From Chitinophaga pendula (GTDB taxonomy: Bacteria > Bacteroidota > Bacteroidia > Chitinophagales > Chitinophagaceae): DNA of 64,000 bases. Position numbers and translations under genes: made by a program. Of the stretch, positions 1 to 64,000 are shown in pieces. The notes under the pieces were generated by a model, which was not told the origin of the DNA, made no database searches, and saw only the letters and a list, made by a program, of their open reading frames with translations. The stretch lies in the NCBI RefSeq assembly GCF_020386615.1, contig NZ_CP077769.1, positions 3,224,001 to 3,288,000 on the forward strand. Direction: 5' to 3'. How positions within the stretch are numbered: position 1 is the stretch's first letter; each line of letters starts with the position of its first letter.

Positions 1-436
1 CACATCGACCTGGTTCAGCTATGTGATGAATAACTATTGGCATACCAATTATAAAGCGGATCAGTCGGGTGTTAGCCGTTATCATTATGCCCTGCGGCCG
101 CACCGCGAGAATGACGGTGCTGCGATGGAGCAGGCGGCGGCTGATTTTACGCAACCACTGCTGGCTATCCCGGTGAGAGCCGGTGTGCAGTTGCCCCGCA
201 GTTTGTTCCGGTTGAGTAATCCGTCGTTGACGGTGACCAGCGTTACACCGCAGGCGGGAGGGCGATACGTGGTGCGGGTATTCAACCCACAGGCGGAGGC
301 GCAGCAGACGCGTATTGAATGGGGAAGTTTGCACCCCGGGCGTATGGTGCGGGCAGGTGACGGGCAAGCCTTCTCTCCTACTGATATGATACAGTTGGCT
401 GGTATGGGCGTAGCAGAATATGAACTTTTGCCTTAG
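1..436 (+). CDS. C-terminal end of a GH38-like alpha-mannosidase (5' truncated by the window)
   Basis: The frame is open from base 2 and ends with a stop at 434-436; its start lies before the window, and the GTG/ATG codons at 23 and 26 are internal. The first visible residues (TWFSYVMNNYWHTNYKADQ) and the following RYHYALRPH match the conserved C-terminal part of family 38 glycoside hydrolases (alpha-mannosidases). The last ~70 residues look like the beta-sandwich end of such enzymes. The catalytic domain is outside the window, so substrate and activity cannot be judged. A hairpin terminator follows directly. Identification is from motif recognition only. Confidence 0.72.
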   Translation, partial: TSTWFSYVMNNYWHTNYKADQSGVSRYHYALRPHRENDGAAMEQAAADFTQPLLAIPVRAGVQLPRSLFRLSNPSLTVTSVTPQAGGRYVVRVFNPQAEAQQTRIEWGSLHPGRMVRAGDGQAFSPTDMIQLAGMGVAEYELLP

Positions 437-470
437 CCGGGACGAATGTCCCGGGGTAGCATTTGTTTTT
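437..470 (+). terminator. Rho-independent terminator after the GH38-like gene
   Basis: A perfect 7-bp stem (CCGGGAC, loop GAAT, GTCCCGG at 437-454) begins one base after the stop codon and is followed by a T-rich stretch ending in TTTTT near 470. It separates the mannosidase from the HAD gene starting at 500. Confidence 0.7.
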
Positions 471-499
471 CGCTAACTTAGCCCTTCTAATACAGCCAG

Positions 500-1213
500 A
501 TGAAAGATATCAAGACTATAGCATTTGATGCAGACGACACTTTGTGGGTGAACGAGCCTTATTTCCGTGAGGCGGAGTTACAGTTTGCCGGATTACTGGA
601 GGATTATGTATCTCACCATGCGGCCTCCCAGGAATTGTTTAAAACGGAGATGGAGCGATTGTCGCTGTATGGATATGGTGTGAAGGGGTTTATGTTGTGT
701 ATGATAGAAACTATTCTGCGGGTCACGGATCACCGGGCGCCGGCGGTGATGATACAGCAAGCGATCAATTACGGGCAGGACTTGCTGCACCGGCCTATTG
801 AATTGCTGGACGGTGTGGAGGAGGTATTGCAGGCGTTGAGCGGGAAGTACCGGCTGGTGGTGGCGACGAAAGGCGATCTGCTGGACCAGGAGCGTAAGCT
901 GAACAAGTCCGGGTTGGCGCATTATTTCCACCATATTGAGATCATGAGTGACAAAAAGGAGAAGGACTATCGCAAGTTGTTGAAACATCTTGACTGTGCT
1001 CCTGCATCTTTCCTGATGATCGGGAATTCTCTTAAGTCGGATGTGATGCCTGTGCTGGATATTGGCGGTCATGCGTTCCATATTCCATATCATACTACCT
1101 GGGCGCATGAAGAGGTGAGTCATGAGGTAACGGGCGACAACCTGTATACTTTTGAGGATATCCGTTCTATATTGCCGAAACTACTCGAAGCTACTACTGA
1201 TACGTCACATTAA
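500..1213 (+). CDS. HAD-superfamily hydrolase (phosphatase-like)
   Basis: This 237-aa protein opens with the HAD motif I, D10-x-D12-x-T14 (FDADDTLW), where D10 is the expected nucleophile. VVATKGD near the middle fits motif II (Thr), and MIGNSLKSDV near the C-terminus fits motif IV, with acidic and metal-ligand residues. A helical cap lies between motifs I and II, as in YfnB-like haloacid dehalogenase-type phosphatases. A cytosolic small-molecule phosphatase is likely; the substrate is unknown. The stop codon overlaps the start of the downstream AlkC-like gene (TAATG), so the two are probably co-translated. Confidence 0.82.
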   Translation: MKDIKTIAFDADDTLWVNEPYFREAELQFAGLLEDYVSHHAASQELFKTEMERLSLYGYGVKGFMLCMIETILRVTDHRAPAVMIQQAINYGQDLLHRPIELLDGVEEVLQALSGKYRLVVATKGDLLDQERKLNKSGLAHYFHHIEIMSDKKEKDYRKLLKHLDCAPASFLMIGNSLKSDVMPVLDIGGHAFHIPYHTTWAHEEVSHEVTGDNLYTFEDIRSILPKLLEATTDTSH

Positions 1214-2313
1214 TGGAGCCATTGAAAGAAATGTATAACCGCTCGTTTTACGAGCGGTTATCTAAGTTATTACAGCCGCTGGTGCCTGGGTTCAGGCCAG
1301 CGGCCTTTTTGGGTGATATACATACGGATGCTTTTGCCGATATGGAGTTGAAGGAGCGGATGCGGCATACGACGAAGGTATTGCATGGGTATCTGCCTGG
1401 TGATTTCGGAGTGACGATGCAGGTATTCGACCAGTTGATTGCATCGATCCGGGCGGCTGGTTCCGGCAATAGTTTTGCGTTTATGTTCCTGCCGGATTAT
1501 ATCGAGGTGTATGGTATTGAGGAGTATGCGTTGTCTGTTGCGGCGATAGAGCGGGTGACGCAGTTTATCAGCTGTGAGTTTGCCGTACGACCGTTCCTGT
1601 TGAAATACGGGCTGACGATGGTGGAGCAGCTGATCTCCTGGTCCAGGCATCCGCATTATGCGGTGCGGCGATTGTCCAGCGAAGGGTTGCGGCCGCGGTT
1701 GCCCTGGGGGCTGGCGGTGCCTTATCTGAAGGCAGACCCCAGCGTACTGTTTCCCATGTTGGAGCAGTTGAAACATGATCCGCATGAGTGGGTGCGAAAG
1801 AGTGTAGCCAATCATATCAATGATATTGCGAAGGATCACCCGGCTGTGGTGGTGGACATTGCGAAGCGCTGGCTGGGACATAGTAAAGAGACGGATGCGA
1901 TTGTGAAACATGCCTGCCGAACGCTGTTCAAACAAGGGCATCCGGAGATACTGGCGTTATATAAGCTGGACAGTCAGCATATCCGCGTGGAGGCGTTGTC
2001 TTTGCAAAAGCCAACCGTGAAGGTAGGCGGTGCATTGACTTTTGCTTTCGACATCCGTAATCAGCATGCAGACGCGCAGGAGATACGGATAGAGTATGCT
2101 GTTTATTTTCTACGTAATAATGGTACCCTGTATAAGAAGGTCTTTAAGATCAGTGAGCGTATCCTGGAGGGGCAGGAAGTATTGTCAATGACGAAACAAC
2201 ATTCCTTTAAACCTATTACGACGCGTACGTATTACCCCGGTGTGCACCAGGTGTCGGTAATCATCAACGGTAAGGAGATGGATATTGCGACCTTTGAGTT
2301 GACGGCCGGATAG
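1213..2313 (+). CDS. AlkC-type DNA alkylation repair protein (HEAT repeats plus Ig-like domain)
   Basis: The 366-aa product has helical HEAT-like repeats over about residues 1-255, with RRLSSEGLRPRLPWG and WVRKSVANHINDIAKDHP typical of AlkC/AlkD-family DNA glycosylases. A C-terminal ~110-residue beta-rich region matches the immunoglobulin-like domain that distinguishes AlkC from AlkD. AlkC proteins excise N-alkylated bases such as 3-methyladenine and 3-methylcytosine from DNA. The start overlaps the preceding HAD stop codon by one base, so translational coupling is likely. The domain assignment is by recognition; the catalytic acid was not located with certainty. Confidence 0.82.
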   Translation: MEPLKEMYNRSFYERLSKLLQPLVPGFRPAAFLGDIHTDAFADMELKERMRHTTKVLHGYLPGDFGVTMQVFDQLIASIRAAGSGNSFAFMFLPDYIEVYGIEEYALSVAAIERVTQFISCEFAVRPFLLKYGLTMVEQLISWSRHPHYAVRRLSSEGLRPRLPWGLAVPYLKADPSVLFPMLEQLKHDPHEWVRKSVANHINDIAKDHPAVVVDIAKRWLGHSKETDAIVKHACRTLFKQGHPEILALYKLDSQHIRVEALSLQKPTVKVGGALTFAFDIRNQHADAQEIRIEYAVYFLRNNGTLYKKVFKISERILEGQEVLSMTKQHSFKPITTRTYYPGVHQVSVIINGKEMDIATFELTAG

Positions 2314-2318
2314 GTTGC

Positions 2319-4514
2319 TTATTGTATTTCTGTTTTGGTATCATCTATCTGCACTCCTTTTTTGCGGGAAGTATTTTCTTTCAGGCGGCCGAAGTTGTAG
2401 CGTAAGCTAACGGATACGGCCTGCATGGGCCTGTTCAGTATGATTTGCTGGCTGCTGCCCGGCGCCTGGAAGGTATTTTTCATTTGCCAGTATTTATTGA
2501 AAATGTTGAGGCCTGCCAGTGTGAAGAGCAGTTTTCTTTTGAGGAGCCAGTAGCCGCCGCCGAGGTTGTAGAAGAGGTAGTCGCCGTTCTGTCCCTGTAG
2601 TTGTACGGGCGGGCGAGTGTAGGCGATATTACTAAAGCACATCCATTTGTCTGTGGGTGTATAACTGAGCGATGTATTGATCCCCCCAAACCAGCCTTCA
2701 TTTCTTTGTTGCGCATCGCTATTGTTGCGGATGCTGCTATAGTTCAGATTCAGATTTAACGACGCATCGCATTTAGGGAACGGTTTCACGGAGACAAATC
2801 CGCTAAAGCCGACTGTTTTGCTGGTACCTGCATTTTCGTAGGTCTGGTAGCTTACGCCATTGTGTTCATCCAAGCGGAGTACGCGCTGGATGCCATGATC
2901 CAGGAAGGAGGTATTTATTGCGATATTCCAGGCGACGTTATTGTTAGAGGCGTTGAAGGCAGCTTCGATATTGTCGGCGAATTCCGGTGTCAGTGTGGGG
3001 TTGCCGGAGGTGATATATAGGGGATCGCGGTTGTCGGTGTAGGGATTGAGGAAGGCGACGCCGGGGCGTACTAATCTCCTGTTATAAGCCAATGTGAGGC
3101 GTTGGCCTTCTTTCCCTGATCTGCTCAAGGAGGCAGCGGGCAGCAGGGACCAGTAGTTTTGTGTAGCGGTTGTATGGCTGTTGGCGAAGTCGCCATTGAC
3201 GGTGGTATGTTCGAGCCGGGCGCTGAGGGAGGAGGTAAAACCATGGGGCCATTTGTGTGTCCATACGGAGTAGGCACCTGTTACCCGCTGTGTGTAGTCC
3301 AGTGCATCGTTGTTGGCCGGATCGACATTGTAGGGCATTGTTTTATCTGAGCGGCTTCTGCCGGTGTAGGTGGCCTCTACCTGTCTTTGTATGAAGCGGG
3401 CTCCCAGTTCCAGTTTATCCATTGGTGTTAGCGGGTGGGTATAATCGACCTGTACGGAGGTTTGCATGTTTTTGGTGCGGAAGTCATTGAGCAGGAAGCG
3501 ATCGGGGGAGACGGTATTATATTGTTCGCTGAAGGTGTTGCCGGACTGCCGGTTGAATTGCCGGTTGATGCCGAGGGATAGCTGGCGGTCTTTTTGTTGG
3601 AAGCGGCGGGTGTAATCGGCGCCCCACTCTCCTGCCGGTGCGTCGGCACGATCGCCGGTATGGAAGGTGCTGTATTGCAAAAGTTGTCCTTGTGTACCGG
3701 TGGTGGTGAATTTACTTTGCAGGTCGTTTGTTTTGCCGCTGGCGGCGAGGCGGCCATAGATGCTGATACTTTGGAGGCTATCGAGGTCGCAGGACAGTTC
3801 GACATTGGCCCCCCACATGTAGCCGGTGGCATGGGCGGTATCTGTGGCTGTTCTGCTGGCAAAGGATGCAGCAGGAGGCTGGGCTTTATATTGCTGGCTA
3901 CCATGGGTATCGAAGCCGATATTTTTGGCCAGGTAGGCGAAGGAGGTGACGCCTATTTTCCCATATTTGAGATTGAAGCTGGTATTGGGGTTTATTTGGC
4001 CGATGGTATTATAGTTGCATGCGGAAGAGCCGTTGTAGCCCGTTACTTTCTTTTTGGTGATGATGTTAATGATACCGGTGATTCCTTCTCCTTCGTATTT
4101 GGCGGAGGGGCTGGTGATCACTTCGATGCGGGCGATGGTGCTGGCTGGAAATGCTTTCAGTACTTCTCCCGGTTGATTAGCGAACATGGAAGTTTGTTTG
4201 CCGTTGAGAAGTATCTGGTAGGTATTTTGTCCTTTGAGTTGTATGCCACCGTTGCCATCGACGGTGATCATGGGTACTTTGGCGAGGGCTTCGGCGGCGG
4301 AGAGGCCGGTGAGTGAAACATCGTTTTCGACATTATAGCTGATCTTATCATCGGCGGTGGTGATGAGTGGTTTGTTGCCTTTGATGGTGATGGCGGTGAG
4401 CTGTTGGGTGGTAGTGGTCAGCGACGGTTTTTTTGCCGGAGCTGTTATTGGTTGCTGGGCGAGGAGCTGTCCTGTTGCCAGGAGGGCTGTCAGTAGTTGA
4501 AAGAGTAGACGCAT
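2319..4514 (-). CDS. TonB-dependent outer-membrane receptor (plug + beta-barrel family 3)
   Basis: A 731-aa outer-membrane protein with an N-terminal signal peptide (about residues 1-19, ending LLAQQ). A plug domain follows over about residues 35-155, with the plug signatures SAAEALAKVPMITVDGNG, QILLNGKQ and IEVITSPSAKYEGEG. The rest is a large beta-barrel ending in alternating aromatic strands (YNFGR), as in the outer-membrane beta-barrel family of Bacteroidota TonB-dependent proteins. No carboxypeptidase-like N-terminal domain and no partner SusD gene are present, so a polysaccharide-utilisation role is not supported. It transports or senses an unknown ligand. It ends 6 bp from the convergent AlkC-like gene. 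A TAnnTTTG box lies just upstream of its start, and a LytS/LytTR system is divergent. Confidence 0.88.
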   Translation of the reverse strand: MRLLFQLLTALLATGQLLAQQPITAPAKKPSLTTTTQQLTAITIKGNKPLITTADDKISYNVENDVSLTGLSAAEALAKVPMITVDGNGGIQLKGQNTYQILLNGKQTSMFANQPGEVLKAFPASTIARIEVITSPSAKYEGEGITGIINIITKKKVTGYNGSSACNYNTIGQINPNTSFNLKYGKIGVTSFAYLAKNIGFDTHGSQQYKAQPPAASFASRTATDTAHATGYMWGANVELSCDLDSLQSISIYGRLAASGKTNDLQSKFTTTGTQGQLLQYSTFHTGDRADAPAGEWGADYTRRFQQKDRQLSLGINRQFNRQSGNTFSEQYNTVSPDRFLLNDFRTKNMQTSVQVDYTHPLTPMDKLELGARFIQRQVEATYTGRSRSDKTMPYNVDPANNDALDYTQRVTGAYSVWTHKWPHGFTSSLSARLEHTTVNGDFANSHTTATQNYWSLLPAASLSRSGKEGQRLTLAYNRRLVRPGVAFLNPYTDNRDPLYITSGNPTLTPEFADNIEAAFNASNNNVAWNIAINTSFLDHGIQRVLRLDEHNGVSYQTYENAGTSKTVGFSGFVSVKPFPKCDASLNLNLNYSSIRNNSDAQQRNEGWFGGINTSLSYTPTDKWMCFSNIAYTRPPVQLQGQNGDYLFYNLGGGYWLLKRKLLFTLAGLNIFNKYWQMKNTFQAPGSSQQIILNRPMQAVSVSLRYNFGRLKENTSRKKGVQIDDTKTEIQ

Positions 4515-4532
4515 AGATCCGTGTTATGGTGC

Positions 4533-4540
4533 AAAGCTAT
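4533..4540 (-). promoter_or_regulatory. Candidate Bacteroidota -7 promoter box for the TonB receptor
   Basis: On the minus strand the sequence TAGCTTTG matches the Bacteroidota -7 consensus TAnnTTTG, 19 bp upstream of the receptor ATG. No TTTG -33 element is visible at the usual spacing, so the call rests on the -7 box and its position only. Confidence 0.4.
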
Positions 4541-4732
4541 GCCTGTGGCCGGTCTTGGTCGCGGATATTCTGCAAACGCCGTTTCCTGTACGGCGAACGT
4601 GAAGCGGTTATTTCAGGGGTGGGCGGGGGTGGTTATGATTGGCCGGATACCCGGGCCTGTTTGCCGGATGAAAAGTGGCGTTTGCAGTAAAAGGGGGGGC
4701 AGGCGGCAATTTTTATTTACTTTGGCGGTACG

Positions 4733-5770
4733 ATGAAACGTAAGGCACTTATAGGCGTACACATTATATTCTGGTTTTACCTGATGATCGTGGTACAGGT
4801 GATGAACGATCTGGCATATAAGCATCAGTTCATTGTGTTATCGCGGTTTACTTCTCCATTGTTCCTCAGTAATGTGTTTATATTCGGGCTTATCTTTTAT
4901 GTGAACTACTTTGTGACGCTGCCGGCTTTTTTCAAGCGGCGGTGGTTTTTGATGATCGTGTTATCGTGGTTGTTGTTTGGGATGGCATATGTAGGTTTAC
5001 GTTTTGGGATACAGGAGTATCTTTTTCTTAAATACCTTGGCATTTGCAATTACTGTGAAAGTGCTTATGGCCAGGAGTGGGGTATTTATGTGGTGAACAA
5101 TTTCCTTCAGTCGGTCAGTCAGCTGCTATTGCCCGGTACTATTATCTGGTTTATTGATCATTGGTTGCGAGCAGAGAAGCAGCAGCTGGCATTGCAGCAG
5201 GAGAAGGTGAATGCGGAGCGTGCGTTGTTGCAGTCGCAGATCAGTCCTCACTTTTTGTTCAACAGTCTGAACAACATCTATTCGATGGTGTATCATCAAT
5301 CGGAGAATTCGTTGCCGGCGATACAGAAGTTGTCTGGTATTATGCGGTATATGATGACGGAGAGCAGTGCTACTGAGATATTGTTGAGTAAGGAGATCGA
5401 TTATTTACGCGACTATATTGCCCTGCAGCAGTACCGTAGCCGGCGTACGTCGGTGCAGTTTATATTGGAGGGTGATGCTGCCGGCAAACAGATTGCGCCA
5501 TTGCTGCTGATCTCTTTTGTGGAGAATGCGTTTAAACACGGTGTCAGTACGGACCCGGAGCATCCGGTGGAGATAACGATGGGAATTGATACGGATGGGC
5601 TGGTATTTTCTGTGCGGAATAAGATCAACCGAAGTAATAAGGATGTGACATCGGGCATCGGATTAAAAAATGTGAAGAGCCGGCTGGCATTGCAGTATGC
5701 GGACCGGTATGCATTGGATATACAGGAGAAAGAAAATACATTTACGATACGCCTGCAACTGGCGATATGA
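4733..5770 (+). CDS. LytS/YehU-family sensor histidine kinase
   Basis: This 345-aa protein begins with four hydrophobic segments (about residues 7-26, 38-58, 68-88 and 118-140), giving a membrane sensor domain. A short coiled coil follows (EKQQLALQQEKVNAERALL), then the His_kinase signature QISPHFLFNSLNNIY with phospho-acceptor His173. The HATPase region holds FVENAFKHG (N box) and GIGLKNVKSRL (G box). This is the Bacteroidota LytS-type kinase that pairs with LytTR regulators; the partner starts 9 bp downstream. No periplasmic ligand domain is present. The signal is unknown; the adjacent divergent TonB receptor is a possible target. Confidence 0.88.
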   Translation: MKRKALIGVHIIFWFYLMIVVQVMNDLAYKHQFIVLSRFTSPLFLSNVFIFGLIFYVNYFVTLPAFFKRRWFLMIVLSWLLFGMAYVGLRFGIQEYLFLKYLGICNYCESAYGQEWGIYVVNNFLQSVSQLLLPGTIIWFIDHWLRAEKQQLALQQEKVNAERALLQSQISPHFLFNSLNNIYSMVYHQSENSLPAIQKLSGIMRYMMTESSATEILLSKEIDYLRDYIALQQYRSRRTSVQFILEGDAAGKQIAPLLLISFVENAFKHGVSTDPEHPVEITMGIDTDGLVFSVRNKINRSNKDVTSGIGLKNVKSRLALQYADRYALDIQEKENTFTIRLQLAI

Positions 5771-5779
5771 TATTGGGTT

Positions 5780-6484
5780 ATGATAAGATGTTTGCTGGTA
5801 GACGATGAACCCTGGGCGCTGGAGTTACTGGCGAGTTACCTGCAGAAGGTACCCGGGTTGACATTGGTGGCGGCCTGTGACCTGCCACTGGAAGCGTTAC
5901 GTTTTGCTACGCCGGAGCATACGGACCTGATCTTTCTGGATATCCAGATGCCTGAGTTGGACGGTTTGCAGTTTATGCAGGCGATCGACCATCAGTGTAA
6001 GGTGGTCATTACCTCTGCGTATACGGAGTATGCGATCCATGGATATGAGCATAATGTGGTGGATTACCTGGTGAAGCCGATAGCTTTCGAGCGATTTTAC
6101 AAGGCGGTGCAGAAGGCCAGTTCATTATTGGCCCCTGCGACGACTGCTGCTGTGGCCCCTACCCCACCCTTACCACATATTTTTATCAAAACGGATAACA
6201 AGCTGGTGAAGGTGCGATATGATGAGATATTGTACCTGGAGGGTGCGCGGGATTATGTGTTGATCCATACGACGAAGGATAAGTTGATCACGCTGGACAG
6301 TCTGCGTAATTTGGAGGAGTTGTTGCCTAAACATTTATTTACGCGTATACACAAGTCATATGTGGTTGCGATTGACAAGGTGGATGCGGTGGAGAAGAAC
6401 CGTATTGTGATCGGCGCTGATTACCTACCGATCGGTGAGCGCCACCGGGCGGCATTTATGGCATCGCTGAACCGGAACAACTGA
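5780..6484 (+). CDS. LytTR-family response regulator
   Basis: A 234-aa regulator with an N-terminal receiver domain (CLLVDDEPWALELL, phospho-acceptor Asp54 in FLDIQMPELDG, ITSAYTEYA, and the conserved lysine in YLVKPI). A proline/alanine linker (about residues 118-132) leads to a C-terminal LytTR DNA-binding domain (about 135-232; ILYLEGARDYVLIHT, LFTRIHKSYVVAIDKV, LPIGERHRAAF). It follows the LytS-like kinase by 9 bp and is its cognate partner. LytTR proteins bind direct repeats upstream of their targets; I did not find a clear candidate repeat in the 4515-4732 gap. Confidence 0.9.
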   Translation: MIRCLLVDDEPWALELLASYLQKVPGLTLVAACDLPLEALRFATPEHTDLIFLDIQMPELDGLQFMQAIDHQCKVVITSAYTEYAIHGYEHNVVDYLVKPIAFERFYKAVQKASSLLAPATTAAVAPTPPLPHIFIKTDNKLVKVRYDEILYLEGARDYVLIHTTKDKLITLDSLRNLEELLPKHLFTRIHKSYVVAIDKVDAVEKNRIVIGADYLPIGERHRAAFMASLNRNN

Positions 6485-6492
6485 GCGGGTGA

Positions 6493-6972
6493 TTATACTG
6501 CCGTTGAAGTTAATGCGAATACGGTGGTATGTTTTACTTCGGTGAGTACAAAGGCGCTATGTACCTGACCTATGTTTTCGATCGCTGCCAGTTTGTTGGT
6601 GAGGAAGTGCTGATAGCTTTGCATGTCATCTATAACAACTTTGAGCAGATAGTCGTAGTTACCTGCTACGTGGTAACATTCCATTACTTCTTCCATGCGG
6701 GCGATAGCCGCTTCAAATTTCCTGATCAATGTTTGTGCGTGTAGCTGAAGGGATACGTTACAGTATGCCATCAGGCCTTTGCCTACTTTATCGCCATGGA
6801 GGAGGGTGACGTAACTTTTGATGACGCCGCTTTTTTCGATCTTTTTGAGTCGTTCATAGGTGGGTGTTACGGAGAGTCCTATACGATGTGCGATCTCTTT
6901 GGTATTGAGGCGGGCATCTTTTTGCAGGACGTCTAATATTTTCCGATCTGTTTTATCCAATGTGATTGTCAT
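6493..6972 (-). CDS. Lrp/AsnC-family transcriptional regulator
   Basis: A 159-aa protein with an N-terminal winged helix-turn-helix (DRKILDVLQKDARLNTKEIAHRIGLSVTPTYERLKKIEKSGVI) and a C-terminal RAM/ligand-binding domain (about residues 70-150, with VMECYHVAGNYDYLLKVV, the hallmark of the Lrp effector fold). It is divergent from the histidine decarboxylase-like gene across 169 bp. The arrangement fits a regulator that senses an amino acid and controls the neighbouring amino-acid decarboxylase and itself; that is inferred from position. Confidence 0.9.
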   Translation of the reverse strand: MTITLDKTDRKILDVLQKDARLNTKEIAHRIGLSVTPTYERLKKIEKSGVIKSYVTLLHGDKVGKGLMAYCNVSLQLHAQTLIRKFEAAIARMEEVMECYHVAGNYDYLLKVVIDDMQSYQHFLTNKLAAIENIGQVHSAFVLTEVKHTTVFALTSTAV

Positions 6973-7038
6973 AGTTTTTATTTACTATTTAGCCAGTTAC
7001 TTTACCGTAAATTCAGTAAAAATAAGCTGCGATCTTTC

Positions 7039-7046
7039 CAAAAATA
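7039..7046 (-). promoter_or_regulatory. Candidate -7 promoter box for the Lrp/AsnC gene
   Basis: On the minus strand TATTTTTG fits TAnnTTTG, about 67 bp upstream of the regulator's start. The intergenic region is very AT-rich, which makes chance matches more likely, and no -33 box is evident. Confidence 0.28.
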
Positions 7047-7141
7047 GTCTATATTTTCTTATTTACTCATCTATACAGTTCTCAATAACTACAATTATTA
7101 CATTCGCAGTATATTATTTCGTAAGCCACCTGTAATTCATT

Positions 7142-8281
7142 ATGAGAAAGCGAGATCAGTCATTGTCAGCCGCCGATCAGGCGACGCTGGATGCTATGCA
7201 TACGCGTGTACAAACCTGTACCCGGGATTTCCTGGGATATCCGGTATCGAAAGATTTCAACTATGATGCGTTATTGCCATTTCTGCAATATCCCTTGAAC
7301 AATTTGGGTGATCCCTTTGTGCCCTCGACATATGCGGTGGGGTCGCGGGATATGGAGCAATATGTGGTGTCGTTCTTTGCGGATCTGTTCCGGGCGCCGG
7401 AGGATGACTGGTGGGGGTATGTTACCAACGGGGGTTCTGAAGGCAACCTGTATGGGTTGTACCTGGCGCGGGAGTTGTTTCCGAAGGGGATGGTATATTA
7501 TTCTGAGGCTACACATTACAGTGTGCAGAAGAACCTGCATTTGCTGAATATGCCCGGTATTATTATCCGGACGTTGAAGAATGGGGAGATCGATTATGAG
7601 GACCTGGAGCATACGATACGGTTGAACCGTCATTTGCCGGTGATTATCCTGGCGAATATCGGGACGACGATGACGGAGGCGCGGGATGATGTGCAGCGGA
7701 TCAAGGGTATTTTGAAGCGGCTGGCTATTCATCATCATTATATTCATGCGGACGGTGCATTGTCGGGTAGTTACAGTGCATTTCTTGATCCTCGTCCTGC
7801 TTTTGATTTTGAGGACGGTGTGGATAGTATTGCTATCAGCGGGCATAAGTTCATTGGTTCTCCTATTCCCTGTGGTGTGGTGGTGGTCCGTAAGGGGCAT
7901 CGGGACCGTATTGCGCGGTCGGTGGCCTATATTGGCAGTATGGATACGACGATCACGGGTTCGCGGAACGGGCATAGTCCGTTGTTCCTGTGGTATGCGT
8001 TGAAGGTGTTGGGTGTGGAGGGGTTACGGGAGCGGGCGATGCATAGTTTGGCAACGGCGGCTTATGCGGAGCAGCGGTTGCAGGAGATGGGGATTGCTGC
8101 CTGGCGTAATCCGGCGGCAATTACGGTGTTGTTTCCTGATCCGCCGGCGATGATCCGCAGGAAGTGGCAGCTGGCCGCTGAGCAGGGGCAATCGCATCTT
8201 ATTTGTATGCCTAATGTTACCCGTGCGCAGATCGATGCTTTTGCATCGGAGTTGGCCGCTGCCCTGTTGGTGACAGTGTAA
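7142..8281 (+). CDS. hdc: Group II PLP-dependent decarboxylase, histidine decarboxylase-like
   Basis: The 379-aa length equals that of the PLP-type histidine decarboxylases of Gram-negative bacteria (about 378 aa). The cofactor-binding lysine is K236 in SISGHKFIGSPIPCGVVV-like sequence. WWGYVTNGGSEGNLYGLYLAR, HYSVQKNLHLL and HADGALSGS are also characteristic of the HDC subgroup of group II decarboxylases. The expected reaction is L-histidine to histamine plus CO2 in the cytoplasm. No histidine/histamine antiporter is next to it, so a metabolic or precursor role is as likely as acid resistance. A divergent Lrp/AsnC regulator probably controls it. A related amino-acid decarboxylase with another substrate cannot be excluded. 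Confidence 0.8.
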   Translation: MRKRDQSLSAADQATLDAMHTRVQTCTRDFLGYPVSKDFNYDALLPFLQYPLNNLGDPFVPSTYAVGSRDMEQYVVSFFADLFRAPEDDWWGYVTNGGSEGNLYGLYLARELFPKGMVYYSEATHYSVQKNLHLLNMPGIIIRTLKNGEIDYEDLEHTIRLNRHLPVIILANIGTTMTEARDDVQRIKGILKRLAIHHHYIHADGALSGSYSAFLDPRPAFDFEDGVDSIAISGHKFIGSPIPCGVVVVRKGHRDRIARSVAYIGSMDTTITGSRNGHSPLFLWYALKVLGVEGLRERAMHSLATAAYAEQRLQEMGIAAWRNPAAITVLFPDPPAMIRRKWQLAAEQGQSHLICMPNVTRAQIDAFASELAAALLVTV

Positions 8282-8291
8282 TACTTCTTTT

Positions 8292-9044
8292 TTATTTGGC
8301 AACGGACAGGCCGCCATCTACTATGATTTCTGCGCCATGGATGTAGGTAGCGGCTGTGGAGGCGAGGAACAGTGCGGTGGCAGCTATTTCTTCCGGTGTG
8401 CCGAGGCGTTTGAACGGCAAGGTGGTTACGATACCGGCGACGGCATCGTTGATCTGTTCGGGAGAGAGGCCGGTGTTGTTAAAGATATTTGTTTTGATAT
8501 GTCCGGGGCTGATGCCATTGACGCGGATGCCTTTGGCGGTGCATTCTGCCGAGAAGGTTTTGATGAATGAACTTACGGCAGCTTTGGCGGCGGAATATAC
8601 AGAAAAGTTTTCCATGCCGAAGGCGGTCACGAAGGAGGTATTGAGTATGATTGCGCCCCCTTCTTTCATGAGCGGGAGTATTTGTTGTACGGTGAAGAAG
8701 GTACCTTTTACGTGCATGTTGAACAGTTCGTCGAAGAAGGCTTCGTCAACGGCTTCTATGGGAGCGAACCTGCCATATCCTGCGTTGGCGAAGAGCACAT
8801 CAATGCTATCTGTATGTTGTCTGACTGCGTCTTGTAAGGCCAGCATATCTTTCATATTACCAGCATTGGAAGCGAAGCCTGTTGCGTTGAGGCCTAACTG
8901 ACGTACGGCATTGTCTACACGCTCCTGGTTTCTGCCGGTGATGATCACTTTTGCTCCTTCCTTAATAAATGCCATTGCGGTAGCGAATCCCATTCCATTT
9001 GTGCCACCGGTGATGAGGGCGACTTTATTGTTAAATCTTTCCAC
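8292..9044 (-). CDS. Short-chain dehydrogenase/reductase (SDR)
   Basis: A classical 250-aa SDR: Rossmann glycine motif TGGTNGMGFATA (residues ~12-23), LFANAGYG, catalytic Ser in NTSFVT, YSAAKAAV (Tyr-x3-Lys), and the C-terminal EEIAATALFLAS and GAEIIVDGG signatures. It should act as an NAD(P)(H)-dependent oxidoreductase in the cytoplasm; the substrate cannot be read from sequence. It is convergent with the decarboxylase (10 bp between stops) and not obviously part of its pathway. Confidence 0.9.
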   Translation of the reverse strand: MERFNNKVALITGGTNGMGFATAMAFIKEGAKVIITGRNQERVDNAVRQLGLNATGFASNAGNMKDMLALQDAVRQHTDSIDVLFANAGYGRFAPIEAVDEAFFDELFNMHVKGTFFTVQQILPLMKEGGAIILNTSFVTAFGMENFSVYSAAKAAVSSFIKTFSAECTAKGIRVNGISPGHIKTNIFNNTGLSPEQINDAVAGIVTTLPFKRLGTPEEIAATALFLASTAATYIHGAEIIVDGGLSVAK

Positions 9045-9138
9045 TTGTTTATCTGTTAATGTGAGCTACAAAGTTTGGGAAAGTCGTATTGGCATAAAAC
9101 CCGAAACTTGCGGAATGTGGGATATGTGTTACCGGCGG

Positions 9139-9609
9139 TTAGAGGTGTCGTTTCATGCCTTCGTGGCTGGCGATGAATCCGAGGTTTTCATAAAATTTAA
9201 TTGCTTCTGCGCGGCGTTTGTCGCTGGTGAGTTGGACGGTATGTGCACCTCTTTCTCTGGCGCGGTGGAAGGTCCATTCGAATAGTTTGTGGCCGATACC
9301 GGCGCCTCGGCGATCTGCTCTTACCCTGACGGCTTCTATCTGTGCCCGTGTACTACCCTGGTTAGAGAGAGAAGGGATGAAGGTAAGCTGCAGGGTACCG
9401 ATCACTTGCTTTTCGGCATCTTCTACGACGATCAGTTCCTGGTTCTTGTCGCTGTTGATCTGTTCGAAAGCGTCGTAGTAGCTATGAGGAAGTGGTTCCT
9501 GAAATTTTTCCCGGGCGGCGCCCAATTTATCATCGGCCAGCATGCTGATGATGGCGGGTAGGTCATTTTTTGTAGCACGTCTGAAATGCAGTTCCATGGA
9601 TTCTGTCAT
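9139..9609 (-). CDS. GNAT-family N-acetyltransferase
   Basis: A 156-aa acetyltransferase fold with the acetyl-CoA motif A, VRVRADRRGAGIGHKLFEW (Q/RxxGxG/A), and the C-terminal AIKFYENLGF signature. The acceptor is unknown. Met1 or Met5 could be the start. It stands alone, 95 bp upstream of the SDR start in the same direction. Confidence 0.88.
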   Translation of the reverse strand: MTESMELHFRRATKNDLPAIISMLADDKLGAAREKFQEPLPHSYYDAFEQINSDKNQELIVVEDAEKQVIGTLQLTFIPSLSNQGSTRAQIEAVRVRADRRGAGIGHKLFEWTFHRARERGAHTVQLTSDKRRAEAIKFYENLGFIASHEGMKRHL

Positions 9610-9833
9610 TTATTAGATATAAATGTAGTGTATTAGTTAATGGTAAACAGATTATAGTTAGGGGTCGCTTATAGCCTGGTTATACAAATGATACAGGAAT
9701 GATACAGGAGAGCTATAGGAAAGGTGGAGGTGAGTACCTAAATAGATCATTTCCTGTGAATTAAACAGTATTATTTTTCATACATAATATCATTATCAAG
9801 GAATTATGTGTACATACTATGCGGTAATACGGG

Positions 9834-9886
9834 TAAAAAAGAGACCTTACCGATGATGGTGTCAAGGGTAAGGTCTTTTTATGCGG
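9834..9886. terminator. Bidirectional rho-independent terminator
   Basis: AGACCTTACC and GGTAAGGTCT form a 10-bp stem at about 9842-9878, with a 15-17-nt loop, flanked by AAAAAA on the left and TTTTT on the right. It can therefore end transcription on either strand. The main user is the OmpA-family gene on the minus strand, whose stop is at 9895. The rest of the 285-bp gap 9610-9894 is AT-rich with nothing else I can identify. Confidence 0.75.
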
Positions 9887-9894
9887 AGGTGTTA

Positions 9895-11214
9895 TTATAG
9901 TTTGATGAATTCTACGCGGCGGTTATTGGCTTTACCGATTTCGGTCGTGTTGTCGGCGATGGGTTGTGTTTTGCCTTTGCCGGAGGTTTCCATTCTGCCT
10001 GTTTCGATACTGAAGTTAGTGATGAGGGCAGTTTTAACGGCGGCGGCTCTCTTTTTTGACAGTTCGAGGTTGAGCTGGTCGTTGCCATCGGCATCGGTAT
10101 GGCCGATGATGTTGACGCGGATGCCGGCATTTTCTTTTAATACGGCGGCGATCTCTTTGAGTGCGCCATATGATTCGGGCTGTATCTCGTCGCTATTGGA
10201 GGCGAAGAGGATGCCATGGGTGGTGAACTTGCCTTCGGTGATCAGTTTGTTGCGGATATCGGGGGCACCTACTGCGAGGCGGATATTGCCGATATAGAAG
10301 GTACCACCGGCTTGTCCGTATTCCGGTGCGTAGGCATTGAAGAACAAGGTATTTAATACGGTTGCGGCATCCAGAGCTCTTGGCAGGTCGAATATTTTGG
10401 TATCGTCCAGATACAATCGGATGCGTTGTTTCTGGCGCCAGATGGAGAGTTTTACACTATTTTTCTTCGGTACATTAAAGGCCGGTGTACCATTGATGGA
10501 GTTGCCGCCGATAACATTTGTCGAATAGCGGAGGACACCTTCACCGGAGGATACCGGCGTCAGTTCTACTCTGAAGCCGGGGGTGCTGCCTGCGTCGCCA
10601 TGTCCGGCGGCGTAGTATTTATCATCTGTTTTGCCGATCTGCATGAAGCCGACGGTGATGGAGGCGATGGTCGGTATTTCGTTGTTGGCCATGATATCGG
10701 CCTGCAAGGTGAAATTGTCCGGTAGGTTGCCGGTGAGGTATTCGGGGAAGAACACGCCTGCTTGTTTGATGGCGAGCCATTTACCCGGCCGGTTGTTTAC
10801 GGTTACCAGTTCTGCGCCGGAGTGGGTATCCCATTTGGCCGGGAATTCGCCGATCACATCCTGGTTAAAATTTTCTTCCATGATGATCTTATCTCCCGGT
10901 ACGAAATCGAAACGGGAGTAGGAGGTGATGTTGGTGCTGACCGCCGGTTTGTTAGTGACCGGGACAGATGTGTTGATGGTAGTGGATGTATTGACGGAGG
11001 CATCAGGTGTATTAATGCCAACACCTGTCTGGTCGGTGCCAACAGGTGTTGTTTTCTTTTTAGGCTCGGTGGCCTTTTCGATCGTTTTATCAACAGCCTG
11101 ATCTACTTTTTCATTGACTTTGTCTTTTACTTTGTTTTTAATGCGATCGAATAATTGCGCGTGGGCGCTGTTTACAAAGGAACAGACCATCGCGGCAATG
11201 ATTAGCTTTTTCAT
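9895..11214 (-). CDS. OmpA-family cell-envelope protein with an N-terminal coiled region and a beta-sandwich-like middle domain
   Basis: The 439-aa protein has a signal peptide (residues 1-20, ending AHAQ). A lysine/valine-rich heptad segment follows (FDRIKNKVKDKVNEKVDQAVDKTIEKA), then a Thr/Pro-rich linker. A middle domain of about 190 residues (FVPGDKIIMEENFNQDVIGEFPAKWDTHSG...) resembles a concanavalin/LamG-type sandwich. The C-terminal OmpA domain (about 325-439) carries NIIGHTDADGNDQLNLELSKKRA and NRRVEF, the peptidoglycan-binding signature. It probably sits in the periplasm or outer membrane, tethered to peptidoglycan. The middle-domain assignment is tentative. Confidence 0.85.
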   Translation of the reverse strand: MKKLIIAAMVCSFVNSAHAQLFDRIKNKVKDKVNEKVDQAVDKTIEKATEPKKKTTPVGTDQTGVGINTPDASVNTSTTINTSVPVTNKPAVSTNITSYSRFDFVPGDKIIMEENFNQDVIGEFPAKWDTHSGAELVTVNNRPGKWLAIKQAGVFFPEYLTGNLPDNFTLQADIMANNEIPTIASITVGFMQIGKTDDKYYAAGHGDAGSTPGFRVELTPVSSGEGVLRYSTNVIGGNSINGTPAFNVPKKNSVKLSIWRQKQRIRLYLDDTKIFDLPRALDAATVLNTLFFNAYAPEYGQAGGTFYIGNIRLAVGAPDIRNKLITEGKFTTHGILFASNSDEIQPESYGALKEIAAVLKENAGIRVNIIGHTDADGNDQLNLELSKKRAAAVKTALITNFSIETGRMETSGKGKTQPIADNTTEIGKANNRRVEFIKL

Positions 11215-11315
11215 ACGAAAGGGGTGCCTTGTGATTAAAGATATTGGTTAGCACCCGCAAGATACAAAGCTCTTTATTGCCCGGGGATGAATTTTTCTGA
11301 TCCCGTCTATCCAGG

Positions 11316-12135
11316 TCAGTTGTTCAGCCAGTCGGTCAGCACTTTAGCCAACTTATCCGCCTGTTGTTCTTTCAGCATGGAGAAGTGATCTCCAGGTGAG
11401 GTGATGGCGGTGAAGCGGTCGCTATGGGCGGACCAGCCCAGGTCTTCAGGAGCTTCTGGCCAGGACGGTATGGCTGCTTTTACCAGGAGGATGGGGCTTT
11501 GCAGGCGACCTTCCACCTGGTATGGGATATTGATATTTGTCAGTTGCAGGTCGAGTAGTTGGGCGACCCAGTCTATTTCTATCTGTTCGCTTTTGACCTG
11601 TGTTTTTACCATTTGTACGACGAAGGCCAGTTTTTCTTCATCGGGCAGGTTGTGAAGCTGTGCGGTGACCCTGTCGGCCCAGTCGGGCGGCATTTTATAG
11701 GCTACTTTATATTGATCGAATGCTTCTCGTAGTACTTGAACGAGTACGGGGATGATCCGTTGGTTCTGTTTGTCCGGTGTTTGTTGTGAGGTTCTGGCAT
11801 CCAGCACCAGGAGGCCGTTGACGGTATCTCCGGCAGCTTCGAGCTGGCGGCATATTTCGTAGGCGACGAAAGCGCCGAAGGAATGGGCGATGAAGCGGTA
11901 TGGGCCTGCCGGCTGTACGGATCTTATACGGGTGATGTGTTCGCGGGCGATGTCTCGGAGGTCTTTTAACGGCATCTCCCCCTCTCCTGCTCCGGTCATC
12001 TGGAGGCCATAGACGGTGAACGGTGAGAGTGCTGCTGCGAGGCTTTCGTATCCTGTTGTGATGCCCTGCGAGCCAGGTAGTAAGAACAGCGGTTGCGGCT
12101 GAGGTCCCAGGTGCATGCGTCGAACGTGGGAGAAG
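11316..12135 (-). other. Terminal thioesterase domain of the second NRPS
   Basis: A type I alpha/beta-hydrolase TE at about residues 2640-2911. PLFLLPGSQG opens the fold, the catalytic Ser is about residue 2724, and a histidine sits in SPGDHFSML near the end. The nucleophile elbow reads A-H-S-F-G-A rather than the usual G-H-S-x-G-G; the Ser is kept, so activity is still expected. Confidence 0.85.
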
Positions 12136-15100
12136 GTCTCCTTTTCTACAGCTGGTAGTACGCCACCTAATTTAGCGGATAGGGAGGCGACGGTCGGATA
12201 GTCGAAGACATCGTTGATGCTCATTTCTATTGCCAGTTCTTTTTTCACCAGGGAGATCAGCCTTACTGCCAGCAGGGAGTGGCCACCCAGTTCGAAGAAG
12301 TCGTCGTGTAGTCCTACCTGATCGACTTCCAGCAGGTTGGCCCATATGTCTGACAATTGTTGCTGCAAGTGTGTCTGCGGGGCGGTATGATGGTCTGCTG
12401 CCTGCGTGGTAGTGACTGGATCGGGTAAAGCCCTGCGATTAATCTTTCCGTTAGGCAGCAATGGGAAGCGTTCCATTTCGACCAGGAAAGCGGGCACCAT
12501 ATAATCGGGCAAAGCAGCTTTCAGATCGGCAATGACCTGTTCCCTATTGAAGCCCGGCGCCGGTATTACATATGCTAAGAGGTTCTTTCCGCCAGCGGCA
12601 TCGGTGCCGGCGATGATGATACCCTGGCTTACGAGCGGGCAGGCATTCAGTTTATTTTCTACCTCTTTGATCTCTACGCGGTATCCACGAATCTTAACCT
12701 GGTCATCTATACGACCCAGGAAGCGGATATTGCCATCCGGCAGGTAGCTGGCTCTATCGCCGGTGCGATAAAATCTAATGTGGCTGTCGGGATGTAACGG
12801 GTCGATGATGAATTTCTCTGCGGTCAGTGTGGGGTTGTTGAGATAACCTGCTGCGACGCCGGCGCCCCCTATCCATAGTTCGCCCGGTACGCCGACAGGG
12901 CATATTTTCCCGGCGGGTGTTACTACCCTGACCTGTGTATCGGAGAACGGTTTGCCTACCGGTACTCCATCTTGATAATCATCATCCGGAGATGCGATAT
13001 GCAGGAGTTTTCCGATGGTTGTTTCCGTAGGGCCGTAGTGGTTCACCACCATACAATGGGGAGCAGTTTGGCGGATGGTATCGATGACGGTGTGGTCGAG
13101 CGCTTCGCCACCGAATATGATAAGTTGCCGTGGTAATAGCGGCATATCGTTATCTGACAATGCTTTCCAGTGAGAAGGTACGATCTTGATGGCATCTACC
13201 TGGTGGTCGTTAAAATACTGATGTAGGGCAGGCGGGTTGCTGGCGGTGTTGCGTGTGAACAGGTGTAAGGAGGCACCTGTTGCCAGTGCGCCGAACAACA
13301 CGGTATTTCCGAGATCGGTGGCGATGCTGGACAGCAGGCCAAAAGAACGGCATGCATGTATCGGCAGCTGCTGGCGCAGGCCGGAGAGGTAGTCTGCCAG
13401 GTTATGATGGGTGACCATTACGCCTTTGGGATTGCCGGTGCTACCGGATGTATAGATCAGGTAGGCCAGCTGTGCGGCGGAAGGGCGTATATCCAGCGAC
13501 GTAGCCGGGAACATGCAGATCAGGTCCCAGTCACCATCTATGGCGATCACTTCCTGGTCGGTGACGGGCAGTTTGTCTGCGCAACGATCGTTGGTGACAA
13601 TGACGGTAGCGGCGGTATCTGTGAGCATGAATCCGATGCGATCTACGAGGGGGAGGTAGTCGGGATCGACTGGTACATAGGCAGCACCTGTTTTGAGAAT
13701 GGCCAGTATTCCGACGATCATATCGAGGGAGCGGTCGATACAGAGTGGTACGAAGGTGCCGGGTTTCACGCCTTTGCTGCGAAGGTAGTTAGCGAGGCGG
13801 TTGGCCCGTTCTTCCAGCTGGCCGTAAGAGAGGGATGCTCCTTCGAATGCCAGGGCGATAGCTTCCGGTTGTTGTGCAGCCTGTGTGCTGAACATGTCCG
13901 GGAAGGTATGTGTAGCCGGAAGGCTTACTGCGGAGGTACCAGCTGCCAGCAGTTGTTGTTCCTGCTGTGGTGTGAGCAAGGATATCTCTTGCAGGGATGT
14001 GGCTTTGCCGGATACGATCTGGCGCAGTACCTGTTCGAAATGTTGTATGATGGACCGTACCTGTTGTTCCGGCAGGAGGTCGCTATTATAGCTGAACAGC
14101 AGGTTGGTTGTAGCACCTATACTGATGATGATGGTCAGCGGATAGTTGGTATGCGGGTGTGCTTCCACCTCTCCTACCTGTAGTTTCCATTGGCGTGCGC
14201 CTACTACTTCGCTGACGGGATAGTTTTGGAAAGTGATGGAGGTATCGAATAGTTCGCCAGCTAAACCTGTCCAGCGGGTAATATCGCTGAGTCCAGCGTA
14301 CTGGTATTCGCGTGAGTGTTGCTGTGCGGTCTGCAGGTCTTGCAGCCAATGGACGATGTTGCTGCCTGGCGTTACTGCGGCATGCAGCGGGATGGTATTG
14401 ATATAGAGACCTACTCTTTGTTCTACACCTATGAGGTCTTCCGGTCTGCCGGAGACGGTGACACCATATGCTACGTTGCTGCGGCCGGTATAGGTAGCTA
14501 ACAGGCAGGCCCATACGCCTTGCATCAGGGTATTGGTCGTGATACGATGTTGTTGTACGCAGTTGTTCATTTGTGTGGTGAAGGATTCATCGAGCAGCAG
14601 TTTTGCGGCCTGATAGTGTCCTATCCCTTTTGTGCGGTCGGCGGTAGCGCTAATGAAAGGTAGTAATGTACCCTCTTCGAGGTCTGCCAGGTATTTACGC
14701 CAGTATTGGGTGATCTGTTCTTTGTTTTGCTGATCGAGATAGCGGATATAGTCTTCGAAGGGATCGATTTCTCCCAAGGCCGGTTGGTGGCCATCGGACA
14801 GTTGTTCGTAGGCAGCCAGCAGGCCTTCCACCAGAATGGGTAGTGACCAGCCATCGAACAGGATATGGTGGGAAGTCCATACCATGTGCCAGGTGGTGTC
14901 ATCCAGGCGGATGAGGGTGATGCGCATGAGCGGGGCGGCGGTGAAGTCGAACCGTTGTTGTGCATCCTGCTGTTCGAAAGCTTTGAGTGCTGCCTGCTGT
15001 CCGGACTTGGGTATATGCATATAATCCATTACGGTGAATGGCAGTGCGGCTGTTTTATAGACACATTGTACCGGGATGGCGAATGCATCGTAGTGGAATG

Positions 15101-18100
15101 CGGAGCGTAGTATGGTATGTTTTTTCACCAGCTGTTCCCAGCTTTGGCGCAGTGCGGGCACCTGTACGTTGTATACGGGGCAGCTGAGCTGTTCGGTGTA
15201 GGTGCTGCTTTCTCCATCGTAGAGACTGTGGAACAGCATTCCTTCCTGTACGCCGGTGAGGCGGTAGATGGCCTCTACCTGTTCACGGCGTGGTTGTCCC
15301 TGCCAGGTATCTTCGAGGAAGCGATCAAGTTCTGCGATACCTGCTACGTTGCTAAGTTGATAGTCTACCGGAGCTAGTTTTGTGTACGGTTGTGCGGCGC
15401 AATGGTTGATCAGCTCCTGCAGGTGGGCCAGATAGGTATCCGCGAGGTGTGTGATGGTTTCCTGTTTGAAATATTGATCCCCTGCTGTCCAATGTATCAG
15501 CAGGCGGCCATCGGTGATGATGGCATTGACGGACAGGGGCGCCAGCAAGGGGAAGCCGGCGGCTACCGGTTGGCCGGCGCTTTCACCGGCCATGGCGATC
15601 ACGCTACCAGTGGCAGTGATATTATCGGACTGGCCCAGGTAGTTGAAAGTGATATCCCAGGGAGTTGCAGCTGTCAGTGACGGTACTTTGCTGATATATT
15701 TCAGGATGCCATATCCCAGTCCTTTGTCGGGGATGTTCCGCAGTTGTTCTTTTATAGTCCGTATCTGTTCTCCCGGTGGCTGCTGTTTATCCAGTGACAG
15801 ATGCAGCGGGAACAGGCTGGTAAACCAGCCGACTGTCTGGCTCAGGTCTGAGGACCATTTACCCTCTTCTCTCCCATGGCCTTCCATGCCGATGTTGACA
15901 CTTGCTGTACCCAGCCAGCCTATGAGTGTGCGGGCCAGGGCGGTGAGCAGGAGTTCGTTGACATCGGTGCGATAGGCTGTGGCGGTATCTTGTAATAGCT
16001 GGCGGGTTGTGTTTTCATTCAGGCTCACGATATGCTGCCAGGTATCTGTCATCGTGCCTGTTTTATCTCCCGGTAATTCCTTCGGCAGTGGCATGTATGC
16101 GGCCTGTACGTGTTCCCAATAAGGGAGCTGTGTGAGCAGGCTGTGATGGCCGGCATATTGTGAGAGCTGTTGTTGCCACTGGCGGTAGGAAGTGGTTTTG
16201 GCGGCTGTTTTACCTGCGTTGGTGATGTCGGGACCTTGCAGCAGGTGTGCCAGGTCCTGGAGCAGTATACGCCAGGAAACGCCATCTACTGCGAGGTGGT
16301 GAATGACCAGCAGTAGCCTGTTGGCCGATTGTGCAGCCGGCGTTTGTATCCAAACTGCCTGTATGATATGACCGGTAGTGATATTGAGGCGGCGATGTGT
16401 ATCATCGGCCAGTGCCGTAATGCCGGCAGACAGCTCTTCATGTGTTGCTGCTGCGCTTAGATCGGCGGTGGTGAGGATATGTTGTGCAGTACCATAGTAC
16501 TGGCTCCATGCTCCATTTACCTGTTCGTAATGGAAACGCAGGGCATCATGGCGGGAAGTCAGGGTGTCCAGTGCATTGGATAAGCGTTCGTGGGTGACCG
16601 CTTTATCCAGTTCCAGTAATACGGACTGGTTAAAATGATTTACCTGATGGCCGGCTACTTCGAAGAACCATTGTTGTATGGGTAGTAGTCCGGCGGCGCC
16701 GGTAAGGGTTCCTTGTTCGCCGACCGCTGTTCCTTCTCCTATTGTTTTCAGCAAGGGCGCCAATCCTTTGATGGTCTGTTGTTGAAAAAGCTGACGGGGA
16801 TGCAGGGAATATCCCGCCTGTTTGAGGCGGCTTACGACCTGGATGGAGATGATGGAGTCGCCGCCCCGTTCGAAGAAGTTGTCCTGCGTGCTTATCTTTT
16901 CTATGCCCAGTAATTCCTGCCATATTGTTGTGAGGAGTGTTTCTTCCGGTGTTGTGGGAGCAACATATCCCGCAAGGCATTGGTTGTCTGTTTCCGGCGC
17001 CGGCAGTGCCTTTTTATCTATTTTACCATTGGCGGTGACAGGTAGTTGCGGCAAGGATATCCATATAGCGGGGATCATATATTCCGGCAGTTGTTGCCGG
17101 AGTGCGGTAATGTTCTTTTCGCGATCGAACAATCCATTAGGTACGACATAGGCTACCAGTCGTTTATTGCCTAAAGGATCGGTATTCAGTAGTACGACTG
17201 CCTGGTCTATTGATTCGGATTGTGTGAGGGCATGTTCTATTTCGCCCAGTTCTATGCGGTATCCTCTTACTTTGACCTGGTCATCTAAGCGGCCGAGGTA
17301 TTCTATATTACCATCGGGGAGCCAGCGGCCCAGGTCGCCGGTGCGATAGAGTTTACCCCCTTTGTCATCAGAGAATGGATGAGCGATGAATTTGTCTGCG
17401 GTCAGTTGCGGTTGATGGAGATATCCGCTTGCTATGCCGGCACCTGCTGCGCATATTTGTCCTGGTACGCCAACGGGGCAAAGGTTGTCCCATGCATCCA
17501 GTATGTATACCTGTATATTGGGAACGGGGGTACCGATCACGATCTGGTGTTCGCGGAGGGGTTTATCGGTGAGGGTGGTACATACGGAGTTTTCCGTTGG
17601 GCCATAAGCGTTAATAAGCCGGACACCGCCCGCGATGAGTTGTGCGCTATCGTCTCTGTAGAGGGCTTCTCCTGCAGAGACGACGGTATGTACGGGACCT
17701 AATACGTCTTTTACCAGGTGCAGGTAGGAAGGAGGTAAGGTGACTACACGGACCTGTTCTTCTTCTACCAAGGACGCGAAACCTTCGGCAGTCTGTAAAC
17801 GCTCTTTGGTAGCCAGTACCAGTATACCGCCACTCAGTAAGGTGTTGAATATTTCGTAGGCGGAAGCGTCGAAGCCCAGGGAGGCAAACTGCAGGTAGCG
17901 GATGCCAGGGGTGAGGCGGAGCGCTTCGCGCTGGCCGAGGGCGAGGTTCACCACACCTTTGTGGGGTACCAAAACGCCTTTGGGCTTGCCGGTGGAGCCG
18001 GAAGTGTATATCACATAGGCGATATGATCCGGCGTGATGGCAGGATGCAGTATAGGCGTAGTAGATATATTTTCGATCTCATCGACCAGCATCATTTGCT

Positions 18101-20051
18101 GCCGGTAGTTTGTTTTTAGTCTGTCTACCGTTGCTTTATCGGTTAATATGATGGAGGCCCTGGTATCATCGAGAATGTACTGGATACGTTCTTCCGGGTA
18201 TTCGGGATCGATGGGAACATAGGCCGCGCCGGCTTTCAGGACAGCCCATATTGCTGTGATCATGCCGAAGGAACGTTGCAGGCATACGGGCACCAATGCG
18301 CCCTCTTCAATACCCTGTTGTTGCAGGTGTAGTGCCAGTTGCGTGGAACGATGATCCAGTTCGCGATAGCTGATCGTTTCTCCATTAAAAGATAATGCGG
18401 GAGCATCGGGGGCTGATTGTACCTGTTGCAGGAATTGCGTTACCAGGTTACTATCCAGGGGATAATCGCGGTCGGTGTTGTTGAAGGTGTATAGTAATTG
18501 TTCTTCTTCTCCGGCCGTTAATATTGGCAAGGCATGGATCTTCTGATACGGGTCCTGTGCTATAGCGAGCAGTAGTTGTTTAAAATGTCCGCTTAGCCGT
18601 GCTATGGTCTCTTCGCGGAACAGCAAGCTGGAATATTCGATAGCACCTTTCATGCCACCCGGTGTTTCTACCATGGAAAGGGTCAGGTCGAATACGGCTG
18701 TGTGGTGGGGGATGTCTTTCCTGCTCACCTGCAGATCGCCCAGGGATAGCTCTTGTGCGGGCGGTGTGTTCTGTAATACGAACATCACCTGGAACAGGGG
18801 GCTGCGGCTCAGGTCGCGTTCTTTGACGACGGTCTCCACTACTTTTTCGAAGGGAGTGTCCTGGTGTTCGTAGGCGGCCAAGGTGGTTTCTTTCACCTGT
18901 TGCAGCAAGGTGATAAAAGCCGGGTTGCCATCGAGTTGGCTACGCAGTGCGATGGTATTGATAAAGAAACCTACCAGTCCTTCGATTTCCTGCTGTGTTC
19001 TTCCTGACACGGGGGATCCTACGCAGATATCCGTCTGGCGGCTATAGCGGGATAGCAGTACTTTAAATGCTGATAGTAGGGTCATGAACAAGGTAGCGCC
19101 CTGTTCCTGTGACCATGACCTAAGTGTATCTGTCAGCGCGGCATCGATGCTGAAATGGTATTCGGCGCCCTGTTTGCCAGGCAGGGATGGCCGGGGGTGG
19201 TCTGTGGGCAGTTGTAGTGCCGGGGTATCTTTCAGTTGTTGTTTCCAGTATTGCAGTTGTGTTTGCAGTAATTGTCCGGCGATATGTGTACGCTGCCAAA
19301 GCGCATAGTCTGCATATTGGATGGGAGGCGCCGGGAGCGTTGATATGTTACCCCTGCTGATCGTTTCGTAGTCCTGCATCAGCTCATCGACGATGATACC
19401 CAGCGACCATCCATCTGCGGCGATGTGGTGCAGTACTACTACCAGTTCATGTTGTGTTTCGGATAAAGTTATCAGTTCGGCTCGTAGCAGGTAATCTGCT
19501 GCGAGGTCGAACGGATGGGCGATCACTTCCTCTGTGATACTATCCAGCTGTTGTGTGTTGGCGTGGATATGCCGGAGCTGCCACTGATCTGCCGCCTTTA
19601 TTTGTTGGTATACGTTGTCGCCCTCTTCGCGGATCACTGTTCTCAGTACTTCATGCCGGTGGATCAATCCTCTAAGTACCTTTTCCAATATTTCGATGCG
19701 GATCGTGCCCGACAATTGGAGCACTACTGGTATATGATACTGACGGCTGCCTTCCAGCCGATCTACTATCCACAGGCGTTCCTGGCTAAATGAGAGCGGT
19801 AGTTGCGCTGCTGTGGTGCGCGGTGTTATGCGTTGCCTGGCACCTTTTGCCTGGGTGGGTTGCCGGTATTGTTTGAAATAGGCGATCAGGTTTTGTTTGT
19901 TCTCTCGCAGTTCCTGGAGGAACGACTTGTCTATTACCCGGTCTTGTTGCATCTGAACGACCAGGTCGCCGGCATCATAGGATATGCGTATTCCGTTATC
20001 TTTTGCTTTCTTCAGTATATCTATTGCTTCTGTTATATTAGGCTGTGACAT
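11316..20051 (-). CDS. Nonribosomal peptide synthetase, modules 6-7 with terminal thioesterase (2911 aa)
   Basis: Domain order by residue: TubC-type docking domain (~1-60), C6 (~80-510, HHIAADG ~214), A6 (~540-1010, core A3 ~689), PCP6 (GGDSI ~1064), E6 (~1120-1560, HHLAVDG ~1256), C7 (DCL type, ~1595-2030), A7 (~2060-2530, core A3 ~2209), PCP7 (GGHSL ~2588) and TE (~2650-2911, Ser ~2724 in AHSFGA). It extends the peptide by a D-configured aromatic residue and an Asp-like residue, then releases it, most likely as a macrolactam on the beta-amino group of the fatty acid. This equals MycC/ItuC of iturinic lipopeptide synthetases. The ATG at 20051 is 12 bp after the stop of the upstream synthetase, so both are one transcript. 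Binding residues and motifs were read directly; substrate assignments are inference. Confidence 0.93.
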   Translation of the reverse strand: MSQPNITEAIDILKKAKDNGIRISYDAGDLVVQMQQDRVIDKSFLQELRENKQNLIAYFKQYRQPTQAKGARQRITPRTTAAQLPLSFSQERLWIVDRLEGSRQYHIPVVLQLSGTIRIEILEKVLRGLIHRHEVLRTVIREEGDNVYQQIKAADQWQLRHIHANTQQLDSITEEVIAHPFDLAADYLLRAELITLSETQHELVVVLHHIAADGWSLGIIVDELMQDYETISRGNISTLPAPPIQYADYALWQRTHIAGQLLQTQLQYWKQQLKDTPALQLPTDHPRPSLPGKQGAEYHFSIDAALTDTLRSWSQEQGATLFMTLLSAFKVLLSRYSRQTDICVGSPVSGRTQQEIEGLVGFFINTIALRSQLDGNPAFITLLQQVKETTLAAYEHQDTPFEKVVETVVKERDLSRSPLFQVMFVLQNTPPAQELSLGDLQVSRKDIPHHTAVFDLTLSMVETPGGMKGAIEYSSLLFREETIARLSGHFKQLLLAIAQDPYQKIHALPILTAGEEEQLLYTFNNTDRDYPLDSNLVTQFLQQVQSAPDAPALSFNGETISYRELDHRSTQLALHLQQQGIEEGALVPVCLQRSFGMITAIWAVLKAGAAYVPIDPEYPEERIQYILDDTRASIILTDKATVDRLKTNYRQQMMLVDEIENISTTPILHPAITPDHIAYVIYTSGSTGKPKGVLVPHKGVVNLALGQREALRLTPGIRYLQFASLGFDASAYEIFNTLLSGGILVLATKERLQTAEGFASLVEEEQVRVVTLPPSYLHLVKDVLGPVHTVVSAGEALYRDDSAQLIAGGVRLINAYGPTENSVCTTLTDKPLREHQIVIGTPVPNIQVYILDAWDNLCPVGVPGQICAAGAGIASGYLHQPQLTADKFIAHPFSDDKGGKLYRTGDLGRWLPDGNIEYLGRLDDQVKVRGYRIELGEIEHALTQSESIDQAVVLLNTDPLGNKRLVAYVVPNGLFDREKNITALRQQLPEYMIPAIWISLPQLPVTANGKIDKKALPAPETDNQCLAGYVAPTTPEETLLTTIWQELLGIEKISTQDNFFERGGDSIISIQVVSRLKQAGYSLHPRQLFQQQTIKGLAPLLKTIGEGTAVGEQGTLTGAAGLLPIQQWFFEVAGHQVNHFNQSVLLELDKAVTHERLSNALDTLTSRHDALRFHYEQVNGAWSQYYGTAQHILTTADLSAAATHEELSAGITALADDTHRRLNITTGHIIQAVWIQTPAAQSANRLLLVIHHLAVDGVSWRILLQDLAHLLQGPDITNAGKTAAKTTSYRQWQQQLSQYAGHHSLLTQLPYWEHVQAAYMPLPKELPGDKTGTMTDTWQHIVSLNENTTRQLLQDTATAYRTDVNELLLTALARTLIGWLGTASVNIGMEGHGREEGKWSSDLSQTVGWFTSLFPLHLSLDKQQPPGEQIRTIKEQLRNIPDKGLGYGILKYISKVPSLTAATPWDITFNYLGQSDNITATGSVIAMAGESAGQPVAAGFPLLAPLSVNAIITDGRLLIHWTAGDQYFKQETITHLADTYLAHLQELINHCAAQPYTKLAPVDYQLSNVAGIAELDRFLEDTWQGQPRREQVEAIYRLTGVQEGMLFHSLYDGESSTYTEQLSCPVYNVQVPALRQSWEQLVKKHTILRSAFHYDAFAIPVQCVYKTAALPFTVMDYMHIPKSGQQAALKAFEQQDAQQRFDFTAAPLMRITLIRLDDTTWHMVWTSHHILFDGWSLPILVEGLLAAYEQLSDGHQPALGEIDPFEDYIRYLDQQNKEQITQYWRKYLADLEEGTLLPFISATADRTKGIGHYQAAKLLLDESFTTQMNNCVQQHRITTNTLMQGVWACLLATYTGRSNVAYGVTVSGRPEDLIGVEQRVGLYINTIPLHAAVTPGSNIVHWLQDLQTAQQHSREYQYAGLSDITRWTGLAGELFDTSITFQNYPVSEVVGARQWKLQVGEVEAHPHTNYPLTIIISIGATTNLLFSYNSDLLPEQQVRSIIQHFEQVLRQIVSGKATSLQEISLLTPQQEQQLLAAGTSAVSLPATHTFPDMFSTQAAQQPEAIALAFEGASLSYGQLEERANRLANYLRSKGVKPGTFVPLCIDRSLDMIVGILAILKTGAAYVPVDPDYLPLVDRIGFMLTDTAATVIVTNDRCADKLPVTDQEVIAIDGDWDLICMFPATSLDIRPSAAQLAYLIYTSGSTGNPKGVMVTHHNLADYLSGLRQQLPIHACRSFGLLSSIATDLGNTVLFGALATGASLHLFTRNTASNPPALHQYFNDHQVDAIKIVPSHWKALSDNDMPLLPRQLIIFGGEALDHTVIDTIRQTAPHCMVVNHYGPTETTIGKLLHIASPDDDYQDGVPVGKPFSDTQVRVVTPAGKICPVGVPGELWIGGAGVAAGYLNNPTLTAEKFIIDPLHPDSHIRFYRTGDRASYLPDGNIRFLGRIDDQVKIRGYRVEIKEVENKLNACPLVSQGIIIAGTDAAGGKNLLAYVIPAPGFNREQVIADLKAALPDYMVPAFLVEMERFPLLPNGKINRRALPDPVTTTQAADHHTAPQTHLQQQLSDIWANLLEVDQVGLHDDFFELGGHSLLAVRLISLVKKELAIEMSINDVFDYPTVASLSAKLGGVLPAVEKETFSHVRRMHLGPQPQPLFLLPGSQGITTGYESLAAALSPFTVYGLQMTGAGEGEMPLKDLRDIAREHITRIRSVQPAGPYRFIAHSFGAFVAYEICRQLEAAGDTVNGLLVLDARTSQQTPDKQNQRIIPVLVQVLREAFDQYKVAYKMPPDWADRVTAQLHNLPDEEKLAFVVQMVKTQVKSEQIEIDWVAQLLDLQLTNINIPYQVEGRLQSPILLVKAAIPSWPEAPEDLGWSAHSDRFTAITSPGDHFSMLKEQQADKLAKVLTDWLNN
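12170..15300 (-). other. NRPS module 7 (DCL-C, A, PCP), Asp-type code
   Basis: The C domain opens with YRLTGVQEGMLFHSL, a signature of condensation domains that accept a D-configured donor, which fits the preceding epimerase. The adenylation pocket residues, aligned by eye to PheA positions 235-331, read D-L-T-K-I-G-H-I-G (plus the invariant Lys). This is one residue from the classical Asp code (DLTKVGHIGK) and close to Asn. The A8 motif is slightly unusual (GYRVEIKEVE). Confidence 0.75.
15310..19825 (-). other. NRPS module 6 (C, A, PCP, E), aromatic-type code
   Basis: The pocket residues read D-A-Y-T-V-A-A-V-C, which is the Phe/Trp/Tyr group (compare DAWTVAAVCK and DASTVAAVCK). The PCP has the GGDSI form found before epimerases. 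The E domain keeps HHLAVDG and EGHGRE, so the residue should be D-configured. Confidence 0.75.
19870..20051 (-). other. N-terminal TubC-type docking domain of the second NRPS
   Basis: Residues ~1-60 (helical start, GIRISYDAGDLVVQM hairpin, then FLQELRENKQNLIAYF) match the TubC_N beta-hairpin docking fold that receives a short C-terminal linear motif. The upstream synthetase ends in the acidic tail SPVDEDSQTFRI, a suitable partner. Confidence 0.7.
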
Positions 20052-20063
20052 ATTACCGGGATT

Positions 20064-23000
20064 TTAGATTCTGAAAGTTTGGGAGTCTTCATCTACGGGG
20101 CTCAGTTCTTCCTGGCTTACTTCGATGTACCTGGCCAGTGTTTCTATGGTGGCGAGCTGGAATATGATCCGTACCGGCACTTCTATTCCGAAGGCGTTAC
20201 GTATGGCTGCTATCACCCTGGTGACAAGGAGAGAATGGCCGCCCAGTTCGAAGAAGTTGTCCATTATACCGATGGATGATACACCCAATAGCTCCTGCCA
20301 GATGGCAGTCAGGGTTTTCTCTGCCGGGGTGGATGGCGCTATGTATTGTTGTTGTACCAGGTCATCTTCCTTAACCTCAGGTAAAGCGCTTTTATCGATT
20401 TTACCATTGGCATTGAGCGGGAAGTATGAGACAGGTACCAGCAATGCGGGCACCATATACTGGGGGAGGTTGCTACGCAGGAATGCCAGAAGTGCGCCTT
20501 TATCGAAATGTTCTGCGGGTAGTACATATGCGATGAGTTCAGGTTGATCGCTTTTATTTTTCCTGACGATGACGAAGGCCCTTGTGACCATGTCACTTTT
20601 CTCCACAGTGCTTTCTATTTCGCCCAGTTCAATGCGGAAGCCGCGTATCTTGATCTGGTCGTCTACTCTACCGAGGTATTCGATGCTACCATCTGGGAGC
20701 CATCGCCCCAGATCGCCGGTGCGATACATGCGGGCATCCGGTGTATTGACAAACGGGTTAGGCAGGAATTTCTCTGCTGTCAGGGCTGCTCTATTCAGGT
20801 ATCCTCTGGCGATCCCCTCCCCGCTTACATAAATCTCGCCCGGTATGCCAACGGGCACCAATTGCTGTAAGGCATCGAGCACATAAGCCTGGCGATTGTT
20901 AAGCGGGATACCAATAGGTGTACTTTCTTTGTGTCCTCTGGCATTGATATTATAGCTCAGGGAGAAGGTAGTATTTTCGGTAGGCCCGTATATGTTACTG
21001 ATCTCAATATGCGGGTATGTATGGCGGAACACGGCGACGTGCTTTTCCGACATTTTCTCTCCACCTGTGAGTACAGCTGATAACTTTTCGAATACGGTGA
21101 TATCTGTTTCTACCAGTTGATTGAACCATCCGGTCGTGAAGAACATTCTCGTCACCTCTTTTTCATGGAGCACTTTTTTGAGTAGTGCGGTATCCAGCAA
21201 GGTATCTTCTGCCATCATGAGGAGTTTGCCACCATTGAGGAGCATGCCCCAGTATTCGTAGGTAGTTGCATCGAATGACAGGGATCCTGCGGAGAGGATC
21301 GTATCGGATGCTGTGAGTGTGGTGTAATTTGGCTGTTTTACCAGGCTGGTGACATTGCGATGGGTGACCATCACTCCTTTAGGTTGGCCGGTAGAGCCGG
21401 ACGTATACATGATATAAGCCAGGTGACCGGGATCCGCAGCAGGCAGCGGTTGTTTTGTTTCCCACTGTTCCAGGGTTGCTGCGAGGCGATCGAGGTAGAT
21501 CCATTCCACTGTGCTGCCGATGTCTGTGAGTTGCTGCCGATAGTTATCGGCGGTGATGATGATATTGGCAGCGGTGTCGTCCAACATATACCGGATGCGG
21601 GACAATGGATAGTCCGGATCTACCGGCACATATGCTGCACCCGCCTTCAGGATACCCAGGATGGCGACCATCAGTTCCAAAGACCGTTCCAGGCAAACGG
21701 GTATCAATGTTTCTGGTGTAACCCCTTTTTGTACGAGGTAATGTGCCAGCTGGTCTGCGCGTTTATCCAGTTCGCCGTAGGTAAGCGATGATCCTTCAAA
21801 GATCACTGCGACGGCATCGGGGGAGGCTTGTACCTGTTCGCTGAAAAGGTCTACGATATTTTTATCACGCGGATAGTCTACGGCAGTATTGTTGAATGTT
21901 GCTGCCAGCAGTTGTTGTTCTTCTTTGCCAAGGATGTTCAGTTGAGCTATTGTGGTTGCCGGTGCGGCGGTGATGGACAGTAGCAGTTGGTAGAAATGTG
22001 CTGCCATACGCCGGATGGTATCTTCCCGGAAGAGGTCTATGCAGTATTCTATATCGAGATCGAGGCCTTTGTCGGATTCTACCATCGAGAAGGTGAGATC
22101 GAACTTTGCGGTGTTGTGTTCGGCGTCATAAGAGGTAAGCTGTACATCGCCCAATTGCAAAGCTGGTATTTCCGGTGTATTGTGTAGTGCGAAAGCTACC
22201 TGGAACAGCGGGTTCCTGCTGGTATCCCTTTCTTTGACCACTGCTTCTACGATACGTTCGAACGGCACATCCTGGTGTTCATAGGCTTGTAAGGTGGTTT
22301 CTTTCATCTGCTGCAGCAGGCTGGTGAAGGTCATTTCCTGTTTCAGGTGGCTGCGTAAGGTGATGGTATTGACAAAAAAACCGACCAGGTGTTCTACTTC
22401 ATGCCGGGTGCGACCGGATATGGGACTTCCTACTGCGACATCTTCCTGTCCGCTATAACGATACAACAGTACTTTGAAAGCTGCCAGCAAGGTCATATAC
22501 AGTGATACGCCCTCTTTGTCTGCCAGTTGTTTCAGGCGGGCGGTCAGCGTATGATCCAGTTGGGTGGTGAGCATGGCTCCGCGGATACTTTGTATAGCGG
22601 GGCGAGGGAAGTCGAGTGGAAGCTGCAAGGCGGTGACGCCGGCCAGTTGCTGCCGCCAATAGGACAATTGTTGATCGATAACACTACCGAGGTGCCGGCG
22701 TTGCCAGGCTGCATAGTCTGCATATTGTACGGATAATGCCGGTAGTATATCTGTTTGTCCATTGAGCAGGCCGTTGTACAATGCGGCCAATTCTTCTACC
22801 AGGATACCGATCGACCAGCCATCGGAGACGATGTGGTGCATGGTCAGTACCAATATGTGTTCACTTCTACCGGAGGCGATGAGGTGTGCGCGGAAGAGGA
22901 AATCGGTCTGCAGGTCGAAAGGTTGGCTTATCAGGTTTTGTATGTATTGCCGGAGTGCGGCTTCGTCTTTTTTATACTCCGGTACGTTGATTAATTGTAC

Positions 23001-26000
23001 TTCCCAACCGGCATTGTCTTTCACCTGTTGTAGTAAGGTATCGCCCTGTGTAACGATCACTGTACGCAGTGCTTCATGGCGTTGCAGCAGCTGTTGCAAT
23101 GCGCGGGAAAGCACTTTTTTATCCAGTTTACCTTTGAGCCTGGCGACAATGGGAATGTGATATTGTACAGTACCTTCGAGCTGGTCGATGAACCATAGTC
23201 TTTCCTGGCTGAAGGATAACGGCGCAGGGGCGTTTTCTGCCCTGGATGTTACTGGTGGCAGTGCTACTGTTCTCTCCTGTTCTGTAATACGAGCCGCCAG
23301 TGTTGCGACGGTGTTGTAGGTGAACAGGTCACGGATGGCGATGTCCGTTTCGAGTTCCCGTCTGATAGCCGCAACTACGCGGGTAGCCAACAGGGAGTGT
23401 CCACCCAGTTCAAAGAAATTATCATGGACACCGATATTAGCGATGCCCAGGAGTTCCTGCCAGATATGTACCAGTGTGTGTTCTGCTGGTGTTGCTGGCG
23501 CAACATAGGCTTTGGTAGCCAGTATCTGTGCATCCAGTTCGGGAAGTGCTTTTTTATCTACTTTCCCATTTACCGTGAGCGGAATACTTTCCAGTGCGAT
23601 CCATAATGCTGGCACCATGTATTCAGGCAGTCTTTCCAGCAGCCAGGATTGAACGGTTATTTTATCGAAGGTTGCTTTAGGAACGACATAAGCTACCAGT
23701 TGCTTATTGCCTGCACCATCGGTTTTGGCAAGCACGACGGCCTGTGATATCGATGGGCATTGTGCCAGTTTGCTTTCTATTTCGCCCAGTTCTATACGAT
23801 AGCCACGTATCTTTACCTGGTCATCGATACGGCCCAGGTATTCTATTGTACCATCAGGAAGCCAGCGACCGAGGTCTCCGGACCGATACCAGCGGGCGGT
23901 GTGATCGGTGCCATATATGGCCGGTACGAAGCGGAGTGCGGTTAGTTCAGGACGATTGAGATATCCCCTGGCCAGACCAGCACCTGCAATATACATTTCT
24001 CCTGCAACGCCTACCGGTACCAGCTGTCCGTTGTTATCCAGGATATGTACCCGGAGTGTTGGTATGGGTTTGCCGATCAGGCTGCGGCTGTTCAGCTGGT
24101 CATCACCCAGCTCCTGGTAGGTGACGTGTACGGTGGTTTCTGTGATACCATACATGTTTACCAGGCGGCAGTGGGGGTATAGCTGCGACCAGGGTTTTAA
24201 TTTAGCCGGGTCGAGTGCTTCACCGCCGAAGATCACATACCTCACCTGCAGGGATCGTGTATTGGCTATCAAAGCATCCTGCAGCACATAAAAAGCGGTA
24301 GGCGTCTGGTTCAGGACGGTCACCCCTTCCCTATGTAACAATTCGCTGAATGCAGCCGTATCCCGGGTAATGTTGCCTGGTACGATCACGACTTTACCAC
24401 CGTAGAACAATGCGCCATACATCTCCCACACGGAGAAGTCAAAGCAGAAAGAATGGAATAGTGACCAGACATCTTTTTCATTAAAATCATACAAGGGTCT
24501 GTCTGTTTCAAACAGCCTGACGATGTTACGATGTTCTATCATTACCCCTTTCGGCTGCCCGGTAGAGCCGGACGTATAGATAATATATGCCAGGTGGTGC
24601 GGTAATATATTGGCGGTGATAGACGGGTCAGCGGCCTGTATCTGTTGCCAGTGGTCATCCAGTAATATTTTTTCTACTGCAGGGAACCATTGGTCGAAGG
24701 ATGTTTTGTATGCCTGTGTTGTTAACAAAATATTTGCTGCAAGATCGTTTAGAATAAATGCGATGCGATCTTCAGGGTAAGCAGGATCGATAGGTACATA
24801 GGCGGCGCCTGCTTTGAGGATGCCTAAAATACCTATTATCATTTCAGGCGACCGGTCTACGCAGATCGGTATCAGTTGTTCCGGTTGTACTCCTTTGCTG
24901 ATCAGGTAGCTACCGAGGCTGGAGGCCTGCCTATTCAGTTCAGCGTAGGTAATAGTACGGTCTTCGAACGTCAGGGCGATGTTATCCTGGCATGCCTTCA
25001 CCTGTCTTTCGAAAAGGCTAAGAATTGTCTCTTGTTCAGGATAGGCGGCATCGGTATTATTGAAGGTATGCAGTAACTGGTGTTGCTGTGCAGTGGTCAG
25101 TACTTGTATGTCTCTGAGTTGCCTGGCCGTACCGGATATGATCTGTGTCAATATCTCTTTGAAATGCGCCAGCATTTGCTCCACGTAGTAAGCCTGCAGC
25201 AAGTCGCTATTATAATGGAATCCGATATCGATCTTATCTGCGGCAGCGATGATGATGCTGAGAGGGTAATTGGTTTGTTCGTGGAAACGCAGATCATTGA
25301 TCTTCACCTGCCAGTGGCGTGCATTGAATACCTCGTTGACCGGATAATTTTCATATACCATTAAGGTATCGAACAGGTCGCCGGTGATGCCTATCCATCC
25401 CTGTATATCTTTAAGTGCAGTGTATTGATGTTCTCTACTTTGCAGCTGGGCCTCCTGCAGTTGCAGCAGCCAGTCATTTATATGCTGTTGTTCATCCAGG
25501 TATTGATGTAATGGCAACGTGTTAATGTATAGTCCTACCCGTTGTTCTACGCCTGGCATATCTTCCGGCCGGCCGGATACGGTAACGCCAAATGTTACAT
25601 CCTGGCGACCGCTGTATTTAGATAGTAGTATAGTCCAGATGCCTTGCATCAGGGTATTCTGTGTGATATGCGCTTTTTGGGCGAAGCTGTTGACGGCGGT
25701 AGTGAGTTGGTTGTCGAGTGTCAAGGTTGCTACTTCCTGTTTTCCTGCGGCACGTGTCCTATCTATTGCGTTACCTATGAACGGCAATAAAGTGGGAGCG
25801 GTTAGTGTCGACAAGTATTGTTGCCAGTAGGTTTTGGTGGCTTCGCCATCGAGGTTTCCGAGATAATGTATATAGTCGCCGTACCTGTCTACCGGCCCCA
25901 CCTCTACCTGTTTACCAGCGGCCAGCGCTTCGTAGGTATCCAGGAGATCCTCCATTAGAACAGGCATCGACCAGCCATCCAGCAGGATATGATGATAGGT

Positions 26001-29000
26001 CCAGAGCAACCGGTATTTTGCTGTTGCCGTTTTGATCAAGCTGATACGCATCAGCGGTGGGTTTTCGAGGTCGAAGCCCCGTTGCAGGTCCATTTGTTCA
26101 TATGCACGTACCGCCTCCTGCTGCTGTTGTTCCTCCATCGCGCTGTAATCAAGTATGGTAACCGGCAGCGGAACCTTTTTATATTCGCACTGTACCAGTA
26201 TGCTAAAATCTTCTACATAGAAGCCGCTGCGCAGGATACTGAAGCGATCCAGTAACAATTCCCAGCTGCGTATAAAGATGCCGGTATCCAGCAGGCTTAG
26301 TTCAGCAGATAATTGTTCGCGGTAGGTAATGCTATCCGGGTTGTACAATGTATGGAACAGCATGCCTTCCTGCAAGTTGCTGAGGCGGAACAATCCATTT
26401 ACCTGGTTGCGTCGGGGTGCACCATTGAAAGGTGTATCAAGGAACTTATCCAGGTCTTCGTAACTGATCACATCACCCAGTCTGAAATCCATAGGTGTCG
26501 GGACTGGTTGTTGCTGGCTGGCGCAATGGTCCAACAACTGTATGAGGTGGTTGTTGAAATGTTCACTCAGATCTGTTATGCCCGCGACGCTGAAATGATG
26601 TTTGCTGTATCGCCATTGGATGATCAGTTTTCCATTGCTTACGCTGGCGTCGATCATGAGTTTGTCTGGTACGTTTATCCGGGCTTCGGATGACATGCCA
26701 GTGGTTTCTTCTGCAAGGCTCAATATGGTATCCTGTTGCAGCATGTTATCGATCTGTCCCAGGTAGTTGAAGGTCACATCCCAAGGTTGATGTCCCTGTA
26801 GTGTTTCTTCCTGGTTGATATATTTCAACACACCATATCCGATCCCTTTATCTGTGATCTTACCCAGCTGTTCTTTAACGGATTTGATAGCATCTGCTGC
26901 GGTAAGGTCTTGTTTGACAGTCAGCATTACTGGGTATAGGGAGGTGAACCATCCAATGGTACGGCTGCTATCTACATCGGGTGCAATATCTTCTCTACCA
27001 TGTGCCTCTAGTCCCAGGTTCACCACTGCGCGACTGTTCCAGGCGGACAAGGTAAGCGCCAAGGCTGTCAGCAACAGTTCCTCTACGCCGGTATTATATG
27101 CTTTGCCGGCATCATAGAGTAAGCGGGTGGTATATGTTTCTGCGATGGTCGTCTCGTGCAGGATAATATCGCTGGTTGTTACCGGCATATCGTACCTGTT
27201 ATCTGTCCGTAGTGGCTGATAGGCGCTGGTTACTTTTTTCCAGAAGGGTAATTGAGCCCATGTAGACTTGCGTTGTCCATACTGTTCGAGTGCTGTTCTC
27301 CATTGGCGATAAGAGGTTCCTTTTAGCTGTGTGGCGAGGGTTTCTTGGCCTTTCAGCAAGTTGTTAAGATCTTCCGTCAATATGCGCCAGGATACGCCAT
27401 CTACTGCCAGGTGATGCACGACGATCAGCAACCGGTTGTATTGTTCGGCGGCAGGCGTCCGGAAGAGTACGAACCGGCATACTATGCCCGCTGTTATATC
27501 GAGGCTAAGCTGATATTTATGTACCTGATGCAGCAGTTGCTCTCTGTAATTGGCAGGAGTAGCAGTGCCCAGATTTACCACTTCGACACTTCCGGTATAC
27601 TGTCCATATTCCTGGTGCCAGTTGTCTGCTGCGAAAGTGTATTTAAACCGAAGCGCGTCATGGAAGCGCAGCAGTTCGTGTATGGCGGTGGACAGCTGTT
27701 CTGCTGTTATTTCTTTTTGTACGTTCAGGAGTACGTCCTGGATGTAGTGGTCTGCATTTACGCCAACTGTTTCGAAGAAGTGTTGTTGTACCGGCAGTAG
27801 TCTGCTATCTCCTTCCAACAGGCCTTGTTCGGTGGTGATGATTGCTTTATTGCCAGTGAGCAGTAACGAGGAGAGGCTACTGATCTGCTGATGACGGAAT
27901 ATATCACGCGGATGCAGGTTATAGCCCGCGCGTTTGGCTCGGCTGACGAGTTGTATTGTTATGATGGAGTCTCCTCCCAGTTCAAAGAAGTTATCGGATA
28001 TACCGACGGGGCTGACATGCAACAGTTCTTCCCATATCCGGCAGAGGGTACGTTCTATGTCGTTCCTGGGAGCTACATAGCTGTCTGCCAGGTTTTTCAT
28101 ATCAGGTACCGGCAATGCCTTCTTATCCACCTTGCCGTTGGTTGTCAGCGGTAGTTTCTCCAGCTGTATCAGCCAGGACGGGATCATATATTCCGGCATC
28201 TTTCCTTTCAGATAAGTCATTACTGCTACGGTATCTAGGGTATCAGCAGCTACCACATAGGCGATCAACCGTTTATTGCCGTTTTCATCGGCTTTTGCCA
28301 CTACTACTGTTTCACGGACGGCTTCGTGTTGAAGGAGGATGCTTTCTATCTCGCCCAATTCGATGCGATATCCTCTTACTTTCACCTGTTCGTCTATGCG
28401 GCCAAAATAGGCGACGGTGCCATCCGGTAGCCAGGTACCCAGATCACCGGTGCGATATAGACGTGAATGCTGGTCATTGCTGAACGGATCTTTGATGAAC
28501 TTCTCTGCTGTCAGTTCGGGCCTGTTCAGGTATCCTCTGGATACTCCTACTCCTGCTACACATATCTCTCCTGCCACTCCTAGGGGGCATAATGCGCCCG
28601 CTTCGTCCAGTATGTATATGCGCATATTCTGGATGGGCTTACCCAACGGTACCAGCTGCGTATCCGGCGCCTGATACATGATGTGGTGGCAGATATCATC
28701 GGAAGCCTCTGTAGGGCCATATGCATTTACTACCGGGATATGCCTGTAGTGAGGATGACCAAACCACTGTGCCAATAACGGCTGGCTTACTGCTTCACCT
28801 GTGACCAGCAGGTATTTCAGCTGCTGCATCACTGCTGTCTGTTCCTCGTGCAACAAGGAGGCAAGATAAGACGGCACCAGTTCCAGGATAGTGACGCCTT
28901 CTGCATCGACCGAAGCAGTCAGGGCTACCGGGCGTAGGATATCGTCTGTAGTATATATCACGGTGCGACCCCCACACAGCAATGCTGCAAACATTTGCCA

Positions 29001-32000
29001 TACTGATATGTCAAATGTATAGGAAGCGGTGTAGGCGATCACGCTGGTATGGTCCAGCTGTAAGTCATTGATCTTGGCAAACAAGTGATTGAGCATGCCT
29101 TTATGTTCTACCATCACTCCCTTGGGTTTGCCAGTAGATCCAGATGTAAAAATCACATATGCAAGATCGTCCGGGGCGGGCACGGGTACTTTTATGCCGG
29201 TGGCAGTTGTCAACAATATTTCATCTTCCAATGTGATGATCTGCAGTTGTGGATCGTGCGGTATACAATGCCTGGACTTTCTGCTGCTCACGATCACTTT
29301 AGCGGCGGTATCTTCTATCAGGTAGGCGATACGTTCGGCCGGATAGGTGACATCGATAGGTACGTATGCCCCACCAGCCTTCACAATGCCCAGAATGGCT
29401 ATGATCATTTCAGGTGAGCGTTCGATACAAAGCGGTACCAGTACATCCTTTCCGACACCCTGGCTGCGGAGCCAGGCCGCCAATCTATCTGCCTGTTGAT
29501 CGACGGCTAGATATGTAAGCGATGTATCACCGAAGGAAATTGCTATAGCATCAGGGCGTAGTTGTACCTGCTGTTCGAACAGTTGTACCAATGTCTGATC
29601 CGCAGGGTATGGCGTTGTTACATCATTAAAATGCTGCAGTAACTGTGTATTTTCTTCCGGTGTAAGCATATCAATATCTCCCCATGTATCTGCGCCATTG
29701 GCTACCTGTAACAAGGTATTTCTGAAATGTCCGGAGATCGCCTGTACATAATGGTGCTTCAGCAGATCCTGATTATACCGGAAAGAGACATGGATATGCT
29801 GTGCTTGTTCCACTGTTACCTGTAAGGGATAGTTTGTATGCTCCTGCAAAGCAGGCGCTACTATTTCCAGGGCCCACGGCTGGGCGGTGATCACCTTGCT
29901 AACGGGATAGTTTTCGAACACGAGCAGCGTATCAAACAGGTCACCGCTTATCGCTGTCCATTTTTTTATCTCGTTCAAAGCCGCATATTGGTATTCCCGG
30001 CTTTTCAGCTGTTCATCCTGTAGTTGTAAGAGCCATGCTGTGATTTTATCTGTCCGTTGTATATGGCCATGTAGGGGTAATGTATTAATATAAAGGCCTA
30101 CCCGTTGTTCTACCTGTGGCAGATCGGCGGGTCTACCTGCGACGGTCACGCCATAGCAGGCATGTGTTTTACCTGTATACCGGTACAGCAGGTAAGCCCA
30201 TACCCCCTGCATCAGGGTGTTCAACGTGATATGATGTTGTTGGGAGTATTGAAGGATTATTTCGCTTTCTGCCAACGTCAGGGGTAATTGCAAGTCCTCG
30301 TATATCCCTTCTCCTGTGTTCCTGTTGGCTGTTGCATCGATAAAAGGCAATAAGGTGCCACCTTCTATTCCCTGCATATAAGTACGCCAGTAAGAAGTTT
30401 CCTTTTCTTTGTCCTGTTGCTGCTGATAGCGGATATAGTCTTCGTATTTGTCTTCTTCTATGGCAGCAGGTAGTTTGCCATGTATCAATGCCTCGTATAT
30501 TGACAACAGCTCTTCTATCAACACGGGAATAGACCAGCCATCGATCAGCAGGTGATGGAAGGTCCACAAGCATTCATAAGTGGTGTCGCCCGTTTGTAAC
30601 AGATTAAATCTCATCAGCGGAGCGCTGTTCAGGTTGAACGGTTCCCGGCGATCTTTTTGTTTAAATGCTTCGCAAGCTGTTGCTGGCTGCTGACGGAGGT
30701 CATGTACGTGCATCAACAGTGGTATCTCCCGATACACGTATTGCACGGGGATACTGAACCTGTCATATGAGAATCCTGTACGTAAAATGGTATGCCGTTG
30801 TAATAACAGGCGCCAGCTTTCCTCAAATACCGGTACATCCAGCTTTTCTAACCTGGCATTAAATTGCTCGACATAGGTGCCGCTCTCACTGTCGTACAGA
30901 CTGTGAAAGAGCATCCCCTCCTGTAATGCACTAAGCCGGTAGACTGCAGACACCTGTGTTCGCCTGGGAGTGCCGTTGTCTATTTCATCCAGGAAAGCAT
31001 CCAATTCGTCATAAGTCATATATGCGCCCAGGTCGAAATCGGCTGGTGTCGGTGCATTATATTTAACCGAACGGCAATGATCTACCAGTATATTCAGCCA
31101 ATGAGTGAATGCATTGGCGATATTGTTTATTGTTGTCTGATCGTAATGGTGCTTACTATAGCGCCAGGTGAGCATTAATTGTCCACGGGTCACCACGCTA
31201 TCCAGCGCGAGACGGGTGGTAGTGCTATGTAACGGGTCCACATCTTCTCCTGCGGTCTCGGGTGCCAGGCTAAGCAGTTCTCCTTGTCCCAGGATATGAT
31301 CTGACTGGCCGAGGTAGTTAAATACCACGTCCCATGGATCTTGTCCTTGTAAAGACGGACTATGAAGCAGGTGCTTCAACACACCAAAACCGATGCCTTT
31401 ATCTGCCACCTTTCTCAGTTGTTCTTTCACTGACTTTATTTGGTTGCCTGGTGTTTGATTGGCATCCATCGTCAATGCAACCGGGTACAAGGTAGTGAAC
31501 CATCCTACTGTTCTGCTGCTATCTACGTCTACTCCTATCTCTTCCCTGCCATGACCTTCCAGGCCGATATAGACTTTCTCCCTTCCACTCCATGTACTTA
31601 AGGCGAGGCTTAGTGCAGTGAGTAGCAAGTCATTTACATCTGTACGGTAGGCTTTCGATGTATGCAGTAAGAGATCGGTAGTAAGTTGTGCATCGAGTAT
31701 TGCCTCTATGGTGCCATAGTCTGCATAGGTCAAGGTCGCCGGTGATGTTTTATCTGTTGTCAGCGGCTGATATGTCAGTACCAGTTGTTGCCAATAGGGC
31801 AGTTGATCTTTTAGCCGCTGCAGCTGGCTATAGTTTGTTAGTGCGTTATGCCATTGGCGATAGGAATACCCTTTATCCAGCAGTCCGTTATTTTCCTGAC
31901 CCGTGTTATTGAGTATTATATTCAGCTCTTCCAATAATATTCTCCAGGAGACGCCATCTACTGCAAGGTGATGAATAATAAGCATCAGCCGGTTATATTT

Positions 32001-35000
32001 TTCCGCGGCGGGTGTATTTATCATTACCGCTATCATCATGCTTCCGTCGCTGATGTCTACTTGTCTTTGATAGTAATTACCATGTTTAACGATCGCGTCG
32101 CCTAGCAGAGCGGGTGCAATATGGGAGAGGTCTACCAGCTCCCAGCCGTGGTTGTCGTTACCATATGTCTGTTGCCACCCTGTTTCGGTTGGTTTGTAGC
32201 TAAATCTCAGTGCGTCATGCCGAGACACGAGGGTACTTATCGCGTTCTCTACTATTCCTGCAGGCACTCGCTTATCCAGATTAAGCACTACACTTTGGTT
32301 AAAATGCCGGGGGGTATCTGTTAGCTGACCGAGATACCATTGTTGTATAGGTAACAGGCCGCTAACGCCTGTCAGCAAGCCCTGTTCTCCCCTATTGCTT
32401 TCACTACCTCTTGTATCCAGCAGAGATGCCAGTCCTTTGATATGCTGTCTTATGAAGAGATCTCTGGGATGCAGATCGTATCCGGCTCTTTTAGCTCTGC
32501 TGACTACTTGTATAGTGATAATAGAATCTCCACCTAATTCAAAGAAATTATCATATACGCCTATTTGTTCCAAGCCCAATAGTTCCTGCCAAATGTTTAC
32601 CAGCATCTGTTCTGTTTCATTGGCAGGCGGTACAAATTGTTTTGTGTTATCTTTTAGTGGTCCAGGATTTGGCAAGGCTGCCACGTCAATCTTTCCATTA
32701 GCCGTCAGCGGTAATTCGTCGAGTGAGATGAACCATGCCGGCAGCATATAATCCGGTAAGCGTGATCTCAAAAATGTGGTCACCGCAGCGATATCCAATG
32801 TTTCTTCTGTTACTATGTAGGCAGCCAGCCGTTTTACATTCCTGTTATCCGTACGGTCTATTACAATGGCCTGTTTTACGGGCTGGTATTGCAGGAGTAC
32901 GGAAGTGATCTCTCCCAGCTCTATGCGATATCCCCGTATCTTGACTTGCGTATCTTTACGACCTACATATTCCAGTTGACCCTGTGTATTCCATTTTACT
33001 ATGTCTCCTGTTCTATAGAGTTTAGCACCCGGATGGCCTGTGAATTTATCCGGAATAAACGCCGCGGCTGTCAGGGCAGGTTGCTCCAGATAGCCATCCG
33101 CCAGCTGTATACCTCCTATATACAATTCTCCTGCGACGCCGGCGGGGCAATATTGTTGAGCGTTGTTCAGTACATATACCTGCACATTATTGATGGGGGT
33201 ACCGATAGGAGGGGCATGCCGTGCATCTCTATCTGTCAGCACATAACTGGTGGCCACTACGCTGTTTTCTGTTGGGCCATAGTTATTAACAACTTTATAG
33301 TCGAGCCCGTTAACGGCGGTTGCTGAGAGCTTGTCGCCACCGGTCAGCAAGTACTTCAGTGCAGCGGTACGTCCTTGCATGCTACCGATAAACTCATGTA
33401 CCAGGGCGGTAGGTAGAAAACTATGAGTGATACCCATATTGGCGATCGTTGCTGCCAGGTGGGACATGGATAATCTGAGCTGGTCGGGAATGAAGTATAA
33501 GGTAGCGCCGGCGAGAAGATAAGGCCATATCTCCCACCCCATCGCGTCGAATCCTTCACCGGCGACAACGGTTGCTTTACTTGCTGTATCAACGGAAAAT
33601 GCCTGTTGGTGCCAGTTGACCAGATTGATCACCCCCTTATGCGGCACCATTACGCCTTTTGGCAGGCCAGTAGAGCCGGAGGTAAAGATCACATATGCCA
33701 AATCGGTTATAGCTCTTTTAACAGCTACTATTGGTTGCTTTGTTACATTGGATTCAAACCTGTCTATGAGGAGCAGTTCGCTTGCAGCTATGTTACTGAA
33801 TAGCTTCTGATGATTGCTATGGGTTATTAACAAGGGGGCTTTACATGTCTCTAACATGTAGCGGATGCGTTCTGCCGGATATTCAGGATCGATAGGCACA
33901 TAGGCGGCTCCTGTTTTCACAATAGCGAGTATGCCCGTCAGCAGGCCAATGCTTCTCTCCATACATACGGGTACAAGGGACCCAACGCCAATACCGGATG
34001 TCTGTAAATAGTGGGCAAGATCATCCGCCGCAGTATTCAGTGCGGCATAGGTAATACTGTGATCACCATATACGGCAGCTACTGCCGCTCCTGTACGCAG
34101 TACCTGAGCTTCAAATAATGTCGCCAGTGTCTGATCATCAGCAGGAATGGGTATTGACGACAAATGTTGCCGATGAAGGACTGCCATCTCTGCTTTGCCT
34201 ACTATCGGGTAAGTGCTTATACGAGCCCCGGGGGATTGAGTGATACCTTGCAGCAACAACTCCCAATGGGATTGCATACGACGGATCGTATCCGGATGGA
34301 AAAGAGCGGTACTGTATTCTATCGTACAGGACAATACATCATCGGCTTCTGTTATCAACAAAGTAATATCGAAGTTGCTGGTCTCTTGTGTTACCCTGCG
34401 AGGTATTACTTTAACGCTCCCAAGTGATGTTCCTTCCGGGAGATCGGCAGCATGCTGCAAAGTGAACATTACCTGGAATAGCGGGCTGTAGGCTGGGTCT
34501 CTGTCGATACTCACGGCATCCACCACTTTCTTAAAAGGGATATCCTGGTACTCCAGTGCTGACAAGGTATTTTCCTTTACCTGCTGCAGCAGGTTTAAGA
34601 AAGATGGATCTTGGCGCAGGTCACTGCGTAAAGCGACGGTATTGGCAAAAAAGCCGATGACATTATTCAATTCTTCCTGCGAGCGTCCTGCCACCGGTGT
34701 GCCGACAATGATATCTTCCTGGCCGGTATAGCGGTGTAATAATGTTTTAAAGGCTGTCAGCAAGGTAACGAACAAGGTTGTTCCTTCTTGCACAGATAAG
34801 GCCTTCAACGCTCCATACAGGCTATTATTTAACAGGAAACGATGAGTGCTGCCACGCAAGCTCTGAACATCCGGTCTTGGATAATCTATTGGCAATTGTA
34901 ATATCTCCGTCCCTGTAAGGTTTTTTGTCCAGAATGCGAGGCCATGTTCCATCCATTCGCCATTGATATGTTGATGTTGCCAAATGGCATAGTCGGCATA

Positions 35001-38000
35001 TTGGATGGGAGGAGCCGGCAGGTTGGCCGGCTGAGCGGTGGTATACTCCTGGTATAGCGCCTGCAGTTCCCGGAACAGGATCGGCGTAGACCAGCCATCA
35101 GCTGCTATGTGATGTAATGTGAGTACCAGCAGGTATTTATCTGTTGTCTGTTGCAGCAGGTGCGCCCGGAGGGTGTAATCATTTGACAGATCGAAAGGCT
35201 GGCTGGCCAGCTGATCGATCTGTTGTTGTATAGCGACCGTATCTTGTGTAAACGCGGAGATATCCAGCCGATGCAACTGCCAGTTTTCGGCAGATAATAT
35301 ATGCTGGCAGGGCGCTCCAGCCTCGGTTTTGAAGACGGTCCGTAATACCTCATGGCGTGTTATGATCGTACGAAATGCATTTTCCAAGGCGGTAATATCC
35401 AGTGCTCCTTCCAGGGAGACCGCCGCCGGCATATGATAAGCCAGGCTACCATCTACCTGGTCTATGAACCAAAGGCGTTCCTGGTTATAAGATAATGGTA
35501 TCCTTTCCGGGCGGGTGGCAGGGGGGATCGGTGGTAATGAAAAATGGGCAGATGAATCAGCCAGATAATCCGCAAGGCCTGCAATAGTGGGATAGGTGAA
35601 GAGGGTGCGAACGGGCACGTCTATCTGTAGCTGGTCTTGTAAGAGAGCTCTCATCCTCATCGCCAGCAGGGAGTGGCCACCAGATTCGAAGAAGTTATTA
35701 TGAATTCCTATCCGTTCTGTTTCAAGGAGCGTAGTCCAGATAGCGACCAATGCTTTTTCCAGTTCATTCCGTGGTGGGGTATATTCCGTCATACGGAGTT
35801 TGCTGATATCCAGTGAAAGCAACTGTGTTTTGTCTATCTTTCCGTTGGCGGTCAGCGGGATCTGCTCTAGCTGGACAAAAACCCGAGGTAGCATATATTC
35901 GGGCAGTTTTGCCGCTAGCCAGGATATTGCGGCATCTTTTTCAAAACCTTTATTGGTTACCAGATAGGCTACCAATTGTTTGTCGCCCGTGCTATCGGTC
36001 TTGGCTAATACAATTGCTTCCTGTACGGTATTCATTTCTTCGAGCACACTTGCGATCTCTCCCAGTTCAATACGATATCCACGAATCTTTACCTGATCAT
36101 CTTTTCTGCCGAGATAGACGATGTTCCCATCGGGTAGCCAACGGGCGATATCTCCGGTCTTATACAATCTTGCATTGGCGGATTGGCTGAACTTGTCTGT
36201 TATGAACCGTTCTGCTGTGAGCTGCGGTTGTTTCCAGTATCCTCTGGCGACCTGATCACCTCCCAGATATAGTTCTCCCGATATACCGACAGGTGACTGG
36301 TTGCCTTCATCATCCAGTATATAAGCACTGACGTCAGCTAAGGGACGCCCAATTGGTAAGGCGCCATCTAAGAGTGGTACTGTAGCAGCGCTTAAGAACT
36401 CTATTGCGGTGACGGTGGTTTCTGTCGGGCCATATTCGTTATAGAAGTCTGCCACTCCTTTCCAACGTATTGCCAATTCTCTTTTGCAAAGATCCCCCCC
36501 GGCGATGACCCTTTTTAAGGCAGTGCCATACATCGGATGTATATGTTCGAGGAAACCAGGGGTGGCGTGCAGGTGTGTGATACGCGCTTCATTGATAAAC
36601 TGCTCAAATTGCCTGTTATCCTGCAGTATCTCTTCCGGTAAGAGTACTAGTGTCGCTCCGTTGAGCAATGCCAGAAAAAGTTGTTCTACCGATGCATCGA
36701 ATGTATAGTTTGAAAACTGCAGGATACGTTCTTCTTCGGTTATATTGAACTGTCTGTGTTGTGCATGTATAAGGTTTACTACAGCGTGGTGCTCTACCAT
36801 TACACCTTTAGGTCTGCCGGTAGATCCGGAGGTATAGATGATATAGGCCATATCCGTCGCTACGGGTAAATCGAGCGGTTTACTCACCTGTTCGATTCCC
36901 ATTGAACGTTCATCAATTACCAGTATGTTTTCTGTTAATGATTGCAGCATCTCGGCAGCGGCCCGGTCTGCCAGCGTGATACCGGCGCTTATGTCATCTA
37001 GTATATATTTAATGCGGCCAGCCGGATATTTGGGATCTATGGGTACATATGCACCACCCGCTTTCAGTATTCCCAAGATAGCGATCACCATCTCCCGGGA
37101 TCTGCTCATGATGATCGGGACGGGATCGTTCCCGTTGAGCCCTGCTTTTATCAATAATGTAGCTACGCTGTCCGAGCGTTGATCCAGCTGCCGGTAGCTT
37201 AGCTGTTGGCCTTGTAATTCGAGTGCTGGTTGATCAGGCGTACGAGCCACCTGTTTTTTAAATAAGGACACGAGCGTATCGGAGGAATCTTTAACTACGT
37301 TTCCGGAGGCGACACTGAATGTAGCTATGCGGTTATATTCTTCGCTATCGGTTATCTGCAATGTTCTTATTCTGTGATCAGGATGCTGAATGATAGCATG
37401 CAACAGCTGTTCATAATGTACCGCCATTCTCCCGATTGTTGTGATATCAAACAGATCGGTGCTATATTCAATCTTGCCGTTAAGGCCTTTTTCGTCGACA
37501 GACAATGCAAATGCCAGATCGAATTGTGTAGTGGTCTGTTTAAATGGCTGTAATTCCAGTATGATACCATCCAGCTTCAAATGGGATGCTTCGGGAGCAT
37601 CTTCCAAAGAAAAGAGTACCTGGAAGAGTGGATTACGGCTTAAGTCGCGTTCTTTTACGACTGCTGCCACTACCTTCTCAAAAGGTACCTCTGCATGTTC
37701 AAATGCGGTCAGTACCTCTTGCCGTACGACCTGCAGCAGTTCTGTAAAGTTCTGTACCGGTGAAAGCTGTGTGCGCAATGCCAGGGTGTTGACGAAGAAA
37801 CCTATCAGTGCTTCCATTTCTTCTTTAGCCCTACCGGCTACTGGTGTTCCTACACAGATATCCTCTTGTCCGCTGTAGCGATACAATAGCACTTTGAATG
37901 CTGCCAGTAATGTCATGTACAAAGTGACACCCTGCTGTCTACTCAGTTTTTTCAGTTCCTGTACCAGTGTGTTGCCGAGGTGGAAGGTGGCGACATGACC

Positions 38001-41000
38001 ATTAACGGTTCTTACGGCTGGTCTGGCATAATCGGCAGGTATTTCCAAAGGCAGTACGCCGTTTAGATGATCTTTCCAATATGAGAGCTGGGTATCGAGG
38101 AAATGGCCGGCTACATATTTACGTTGCCAAACGGCATAATCTGCATACTGAATAGAAAGAGGAGACAGGTTGTGCTCTTCTCCCCTGCTGTAAGCTGTGT
38201 ATAAGTCTGGCAGTTCGTTAAAAAATACTAGAGCAGAGATGTCGTCACAGACGATATGATGCATGGTGATGAGGAGCCATTGCTCCTTGCTATGCAACTG
38301 TAGCAAATGCGCACGCAGCATATGGTCTGCGGTCAGGTCGAAAGGTTTGTTGATCAAAGCGGTTATAACGGTATCTATGTCATCCTCTTCTGCCACATTT
38401 AATTGTTCCAATGTCCATCTGTCTTTTTCTCCTATTACCTGATATAAAGCATCTCCTTCCCTGGCGATGACGGTCCGTAATGTTTCATGCCGGTTCACGA
38501 TCTGCTGCAGGCTTTGTTGCAATGCCGGCACCTGTAATGATCCAGTTAATTTAAATACCACGGGTACATGATATTGTATGCTGCCTTCCAGCTGATCTAT
38601 GAACCACATCCGCTCCTGGTTATAAGACAGAGGTATCTTGCGGGGGCGTATAAACGCTTCTACTTCTGGCAATGTGCTGTTCAGCAAGGCTGCCTGCCGT
38701 CCATCTGCGACAGGTGCATGCGGGGGCTTGGGTAAAAAGCCACCTTCCTGTAGTTCCCTGATACTATCTTTTACTGCACGTGCGATAAAATCGATGTCCT
38801 CATCTGTATGTGCATCGGATAAGAAGCAGGTGCGTCCTTCCCATACGTATACTCCTTTCTCTACCAGGTGGTAGAAGAAGAGGTCCATATTGCTGTTGAT
38901 ATTAAAGTAGAACAGCGAGCCAAAATTATTGACCTCCATTGGTACTGCATTCTTTTTGAAGAATGCGTTGATATCATTCACCAGGCGGGAGGTGCGGAGG
39001 TTCAGTTTTTCCTGTAAGGCCGGCCCTCTTCGTTGCAGTTCTTCCAGCAGTGCCAGGGTGGCAGCCATGCTCAGCGGATGCTTGCAGAAAGTGCCTGCGA
39101 AGAAGGTGGTATCTGCTTCGGGGAATGACTGATCTCCATATTCCCAATAGCCACCATCCAGGGCATTCATGAATTGTTTTCTACCTCCGATGATACCAAT
39201 AGGCAGCCCACCACCGGCAATCTTACCATATGTGGCCAGATCTGCGGTAACGCCAAAATGGGCTTGTGCGCCACCGGGATGTATCCTGAAGCCGGTGATC
39301 ATCTCATCAAATATGAGCACGATCCCTTCTTCAGCAGTCATTTTACGTAATGCGGCCAGTAGTTGGGCCGGTTGGTATCCGGGTTTACGGCTTTGTACTG
39401 GTTCTACGAGCAAGGCAGCTAACTCGTGTGCATGCCTGCGAACCTGGTCTACTACATTTGGGTTGGTATAATCAAACACCAACACGTCCGACACCATGCT
39501 ATCCATGACACCCGGAGCCATTGGTACACTTTCTGGAGACGTTTCGATATCGACGGGAGCAGCCAGTGTACCATCAAAGTGGCCATGGTAAGATCCGGCG
39601 AAAACGGCGATCTTGGATTTACCTGTTACTGTCCGTGCTAAACGTGTTGCTGTCATGACGGCCTCGGTACCGGAGTTGTGGAAACTTACACGCTCCATTC
39701 CTGTCAGTGCGGCAACAAGTGTTGCCACTTTACCTGCCATAGGTGTTTGCGGGCCGAGTGGGTATCCTTGTTGTAATTGGCTGGCAAGCGAATTGGAAAT
39801 AACCGCAGGTTGATGACCTAACAGATTAACGCCGAAACCCATTGCCAGATCTACATATTCGTTGCCATCTATATCCCTGATCTTAGATCCATATGCGGCG
39901 GTGGCGACGATCGGATACAGTATTTCTTTTGTTGAAAAGCGGAATCCTGCTGATGTACGATTGTCTGCCAATACGGACCTGTATTGTTGTGTCAGCGCTT
40001 TTGACGCCTTTGTTTTATTGATATATCGTTCGATAAAAGTGTCCAGATAGTTTTGTTGTTTATCCGACAAGTTAGCGGCACCCGGTTTTGTTTCCATTTT
40101 GGGAAAAATGGATGCGCGGGGTTTAGGCGTTGCCGAAAGCTTGGGATGCGCGTTGCCATTAGACAAGCTATTGACAACAGCTGTTGCTGCTTTCCCGGCT
40201 AACAAAGGGTCTGCTTTCAGCCCTTTGTTTTCATTAACGGTGCCGGCCAATGGTTGTTGGGGAGTATTGAGCGGCGTTCCTGTTGCTGGTACAGGCGCCG
40301 GCGCCTGTGCTGATAACAATCTGAGCTGTTGGCTCATGATCTCTTTCTGTACTTCCAGTTGTGAAGACATCAGTTCAAGTTGCTTTTGCAACAGGTCGGT
40401 ATGTCCTGCGATAGCAACCGGGTGTGTGGATGGTGGTAAAGGTGTTACTTCCGGAGCGGTGCTGATCTCTGCGATAGCAGGCTGTGTAACTGGTGCCACG
40501 GTCTCCGTAACGGGTAAGGCTGGGATTTCTACCGGTATACGGTCAGCTATGTAGGTCGCCATCAGATCCAGTGTATTTAACTCTTCGAAAAGCTGCCGGA
40601 TGGAGAAGTTGACATCGTACTTCTTTTCTATACGTCTTATTGCGCTTGACAATATCAATGAATCTGCTCCTAATTCGAGGAACCGGGTGTATATATTGAT
40701 CTCCGCAGGAGGTGTCTTTAGCAGATTGCCGAAAGTAGCTGTCAGATAAGACAATACTTCGTTGCGATGGTTGGGATTGGCGAAGGCCGGGGTCCCGGCA
40801 GTCAGTGCTTTGTTCATAACTTTAGTATGCTCCACGGTAGGTGATGATAAGGCGGATGAAAGAGAAGGTGATGCGCTGTTTACAACAGGTGCTGACGCTT
40901 CGATCCAATAACGCTGTCGTTGGAATGGATAGGTCGGCAAGGAGATGCGTACTGGCCGGTCCTTTCCGACAAACTGTTCCCATTTAATGGGAACACCTTT

Positions 41001-44000
41001 TATGTGCAGGGAGAGTAGGCGTTGCATCATTGTATCCCAGGAAGAATGTCCCATTTTCATACTGGCCAGCAGGTTATCTTCTTCGTAGGCTGCGGTCAGT
41101 TGCACCATAGACAACAGGTTAGGCTGGGGGCCGAGTTCCATGAGTATCTGTGCACCTGACTCTTTTATGGTGACCATGCTGCGAGAGAACAATACCGGTA
41201 ATACGATATGTTGGCACCAGTACTCTGGTTGGGTGATCTCTTCCTTTGCAAACTGGCCGGTGATATTAGATACGAGGGGAAGTTGCGGAAGATGATATTT
41301 TACTGTGCGGGCAATGTCCAGGAATTCGTCTAGTATAGGTTCCATGAGTGGGGAATGAGAAGCCTGGGCGATGAGCAATGTGCGCCCGCTTATTCCCAAT
41401 GGTTCCAGGGATTCCAACACCGCATTAACAGCCTCACTTTTTCCCGATATTACGGTTAATTCAGGGCCATTTACAGCGGCTACTGCCAGTGATCTTCCAT
41501 AAGGCGCGATAATCTCCGTCACCTGTTGTTCCGCGGCAAAAATAGTTGCCATTGCACCCGGTTCTTTGATGGATTGCATTAACCTAGCTCTTGCGGCAAC
41601 TAATCTCAATCCATCATCCAGGCTGAATACGCCTGCTGCATATGCTGCAGCATATTCTCCGACACTATGTCCTGCCACCATAGAAGGTTCGATGCCCCAG
41701 GATCTCCAGACCGCTATCAGCCCACAGGATATGGCGTAGATCGCCGGCTGGAAATAAGTCATCTGTTGCAAGGTCCGGTTGCTGGCGTTTTCTTCCCAGT
41801 TATATAGCAGGTCCAACAGGGAATATTCCCATTGGGTAATCAGGTATTGGTTACAATGGTCTATTACCTGGCGGAATGCCGGCAGGTGTTCATACAGTTC
41901 CTTTCCCATGCCATGGTACTGAGATCCTCCGCCGGTGAACAGCCATACAGGCGCTATTGCGTTCCGTAGTATCGTTCCCGATAGTATCTGATGCGTCTCC
42001 TCTGCTGCCAGGAAAGCTTTTAGCTGGCTCTGCGCATCTGCTGTATTGCGCGCTGCAAGGGCTAATCTATAGGGTTGATGATCGCGGGTATAGATGGTAT
42101 TGTAAGCGATAGTGGCAATATCTGCTTTATTTCCTTCCAACCATTTATCATAGGCGGCTGCCATATCTGACAGGGCGGCTACGTTCTTTGCATGCAATAA
42201 TACCGGATAGGATGGCCATGCAGGTGCCGCAGGAGATGTAGGATCAGCAGCACCTGCCATCGCTTCCAGTATTACATGTGCGTTGGTGCCACTTAATCCA
42301 AAGCTGCTCACCCCAGCTCTGCGGATACCGGTCGCAGACGGCCATTCCCTGCCTTTGTCTGATACCTTTGTTTTCAGCCTGTCCCAAGGTATGAGGTGGT
42401 TTCCTTCCTGGTAATTCAGGTTGGATGGAATGTATTGGTGTTGTAGACACAGTACTGCTTTGATAAATCCGGCTACGCCGGCGGCGGCCTCCAGGTGTCC
42501 GATATTGGTCTTAACGGCGCCTAATATCAGCGGCGTATCTATCCGGCGATCCTTGCTGTATACAGCATCCAGGGCTTGTACTTCTATAGGATCTCCCAGC
42601 TTTGTACCGGTGCCATGTGTTTCTACATATTCTATTGTTGCGGCAGCTACGTCTGCGACGGACAGCGCCCGTTCTATGACCTGTTGCTGAGCGATGCCAT
42701 TGGGTGCGGTGATCCCATTGCTGAGCCCATCGTGATTAATAGCAGAGCCCTTGATGACCGCGAGGATGTCGTCGCCAGCTGCTAATGCATCTTCATATCT
42801 CTTTAATACGACTATTCCGCATCCTTCTCCTCTAATGTATCCATCGGCATTGTTATCGAAAGCCTTTACCTTACCTGTTGGCGAAAGAGAACGGATACGA
42901 CATAATTTTATGGTGGTATCCGGCGTCAGCATGAGATTTACGCCACCTGCCAGTGCCAACGGCGTTTCGCCCTGTAAGAGACTGAGGCAGGCCTGGTGTA
43001 TTGCGACCAGGGAAGAGGAGCAGGCTGTATCCAATTGCATTACCGGGCCATGGAAGTCTAAAAAGTATGCGATACGTCCGGCTGCGATGTTACGTTCGGT
43101 GCCCAAGGTGCTAAAAGCATCTTTGAAGTAGGTAATATCGGCATCTTTCAATATTAGTTGCTGATAATCGTCTGTACACATGCCGATGAAAACGCCATTA
43201 TTACTGCCTCTTAGCGTAGACGGTGCTATACCTGCATTTTCCAATGCTTCCCAGCAGACTTCCAGCAACAGGCGTTGTTGGGGATCAATGCCGGTAGCTT
43301 CCTGTCTGGATATACCAAAAAATGCCGGATCAAAATGTGCTACTTCTTCCATAAATCCACCTTGGGTGGTATACATCTTACCTAACGTTTCCGGGTCCTT
43401 ATGGTAGTGTTCCTGTGCGTTCCAGCGAGTGGGCGGCGTATCGACTACTGCGTCTGTTCCCTTTGTTAACAGTTCCCAGTAAGCAGCCGGTGAATTAGCG
43501 CCACCGGGGAGCCGGCATCCCATTCCTATTACTGCGATGCGGGTATCTTTTTTATACACCTGCGATACCTGCTCCGGACGATCATTATTCCTGGTTTCTT
43601 GTTGTTGTTGTGCCAGGTAGCTAGCCAGTGAGTTGACCTGCGGGTAATTGTATATCACTGTTTTGTCTACCGGTATCTGCAGGTGGGCCTCCAAGTCTGC
43701 CGCAAGATTTACGGCCAGTATAGATGTCATGCCATAGGAAGCGAAAGTGGATTGCTCTTCCAATTCTTCATCTGTCACCCGCATTTTTGTTTTCAGCCAT
43801 TCACTCAACCAGATGATCAATCTGTTTACTGCCAGCGGTGTGGCTGATGGAGATAAGGCCGGCTTTTCATTGGATCTTGTCTCCAATGCTTCCAGTTCTT
43901 TAATTGTCTCGGTATATATGCCATTTTGAAAATCTTCAGCGAATGCATAACGTTTGACTTTACCGCTGGTGGTCTTGGTTATTTTCCTTACGGGGAGTAC

Positions 44001-45587
44001 ATATTTTACCTCCAGGCCGGTACGCGCTGCTACCAGGCGTTTTACCTGCCGGATCATCGGGTAAAATTTCTCTCTGCTGTTCTTATTTAATATGAATACT
44101 ACGATGGCTTCTGATCCTGTTTGTTCATCGGGTATGCCACAAGCTACTACTTTACCGGTTTCGATGCCGGGTATTTCTTCCAGCAGCTGTTCTATATCGT
44201 GCGGATAGATATTGGCACCATTTACGAATATGATATCTTTTACGCGTCCGACTACAAAAAGACAATTATCCAATAAAAAGCCAGTATCTCCCGTATTTAG
44301 CCACTCATTTACGATGGCATTGGCTGTAGCGGTTTCATTATTGTAATAGCCCTTGGTAACAGCGGCACCTTTGATCCATATGATACCTACGTGGCGGTCC
44401 TGTAACGCGAGGCCATTTTCGTCTGCAATCTTAATACTGACGCCATCAATGGTCTTACCCAGATTGACTACTTCGAGGCGTTCCGGTATCGTATGCGTAG
44501 TTACTTTTTCTGCTGTCAGTAAAGAGCCTACAGACAGTGCATTCCTGTCTACAAAAACGCTTTTAACAGGTACATGTATTCCGGGCCAGGTGACCTGTAA
44601 TGTGGCTTCTGCGAGGCCATATCCTGTGCACATGGACAGCGGATCTAATCCGAATGGTGCCAAGGTCTTCATAAACTGCCTACATAAGGATGCGGATATA
44701 GGTTCGGCACCGTTCAATATACATTTGATATTAGAGAGATCCCATCCTGCGCCTCTCTCTGGTGAAAACTGTCCGAGGAAATATTTATATCCGAAATTCG
44801 GTGAGCAAGTAACTGTTGCGCGATACTCCGCGGTTTTTTGCATCCACAGTACGGGATTGCGTATAAACAGATCCGTAGGCATCAGATATTGGTTACACGT
44901 TGCTCCCAGTGGATACAAATGGAATCCTATTAATCCCATATCATGTGTAAGCGGCATCCAGCTTAAATATGCATCTGCGTTATCAGTATTATGAGCTTTG
45001 ATCGCTGCGAAAATATTGGTTAATAAATTCTCGTGTGTGAGCACCACTCCTTTGGGGTTTCCGGTGGAGCCGGAGGAAAACTGTAAAAATGCGATGGAGT
45101 TACCATCTGCGGGGTGTATAGTACCCTGCTCCTGCCGGTGTTCGCCATCTTCTACAAATAACACGTCGGTCAGGCCATTAGTCCCTGTATTGTTATCATC
45201 TGTTGTTATAGATAATTTTTCATAGTTCGATCGTTTTGTAATCAGATAGGGATGTTTTAGGAAAGCAATCACCTTTGATAGTTTAGAGGCGTTCTCTCCC
45301 TGATAAGTGATGCTGACCGGTACAGGAATAATGCCGCCCAATATGCAGGCCCAGAAAAGCTCCAGGAAGGTTTTATTGTCGTCAAGCTGAAACACCAGTT
45401 CATCCCCTATTTTAATTCCTTTTTGCTGCAGGTAGTATAGCCAATTGAGTGCTTTATGATAAAGTTGGTGGTAGGATAAGAAGGTGGATTTGTCTGAACC
45501 TGTTATGAAGGTGATACCCTGTTCTTTGCTGTCTTTGACCTGTTCAATTAGGGCTATTAATGAATTTATGTCCTGTTTGGCATTCAT
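20064..45587 (-). CDS. Hybrid FAAL-PKS-aminotransferase-NRPS megasynthase, modules 1-5 (8507 aa), iturin/mycosubtilin-like
   Basis: A single uninterrupted 25.5-kb frame. Domain order by residue: FAAL (~1-560), ACP1 (Ser622), KS (~680-1105, Cys856), AT (~1190-1560, Ser1308), ACP2 (Ser1643), long Pro/Ala linker with a short coiled coil (~1690-1835), PLP aminotransferase (~1850-2290, Lys2122), C1-A1-PCP1 (~2310-3345), C2-A2-PCP2-E2 (~3355-4850), C3-A3-PCP3-E3 (~4865-6370), C4-A4-PCP4 (~6390-7430), C5-A5-PCP5 (~7455-8490), and an acidic docking tail. It activates a fatty acid, extends it by one acid extender, transaminates the beta-keto group to a beta-amino acyl chain, and adds five residues. 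The layout equals MycA plus MycB of mycosubtilin synthetase fused. The start ATG at 45587 precedes a convincing FAAL N-terminus. Epimerases sit in modules 2 and 3. The gene ends 12 bp before the second synthetase. Confidence 0.94.
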   Translation of the reverse strand: MNAKQDINSLIALIEQVKDSKEQGITFITGSDKSTFLSYHQLYHKALNWLYYLQQKGIKIGDELVFQLDDNKTFLELFWACILGGIIPVPVSITYQGENASKLSKVIAFLKHPYLITKRSNYEKLSITTDDNNTGTNGLTDVLFVEDGEHRQEQGTIHPADGNSIAFLQFSSGSTGNPKGVVLTHENLLTNIFAAIKAHNTDNADAYLSWMPLTHDMGLIGFHLYPLGATCNQYLMPTDLFIRNPVLWMQKTAEYRATVTCSPNFGYKYFLGQFSPERGAGWDLSNIKCILNGAEPISASLCRQFMKTLAPFGLDPLSMCTGYGLAEATLQVTWPGIHVPVKSVFVDRNALSVGSLLTAEKVTTHTIPERLEVVNLGKTIDGVSIKIADENGLALQDRHVGIIWIKGAAVTKGYYNNETATANAIVNEWLNTGDTGFLLDNCLFVVGRVKDIIFVNGANIYPHDIEQLLEEIPGIETGKVVACGIPDEQTGSEAIVVFILNKNSREKFYPMIRQVKRLVAARTGLEVKYVLPVRKITKTTSGKVKRYAFAEDFQNGIYTETIKELEALETRSNEKPALSPSATPLAVNRLIIWLSEWLKTKMRVTDEELEEQSTFASYGMTSILAVNLAADLEAHLQIPVDKTVIYNYPQVNSLASYLAQQQQETRNNDRPEQVSQVYKKDTRIAVIGMGCRLPGGANSPAAYWELLTKGTDAVVDTPPTRWNAQEHYHKDPETLGKMYTTQGGFMEEVAHFDPAFFGISRQEATGIDPQQRLLLEVCWEALENAGIAPSTLRGSNNGVFIGMCTDDYQQLILKDADITYFKDAFSTLGTERNIAAGRIAYFLDFHGPVMQLDTACSSSLVAIHQACLSLLQGETPLALAGGVNLMLTPDTTIKLCRIRSLSPTGKVKAFDNNADGYIRGEGCGIVVLKRYEDALAAGDDILAVIKGSAINHDGLSNGITAPNGIAQQQVIERALSVADVAAATIEYVETHGTGTKLGDPIEVQALDAVYSKDRRIDTPLILGAVKTNIGHLEAAAGVAGFIKAVLCLQHQYIPSNLNYQEGNHLIPWDRLKTKVSDKGREWPSATGIRRAGVSSFGLSGTNAHVILEAMAGAADPTSPAAPAWPSYPVLLHAKNVAALSDMAAAYDKWLEGNKADIATIAYNTIYTRDHQPYRLALAARNTADAQSQLKAFLAAEETHQILSGTILRNAIAPVWLFTGGGSQYHGMGKELYEHLPAFRQVIDHCNQYLITQWEYSLLDLLYNWEENASNRTLQQMTYFQPAIYAISCGLIAVWRSWGIEPSMVAGHSVGEYAAAYAAGVFSLDDGLRLVAARARLMQSIKEPGAMATIFAAEQQVTEIIAPYGRSLAVAAVNGPELTVISGKSEAVNAVLESLEPLGISGRTLLIAQASHSPLMEPILDEFLDIARTVKYHLPQLPLVSNITGQFAKEEITQPEYWCQHIVLPVLFSRSMVTIKESGAQILMELGPQPNLLSMVQLTAAYEEDNLLASMKMGHSSWDTMMQRLLSLHIKGVPIKWEQFVGKDRPVRISLPTYPFQRQRYWIEASAPVVNSASPSLSSALSSPTVEHTKVMNKALTAGTPAFANPNHRNEVLSYLTATFGNLLKTPPAEINIYTRFLELGADSLILSSAIRRIEKKYDVNFSIRQLFEELNTLDLMATYIADRIPVEIPALPVTETVAPVTQPAIAEISTAPEVTPLPPSTHPVAIAGHTDLLQKQLELMSSQLEVQKEIMSQQLRLLSAQAPAPVPATGTPLNTPQQPLAGTVNENKGLKADPLLAGKAATAVVNSLSNGNAHPKLSATPKPRASIFPKMETKPGAANLSDKQQNYLDTFIERYINKTKASKALTQQYRSVLADNRTSAGFRFSTKEILYPIVATAAYGSKIRDIDGNEYVDLAMGFGVNLLGHQPAVISNSLASQLQQGYPLGPQTPMAGKVATLVAALTGMERVSFHNSGTEAVMTATRLARTVTGKSKIAVFAGSYHGHFDGTLAAPVDIETSPESVPMAPGVMDSMVSDVLVFDYTNPNVVDQVRRHAHELAALLVEPVQSRKPGYQPAQLLAALRKMTAEEGIVLIFDEMITGFRIHPGGAQAHFGVTADLATYGKIAGGGLPIGIIGGRKQFMNALDGGYWEYGDQSFPEADTTFFAGTFCKHPLSMAATLALLEELQRRGPALQEKLNLRTSRLVNDINAFFKKNAVPMEVNNFGSLFYFNINSNMDLFFYHLVEKGVYVWEGRTCFLSDAHTDEDIDFIARAVKDSIRELQEGGFLPKPPHAPVADGRQAALLNSTLPEVEAFIRPRKIPLSYNQERMWFIDQLEGSIQYHVPVVFKLTGSLQVPALQQSLQQIVNRHETLRTVIAREGDALYQVIGEKDRWTLEQLNVAEEDDIDTVITALINKPFDLTADHMLRAHLLQLHSKEQWLLITMHHIVCDDISALVFFNELPDLYTAYSRGEEHNLSPLSIQYADYAVWQRKYVAGHFLDTQLSYWKDHLNGVLPLEIPADYARPAVRTVNGHVATFHLGNTLVQELKKLSRQQGVTLYMTLLAAFKVLLYRYSGQEDICVGTPVAGRAKEEMEALIGFFVNTLALRTQLSPVQNFTELLQVVRQEVLTAFEHAEVPFEKVVAAVVKERDLSRNPLFQVLFSLEDAPEASHLKLDGIILELQPFKQTTTQFDLAFALSVDEKGLNGKIEYSTDLFDITTIGRMAVHYEQLLHAIIQHPDHRIRTLQITDSEEYNRIATFSVASGNVVKDSSDTLVSLFKKQVARTPDQPALELQGQQLSYRQLDQRSDSVATLLIKAGLNGNDPVPIIMSRSREMVIAILGILKAGGAYVPIDPKYPAGRIKYILDDISAGITLADRAAAEMLQSLTENILVIDERSMGIEQVSKPLDLPVATDMAYIIYTSGSTGRPKGVMVEHHAVVNLIHAQHRQFNITEEERILQFSNYTFDASVEQLFLALLNGATLVLLPEEILQDNRQFEQFINEARITHLHATPGFLEHIHPMYGTALKRVIAGGDLCKRELAIRWKGVADFYNEYGPTETTVTAIEFLSAATVPLLDGALPIGRPLADVSAYILDDEGNQSPVGISGELYLGGDQVARGYWKQPQLTAERFITDKFSQSANARLYKTGDIARWLPDGNIVYLGRKDDQVKIRGYRIELGEIASVLEEMNTVQEAIVLAKTDSTGDKQLVAYLVTNKGFEKDAAISWLAAKLPEYMLPRVFVQLEQIPLTANGKIDKTQLLSLDISKLRMTEYTPPRNELEKALVAIWTTLLETERIGIHNNFFESGGHSLLAMRMRALLQDQLQIDVPVRTLFTYPTIAGLADYLADSSAHFSLPPIPPATRPERIPLSYNQERLWFIDQVDGSLAYHMPAAVSLEGALDITALENAFRTIITRHEVLRTVFKTEAGAPCQHILSAENWQLHRLDISAFTQDTVAIQQQIDQLASQPFDLSNDYTLRAHLLQQTTDKYLLVLTLHHIAADGWSTPILFRELQALYQEYTTAQPANLPAPPIQYADYAIWQHQHINGEWMEHGLAFWTKNLTGTEILQLPIDYPRPDVQSLRGSTHRFLLNNSLYGALKALSVQEGTTLFVTLLTAFKTLLHRYTGQEDIIVGTPVAGRSQEELNNVIGFFANTVALRSDLRQDPSFLNLLQQVKENTLSALEYQDIPFKKVVDAVSIDRDPAYSPLFQVMFTLQHAADLPEGTSLGSVKVIPRRVTQETSNFDITLLITEADDVLSCTIEYSTALFHPDTIRRMQSHWELLLQGITQSPGARISTYPIVGKAEMAVLHRQHLSSIPIPADDQTLATLFEAQVLRTGAAVAAVYGDHSITYAALNTAADDLAHYLQTSGIGVGSLVPVCMERSIGLLTGILAIVKTGAAYVPIDPEYPAERIRYMLETCKAPLLITHSNHQKLFSNIAASELLLIDRFESNVTKQPIVAVKRAITDLAYVIFTSGSTGLPKGVMVPHKGVINLVNWHQQAFSVDTASKATVVAGEGFDAMGWEIWPYLLAGATLYFIPDQLRLSMSHLAATIANMGITHSFLPTALVHEFIGSMQGRTAALKYLLTGGDKLSATAVNGLDYKVVNNYGPTENSVVATSYVLTDRDARHAPPIGTPINNVQVYVLNNAQQYCPAGVAGELYIGGIQLADGYLEQPALTAAAFIPDKFTGHPGAKLYRTGDIVKWNTQGQLEYVGRKDTQVKIRGYRIELGEITSVLLQYQPVKQAIVIDRTDNRNVKRLAAYIVTEETLDIAAVTTFLRSRLPDYMLPAWFISLDELPLTANGKIDVAALPNPGPLKDNTKQFVPPANETEQMLVNIWQELLGLEQIGVYDNFFELGGDSIITIQVVSRAKRAGYDLHPRDLFIRQHIKGLASLLDTRGSESNRGEQGLLTGVSGLLPIQQWYLGQLTDTPRHFNQSVVLNLDKRVPAGIVENAISTLVSRHDALRFSYKPTETGWQQTYGNDNHGWELVDLSHIAPALLGDAIVKHGNYYQRQVDISDGSMMIAVMINTPAAEKYNRLMLIIHHLAVDGVSWRILLEELNIILNNTGQENNGLLDKGYSYRQWHNALTNYSQLQRLKDQLPYWQQLVLTYQPLTTDKTSPATLTYADYGTIEAILDAQLTTDLLLHTSKAYRTDVNDLLLTALSLALSTWSGREKVYIGLEGHGREEIGVDVDSSRTVGWFTTLYPVALTMDANQTPGNQIKSVKEQLRKVADKGIGFGVLKHLLHSPSLQGQDPWDVVFNYLGQSDHILGQGELLSLAPETAGEDVDPLHSTTTRLALDSVVTRGQLMLTWRYSKHHYDQTTINNIANAFTHWLNILVDHCRSVKYNAPTPADFDLGAYMTYDELDAFLDEIDNGTPRRTQVSAVYRLSALQEGMLFHSLYDSESGTYVEQFNARLEKLDVPVFEESWRLLLQRHTILRTGFSYDRFSIPVQYVYREIPLLMHVHDLRQQPATACEAFKQKDRREPFNLNSAPLMRFNLLQTGDTTYECLWTFHHLLIDGWSIPVLIEELLSIYEALIHGKLPAAIEEDKYEDYIRYQQQQDKEKETSYWRTYMQGIEGGTLLPFIDATANRNTGEGIYEDLQLPLTLAESEIILQYSQQHHITLNTLMQGVWAYLLYRYTGKTHACYGVTVAGRPADLPQVEQRVGLYINTLPLHGHIQRTDKITAWLLQLQDEQLKSREYQYAALNEIKKWTAISGDLFDTLLVFENYPVSKVITAQPWALEIVAPALQEHTNYPLQVTVEQAQHIHVSFRYNQDLLKHHYVQAISGHFRNTLLQVANGADTWGDIDMLTPEENTQLLQHFNDVTTPYPADQTLVQLFEQQVQLRPDAIAISFGDTSLTYLAVDQQADRLAAWLRSQGVGKDVLVPLCIERSPEMIIAILGIVKAGGAYVPIDVTYPAERIAYLIEDTAAKVIVSSRKSRHCIPHDPQLQIITLEDEILLTTATGIKVPVPAPDDLAYVIFTSGSTGKPKGVMVEHKGMLNHLFAKINDLQLDHTSVIAYTASYTFDISVWQMFAALLCGGRTVIYTTDDILRPVALTASVDAEGVTILELVPSYLASLLHEEQTAVMQQLKYLLVTGEAVSQPLLAQWFGHPHYRHIPVVNAYGPTEASDDICHHIMYQAPDTQLVPLGKPIQNMRIYILDEAGALCPLGVAGEICVAGVGVSRGYLNRPELTAEKFIKDPFSNDQHSRLYRTGDLGTWLPDGTVAYFGRIDEQVKVRGYRIELGEIESILLQHEAVRETVVVAKADENGNKRLIAYVVAADTLDTVAVMTYLKGKMPEYMIPSWLIQLEKLPLTTNGKVDKKALPVPDMKNLADSYVAPRNDIERTLCRIWEELLHVSPVGISDNFFELGGDSIITIQLVSRAKRAGYNLHPRDIFRHQQISSLSSLLLTGNKAIITTEQGLLEGDSRLLPVQQHFFETVGVNADHYIQDVLLNVQKEITAEQLSTAIHELLRFHDALRFKYTFAADNWHQEYGQYTGSVEVVNLGTATPANYREQLLHQVHKYQLSLDITAGIVCRFVLFRTPAAEQYNRLLIVVHHLAVDGVSWRILTEDLNNLLKGQETLATQLKGTSYRQWRTALEQYGQRKSTWAQLPFWKKVTSAYQPLRTDNRYDMPVTTSDIILHETTIAETYTTRLLYDAGKAYNTGVEELLLTALALTLSAWNSRAVVNLGLEAHGREDIAPDVDSSRTIGWFTSLYPVMLTVKQDLTAADAIKSVKEQLGKITDKGIGYGVLKYINQEETLQGHQPWDVTFNYLGQIDNMLQQDTILSLAEETTGMSSEARINVPDKLMIDASVSNGKLIIQWRYSKHHFSVAGITDLSEHFNNHLIQLLDHCASQQQPVPTPMDFRLGDVISYEDLDKFLDTPFNGAPRRNQVNGLFRLSNLQEGMLFHTLYNPDSITYREQLSAELSLLDTGIFIRSWELLLDRFSILRSGFYVEDFSILVQCEYKKVPLPVTILDYSAMEEQQQQEAVRAYEQMDLQRGFDLENPPLMRISLIKTATAKYRLLWTYHHILLDGWSMPVLMEDLLDTYEALAAGKQVEVGPVDRYGDYIHYLGNLDGEATKTYWQQYLSTLTAPTLLPFIGNAIDRTRAAGKQEVATLTLDNQLTTAVNSFAQKAHITQNTLMQGIWTILLSKYSGRQDVTFGVTVSGRPEDMPGVEQRVGLYINTLPLHQYLDEQQHINDWLLQLQEAQLQSREHQYTALKDIQGWIGITGDLFDTLMVYENYPVNEVFNARHWQVKINDLRFHEQTNYPLSIIIAAADKIDIGFHYNSDLLQAYYVEQMLAHFKEILTQIISGTARQLRDIQVLTTAQQHQLLHTFNNTDAAYPEQETILSLFERQVKACQDNIALTFEDRTITYAELNRQASSLGSYLISKGVQPEQLIPICVDRSPEMIIGILGILKAGAAYVPIDPAYPEDRIAFILNDLAANILLTTQAYKTSFDQWFPAVEKILLDDHWQQIQAADPSITANILPHHLAYIIYTSGSTGQPKGVMIEHRNIVRLFETDRPLYDFNEKDVWSLFHSFCFDFSVWEMYGALFYGGKVVIVPGNITRDTAAFSELLHREGVTVLNQTPTAFYVLQDALIANTRSLQVRYVIFGGEALDPAKLKPWSQLYPHCRLVNMYGITETTVHVTYQELGDDQLNSRSLIGKPIPTLRVHILDNNGQLVPVGVAGEMYIAGAGLARGYLNRPELTALRFVPAIYGTDHTARWYRSGDLGRWLPDGTIEYLGRIDDQVKIRGYRIELGEIESKLAQCPSISQAVVLAKTDGAGNKQLVAYVVPKATFDKITVQSWLLERLPEYMVPALWIALESIPLTVNGKVDKKALPELDAQILATKAYVAPATPAEHTLVHIWQELLGIANIGVHDNFFELGGHSLLATRVVAAIRRELETDIAIRDLFTYNTVATLAARITEQERTVALPPVTSRAENAPAPLSFSQERLWFIDQLEGTVQYHIPIVARLKGKLDKKVLSRALQQLLQRHEALRTVIVTQGDTLLQQVKDNAGWEVQLINVPEYKKDEAALRQYIQNLISQPFDLQTDFLFRAHLIASGRSEHILVLTMHHIVSDGWSIGILVEELAALYNGLLNGQTDILPALSVQYADYAAWQRRHLGSVIDQQLSYWRQQLAGVTALQLPLDFPRPAIQSIRGAMLTTQLDHTLTARLKQLADKEGVSLYMTLLAAFKVLLYRYSGQEDVAVGSPISGRTRHEVEHLVGFFVNTITLRSHLKQEMTFTSLLQQMKETTLQAYEHQDVPFERIVEAVVKERDTSRNPLFQVAFALHNTPEIPALQLGDVQLTSYDAEHNTAKFDLTFSMVESDKGLDLDIEYCIDLFREDTIRRMAAHFYQLLLSITAAPATTIAQLNILGKEEQQLLAATFNNTAVDYPRDKNIVDLFSEQVQASPDAVAVIFEGSSLTYGELDKRADQLAHYLVQKGVTPETLIPVCLERSLELMVAILGILKAGAAYVPVDPDYPLSRIRYMLDDTAANIIITADNYRQQLTDIGSTVEWIYLDRLAATLEQWETKQPLPAADPGHLAYIMYTSGSTGQPKGVMVTHRNVTSLVKQPNYTTLTASDTILSAGSLSFDATTYEYWGMLLNGGKLLMMAEDTLLDTALLKKVLHEKEVTRMFFTTGWFNQLVETDITVFEKLSAVLTGGEKMSEKHVAVFRHTYPHIEISNIYGPTENTTFSLSYNINARGHKESTPIGIPLNNRQAYVLDALQQLVPVGIPGEIYVSGEGIARGYLNRAALTAEKFLPNPFVNTPDARMYRTGDLGRWLPDGSIEYLGRVDDQIKIRGFRIELGEIESTVEKSDMVTRAFVIVRKNKSDQPELIAYVLPAEHFDKGALLAFLRSNLPQYMVPALLVPVSYFPLNANGKIDKSALPEVKEDDLVQQQYIAPSTPAEKTLTAIWQELLGVSSIGIMDNFFELGGHSLLVTRVIAAIRNAFGIEVPVRIIFQLATIETLARYIEVSQEELSPVDEDSQTFRI
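20100..23240 (-). other. NRPS module 5 (C, A, PCP), Ile/Val-type code
   Basis: Pocket residues read D-A-Y-F-L-G-I-T-F, closest to published Ile (DAFFYGITFK) and Val (DAYWWGGTFK) codes, so a branched aliphatic residue is expected. The C domain is of LCL type (LSFSQERLWFIDQ, HHIVSDG) after a non-epimerising module. The PCP is followed by about 25 residues ending in an acidic tail that should dock to the second synthetase. Confidence 0.68.
23280..26440 (-). other. NRPS module 4 (DCL-C, A, PCP), Thr code
   Basis: Pocket residues read D-F-W-N-I-G-M-V-H, the canonical Thr code. The C domain begins FRLSNLQEGMLFHTL and has HHILLDG, the form expected after an epimerase. There is no E domain, so L-Thr is expected. 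Its side-chain hydroxyl is an alternative cyclisation site. Confidence 0.82.
26470..31010 (-). other. NRPS module 3 (DCL-C, A, PCP, E), Dab-type code
   Basis: Pocket residues read D-I-W-E-L-T-A-D-D, which I recall as the 2,4-diaminobutyrate code of pyoverdine-type synthetases. The E domain keeps HHLAVDG, though its second motif is EAHGRE rather than EGHGRE. D-Dab is the prediction. No gene for Dab synthesis is in the window. Confidence 0.65.
31020..35530 (-). other. NRPS module 2 (LCL-C, A, PCP, E), Leu code
   Basis: Pocket residues read D-A-W-F-L-G-N-V-V, an established Leu code. The PCP is GGDSI, and the E domain has HHLAVDGVSWRIL and EGHGRE intact, so D-Leu is expected at position 2. Confidence 0.8.
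35550..38665 (-). other. NRPS module 1 (C, A, PCP), unassigned code
   Basis: The condensation domain that joins the beta-amino acyl chain to residue 1 carries HHIVCDD (His2443-His2444) instead of HHxxxDG. The A-domain pocket reads D-A-E-H-I-G-E-V-T, which I cannot match to a known substrate; Glu at position 239 is frequent in codes for basic residues. There is no epimerase, so an L residue is expected. Confidence 0.7.
38718..40040 (-). other. Embedded PLP aminotransferase (GSA-type AMT) domain
   Basis: A class III/GSA-type aminotransferase (SFHNSGTEAVMTATRLART, FAGSYHGHFDGTLA, LIFDEMITGFRIHPGGAQ, Lys2122 in TYGKIAGGGLPIG). Located between the PKS ACP and the first condensation domain, it should convert the ACP-bound beta-keto acyl chain to a beta-amino acyl chain, as in MycA. 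Confidence 0.88.
40548..43565 (-). other. PKS extension module KS-AT-ACP
   Basis: KS with DTACSSSL (Cys856), HGTGTKLGDP and NIGHLEAAAG, all catalytic residues intact. The cis AT has GHSVGE (Ser1308), an arginine in ARARLMQ suited to a carboxylated extender, and QASH (His1411) where malonyl ATs usually have HAFH. The ACP has LGADSL (Ser1643). There is no KR, DH or ER, so the beta-keto group is left for the aminotransferase. Confidence 0.88.
43608..45587 (-). other. Fatty acyl-AMP ligase (FAAL) and loading ACP
   Basis: The ligase has FLQFSSGSTGNPKG (A3) and SWMPLTHDMGLIG, both typical of FAALs that pass an acyl-AMP to an ACP rather than to CoA. The C-terminal KITKTTSGKVKR holds the catalytic lysine. 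The following ACP carries GMTSI (Ser622), with Thr in place of the usual Asp before the phosphopantetheine Ser. Chain length cannot be read from sequence. Confidence 0.88.
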
Positions 45588-46369
45588 GGTGACAGTATGT
45601 ATAGTTATGGGAATAGAGATCTACCAGTAGGAAGCGTACCTACTGTGGCCATGAGGTAGCTATCCTCATGGTATGAAAAGGGCGTATTATCACCAGGGAT
45701 TTACCTGATGATAAAATTTCCGTCAATATGTATTACACGGCTGCTAAATGGGTCTTCAATAAGTTAACATAAACAATACATTAGCATGGTAAGTCCGCAT
45801 ATTACTAGTTCAAGATGGTTTTTAAATCAATCATATTTAGCAAGGTGAAATGTTAAAACAATGAGCAGAAGGTCGTTTTCATAAGTTCAATAGGGGTAAA
45901 CGTGACAAGTTCAGCTTTATGACTGTTGTCGGTCACATTTGTGACAGGTTTCCAACGTTGGCTAATTTCAAATATTTAGGCAGATGTAACAATAGCTCTT
46001 TTCTGCAATGGTTTCCTCAATTTTTTTGTATACAGCTGCTGTGATCATGGCGGTGCTTCTAACAGTTTTCTATTAGAACAGTTCATTGTGACTAAATTAT
46101 TGTCAACCTAGCGTAAGATCTGATATTTTCGTTGCTGATACTTAACGATAGTTGGTGGTGGAAGACCAACGGGTTAAATGTAATAGCAGTGTTTCCGTAA
46201 TTGTTTTACAACGGGTTAATATGCACAAGATTGATTGCAAGTTGTAAAACCGGCATGAAGATAGTAAAAAATGAATTCAGGCAAAAAAAAATATCCCGTC
46301 ATTCATGTCGCTGTTGCCATCATATTGCAGTCTTGCTATTTAAATGACCAGGCTGCTGCTTTATCGCGA
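45588..46369 (-). promoter_or_regulatory. Long non-coding leader upstream of the lipopeptide operon, with three hairpins
   Basis: This 782-bp gap holds no convincing gene. Three stem-loops lie 39-126 bp upstream of the synthetase ATG: AGTAGG/CCTACT (45626-45644, 7-nt loop), CCATGAGG/CCTCATGG (45649-45671, 7-nt loop) and a 10-bp stem at 45688-45713 (6-nt loop). One pair of the third stem is a G-U wobble only in the minus-strand RNA, the sense of the operon mRNA. No T-run follows any of them, so they are not ordinary terminators. No clear TAnnTTTG promoter was found; the rest is AT-rich. Confidence 0.5.
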
Positions 46370-46792
46370 TCAGACGCCCCATGCAGTTATCATGAGTTCT
46401 CTTTCTCCGCCGGCATCTCTGTGTTCGCAAAGATAGACTCCCTGCCAGGTACCGAGTGCCAGTTTTCCTTTTCGTATTGGTATCAATACTGAAGATCCCA
46501 GCACTGCACTTTTGAGATGAGCGGGCATGTCATCCGATCCTTCATAGTCATGCTGGTAATCCGGATCATTTTCCGGTATCATTTTATTAAAGAACATTTC
46601 GAAGTCGGCTCTTACTGTTGGATCTGCATTCTCATTAATGGTGAGGGATGCGCTGGTATGCCTGATGAAGACCTGGCACATGCCTATTTCCAACTGTTGC
46701 AACTGGGGTATGGCGTGTATAATCTCGCTTGTTATCAGGTGGAAACCACGTTTTCTTTGTCGTAACCTTATTGCCTGTTGATATATATTCAT
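46370..46792 (-). CDS. YjbQ-family protein (UPF0047)
   Basis: From the ATG at 46792 the protein is 140 aa, the usual family length. Longer upstream starts would run through a 23-bp palindrome and add unconserved residues. The family signature is visible: CQVFIRHTSASLTINENADPTVRADFE, and a C-terminal GTWQGVYLCEHRD. YjbQ-family proteins are small trimeric enzymes; some have been reported to have thiamine-phosphate synthase side activity, and their main role is unclear. It is in the same orientation as the lipopeptide operon but 782 bp away, and no link is evident. Confidence 0.85.
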   Translation of the reverse strand: MNIYQQAIRLRQRKRGFHLITSEIIHAIPQLQQLEIGMCQVFIRHTSASLTINENADPTVRADFEMFFNKMIPENDPDYQHDYEGSDDMPAHLKSAVLGSSVLIPIRKGKLALGTWQGVYLCEHRDAGGERELMITAWGV

Positions 46793-46850
46793 ATGCATTG
46801 CCTTTATGCGGCAAAAATATAAAAGATACGTTTGGTATTCGTATCCGGGC

Positions 46851-46902
46851 GGATCCATAATGAAATAGGCGCCTTTACCGGCGCCTATTTCATTATGGAT
46901 CC
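46851..46902. repeat. Perfect 23-bp inverted repeat with 6-nt loop
   Basis: The arms 46851-46873 and 46880-46902 are exact reverse complements (GGATCCATAATG... / ...CATTATGGATCC) around the loop TTTACC. It sits 15 bp after the stop of the actin-fold protein gene and about 60 bp before the YjbQ start. It probably ends transcription of the three-gene operon, although no T-run follows on the minus strand. On the plus side the flank is T-rich but no plus-strand gene is upstream. Confidence 0.7.
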
Positions 46903-46916
46903 TAATTTCTTTGGTT

Positions 46917-47927
46917 TTATTTTAAAGACAGCAGGAAACCAATGGTAAAGTTTGCATCCCAGTCGAATACGAAGGTATCACAATTGGTAGCGTCCTTTAT
47001 TGCCTTGTAAATATTTAAGCCGCTTTTTACTTTGATTTTATCGGAAGCATACTGGCCGGGTTCGTTCAAAACGGTAAAGCGTTCTTCTCCATCCCGTATT
47101 TCTTTTGCCAGTTCAAAAGGTACACCACCGATGATAAAACATATTTCGCGTTTACCTGCGGGGATCTTTTCTGCCAGTGATTTAATCTGCGCATATATGG
47201 CATCATCTTTCAATTCTTTCTCATAATATTTGGCACCCGGGCCTTCCAGCGACTTGATTGCATCGCCTTCCATCCAGGAAATTTTGGTATTACCGGAGCC
47301 AATATCTACTACGAAGGAGTTATCATTATAAGAGGGAGGCAACACACTCTTTAGTGCGAGTTTACCTTCCTGCTCTGCTGTTACGAGGTTAACTACATAT
47401 CCCATTTTTTTCAGCTCGCTGGAGATTGTAGCTGTTTTGGGTTCTTTCTGGGCGCCGGAGCTGATCACAAAGTGTACGTTCTTTGATTTTACACCTTTGT
47501 CAAACATTGCGCCTATATATTCTTTCAGTCCTGTTCTGATATCGGCGGTAGTCGCCATACCCTCATATACGAAGGATTTTCCGAAATCTTTTGATACGAT
47601 TTCCCAACGTTTTTCTTTATCGATTTTTACGACAAATGAATTGAAGCCGGACGCGCCTACTTCTACCACACCTTTCATTTCTCCATCTACAGGTTTTTCG
47701 GGGGTATAGTTGAAGCTCCTTCTTTCTGCCGTCTTCTTTGTTGCTGTAGTAGCGGGTTCATCTTTGGAGGTAGCTGCGGCTTCTTCTTTAACAGGAGTTT
47801 CCTTGTTAGCCGAGGCATCCAGCTTACCGCTGTCGAATGCCCAATAACCAATGCCTATGATAGGAACAGCAATAATGAGCGCTTTGATTGGCCAACGCAA
47901 CCTGGCCCAGGTTGATTTCTCTTGCAT
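46917..47927 (-). CDS. Membrane-anchored protein with an actin/Hsp70/Ppx-like (ASKHA) fold, function unknown
   Basis: The 336-aa protein has one N-terminal membrane segment (about residues 15-32) preceded by positive charges (K4, R9, R11, K15), and an Ala/Glu/Lys/Thr-rich linker to about residue 70. The folded domain shows two phosphate-loop-like signatures: VVEVGASGFNSFVVKID (~87-103) and NSFVVDIGSGNTKISWM (~205-221). LVTAEQEGKLA between them resembles the Ppx/GppA family. By the positive-inside rule the domain would face the periplasm, which is odd for an ATP-binding fold. It is the last gene of a three-gene operon with two coiled-coil proteins. I do not recognise a described family member. 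Confidence 0.65.
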   Translation of the reverse strand: MQEKSTWARLRWPIKALIIAVPIIGIGYWAFDSGKLDASANKETPVKEEAAATSKDEPATTATKKTAERRSFNYTPEKPVDGEMKGVVEVGASGFNSFVVKIDKEKRWEIVSKDFGKSFVYEGMATTADIRTGLKEYIGAMFDKGVKSKNVHFVISSGAQKEPKTATISSELKKMGYVVNLVTAEQEGKLALKSVLPPSYNDNSFVVDIGSGNTKISWMEGDAIKSLEGPGAKYYEKELKDDAIYAQIKSLAEKIPAGKREICFIIGGVPFELAKEIRDGEERFTVLNEPGQYASDKIKVKSGLNIYKAIKDATNCDTFVFDWDANFTIGFLLSLK

Positions 47928-47954
47928 ATGAAAAACTGTATTTGAGTTATTTGG

Positions 47955-49064
47955 TTAGTCTAATAATGAAAATCCTTTGTCGACCTTTTCTTCCGGTTTT
48001 AATTCATAGTAAGAATCGGCCATCTTGCTTACATTGAGCATCTTGAGGTTACGCTCATCTACTTTACGGATAAATTCCTCGAGTTCGTTCTGGGAAGGTG
48101 TACCTCCAACTGTGATGTTATTGTTCTGATCCAGAAAATCCAGGTTAGAGCGTATAGATGCAATATTCTGACTGATGGCACCTGTTGCTGCGTTCATTGC
48201 TTCCTGGAATACCCAGCCATCTTTTATATTAAATACTTCTGCCAGACCTTCTGTAGCATTTTTCATTTTTTGGGTGGCTTCCAGTTTTTTGGAGATAATT
48301 GAAATACTGCTGTCCAATGTACTCACATAGATCCTCGCAGCGCTTTCATTATCTTTTAATACTTCCAGCACTTTAGCAAACTGATTGGCGTATTGGACAT
48401 AACTTCTTGCGTTTTGTTCTTCGGCTTCTCCTTCTTTACCCAACAGGAAGGCTTTAGTCCTGGTTTCTTTAGCATCCCGGGCGTATTCATTAGCCTTTTC
48501 GGAATTGTTATTGGTGTTTTCCTGCTTACTCTTTTCCTCGAGTGCAGCGGCTTCTACCGTAAAACGTTTGGCATAGTTGTATTTTTCTTCCGCTGTCTTC
48601 TGGGCGGTTTCTCCACTCTGGATCATATCAATACGGACCCCATCTACATTTGCAATTTTGTCTTTTACTCTCTTCAGGGTATCTTTTGCATCCCGGGATA
48701 ACAACTGCAGTGTTTCGATCGGGTTGTTACGCACGATCGCTTTTTCTCCTTTAAATAGCAATACTGTTCCGAGCCTGTGTAATACTGCGATAATTTTGGG
48801 CGCCAATAGCAGCAATACTATCAGAATAATGCTGAAAATGACTAGCAGGATACTTTTGGCAGCATACTCCAGCATGATCGGGAGGAATTTGAAGAATGCG
48901 AATGCTCCACCAAGTATCAATGCCCAGAAAAAAATGTTTGCTACCGTCTTTTTCGCTTCGGGCGTCTGTAATTGATTAGGCAAATGATCGCCTAAAACCT
49001 GGAAAATTGGAAGTTGGCTCTTCAATTCTGCAGGAATGTTAACCTGTTGACTTTTATTTACCAT
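47955..49064 (-). CDS. Membrane protein with two transmembrane helices and a long coiled-coil domain, unknown function
   Basis: A 369-aa protein. After ~40 residues come two hydrophobic helices (about 43-65 and 70-92), then a highly charged helical region (about 105-300). NNPIETLQLLSRDAKDTLKRVKDKIANVDG is reminiscent of PspA/IM30-type coiled coils (a helix that begins shortly after an Asn/Pro pair). The C-terminal ~60 residues are polar. It lies 27 bp upstream of the ASKHA-fold gene and 11 bp downstream of the other coiled-coil gene. The PspA resemblance is weak and based on pattern only. Confidence 0.6.
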   Translation of the reverse strand: MVNKSQQVNIPAELKSQLPIFQVLGDHLPNQLQTPEAKKTVANIFFWALILGGAFAFFKFLPIMLEYAAKSILLVIFSIILIVLLLLAPKIIAVLHRLGTVLLFKGEKAIVRNNPIETLQLLSRDAKDTLKRVKDKIANVDGVRIDMIQSGETAQKTAEEKYNYAKRFTVEAAALEEKSKQENTNNNSEKANEYARDAKETRTKAFLLGKEGEAEEQNARSYVQYANQFAKVLEVLKDNESAARIYVSTLDSSISIISKKLEATQKMKNATEGLAEVFNIKDGWVFQEAMNAATGAISQNIASIRSNLDFLDQNNNITVGGTPSQNELEEFIRKVDERNLKMLNVSKMADSYYELKPEEKVDKGFSLLD

Positions 49065-49075
49065 AGGTTGGATGA

Positions 49076-49789
49076 TTATATAACGTTGTCTATTAAGTTC
49101 AGTGCGTGTCTGATGTCTGCTACTACTTCTGCTACTGCCGTGTTGCCGATCGATATTTTATTATCTATATCTCTGATCTGCGGTTCATATTTGCTATTGA
49201 TCTCTCTGAGTTCTTTCTGTTTGGACTGTAGTTGACGAGACAGTTCCTCCAGTTTTTTCTCCAGTTGTACAATCTCTTCTCCCAGGTTAGCTTTTTCTTT
49301 TACCTGGTTCTGTTCTATTGTTTGTTTTTGTTGCTGTTTCTGTGCGGTTTCGCGGTTGATCACATTCTGTAATTCTTCCAAGTAATACTGACCGGATGTT
49401 TTCAGTTTATCTTTACTGAGTCCTTTATCTACGTACTTCAGGGAGGTAAAAGCCGCTTTCAGGGTATTACCATCCACACTTCCCATTTCGGCCGCTGCAT
49501 TCCAGACCTCAAAAAAATCTATGCCTGGTTGGTTTAGTTTCTCCAGCATCTCCAGCACTTTTACTTTCATTTGCTTCACATCTCCTACTGGTAGGCCAGC
49601 AGCCTGTGACAAGGGAGTAATCACGGGTCCGGGTACCGTTGTTAACGGCGTATTTGATGGGGTAGCATTAGCCGAGGAGGCTGAAGGCGGTGCAGGTGCC
49701 GCAGGCTCCTGTTCCGGGCTATCCTCAAAAATCAGCTTCTTTAAACTTTTCAAGATACCGAATGAATTTTTCTCTTTTCCTTCGCTCAT
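49076..49789 (-). CDS. Cytosolic coiled-coil protein, unknown function
   Basis: A 237-aa protein with no signal peptide or membrane segment. Residues ~1-22 are Lys/Phe-rich, ~23-60 are Pro/Ala/Ser/Thr-rich, and ~65-140 form a compact helical region (LEMLEKLNQPGIDFFEVWNAAAEMG). Residues ~140-237 are a long Gln/Glu/Lys coiled coil (RETAQKQQQKQTIEQNQ...LEKKLEELSRQLQSKQKELREI). It is the first gene of the three-gene operon and divergent from an OmpR-type two-component system across 254 bp. I do not recognise it. Confidence 0.6.
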   Translation of the reverse strand: MSEGKEKNSFGILKSLKKLIFEDSPEQEPAAPAPPSASSANATPSNTPLTTVPGPVITPLSQAAGLPVGDVKQMKVKVLEMLEKLNQPGIDFFEVWNAAAEMGSVDGNTLKAAFTSLKYVDKGLSKDKLKTSGQYYLEELQNVINRETAQKQQQKQTIEQNQVKEKANLGEEIVQLEKKLEELSRQLQSKQKELREINSKYEPQIRDIDNKISIGNTAVAEVVADIRHALNLIDNVI

Positions 49790-49854
49790 AGGTGCTCTTT
49801 ATAATGCTAAAAATAGCAAATTTCTTGATCCAAGCATATGTTTTTAAGTTAATT

Positions 49855-49862
49855 CAAAGATA
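49855..49862 (-). promoter_or_regulatory. Candidate -7 promoter box for the three-gene operon
   Basis: The minus-strand sequence TATCTTTG matches TAnnTTTG, 66 bp upstream of the first coiled-coil gene. No -33 TTTG is seen at standard spacing. The rest of the 254-bp divergent gap to the response regulator is AT-rich. Confidence 0.4.
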
Positions 49863-50043
49863 TAATGTACTGAAAGACATAGATAAGCGGCCTGATATCT
49901 CCTATTTTGCCCCTTTTTTGCCACTGGTGTATTGACTTGATCCCTACCCTGCACTATATACTATTTGTCAGTAAATTACGAATTCAAAAAACAAACCATG
50001 ACAACATTCAGATTTCTTTCAGATTCTATCAATAATTTTACAG

Positions 50044-50718
50044 ATGAAAATTCTCATCATAGAAGATGAAGTTGATCTGGCGCAAAGTATTGGAAGTTAT
50101 CTCGCCGATGAACATTATTTGTGTGAGTATGCAGTCTCATTTGCAGCGGCGATGGAAAAAATCGACATTTATGAGTACGATTGCATCCTACTTGACCTGA
50201 TGTTACCAGGAGGTGATGGTTTTAGGATACTTGAGGAATTGAAAACCCAGGGGAAGAGGGATGGTGTTATCATTATATCAGCAAAAAATTCTCTCGAGGA
50301 CAAGATTAAAGGACTTCAAACGGGTGCGGATGATTATCTTACAAAGCCCTTTCATTTATCTGAGTTGGCTGCACGTATATATTCGCTTATCCGACGCAAG
50401 CAGTTTGAAAATGTTAATGTTATAGAGCAGAATGAATTAAAGATCAACCTGCTCAGTAAAGTCGTTACTGTAAACGAGCATCCTATCCCGCTTACAAAAA
50501 AAGAATTCGACCTGCTTCTTTATTTTATCAGCAATAAAAACAAAGTAGTCTCTAAAAGTGCGTTGGCGGAGCATTTATCGGGAGAGGTGGCCGATATGTT
50601 CGACAATTATGATTTTATTTATGTGCATGTCAAAAATCTCAAGAAGAAGCTTTCGGAGGGAGGTTGTGAGAATTACCTGAAAACGTTATACGGTACTGGT
50701 TATAAATGGGAAATATGA
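50044..50718 (+). CDS. OmpR/PhoB-family response regulator
   Basis: A 224-aa regulator. The receiver domain (ILIIEDEVDLAQSIG; phospho-acceptor Asp51 in LLDLMLPGGDG; conserved Lys in YLTKPF) is followed by a winged-helix DNA-binding domain (about 128-224; LTKKEFDLLLYFISNKNKVVSKSALAEHL, YVHVKNLKKKL, YGTGYKW). Its stop overlaps the kinase start in an ATGA arrangement. It is divergent from the three-gene coiled-coil/ASKHA operon, a likely target by position. The gene is visibly more AT-rich than the genes in the first 10 kb. Confidence 0.92.
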   Translation: MKILIIEDEVDLAQSIGSYLADEHYLCEYAVSFAAAMEKIDIYEYDCILLDLMLPGGDGFRILEELKTQGKRDGVIIISAKNSLEDKIKGLQTGADDYLTKPFHLSELAARIYSLIRRKQFENVNVIEQNELKINLLSKVVTVNEHPIPLTKKEFDLLLYFISNKNKVVSKSALAEHLSGEVADMFDNYDFIYVHVKNLKKKLSEGGCENYLKTLYGTGYKWEI

Positions 50719-51758
50719 GTAAACTCCTACATCGTTCTCTAAAAAGGTTTATCATATACTCCGGTCTGGTATTGGTATGCAGTATACCTGTATATTATAT
50801 TACCATCAGTTTTTTATGGCAGTACGAGATGGATGAACACAATATTATTCTTACGGATGAAGCGTTGCGGGAGGATCGCTTTTTGATCGTCGGCGCTGTC
50901 ACGTTACTCACTGTCATCTTCTTTGCGTTACTGATGGCCGGCTTTATACTGCTCAACAGAAAAATATCCCATCAGCTATGGCAACCCTTCTATAAAAGTC
51001 TGGGTCAGATAAGGAATTTTCACATTCATCATCAGCGTACCTTATCTTTTGAGTCATCGGATATTGAAGAATTCTCTGAGTTGAATCAAAGTCTTGCCAA
51101 ATTGATTGCCGGAAATATTACTGCCTATGATCAGCAGAAGGAATTTGCAGATAATGCTTCTCATGAGTTGCAGACGCCGCTTTCTATTATACAGTCAAAA
51201 CTGGATCTTTTACTACAAAGCAAGCCCTTATCAGACGAGCAATATCATATTATTGAAGATGCCCACAGGGCCCTGGCAAGAGTAACCAGGATCAATAAAA
51301 ACCTGCTGTTATTGACAAACATAGAAAACAGCCAGTTCATGGATCGGGAAACACTAGATTTTTCCGGCCTAATTGAAAACAGTATAAGTCAGTTTAACAA
51401 CTTTATCACCAACAAGAACCTGCTGCTTGAGGACGCTATTCAACCGCAAGTATTTATAGAAGGTAATAAGATACTGATTGAAATATTGGTCAACAATTTA
51501 CTTACCAATGCTATCCGTCATACGGCTGAAAATACTTCTATTAAAATCTCACTTACGCCACACTTATTATCTATTTCGAATCCTGGTCCTGTTGCCCTAC
51601 GACAGGAACAAATTTTCAGGCGGTTTGCCACTGCGTCCTCCTTATCTCCCGGCACAGGGCTTGGATTAGCTATTGTAAAACAGATCAGTAACAGGTATGG
51701 ATGGAATATTAACTATTCTTTTTCTGACGGTTTGCATACTTTTCAACTCCTCTATTAG
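50715..51758 (+). CDS. Sensor histidine kinase with short extracytoplasmic loop
   Basis: A 347-aa kinase, taking the ATG at 50715, which overlaps the regulator's TGA as ATGA. Another ATG at 50706 would add three residues. Two transmembrane helices (about 12-34 and 55-76) flank a loop of only about 20 residues. A HAMP-like stretch follows, then HisKA with His150 (EFADNASHELQTPLSII) and a HATPase with LLTNAIRHT (N box) and GTGLGLAIVKQI (G box). The loop is too short for a ligand-binding domain, so sensing within or at the membrane is likely, as in envelope-stress kinases. It pairs with the preceding OmpR-type regulator. Confidence 0.9.
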   Translation: MSKLLHRSLKRFIIYSGLVLVCSIPVYYITISFLWQYEMDEHNIILTDEALREDRFLIVGAVTLLTVIFFALLMAGFILLNRKISHQLWQPFYKSLGQIRNFHIHHQRTLSFESSDIEEFSELNQSLAKLIAGNITAYDQQKEFADNASHELQTPLSIIQSKLDLLLQSKPLSDEQYHIIEDAHRALARVTRINKNLLLLTNIENSQFMDRETLDFSGLIENSISQFNNFITNKNLLLEDAIQPQVFIEGNKILIEILVNNLLTNAIRHTAENTSIKISLTPHLLSISNPGPVALRQEQIFRRFATASSLSPGTGLGLAIVKQISNRYGWNINYSFSDGLHTFQLLY

Positions 51759-51819
51759 TCATTGATCCTTTTCTAATTTACCTGCGATGCATCTATTTTA
51801 AAAAGGAATCCGGCATTTA

Positions 51820-51850
51820 TAAAAAAACCGATCCGGTCGGCCGGATCGGT
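51820..51850 (-). terminator. Rho-independent terminator of the heme-uptake-like operon
   Basis: A perfect 10-bp stem ACCGATCCGG/CCGGATCGGT with 4-nt loop (51827-51850). On the minus strand it is followed by a run of T residues (51821-51827 are A on the plus strand). It lies 22 bp after the stop of the Dabb gene. Confidence 0.82.
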
Positions 51851-51872
51851 CGTAAAGAGTAGACAATGTCTA

Positions 51873-52253
51873 TTACTCTTGCCAATAATCGAATGCCAAT
51901 ACTTTATCCAGTACGGGCTTCAGTATCTTAACGAAAGCTACATGATCCGGAGCGACCAGGTAACTGTCCCGGTCGGCCTCTGTGGCGAAACTCAGAAAAA
52001 AACAGTGGGTAAATCCGTCGTTGAGATGCTCCGGGCTATTATTGATACCGGATTCCAAGGCTTTCACCTCTTTGATTTTGGTGGACAATGCTTTAAAAGC
52101 ATCTATTACTTTTTGTACTTCCTCTTTACCCTTTTCCTCTTTGAATTTCAACAAAACCATGTGCCGCAATACTTTTGTGGTATGGTGTTCTTGTGCCTGT
52201 GTTCCTATTGCCATAAAAAATAACGTTACTGATAAAACAATATATTTTTTCAT
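51873..52253 (-). CDS. Exported Dabb-domain (stress-responsive A/B barrel) protein
   Basis: From the ATG at 52253 the protein is 126 aa with a clear signal peptide (KKYIVLSVTLFFMAIGTQAQ); a longer upstream frame adds only unconserved residues. The mature part (HMVLLKFKEEKGKEEVQKVIDAFKAL..., FTHCFFLSFATEADRDSYLVAPDHVAFVKILKPVLDKVLAFDY) is a Dabb domain, a dimeric alpha/beta barrel. Dabb proteins are usually cytosolic; export here is unusual. It is the last gene of the TonB-receptor/CobN operon, 70 bp after the CobN-like gene. A role in binding the imported tetrapyrrole is possible but inferred from position and fold only. Confidence 0.82.
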   Translation of the reverse strand: MKKYIVLSVTLFFMAIGTQAQEHHTTKVLRHMVLLKFKEEKGKEEVQKVIDAFKALSTKIKEVKALESGINNSPEHLNDGFTHCFFLSFATEADRDSYLVAPDHVAFVKILKPVLDKVLAFDYWQE

Positions 52254-52323
52254 TTCTAGGTCTTTGAAATAGGTTATTATATCTATCAAATGTAACATCA
52301 TTATGGCTATTACACTCGAAAAA

Positions 52324-55300
52324 TCAGGTCCGGGGGGGTGTTTGCCTCCACCATCCCAGTAGAAATATTAATGCCAGTCCAAGTAAGAGGCCACCTATGA
52401 GCCACCAGTCACGTCTGTTGCCGGCGGTGTGTTCGTTCAGTTCCCATCTTTTTTGTTCTACCAATTGTTTGCCAGACACCGTTTTACCGGCAGCGGTTGC
52501 TCCCGCATTAGTTTTCATCATATCCAGCTGGGCCTGGTATTTCCCGGCTAAGGCAGCCCCTCCGGGTACTCGCTGGAGGATACCTTTAATATACCTGGTT
52601 AGCCCCGGTGCATTACAGACAGCACTATTACACGCCGGCCCCTTTGCATTGACCGTGTTGGTAAGTGTGGTGGCCATGGTACGTAATTGTTCTTCGGAAG
52701 CCTGCCAGTATCCTTTTTCTGTCGCTTCCAACATGGTAGCCAACAGCGCTTGTTGTGCGAAGGGATTGTGTTTTTCAAAGTACTTATCCAGTCCTAATTG
52801 TTCCCGATCTTTTACATATACATCGTATACTTCATTCCAGTCTTCATCTTTTACCATATCCGGTGTTGTAACATCCCAGAGCATCATATTTTCGGTAAAT
52901 GCTTCCATGTACCTGGCTCCATCATAACCGTGCTCCATCATTGCTTTCATCCATTTGGGATTCAGGTATCGACTTCTGAGCTCCTTATGAAAGAAGAGAT
53001 GCAGTGGGGTACTGGTAGCATCTTCCGGATGCTGCATGTCATTGATGAACATATCCGGCTGGCGTCCTGTGGTGTTTTTGACTGCCAGGTTATAGGCGCC
53101 AAAGTAGGCAGCCACCATAGGGTGGTCCAGTATCCCATAAGCGTTGGAAGAACGGCTGAAGGCCGCGGCGTCGACATCTTTTACATTCAGTTCGAACAAG
53201 CTGCGTTGATAGTCGGCGAAGGCCTCTTCTCCATAAGCGTATGCCATTCGGTCTAGGTAAAGTTTCGATAAGGTAGTATCGCTTTTCCAGGACTCTCCTT
53301 GTTCTGTTGCGAATTCCAGGTTGGTGGAATAAGCGCCGGTATTGCCGGAGAAGATGCGAGCTGTTGCGGACTGGTTTTGCGGCTTCAGCTGCTGGCGATA
53401 CTTTTCTGTATTTTTCCAGACCCAATTTTCGTTCTCTTTTACGGCAGCTGCCAGCTTCACCGCCTTATCCAATAATTTGATCTTATCGCCAAAATGGTCT
53501 CTGTAGGTCCCTGAAGTGGTGATCAGTACGTCAATACGAGGTCTTTTCCAATTTGCGGACGGTATAAGCCGTACGTCCATCACCTGCCCTTTGGAATTCC
53601 ATACCGGCTCCACTCCCATCAGGTATAATATCTCAGCCTCTGTCACTCCTTGTGTATGGGTGATCTCCGAAGACCAGAGTACAAAGGCGATCTTTTTGGG
53701 ATAGGCACCTTTTCCATGTTTTTCTTCATATTGCAGTAACAGCTGGTCGGCCATTCTTTGTCCGAGTTCCCAGGCTTCTTTGGAAGGGACAGCTTTCACA
53801 TTAACAGGGTACGGGTTTCTACCGGAAGGTAGTGACAGGGGGTTTCTGACGGGATCATCTGAAGGACCGGTTGAGATGTACCTTCCATTCAGCGCCCTTA
53901 TTATCTGTGTAACCTCGTTGTCTGTCTGCTGTAATAATGTCTGATATTCCAGGGCCTGTTTTAATTGTAGTTGTAATAACGTGTCCTTGCCTGTATGGGA
54001 TTGTCGCGTCACCAGATCGATCGGCTGTCCTTGCAACAGTATCTGCCGCAACCATGTTTTGACCACCTCCCGTTTGTTTTTTCCCGGCGCCAATTGTTCC
54101 AGCTCTTTACCCAGCATACCTGCGACCATATCAACGAGCAATTCGCCTTGCGGTGCGTTACCTAGAATATGCCCTCCTGCCGGCATTCTCTCTTTCGACA
54201 TATTTAGCAAGTAGCGACGTACTTCCTGAATGAGTGTAGCCGGAGCCTGTTGCGCGAGGGTATCTTTGCCTATATCTTTGTCAAGTCCCTGCGCCTTTAT
54301 CTTTGCCAGGATATTTTTTTCCAGGCGTTCCTTTAATACGGCGTTTGCGGCGTCTTGCCAATCTCCGATCTTATCATACAGCAACTGCAGGGAGTCGTCT
54401 AAGCCGGCAGTGGTGGTTGTCGTAATATATCCGATTGTCAATGCGTTGGCTCTTCTTTTATTACCCGGGCCTGATCCTGCAATAAGGGGTACTACGCTGA
54501 TATGTGGTAGATTACCGATGAGGGTTCCTACCCAATCGTTGCGGGCAGGTCCTTCCTGTTTGCCAGGCATCAGTGATAGCTGCGTGAATAAGCTGATGAA
54601 TGCATGCGGCTGACAGGATCGTTTCATCCATTCATAGAAGGCGATATAGGCATGGTTGGGGGGGATCGCCTCTTTACCATATATCAGTGAAGGGTTATCC
54701 TGCAGTCCCCAGTTAGGGTGTGGCGCCAATATGATATTACCATATTGCAGGACCGGGATCAGGAATTCTTTCTGACCGGCGGCATTAGTTGTCGTCATTA
54801 ATTTACCCGGCGGAGGTCCCCATTTACGGATGACCTCTTCCTGCTGTTCTTTTGGATAACTATGGAACCAGGATAGGTATTCGGCTTCCGGTATACGGAT
54901 CACGGGGCCATTTTGTGTTCTCTTTTGTAACTCTCCGGGTGCCCATGTACCGACGTTCGAGGCATGTAAAGACATGTCTCTGGCTAACTCCGTAGCGCCA
55001 GGTAGCGGTTGTGTACCTACGTTATATCCCTCCTGCTGCCATCTTTTCAGCAGTTTTTCCAAACTGCCGGGAACATCCAGGTAAGCATCGATATCAGCTC
55101 CAACGGTAGCTTTTCCACTCCCTTCGCTATAATAGGTCACTACTATCTTTTTCTGTGCATTAGGTGTACGTCTAAGTTTTGCCCAGGCGAGCGCTCTTTC
55201 TACTCTCCAGTCTACCTGGTCCTGGATTGGCATGGTATATCTGCGCCCCTGTTCTACTTCTTCTGCTCCTATATTGATCGGTTCAAAGACACCATCTCTT

Positions 55301-56253
55301 TCTGTAAAGAAAAATCGATCGGACATATCAGGGGCAAAGCCGCCCGGATCACTTATCCATTCTGCCCGGCTTTTATAATAATGCGTGACAGCTCCCAACA
55401 GTGGCACATCAAGCCGCTGTGCTGACAGTCGTCCTGCTTCTGGTTTATTAAAGTCCAGGAACATTCCACCATACAACATGACATCCACTATTGGCTTGCC
55501 AGCTATCGTAAACAGGGAGTCGATCCTGAACGGCCCTTTGGCTACTAACGTGATGGGTCTGGCGCCATGCGCTTTTATGCTATTGATCAAGGCATCAATA
55601 TGCCGCATATCTTGTTTGACGTAATTGCTTTGGTAAAACGCCAAGCCCACTGTAACGGGGTCAGCGACTCCCGGTACGACCTCGTTATCATACCACTGCA
55701 GATATGCGCCTGCTGATGTAAACAGGCTGTCCCTACCCGGATAGTAAAACCCGGCGGCAGGATATATACGAGGGGGTGTTATTTTGATCTTTAGGCCGAA
55801 GATACGTGCTCCGATATAAGACAACAGACCACTGTAATTCTCTTCGTTGCCATTAGACCAGTATAGCGGTATATCGGGATGATCCGCTACGGATATATTA
55901 CCTTTTGCCAGCGGAGTTTCCAGGAACAAGACTTTTGTCTTTGCTTTGAGCGAGTCGACCTGGGGCAGCATTAGTGAGAGGCGTGCCCCCATGCTTTCAA
56001 AAATGACCAGGTCATGTTGGGCCAGTTCATCTAATGAATAAGGCGGCAGTTCTCCTCCATCCACTCCATAGAGGTCTATTTGCAGCTTATCTTTAAAGTG
56101 GGCTGCAGCAGCCTTAAATGCATATGGATCATGTTGCAGATGTGGCGACACGATCGCTATAGAAGGCTTTTTACTGATAAGGTGGCAGGAAGCAAATGCG
56201 CATAGAAGAACACACAAAAGATATAGATAAATTGCCTGTCGTTGTGTTACCAT
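52324..56253 (-). CDS. Membrane-anchored CobN/magnesium-chelatase-H-like protein (HmuS-like)
   Basis: This 1309-aa protein belongs to the CobN/BchH family: KIAFVLWSSEITHTQGVTEAEILYLMGVEPVW, RPRIDVLITTSGTYRDHFGDKI, NAYGILDHPMVAAYFGAYNLAVK and the HGYDGARYMEAF region are typical. It begins with a lipoprotein-like signal (ending FASC, Cys23) and has a C-terminal transmembrane helix (about residues 1279-1299), so it is tied to a membrane facing the periplasm. It sits with a TonB receptor, an ExbB-like protein and a DUF2149 protein and without cobS/cobT. A B12 cobalt-insertion role is therefore unlikely; the set resembles the hmu heme-uptake operons of Bacteroidota, where HmuS is the CobN homologue. 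Whether it removes or inserts metal is not shown by sequence. Confidence 0.85.
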   Translation of the reverse strand: MVTQRQAIYLYLLCVLLCAFASCHLISKKPSIAIVSPHLQHDPYAFKAAAAHFKDKLQIDLYGVDGGELPPYSLDELAQHDLVIFESMGARLSLMLPQVDSLKAKTKVLFLETPLAKGNISVADHPDIPLYWSNGNEENYSGLLSYIGARIFGLKIKITPPRIYPAAGFYYPGRDSLFTSAGAYLQWYDNEVVPGVADPVTVGLAFYQSNYVKQDMRHIDALINSIKAHGARPITLVAKGPFRIDSLFTIAGKPIVDVMLYGGMFLDFNKPEAGRLSAQRLDVPLLGAVTHYYKSRAEWISDPGGFAPDMSDRFFFTERDGVFEPINIGAEEVEQGRRYTMPIQDQVDWRVERALAWAKLRRTPNAQKKIVVTYYSEGSGKATVGADIDAYLDVPGSLEKLLKRWQQEGYNVGTQPLPGATELARDMSLHASNVGTWAPGELQKRTQNGPVIRIPEAEYLSWFHSYPKEQQEEVIRKWGPPPGKLMTTTNAAGQKEFLIPVLQYGNIILAPHPNWGLQDNPSLIYGKEAIPPNHAYIAFYEWMKRSCQPHAFISLFTQLSLMPGKQEGPARNDWVGTLIGNLPHISVVPLIAGSGPGNKRRANALTIGYITTTTTAGLDDSLQLLYDKIGDWQDAANAVLKERLEKNILAKIKAQGLDKDIGKDTLAQQAPATLIQEVRRYLLNMSKERMPAGGHILGNAPQGELLVDMVAGMLGKELEQLAPGKNKREVVKTWLRQILLQGQPIDLVTRQSHTGKDTLLQLQLKQALEYQTLLQQTDNEVTQIIRALNGRYISTGPSDDPVRNPLSLPSGRNPYPVNVKAVPSKEAWELGQRMADQLLLQYEEKHGKGAYPKKIAFVLWSSEITHTQGVTEAEILYLMGVEPVWNSKGQVMDVRLIPSANWKRPRIDVLITTSGTYRDHFGDKIKLLDKAVKLAAAVKENENWVWKNTEKYRQQLKPQNQSATARIFSGNTGAYSTNLEFATEQGESWKSDTTLSKLYLDRMAYAYGEEAFADYQRSLFELNVKDVDAAAFSRSSNAYGILDHPMVAAYFGAYNLAVKNTTGRQPDMFINDMQHPEDATSTPLHLFFHKELRSRYLNPKWMKAMMEHGYDGARYMEAFTENMMLWDVTTPDMVKDEDWNEVYDVYVKDREQLGLDKYFEKHNPFAQQALLATMLEATEKGYWQASEEQLRTMATTLTNTVNAKGPACNSAVCNAPGLTRYIKGILQRVPGGAALAGKYQAQLDMMKTNAGATAAGKTVSGKQLVEQKRWELNEHTAGNRRDWWLIGGLLLGLALIFLLGWWRQTPPRT

Positions 56254-56259
56254 AATATA

Positions 56260-56607
56260 TTATTTTACCTGTTCATCCGGGACATAAATTACCTGTCCAT
56301 TTTCCAACTGATAGGCAGTACCCAGTCTTACCCCGTTTCCGGATTGTTGTTTGCCTGTCAGCTTACTTGAGATGATTTGGTTGTCTTTTTTTTCCAGCAC
56401 TTCCATTTCTCCATTTTTGTCCTTCCGGGTGAGTGTCCATTCGCTATCTTTTTTCAAGAGGTCGCTACCGGACAACAATGTGAATAGTGCTCCAATGACT
56501 GCTACGATAAAGGCGATACTGACATCAAATAGCTGGGCTACTCCCGCTATAGGATCATCTTCTATCGATTCTTCGGCGTGTCCTATCTTACTTCTCAGAA
56601 ATCGCAT
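56260..56607 (-). CDS. DUF2149 family small membrane protein
   Basis: A 115-aa protein with EDDPIAGVAQLFDVSIAFIVAVIGALFTLL: the acidic DDP-x-x-G-V-x-x-L-F-D motif just before a single membrane helix is the DUF2149 signature. The C-terminal ~65 residues are polar and should be periplasmic. The fold resembles ExbD-type proteins, and the gene lies between the ExbB-like and CobN-like genes with 5- and 6-bp gaps. It probably forms a proton-channel complex with the ExbB-like protein. Confidence 0.85.
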   Translation of the reverse strand: MRFLRSKIGHAEESIEDDPIAGVAQLFDVSIAFIVAVIGALFTLLSGSDLLKKDSEWTLTRKDKNGEMEVLEKKDNQIISSKLTGKQQSGNGVRLGTAYQLENGQVIYVPDEQVK

Positions 56608-56612
56608 TCCTA

Positions 56613-57167
56613 TTAAATTTTATGCTTAAGCGCGGTGTGGTAACTATTATATATCTTTTCGGCCTGACCGGAAAGGGTGAACAGGTCATTACGTTGCCAT
56701 CTGAGCCGTACGTGCATAATGGTAAAAGCAATCCCACCAATTACCAACCCTAACACAGTGGTAGAGAAGGCGGTGATCATCTGGTTGGACAAACCCGCCA
56801 TATCTCCCTGCGACAGCCCACTGAGGGCTCTGGCCATAGGTGTCAGGGTACCTATTAATCCTAATGTAGGTCCCATTTTGATGCTATACTTTGCTTCTCT
56901 TATGGATCTTTCTGCTGACTGTTCTGCCTGATGTAGTATCCTTTGCAGTGCCAGTTCAGCTTCTTCCCGGCCAGGCACCTCCACCGTTTTCAGCGCGGCT
57001 ATATAGGGTGCAGTAAAATATCCCTCATTGCGACTGCGGCGCCAGTATTCTTTACAGAAAAGTCCCAGGCTATAAAATATCTTCACCAGTAAGAATAATA
57101 AGACGGCGATCACCGGAAAAAAAAACAAGGATGACAGCCCATATAAGATTGTATCGAGCATTTTCAT
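56613..57167 (-). CDS. MotA/TolQ/ExbB-family proton-channel protein
   Basis: A 184-aa protein with three hydrophobic segments (about 8-30, 100-125 and 132-155). The family motif is present: KMGPTLGLIGTLTPMARALSGLSQGD, then VLGLVIGGIAFTIMHVRLRW. ExbB-type proteins use the proton motive force to energise TonB-dependent import. It is 21 bp downstream of the receptor and 5 bp upstream of the DUF2149 gene, so it is probably dedicated to this uptake system. Confidence 0.88.
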   Translation of the reverse strand: MKMLDTILYGLSSLFFFPVIAVLLFLLVKIFYSLGLFCKEYWRRSRNEGYFTAPYIAALKTVEVPGREEAELALQRILHQAEQSAERSIREAKYSIKMGPTLGLIGTLTPMARALSGLSQGDMAGLSNQMITAFSTTVLGLVIGGIAFTIMHVRLRWQRNDLFTLSGQAEKIYNSYHTALKHKI

Positions 57168-57188
57168 TATGAAAGTTTATGCAGATGA

Positions 57189-59447
57189 TTAATGATGTAT
57201 GTTTTTACCAAACTGGTAGGTATACCTTATGCGGTAATTCCGTCCCGGCATATTATAACCACGTTTTTCATAGTAGTTCTCATCTGTAATATTGGCGACG
57301 GCGACGCTGATCTGGTGCCTTCTGGTAACGGCATAATTGATTGCCGCGTCCATTGTCATAAAAGCAGGATATTGTACGAGAGGTCTCAATGGGTCGTTAA
57401 AGTCGGTATCCCATCTCTTTCCTACATACCGGCCTGTCAGGCGGACGCCATATTTCCCACCACGGCTATATTCAACGCCATAATTAATATTTGCAGTAGC
57501 CACATTCTGTATTGCTGCTTTTGTTGTTGTTCCGTTGGTAGCCACGGTAATATCATCGGCTTTAAATGTCCGTGTAATGTTCGTAAAGAAGCGTAAGGAA
57601 TACCTGTAGTTGACCAGGGCGCCCAGGTCATAACTCGCCATGATCTCCAAGCCACTGATCGTGCTCCTATTGGCATTAAAATAATTGGTTACCGCGGTAA
57701 CGACATCCCCATCCAGGGTTTCGGGGGTTGCGGGAGGCGCTGATCTGGAAACGATCCTGTCTGTTACCCGGGTATTAAAAAAGGTAATATCTGCGGCTAT
57801 CCCTGAGCGTACGTGTTCATAACGCAAGCCCAGGTCTCCGGATAAGCTGCTTTCATTTTTCAGAGAGGGGTTGCCTCTTGCTATTACTACTTTTCCGGTG
57901 CCTTTACCGGATACCTGGTAACCTGCCACATTATATGCATCTGGTGTTACGAAAGCCCGTCCGATGCTACCGTGCATAGTGAGGGAAGGTAAAATGTCGT
58001 ATTGTGCGCTTATACTGGGGCTTACAAAAAGGTTTGTTTTGGCGCCAGTTATTAATGTCTGCGAGAATGCAGGGGTGGACTCCACTGCAAAACGAGTGAC
58101 GTCGAGCCGGATGCCCGGATTCACTTTCAACCTATCTGAGAGCCAGGTGAATTGCCCCTGTACATACCATCCATTGGTTATCAACGCGGCATTAGGGGCA
58201 GTAGTGCTTTCTTTTTGCGTAGCATTGACAGGCGCTGCATAACTTAGCGTCTGGGATACAGTACGATTATAATCATATCCGACGATCAACCGTTGTTTAC
58301 GCAAGTGTATAATATCCCTGAGCTGTATGCCATACCATTGATAAGTATTAAGGCCAGATTGGTAAGGGGTATCGATCACTATGCCACGTGCATTACGGAT
58401 GGCAAACGTTTTCGATTGTTCTTTTGCATAATAAAGGCGGGCCGACAATTCGTTGTTGCGGATACGTCCCGTTAGTGCCGCTTCACTATTATAACGAAGG
58501 ATGTTCTTTAATCCGGCACCTGCCTCTCCCGAGAATATATCTCCCGGAGATTCAACATCTTTTGCATTGAACAATGAGCCGCTGATATCTACCCGCCAGA
58601 CGGAGTCCAGCTGGTATCCTATACGTGCTGCTGTAGAGTAATAGGCATACCTGGTGTTGGGCCTTTTCTGGCCGTCGCCCCGGGCGTCATTCACTAAGGT
58701 GTCTTTACCATTCGCATAGATATTGCGTGCATCCTTGCTGCCTAACCAATCCCTGAACAGATTTCCCTTACCAATATTAAAGTTTGCATCCCTATCGAAA
58801 TAGGTACCTGAGATATCAAAATCCAGTCGTCTGGTGATATTCCCTCCCGCTCTTCCCCCGAATTGGAAAGTACTGAAGCTACCGTAATCGGCGAACAGGT
58901 TACCGGATATTTGTCCGGAGGACTGTAAAGGAATGATATTAATGACCCCACCCATGGCTTGTGAGCCATACAAAGCGGAAGCCGGTCCTTTCAGGACTTC
59001 TATGTGATCTATATTGTTCAGGTCAATCGTACCGAGGTTTGTCGTACCCGCTGGACGACCGTTGATCAATAGTAGTGTACGTTGGTTTATACCGGAAAAT
59101 TGTGGGCGGAATCCTCTGATACCCACTCCGGAGAGTATGCCCGGGTATTGAATAACATTGACACTTGTTGTCTTTTTGACAATATCGGTCACATCTAAGG
59201 CAGGGGTTGCTGCAATATCCTTGTTGCTGATCAGCTCTATTTTCTGCGGTACATCCTTCAGCCGCTGCCGGCTCCTTCCGGCAGTCACTACTACCTCTTC
59301 CAGTGCGGTATGGGCATTTTTCATTTTTACAGGTATGGAATCGAGTGATCCCTCCGGACGCTGTTGTGCAACAGCTACATGATCCAATAGCAGACACAGG
59401 CATCCTACACCGAATGCCAGTCTGTTTAAAAAACTGGTTGGCAACAT
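57189..59447 (-). CDS. TonB-dependent receptor, heme/porphyrin-type candidate (HmuR-like)
   Basis: A 752-aa outer-membrane receptor with a signal peptide (about residues 1-27), a TonB-box-like segment (ALEEVVVTAG), a plug domain (about 50-175; TLLLINGRPAG, IDHIEVLKGPASALYGSQAMGGVINII) and a 22-strand-size barrel ending in YQFGK. FVTPDAYNVAGY followed by ARGNPSLKNESS resembles the FRAP and NPNL boxes of heme receptors, although neither is exact. First gene of the operon with ExbB, DUF2149, CobN-like and Dabb genes, which supports a tetrapyrrole ligand. A siderophore or cobalamin ligand is the alternative. Confidence 0.86.
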   Translation of the reverse strand: MLPTSFLNRLAFGVGCLCLLLDHVAVAQQRPEGSLDSIPVKMKNAHTALEEVVVTAGRSRQRLKDVPQKIELISNKDIAATPALDVTDIVKKTTSVNVIQYPGILSGVGIRGFRPQFSGINQRTLLLINGRPAGTTNLGTIDLNNIDHIEVLKGPASALYGSQAMGGVINIIPLQSSGQISGNLFADYGSFSTFQFGGRAGGNITRRLDFDISGTYFDRDANFNIGKGNLFRDWLGSKDARNIYANGKDTLVNDARGDGQKRPNTRYAYYSTAARIGYQLDSVWRVDISGSLFNAKDVESPGDIFSGEAGAGLKNILRYNSEAALTGRIRNNELSARLYYAKEQSKTFAIRNARGIVIDTPYQSGLNTYQWYGIQLRDIIHLRKQRLIVGYDYNRTVSQTLSYAAPVNATQKESTTAPNAALITNGWYVQGQFTWLSDRLKVNPGIRLDVTRFAVESTPAFSQTLITGAKTNLFVSPSISAQYDILPSLTMHGSIGRAFVTPDAYNVAGYQVSGKGTGKVVIARGNPSLKNESSLSGDLGLRYEHVRSGIAADITFFNTRVTDRIVSRSAPPATPETLDGDVVTAVTNYFNANRSTISGLEIMASYDLGALVNYRYSLRFFTNITRTFKADDITVATNGTTTKAAIQNVATANINYGVEYSRGGKYGVRLTGRYVGKRWDTDFNDPLRPLVQYPAFMTMDAAINYAVTRRHQISVAVANITDENYYEKRGYNMPGRNYRIRYTYQFGKNIHH

Positions 59448-59632
59448 AAATAAGTATAGATAAAGATTCGCATGCGATGTCTGATCGCACGGTTAAATAA
59501 TAACTGTCCCCTAGTGTGGTGAGGTAGATACCTACCCTATTAGCAGCAAATCTCTATTTAATTTCTCAATTATGCAACTATGTTTCAAAAAATATTTTAC
59601 TTCTTACCGACTTACTTTCCAGGTCCAAGACA

Positions 59633-59687
59633 AGATTGATAAAAATAAAGATGCCGGAAGGATCTGTTTGAAAGGATCTTTCCGGCA
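59633..59687 (-). terminator. Terminator-like hairpin after the GNAT gene
   Basis: TGCCGGAAGGATC and GATCTTTCCGGCA (59652-59664 and 59675-59687) form a 13-bp stem with one non-Watson-Crick pair and a 10-nt loop. The minus-strand side continues into a T-rich tract (TCTTTATTTTTATC). It lies 23 bp past the GNAT stop. The remaining bases of the 262-bp gap up to the receptor are AT-rich, without other recognisable signals. Confidence 0.6.
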
Positions 59688-59709
59688 CCAATTAGCTGTT
59701 ATGGCCTAT

Positions 59710-60219
59710 CTATATGTCTTTGGCCAATACCATTAGCGTAATAGGTTGTTTTGGTTTGCCAAAACGGCCATCATCATAAAATGGTAATATCTCTCCTGTA
59801 AATTGGTATCCGTGACGTTCGTACCAGGCTATCAATTCTTTCCGGTTTTTTATTACGGACATGGTAATCTTTTGGCAGTTATTTTGTTTTGCAAATACCT
59901 CTCCTTCTTCCAGCAATATCTTACCAATACCTTTGCCTTGCAGTTCCGGGGATACGGTGAGCATTCCCAGGTATAGCGCATTCTTTCTGATCTCAAGATA
60001 GACAGTGCCGGTGATGGTGTTTGATTCACTTGTATACTTTAATATGGTTGCTGATGTGTGCTTGAAAAGCTCTTCCAACATTTCCTGGCTAATCCGTTCT
60101 CCATCAAAAATATCGGCTTCGCTGGTCCATCCTTTCCGAGAATGTTCGCCCCTGTATGCGTTATTAATCAGGTGTATCAGTTCCGGTACGTCTTTGATTG
60201 TAGCTTTTTCAACTGGCAT
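59710..60219 (-). CDS. GNAT-family N-acetyltransferase
   Basis: From the ATG at 60219 the protein has 169 aa and begins MPVEKATIKDVPELIHLI, the normal start of the fold; upstream in-frame ATG codons add a hydrophobic, unconserved stretch. Motif A is LTVSPELQGKGIGKILLEE, and AWYERHGYQFTGE is the usual C-terminal signature. The acceptor is unknown. It is divergent from the alpha/beta-hydrolase gene. Confidence 0.87.
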   Translation of the reverse strand: MPVEKATIKDVPELIHLINNAYRGEHSRKGWTSEADIFDGERISQEMLEELFKHTSATILKYTSESNTITGTVYLEIRKNALYLGMLTVSPELQGKGIGKILLEEGEVFAKQNNCQKITMSVIKNRKELIAWYERHGYQFTGEILPFYDDGRFGKPKQPITLMVLAKDI

Positions 60220-60345
60220 AATGAGTATAATAGGCGTTAAAGATAGGTATCTTTCGTTCATCAAGCATGTCTGTGCGGTTTGATTTTATAGGATAGTTTT
60301 GTTAGATTTACTACTATCAAGACCATGCTTATGCTTCACTACGTC

Positions 60346-61293
60346 ATGTCCCGTTACGCCATTATTATCCTCTTTTCTACTGCATTGTTTATGAGTTGTC
60401 AGTCGCGGCAGCTTACCCGTGGGGAGCAAACACTTGTTACCAATGACAGTATTTCGCTGCGATATAAGGTTTCTGGGAAAGGGATGCCCTGTATATTTGT
60501 TCACGGTGGCCCTGGCGGAGGCTACTTATCCTTTGAAAAGATGGGCGGTGATAAACTGGAGGACTGTCTTACGATGGTATATTACGACCAGCGGGGTTCC
60601 GGAAGTGCGCCTGTTGCTGCCGATTACCGTCTTCAGCGTATGGTACAGGATATAGAGGAGCTCAGGAGGCGTTTAGGAGTTGATAAGATCTTGTTAATGA
60701 GTCATTCCTTTGGTGGTATTATTTTAATGGAATATGCGCTTCGGTATCCGCAACATGTATCGGGCCTTATCCTGGTCAATTCTACCTTACATTTTCTGAA
60801 CGGTCCGTCGACGGCCGCACAGATAGAATATGGTTATCATCTGTTAGGAAAGGATACGACTATCCAGGAGACTAATCCTGATTCTTTGTTCAGTATGTCT
60901 TTATCAGTCCGGTCTCAAATGAGTAAGCAACGTATTGGATATAAGTTTCTAACTGAGGATATTAATACGATCATAAAGCTGGATAGTCTTGATGAGCGAT
61001 ATCCGCGGACGAATGATTTTGCCAATAAGCTATTTGAACCCATTTTTGATCCCTCCAAACCAACCAAGTATCCTGAGTACCGTAAGGATTATACGGAGCA
61101 GACTACTGCTATTAAGGCGCCCGTGCTGGTGATTACCGGTAAAAAAGATTACGCTATAGGGGTAGCTCATTATAAGCGGTTCCGGTTTCCTCATCAACAG
61201 GTGGTACCTATTGATGGCGGGCATTTGTTGTATTACGAAAACAATGCGGCGTTCAAGAACGCTGTTTGTCGGTTCGTTCAGCAACTAAAATAG
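60346..61293 (+). CDS. Alpha/beta-hydrolase lipoprotein, proline iminopeptidase-like
   Basis: From the ATG at 60346 (315 aa) the protein starts with a lipoprotein signal (ALFMSC, Cys18); the ATG at 60325 would place seven extra residues before it. Catalytic features are HGGPGG (oxyanion hole of proline iminopeptidases), YYDQRGSG, nucleophile Ser in LMSHSFGG, an acid near GKKDYAIG, and His in DGGHLLYYE. A hydrolase or peptidase anchored in the envelope is expected. It has its own promoter region, 126 bp from the divergent GNAT. No biosynthetic link is visible, although a peptide-cleaving role toward the nearby lipopeptide cannot be excluded. Confidence 0.85.
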   Translation: MSRYAIIILFSTALFMSCQSRQLTRGEQTLVTNDSISLRYKVSGKGMPCIFVHGGPGGGYLSFEKMGGDKLEDCLTMVYYDQRGSGSAPVAADYRLQRMVQDIEELRRRLGVDKILLMSHSFGGIILMEYALRYPQHVSGLILVNSTLHFLNGPSTAAQIEYGYHLLGKDTTIQETNPDSLFSMSLSVRSQMSKQRIGYKFLTEDINTIIKLDSLDERYPRTNDFANKLFEPIFDPSKPTKYPEYRKDYTEQTTAIKAPVLVITGKKDYAIGVAHYKRFRFPHQQVVPIDGGHLLYYENNAAFKNAVCRFVQQLK

Positions 61294-61333
61294 TACCATT
61301 CGCTACAGGAAGCTGTTTTTCCCTACATTTTTC

Positions 61334-61987
61334 TCACCTGAAAGCAAAGGGATTGGGGCGGTTTTTCCTCATTCTGAAATCAATAAATTCCTCTTTTTTC
61401 TCGAACTGGAAGTAGATATTATTTTTCAGCAGGAAGCGAAGTTCTTGTCCGGGATCGTCTCCGAAGGAGTGTCCTGGCCAGATCAGTGTACGGCCTGGCA
61501 GATATGCTTTCAGCAATTGAATGGAATCGAACAGTAGTGCTGCATGGCGATGATCGCAGATACCTACTCCTTCTATAAACACCGTATCGCCGGTGAACAA
61601 ATGAGGTCCGAGCAGGAAGCAGGTGCTGCCACTGGTGTGTCCAGGTGTGAGGATGGGGGTAATATTAAAGTCTGCCAAGGTAAATGTATCGAGGTGTCTG
61701 ACCGATACGAGGTTGGGGCAGCTGAATCCTGATTTGTCGATCTCTTCTGCAGACATATACGCGGGGATACCTTTGTTCCTGGCAAAGTCTGCCGCGAGAT
61801 CGATATGATCAGGATGTGCATGTGTCAGCAGGACTGCCTTTACCATGATCCTGTTATCGAGCAAGAAATCATTGATAAGGTGGTAATCCCAGGCGGGATC
61901 CACGAGTATGCCCTTACGTTGCTGATAGATCAGATAACATTGGTTCCTGATATTACTACCAGACACCTCAAACATTTTAACTTCCAT
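61334..61987 (-). CDS. PksB/BaeB-like metallo-beta-lactamase-fold hydrolase
   Basis: A 217-aa hydrolase with the zinc motif THAHPDH, further ligands in PGHTSGS, FTGDT and WPGHSFG, and a C-terminal segment (LLKNNIYFQFEKKEEFIDFRMRK). The whole resembles PksB/BaeB, the glyoxalase II-like proteins found in trans-AT polyketide clusters of Bacillus. Those are thought to act as thioesterases or proofreading hydrolases; their exact role is not settled. It starts 10 bp after the AT-like gene and is the third gene of the operon. A housekeeping glyoxalase II is less likely given the neighbours. Confidence 0.83.
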   Translation of the reverse strand: MEVKMFEVSGSNIRNQCYLIYQQRKGILVDPAWDYHLINDFLLDNRIMVKAVLLTHAHPDHIDLAADFARNKGIPAYMSAEEIDKSGFSCPNLVSVRHLDTFTLADFNITPILTPGHTSGSTCFLLGPHLFTGDTVFIEGVGICDHRHAALLFDSIQLLKAYLPGRTLIWPGHSFGDDPGQELRFLLKNNIYFQFEKKEEFIDFRMRKNRPNPFAFR

Positions 61988-61997
61988 TTGCCGGTAA

Positions 61998-62942
61998 TTA
62001 TTGAATCATTGCCTGTAATTTTTTTAATTGTTCCATTTCCCTTTTAAAGGGGCTCATAATCTGGAAAATGCCGGCCTGGGATGTTGCCGGCAGATTATAC
62101 TTCAACATGGTTGCGCTGGCACCGGAGGGGCCCATATCAATATAAAAGCAAGGCCCCTTTGCTTCTGTTGTGCTGACGGTATGGGAGAAGCTGCTAAACC
62201 GGCTGACGGCTTCCCAGAAGTAGTTTGTTGTCAGCGCGGGTAATTCTTTTCCCATATATCCAGAAACGAAACTTATTGCCGGTTTATTCAGTGTTGTTGC
62301 GGCGGTATACAACGCATAGTCATTACGCGCAATATTGATAAGAGGGGAATGAAAAGGGCAAGTGACAGGCAGCCGGACAAAGGATATACCATTTAAAGAT
62401 AATTCAACCTGGAACAGGTCCAGTTGTACTGCGGTGCCCGCCAATGTAAAATGTCCCGGGAAGTTATCTGCGGCCAGGAACAGGTGATAATGTTCATATA
62501 ATGGCCAGACATTTTCCTTTTCTGTGAGTACGACGAGCATTCCACCTTCTATATCATGGCGAAGGATGGACTTTGCCTGTTCCAATGCGGCTTCTATTGC
62601 GGCATCTGCGCTCCATATGCCGGCGGCTACTCCTGCGGCAAACTCTCCCAGGCTGTTACCGGATACACAAGCTGGAACAATATCCAATGCCCTCAGGGTA
62701 TCGAATAATGCGATCTCTACGGCTACGATAGCCGGATGGGTGATCAGCAAGTCATCAAAAGGCGCATCGGGTTGTTGATAATACAACTCTCTGATGATAG
62801 ATCGATGTAACATCCTTTGTATGATCCGCTCGCTTTTCTCAAGGCTCCGGCGGAATATGGCATGCTGTTCGTACAATTGCTGTCCCATCCCGCGGTAGTG
62901 GCTGCCCTGCCCTGAAAATAACATCACGATACGCTTATCCAT
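61998..62942 (-). CDS. Stand-alone acyltransferase-like protein of a trans-AT PKS cluster (possible acyl hydrolase)
   Basis: A 314-aa FabD-fold protein (FSGQGSHYRGMG at residues ~9-20). The nucleophile elbow reads SGNSLGEF: the Ser is kept, but the usual His before it is Asn. The catalytic His is present (CPFHSPL). The arginine that binds the malonyl carboxylate in true malonyl transferases (normally in a xRGxxM motif ~25 residues later) is replaced; the segment reads LEQAKSIL. This suggests a PedC-type acyl hydrolase or an unusual acyl specificity rather than malonyl loading. It begins 6 bp after the ER gene and ends 10 bp before the PksB-like gene. Confidence 0.85.
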   Translation of the reverse strand: MDKRIVMLFSGQGSHYRGMGQQLYEQHAIFRRSLEKSERIIQRMLHRSIIRELYYQQPDAPFDDLLITHPAIVAVEIALFDTLRALDIVPACVSGNSLGEFAAGVAAGIWSADAAIEAALEQAKSILRHDIEGGMLVVLTEKENVWPLYEHYHLFLAADNFPGHFTLAGTAVQLDLFQVELSLNGISFVRLPVTCPFHSPLINIARNDYALYTAATTLNKPAISFVSGYMGKELPALTTNYFWEAVSRFSSFSHTVSTTEAKGPCFYIDMGPSGASATMLKYNLPATSQAGIFQIMSPFKREMEQLKKLQAMIQ

Positions 62943-62948
62943 AGTCTA

Positions 62949-64000
62949 TCAGCTGTTTACCATCAATGCGGTCCTTTCCAGTAATTGGGCTGCTCCTTCC
63001 ATAATATTAATCCCTATTTTATCCACGTGCCTGTTTCTCCAGTTCTCCAGTTCTGTTCCTTTTACCCATTGATTAAAAGCCCCCAATGCAGATCCGGTGT
63101 GTATCTGGAAGTTGACTTTATTTTCGATATTTCCTTCGAAGGCCAGCCTATTGGTATGGCCGAAATACCAGCGAAATACCAATGCCATTTTATTCTTTGG
63201 AAGTTGTTCTGCCTTGGTTATCTCAGCTGCGGCGCCAACGGACCTGAAGTATATCTTTACCTCTTCCCATATTTCTGCTATTGTCTTATTAAAATAATTT
63301 CTCTCCAGCTGAACGATCGTTTTCTCGGGTATTTCTTCCAAGGCGTTATATTGATTGTATAATGCGTATAGTTTATTAGCTCTTGCGGCGAAGAGTACTC
63401 CTTTTTTCAGTACCTGTACTTTAGCGCCGATCTCGAACATATCGCCGGCTGGTGCGTAGTCTGTATCCTGTACGTTGATATCCTGCAGGAGATCTTTTAC
63501 GGTATCGCTGGTGCCCGCCTCTACGGTACATTGGTTGATAGAACCTGTGAGGATAAAATCGGCGCCCATGACATATGCACAGGTGGCGGCCTGCGGAGTA
63601 CCTATTCCCCCACCTAATCCGATACGTATCTTTTTGCCATAAGCGAAAGCGGTGGTTACTTCCTGGCGCAAGCTCTGAATTGCCGGCAACAAGACTGTTG
63701 CGATGCCTCTATCTGTATGTCCTCCGGAATCGGCTTCTACGCATATATCGTAGCTCATGGGGACTTCCTTTGACAAGGCGGCCTGCTCTGCGGTGATAAG
63801 GTTTTCTTCCAGCAGTAGTCGTATTATTTTTTCGGGGGCCGGGCGCATAAATATTTCGGCTACCTCTGGCCGGGATATCTTCGCGAGTATCCGGTGCTGA
63901 CAAATTATTTGTCCATCTGCTCCTTTCTTCAGTCCTTTTGCGCGATAGTATACTAATGCAGGTGTCATTTGCATAAAGGCAGACGCTTCGATGTTTTTCA
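62949..64000 (-). CDS. PfaD-family trans-acting enoylreductase (5' end outside the window)
   Basis: The frame stays open to the window edge, and the residues before the ATG at 63974 ([13 protein letters not shown]) continue the PfaD motif (VEASAFM-x-LTP-x-V-x-YR), so that ATG is internal and the gene is truncated. About 350 residues are visible. [31 protein letters not shown] and [19 protein letters not shown] are typical of the FMN-dependent, TIM-barrel ER proteins that work in trans in PUFA and trans-AT polyketide synthases. It should reduce enoyl intermediates on a polyketide synthase that is not in the window. It is the first visible gene of the ER, AT, PksB-like operon. Confidence 0.9.

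Follow-up and report, generated by a model that had tools for sequence, protein, structure and literature searches.

A two-gene PKS-NRPS line of Chitinophaga pendula, iturin-like in plan and probably of Chitinophaga descent, predicted to make a seven-residue cationic lipopeptide

Two adjacent genes of Chitinophaga pendula encode a synthetase laid out much like those of the Bacillus iturins, which raises the question of whether the likeness is one of descent or of plan. The genes lie in the window, the whole 64,000-nucleotide stretch of DNA analyzed here, which corresponds to positions 3224001-3288000 of the single contig of the 7.66-Mb host genome (GCF_020386615.1, contig NZ_CP077769.1; Bacteroidota; Chitinophagaceae). 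Genes A and B very probably form one PKS-NRPS line for a seven-residue cationic lipopeptide, of Chitinophaga descent and iturin-like in plan only. Both are minus-strand genes, separated by 12 bp, with the following parts (amino acids and their D configuration are predictions).

20064..45587, minus strand: gene A, 8507 aa; FAAL-ACP-KS-AT-ACP-AMT and modules 1-5
43908..45545, minus strand: FAAL (fatty acyl-AMP ligase), A residues 15-560
43608..43814, minus strand: ACP1, A residues 592-660, GMTSI
42258..43550, minus strand: ketosynthase (KS), A residues 680-1110
41088..41966, minus strand: cis-acyltransferase (AT), A residues 1208-1500, GHSVGE and QASH
40545..40757, minus strand: ACP2, A residues 1611-1681, GADSL
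38724..40076, minus strand: aminotransferase (AMT), A residues 1838-2288
35559..38630, minus strand: module 1, C-A-PCP, code DAEHIGEVTK, basic/Lys-like
30984..35495, minus strand: module 2, C-A-PCP-E, code DAWFLGNVVK, Leu (D)
26433..30944, minus strand: module 3, C(D-type)-A-PCP-E, code DIWELTADDK, 2,3-diaminopropionate (Dap) (D)
23283..26393, minus strand: module 4, C(D-type)-A-PCP, code DFWNIGMVHK, Thr
20121..23219, minus strand: module 5, C-A-PCP, code DAYFLGITFK, Ile
11316..20051, minus strand: gene B, 2911 aa; modules 6-7 and TE
19869..20051, minus strand: putative N-terminal docking stretch of B, a weak TubC_N match (20 bits vs a Pfam cut-off of 26)
15309..19796, minus strand: module 6, C-A-PCP-E, code DAYTVAAVCK, Phe (D)
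12168..15269, minus strand: module 7, C(D-type)-A-PCP, code DLTKIGHIGK, Asp
11328..12110, minus strand: type I thioesterase (TE), AHSFG

Domain order and E placement were taken from profiles built on the window's own domains. Protein A reads FAAL-ACP-KS-AT-ACP-AMT, C-A-PCP, C-A-PCP-E, C-A-PCP-E, C-A-PCP, C-A-PCP, and protein B reads C-A-PCP-E, C-A-PCP-TE, with E after the PCPs of modules 2, 3, and 6. A Pfam scan of B and of A in three pieces found the KS, the AT, a class-III aminotransferase, and the thioesterase, together with 8 AMP-binding domains (the FAAL and seven A domains), 9 carrier domains, and 10 condensation-type stretches, which equal 7 C plus 3 E domains, as Pfam places both under one condensation type. 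All three E translations contain HHLAVDGVSW, and the C domains of modules 3, 4, and 7, each of which follows an E, score as the D-accepting type. HHxxxD is kept in all ten C and E domains and the carrier serine in all nine carriers; the active-site motifs of the KS (DTACSS, ETHGTGT, and KTNIGH), AT (GHSVGE), AMT (TYGK), and TE (AHSFG) are likewise found. In the C domain of module 1, HHxxxDD replaces HHxxxDG; the DD form recurs in the first C domain of three other Chitinophaga lines, and the DG form in that of six others and of the Bacillus lines. The domain set of the original prediction is thus borne out, both open reading frames, the motifs, the E domains of modules 2, 3, and 6, and the TE being present, and the absence of the AMT or epimerases, a possibility it had raised, is not what we find. 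It had also raised the possibility of further NRPS or PKS genes in the same operon; no other A domain is listed near the pair, the nearest lying at genome position 3290287 (150 of 165 candidates scored).

To a large extent the layout is that of the iturin family. FAAL-ACP-KS and the AMT are on the first protein, there are seven residues, E domains in modules 2, 3, and 6, and a TE, and the plan L-D-D-L-L-D-L is the iturin pattern, so that the equality claimed at the outset in residue number, AMT place, and E positions holds on the domain map. Other features part the two. The window line has a cis-AT, whereas the Bacillus lines use a separate transacylase, a FenF-like ORF of ~400 aa adjoining both of them (for FenF in this role, see the portion of PMC3039948 cited here); the only separate AT in the window belongs to a PKS locus at its right end. 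The Bacillus lines carry a C-PCP pair between the AMT and module 1, which the window line lacks, and have three NRPS proteins, split after C2 and C6, whereas the window line has two. The protein split, said to be equal, is not, as the last Bacillus boundary falls after the C domain of module 6 and the one here before it. The adenylation codes were said to differ, and they do at all seven positions, with residues unlike those of mycosubtilin, iturin, and bacillomycin. By the features tested, the line is largely iturin-like in plan and is not a member of the iturin family.

To establish how the window line is related to others, we compared FAAL, KS, AMT, C, E, A, and TE domains, leaving ACP and PCP aside. 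Identity to the window's FAAL is 54-62% in nine Chitinophaga lines versus 43% in MycA, and for the KS 62-67% in those nine versus 41%. Likewise, the AMT has 65-76% identity with Chitinophaga and 51% with Bacillus counterparts, the TE 36-39% with four Chitinophaga TEs and 18% with that of MycC, and the five best matches listed for each window A domain are all from Chitinophaga. In the phylogenetic tree of E domains (28 rows, all the E domains detected by the profiles in the decoded regions), 22 Chitinophaga and 6 Bacillus rows separate at 100/100. The C tree, built from 117 of 120 domains (three short ones were dropped; 101 Chitinophaga and 16 Bacillus rows), splits first by subtype and then by phylum, and it is because of these subtypes that three label changes are needed between Chitinophaga and Bacillus.

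The AMT tree has 143 rows, comprising 87 of 88 chosen loci, 44 of 229 listed proteins, and 12 sequences from decoded lines, with L077 excluded for its long branch and L076 as too short. The window's AMT falls inside a 31-row set (SH-aLRT 100) made up of genus rows, proteins named Chitinophaga, and proteins P0001, P0015, and P0125, while the Bacillus rows lie elsewhere. Together with the FAAL-ACP-KS-AT-ACP-AMT start, this places the line with the Chitinophaga FAAL-KS-AT-AMT synthetases. However, 15 of the 29 genus AMT loci (L112-L126, 44-55% identity to the window) fall outside that set, which implies that the genus holds a second AMT type, and 10 of the 15 join the Bacillus rows in one weakly supported set (41). 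Given this second type, the AMT tree would speak against a simple phylum story. For ten of L112-L126 the open frame measures 1628-1650 aa, a length that leaves no room for a multimodular NRPS.

These comparisons bear on the reading that a true iturin-family synthetase moved to the Bacteroidota by horizontal transfer and had its A domains changed later. Transfer would explain the shared residue number, AMT place, and E positions at 2, 3, and 6, and the best solved relative of the window's AMT is that of MycA (6kfm), a match that its E value of 6.9e-154 puts beyond chance. However, E, C, AMT, FAAL, KS, A, and TE are all nearer to Chitinophaga, the 100/100 separation in the E tree parts the two sources, best-hit positions against MycA-C agree for only 2 of 10 C and E domains, and the cis-AT, the missing C-PCP pair after the AMT, and the different split all differ from what was to be transferred. 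We reject transfer from the iturin family on these comparisons as extremely improbable, and with it the kinship to iturinic synthetases that had been proposed. Instead, the line probably arose within the beta-amino-acyl synthetases of Chitinophaga, and what it has in common with the iturins is plan and not descent.

Such synthetases are widespread in the genus. AMT matches at E 1e-100 occur in 32 of 79 genus genomes, host included, and 26 matches of at least 63% identity in 15 of the 79, again with the host; in this genus search only the window's own AMT exceeds 75%. The nearest match of named source outside the Bacteroidota, among the matches listed, is the AMT of the cyanobacterium Hydrococcus (63%). 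The host alone carries four FAAL-KS-AT-AMT lines, the window's included, and at least 124 A-domain matches at E 1e-60 in its 7.66 Mb (150 of 165 candidates scored). Its further lines are at 1503715, 2150311, and 2503555 of the contig (G000:C1; L005-L014). One of them is a three-module protein ending in E, after which no NRPS protein of at least 400 aa follows up to 1555000, with NRPS genes upstream at 1.42-1.48 Mb; the other two have ten modules (with SbnB ~2 kb before) and seventeen. A sister line in another genome of the genus (G080, C3 926001-986000; L131-L133) has, like the window's, seven modules, a FAAL-KS-AT-AMT start, QASH in its AT, and an AMT at 76% identity, but it is a single protein of 11838 aa with E domains in modules 2, 3, 4, and 5 and other residues.

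Ten-letter adenylation codes were extracted by alignment, and residue calls were calibrated on the chitinopeptin synthetase. Mycosubtilin has the sequence Asn, Tyr, Asn, Gln, Pro, Ser, Asn, and applied to Bacillus spizizenii, the code method recovered all seven residues. The chitinopeptin yardstick is a 14-module NRPS at C24:546.6-600.7 kb of G016, a genome taken as that of C. eiseniae. Its codes are consistent at 14 of 14 positions with the published composition of chitinopeptin A (PMC9248904), where Ala, Lys, and Dap were placed by their position and by elimination. The five D residues of chitinopeptin fall where this NRPS has its five E domains. The one mismatch is an L-Leu, placed at position 13 in PMC9248904 and at 12 by the codes.

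Window codes 2, 3, 4, 6, and 7 are letter-identical to the chitinopeptin codes for Leu, Dap, Thr, Phe, and Asp, and code 5 is one letter off that for Ile. Code 1 has no exact reference and has 7 of 10 letters in common with the Lys code, and the best relatives of its A domain reach 48-50% identity. The predicted peptide would thus be basic (Lys-like)-D-Leu-D-Dap-Thr-Ile-D-Phe-Asp. The Phe and Asp of finished chitinopeptin are beta-hydroxylated (PMC9248904); by analogy, Phe6 and Asp7 in the window's product may be hydroxylated too. A3 has 61% identity with the A domain for Dap in the chitinopeptin line, which is its best match in the G016 genome. The code DIWELTADDK recurs in six of nine other decoded Chitinophaga regions (last letter unread in one) and had no exact-text match in the literature searched; its tie to Dap by way of chitinopeptin helps in reading other Chitinophaga lines. 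No SbnB-type Dap gene is present in the window. The host genome has two SbnB matches outside it, one under the family cut-off and one over, the latter ~2 kb before another AMT line of the host, and the chitinopeptin cluster of C. eiseniae also lacks sbnB (PMC9248904). MbtH has no match in the host genome.

The chitinopeptin line is among the closest known systems: it shares with the window line the genus, five codes (Leu, Dap, Thr, Phe, and Asp), and the plan of its first seven modules (L-D-D-L-L|D-L, split after module 5 as in the window line). One reading makes the window line a shortened descendant of a chitinopeptin-type synthetase, as plan and protein split of modules 1-7 are identical. 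Yet best-hit positions agree for only 1 of 10 C and E domains, and in C. eiseniae the protein of the chitinopeptin NRPS opens with a C domain and includes no AMT, whereas FAAL to AMT are fused here. Chitinopeptin synthetases have 14-16 modules (14 in that of C. eiseniae) and other residues, several of them beta-hydroxylated, in contrast to the window's seven modules. Direct shortening is, in our judgment, quite unlikely.

Puwainaphycins have more residues than the window's seven. As described in the part of PMC4219810 cited here, the puwainaphycin synthetase of cyanobacteria resembles the window line in its FAAL start, its PKS extension with an AMT, and its beta-amino lipid, and its product is a cyclic peptide, but FAAL, ACP, and PKS are separate proteins, and it has a reducing PKS module and a monooxygenase. 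The isopedopeptins of Pedobacter cryoconitis share with the window's predicted peptide cationic character, Dap, Thr, D-Phe, and a C-terminal Asp; unlike it, they have nine residues, a 3-hydroxy acid, and a lactone (from the portion of PMC7979671 used). TEs occur in at least 11 of 119 genomes of Pedobacter, the genus of G003. Chitinocin was ruled out as the product by its mass of 1852 Da and other composition (PMC10239826, section cited). The original prediction was right in seeing a beta-amino-fatty-acid lipopeptide line for seven residues in a Bacteroidota host, but the class is not new outside the Firmicutes, as puwainaphycins, with a beta-amino lipid (same part of PMC4219810), and chitinopeptins A and B (PMC9248904) were already known. 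No description of a heptapeptide of the predicted make-up was found in the literature searched, mostly outside subscription journals, and the window's particular heptapeptide is likely undescribed. The prediction offers a concrete structure, testable by mass, for a cationic lipopeptide in a genus rich in unexplored synthetases.

For the lipid, the sequence motifs are informative. AT motifs follow a rule for the extender unit, and the window's AT has QASH, versus HAFH in the host's three other AMT lines; read by that rule, QASH points to methylmalonyl or mixed use. C. eiseniae has a stand-alone FAAL-ACP-KS-AT-ACP-AMT protein whose AT has HASH, and it makes 3-amino acids both 2-methylated and unmethylated, the lipid of chitinopeptins A and B being a 3-amino fatty acid with or without a 2-methyl group (PMC9248904). 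From these and the AMT, the lipid of the window's product is presumably a 3-amino acid. The stand-alone protein (L147, G016:C24 at ~375.3-382.1 kb) has no NRPS in the 370-450 kb interval and lies ~165 kb from the chitinopeptin NRPS. As it is the only one of the two AMTs found in G016 not fused to an NRPS, L147 is a candidate for feeding chitinopeptin its 3-amino acid in trans.

Taken together, the domain order suggests the following assembly. The FAAL would activate a free fatty acid and load ACP1 (for a review of FAALs, drawn on in part, see PMC11837247). The KS and integrated AT would then add one extender, malonyl or, by QASH, methylmalonyl, on ACP2, and the AMT would convert the beta-keto group to a beta-amine. 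The seven modules would add a Lys-like basic residue, D-Leu, D-2,3-diaminopropionate, Thr, Ile, D-Phe, and Asp, and the TE would release the product, probably as a ring.

How unusual is the D/L pattern? An E was detected in 19 of 96 modules in nine other Chitinophaga regions, some cut at their ends. If modules are independent, this rate yields the exact E pattern with a probability of ~0.003; for a line of seven modules with the number of E fixed at three, the figure is 1 in 35. Both figures refer to one comparison, uncorrected for the many lines that could be compared. E may be undercounted, as in some Chitinophaga regions a D-type C follows a module without a profile-detected E. Of 68 AMT proteins that each contain three or more modules (from 229 listed proteins, by window-built profiles, counting modules of the same protein only), none has the L-D-D start. 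The pattern is nevertheless not special to the iturins and the window line, since the chitinopeptin line opens with it, and a functional reason shared among such lines is possible. The Bacillus/Chitinophaga pair is a test case for unrelated lines reaching the same D/L pattern.

Where the ring would close is less clear. Iturins close theirs on the beta-amine, and the L-D-D-L-L-D-L ring pattern leads us to give slightly more weight to the same closure here. The fuller version of this idea, that the iturin ring plan (a beta-amino acyl group and L-D-D-L-L-D-L, with head-to-tail closure at the beta-amine) had an independent origin in the Bacteroidota, in a cationic, Dap/Lys-containing, alpha-methylated form, is rather unlikely as a whole; if true, it would mean that the chirality pattern was selected for a membrane-active ring and is not a relic of a Bacillus gene family. 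Alternatively, the product may be a lipodepsipeptide or a side-chain lactam, with the ring formed through the hydroxyl of Thr4 or the amine of Dap3 and the beta-amine left free. This has the precedent of the chitinopeptins, whose ring closes on Thr2 although the A/B lipid carries a 3-amine (PMC9248904), and the chitinopeptin TE is the nearest (39%) of the five other TEs compared. Against it, the 36-39% identity to all four Chitinophaga TEs does not discriminate, for which reason the TE was set aside as a guide to closure; with Thr at position 4, the ring would span four residues; the combination of L-D-D-L-L-D-L and a beta-amino acid is that of the iturin ring; and in the isopedopeptins, cyclo[3-hydroxyalkanoyl ... 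Asp], the ring closes on the lipid 3-oxygen, the counterpart of the beta-amine (PMC7979671, portion used). We regard this free-amine product as a serious possibility, though one with less than an even chance. That the cluster is silent or decaying and yields nothing is very unlikely. In favor of this reading, neither a transporter nor a Dap gene was recognised among those genes of the window that were scanned, but the frame across A and B is open over ~34 kb with motifs intact, and P0234, a public protein of 2911 aa orthologous to B, has 84% identity to it overall and both codes identical. No counterpart of A accompanies P0234 among the best 120 of 317 relatives, where the window's own A is absent too.

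Around the pair there are other loci. Another PKS/NRPS locus, distinct from the pair and probably a trans-AT system, begins ~16 kb upstream of A, at 61998, and occupies 61998-64000 of the window (genome 3285998-3335923). It includes a free AT, a 752-aa AT-domain protein whose part within the window matches PfaD, and three giant KS-rich proteins, one of them with a C-A pair. Between A and this locus are CobN, TonB-receptor, regulator, and other genes; a CobN/Mg-chelatase-like protein and ExbB-like and TonB receptor genes occupy 52324-59447, between both biosynthetic loci. Near the cluster on its other side, at 7142-8281, is a match to the histidine decarboxylase model NF002748, with 478 bits against a cut-off of 305.
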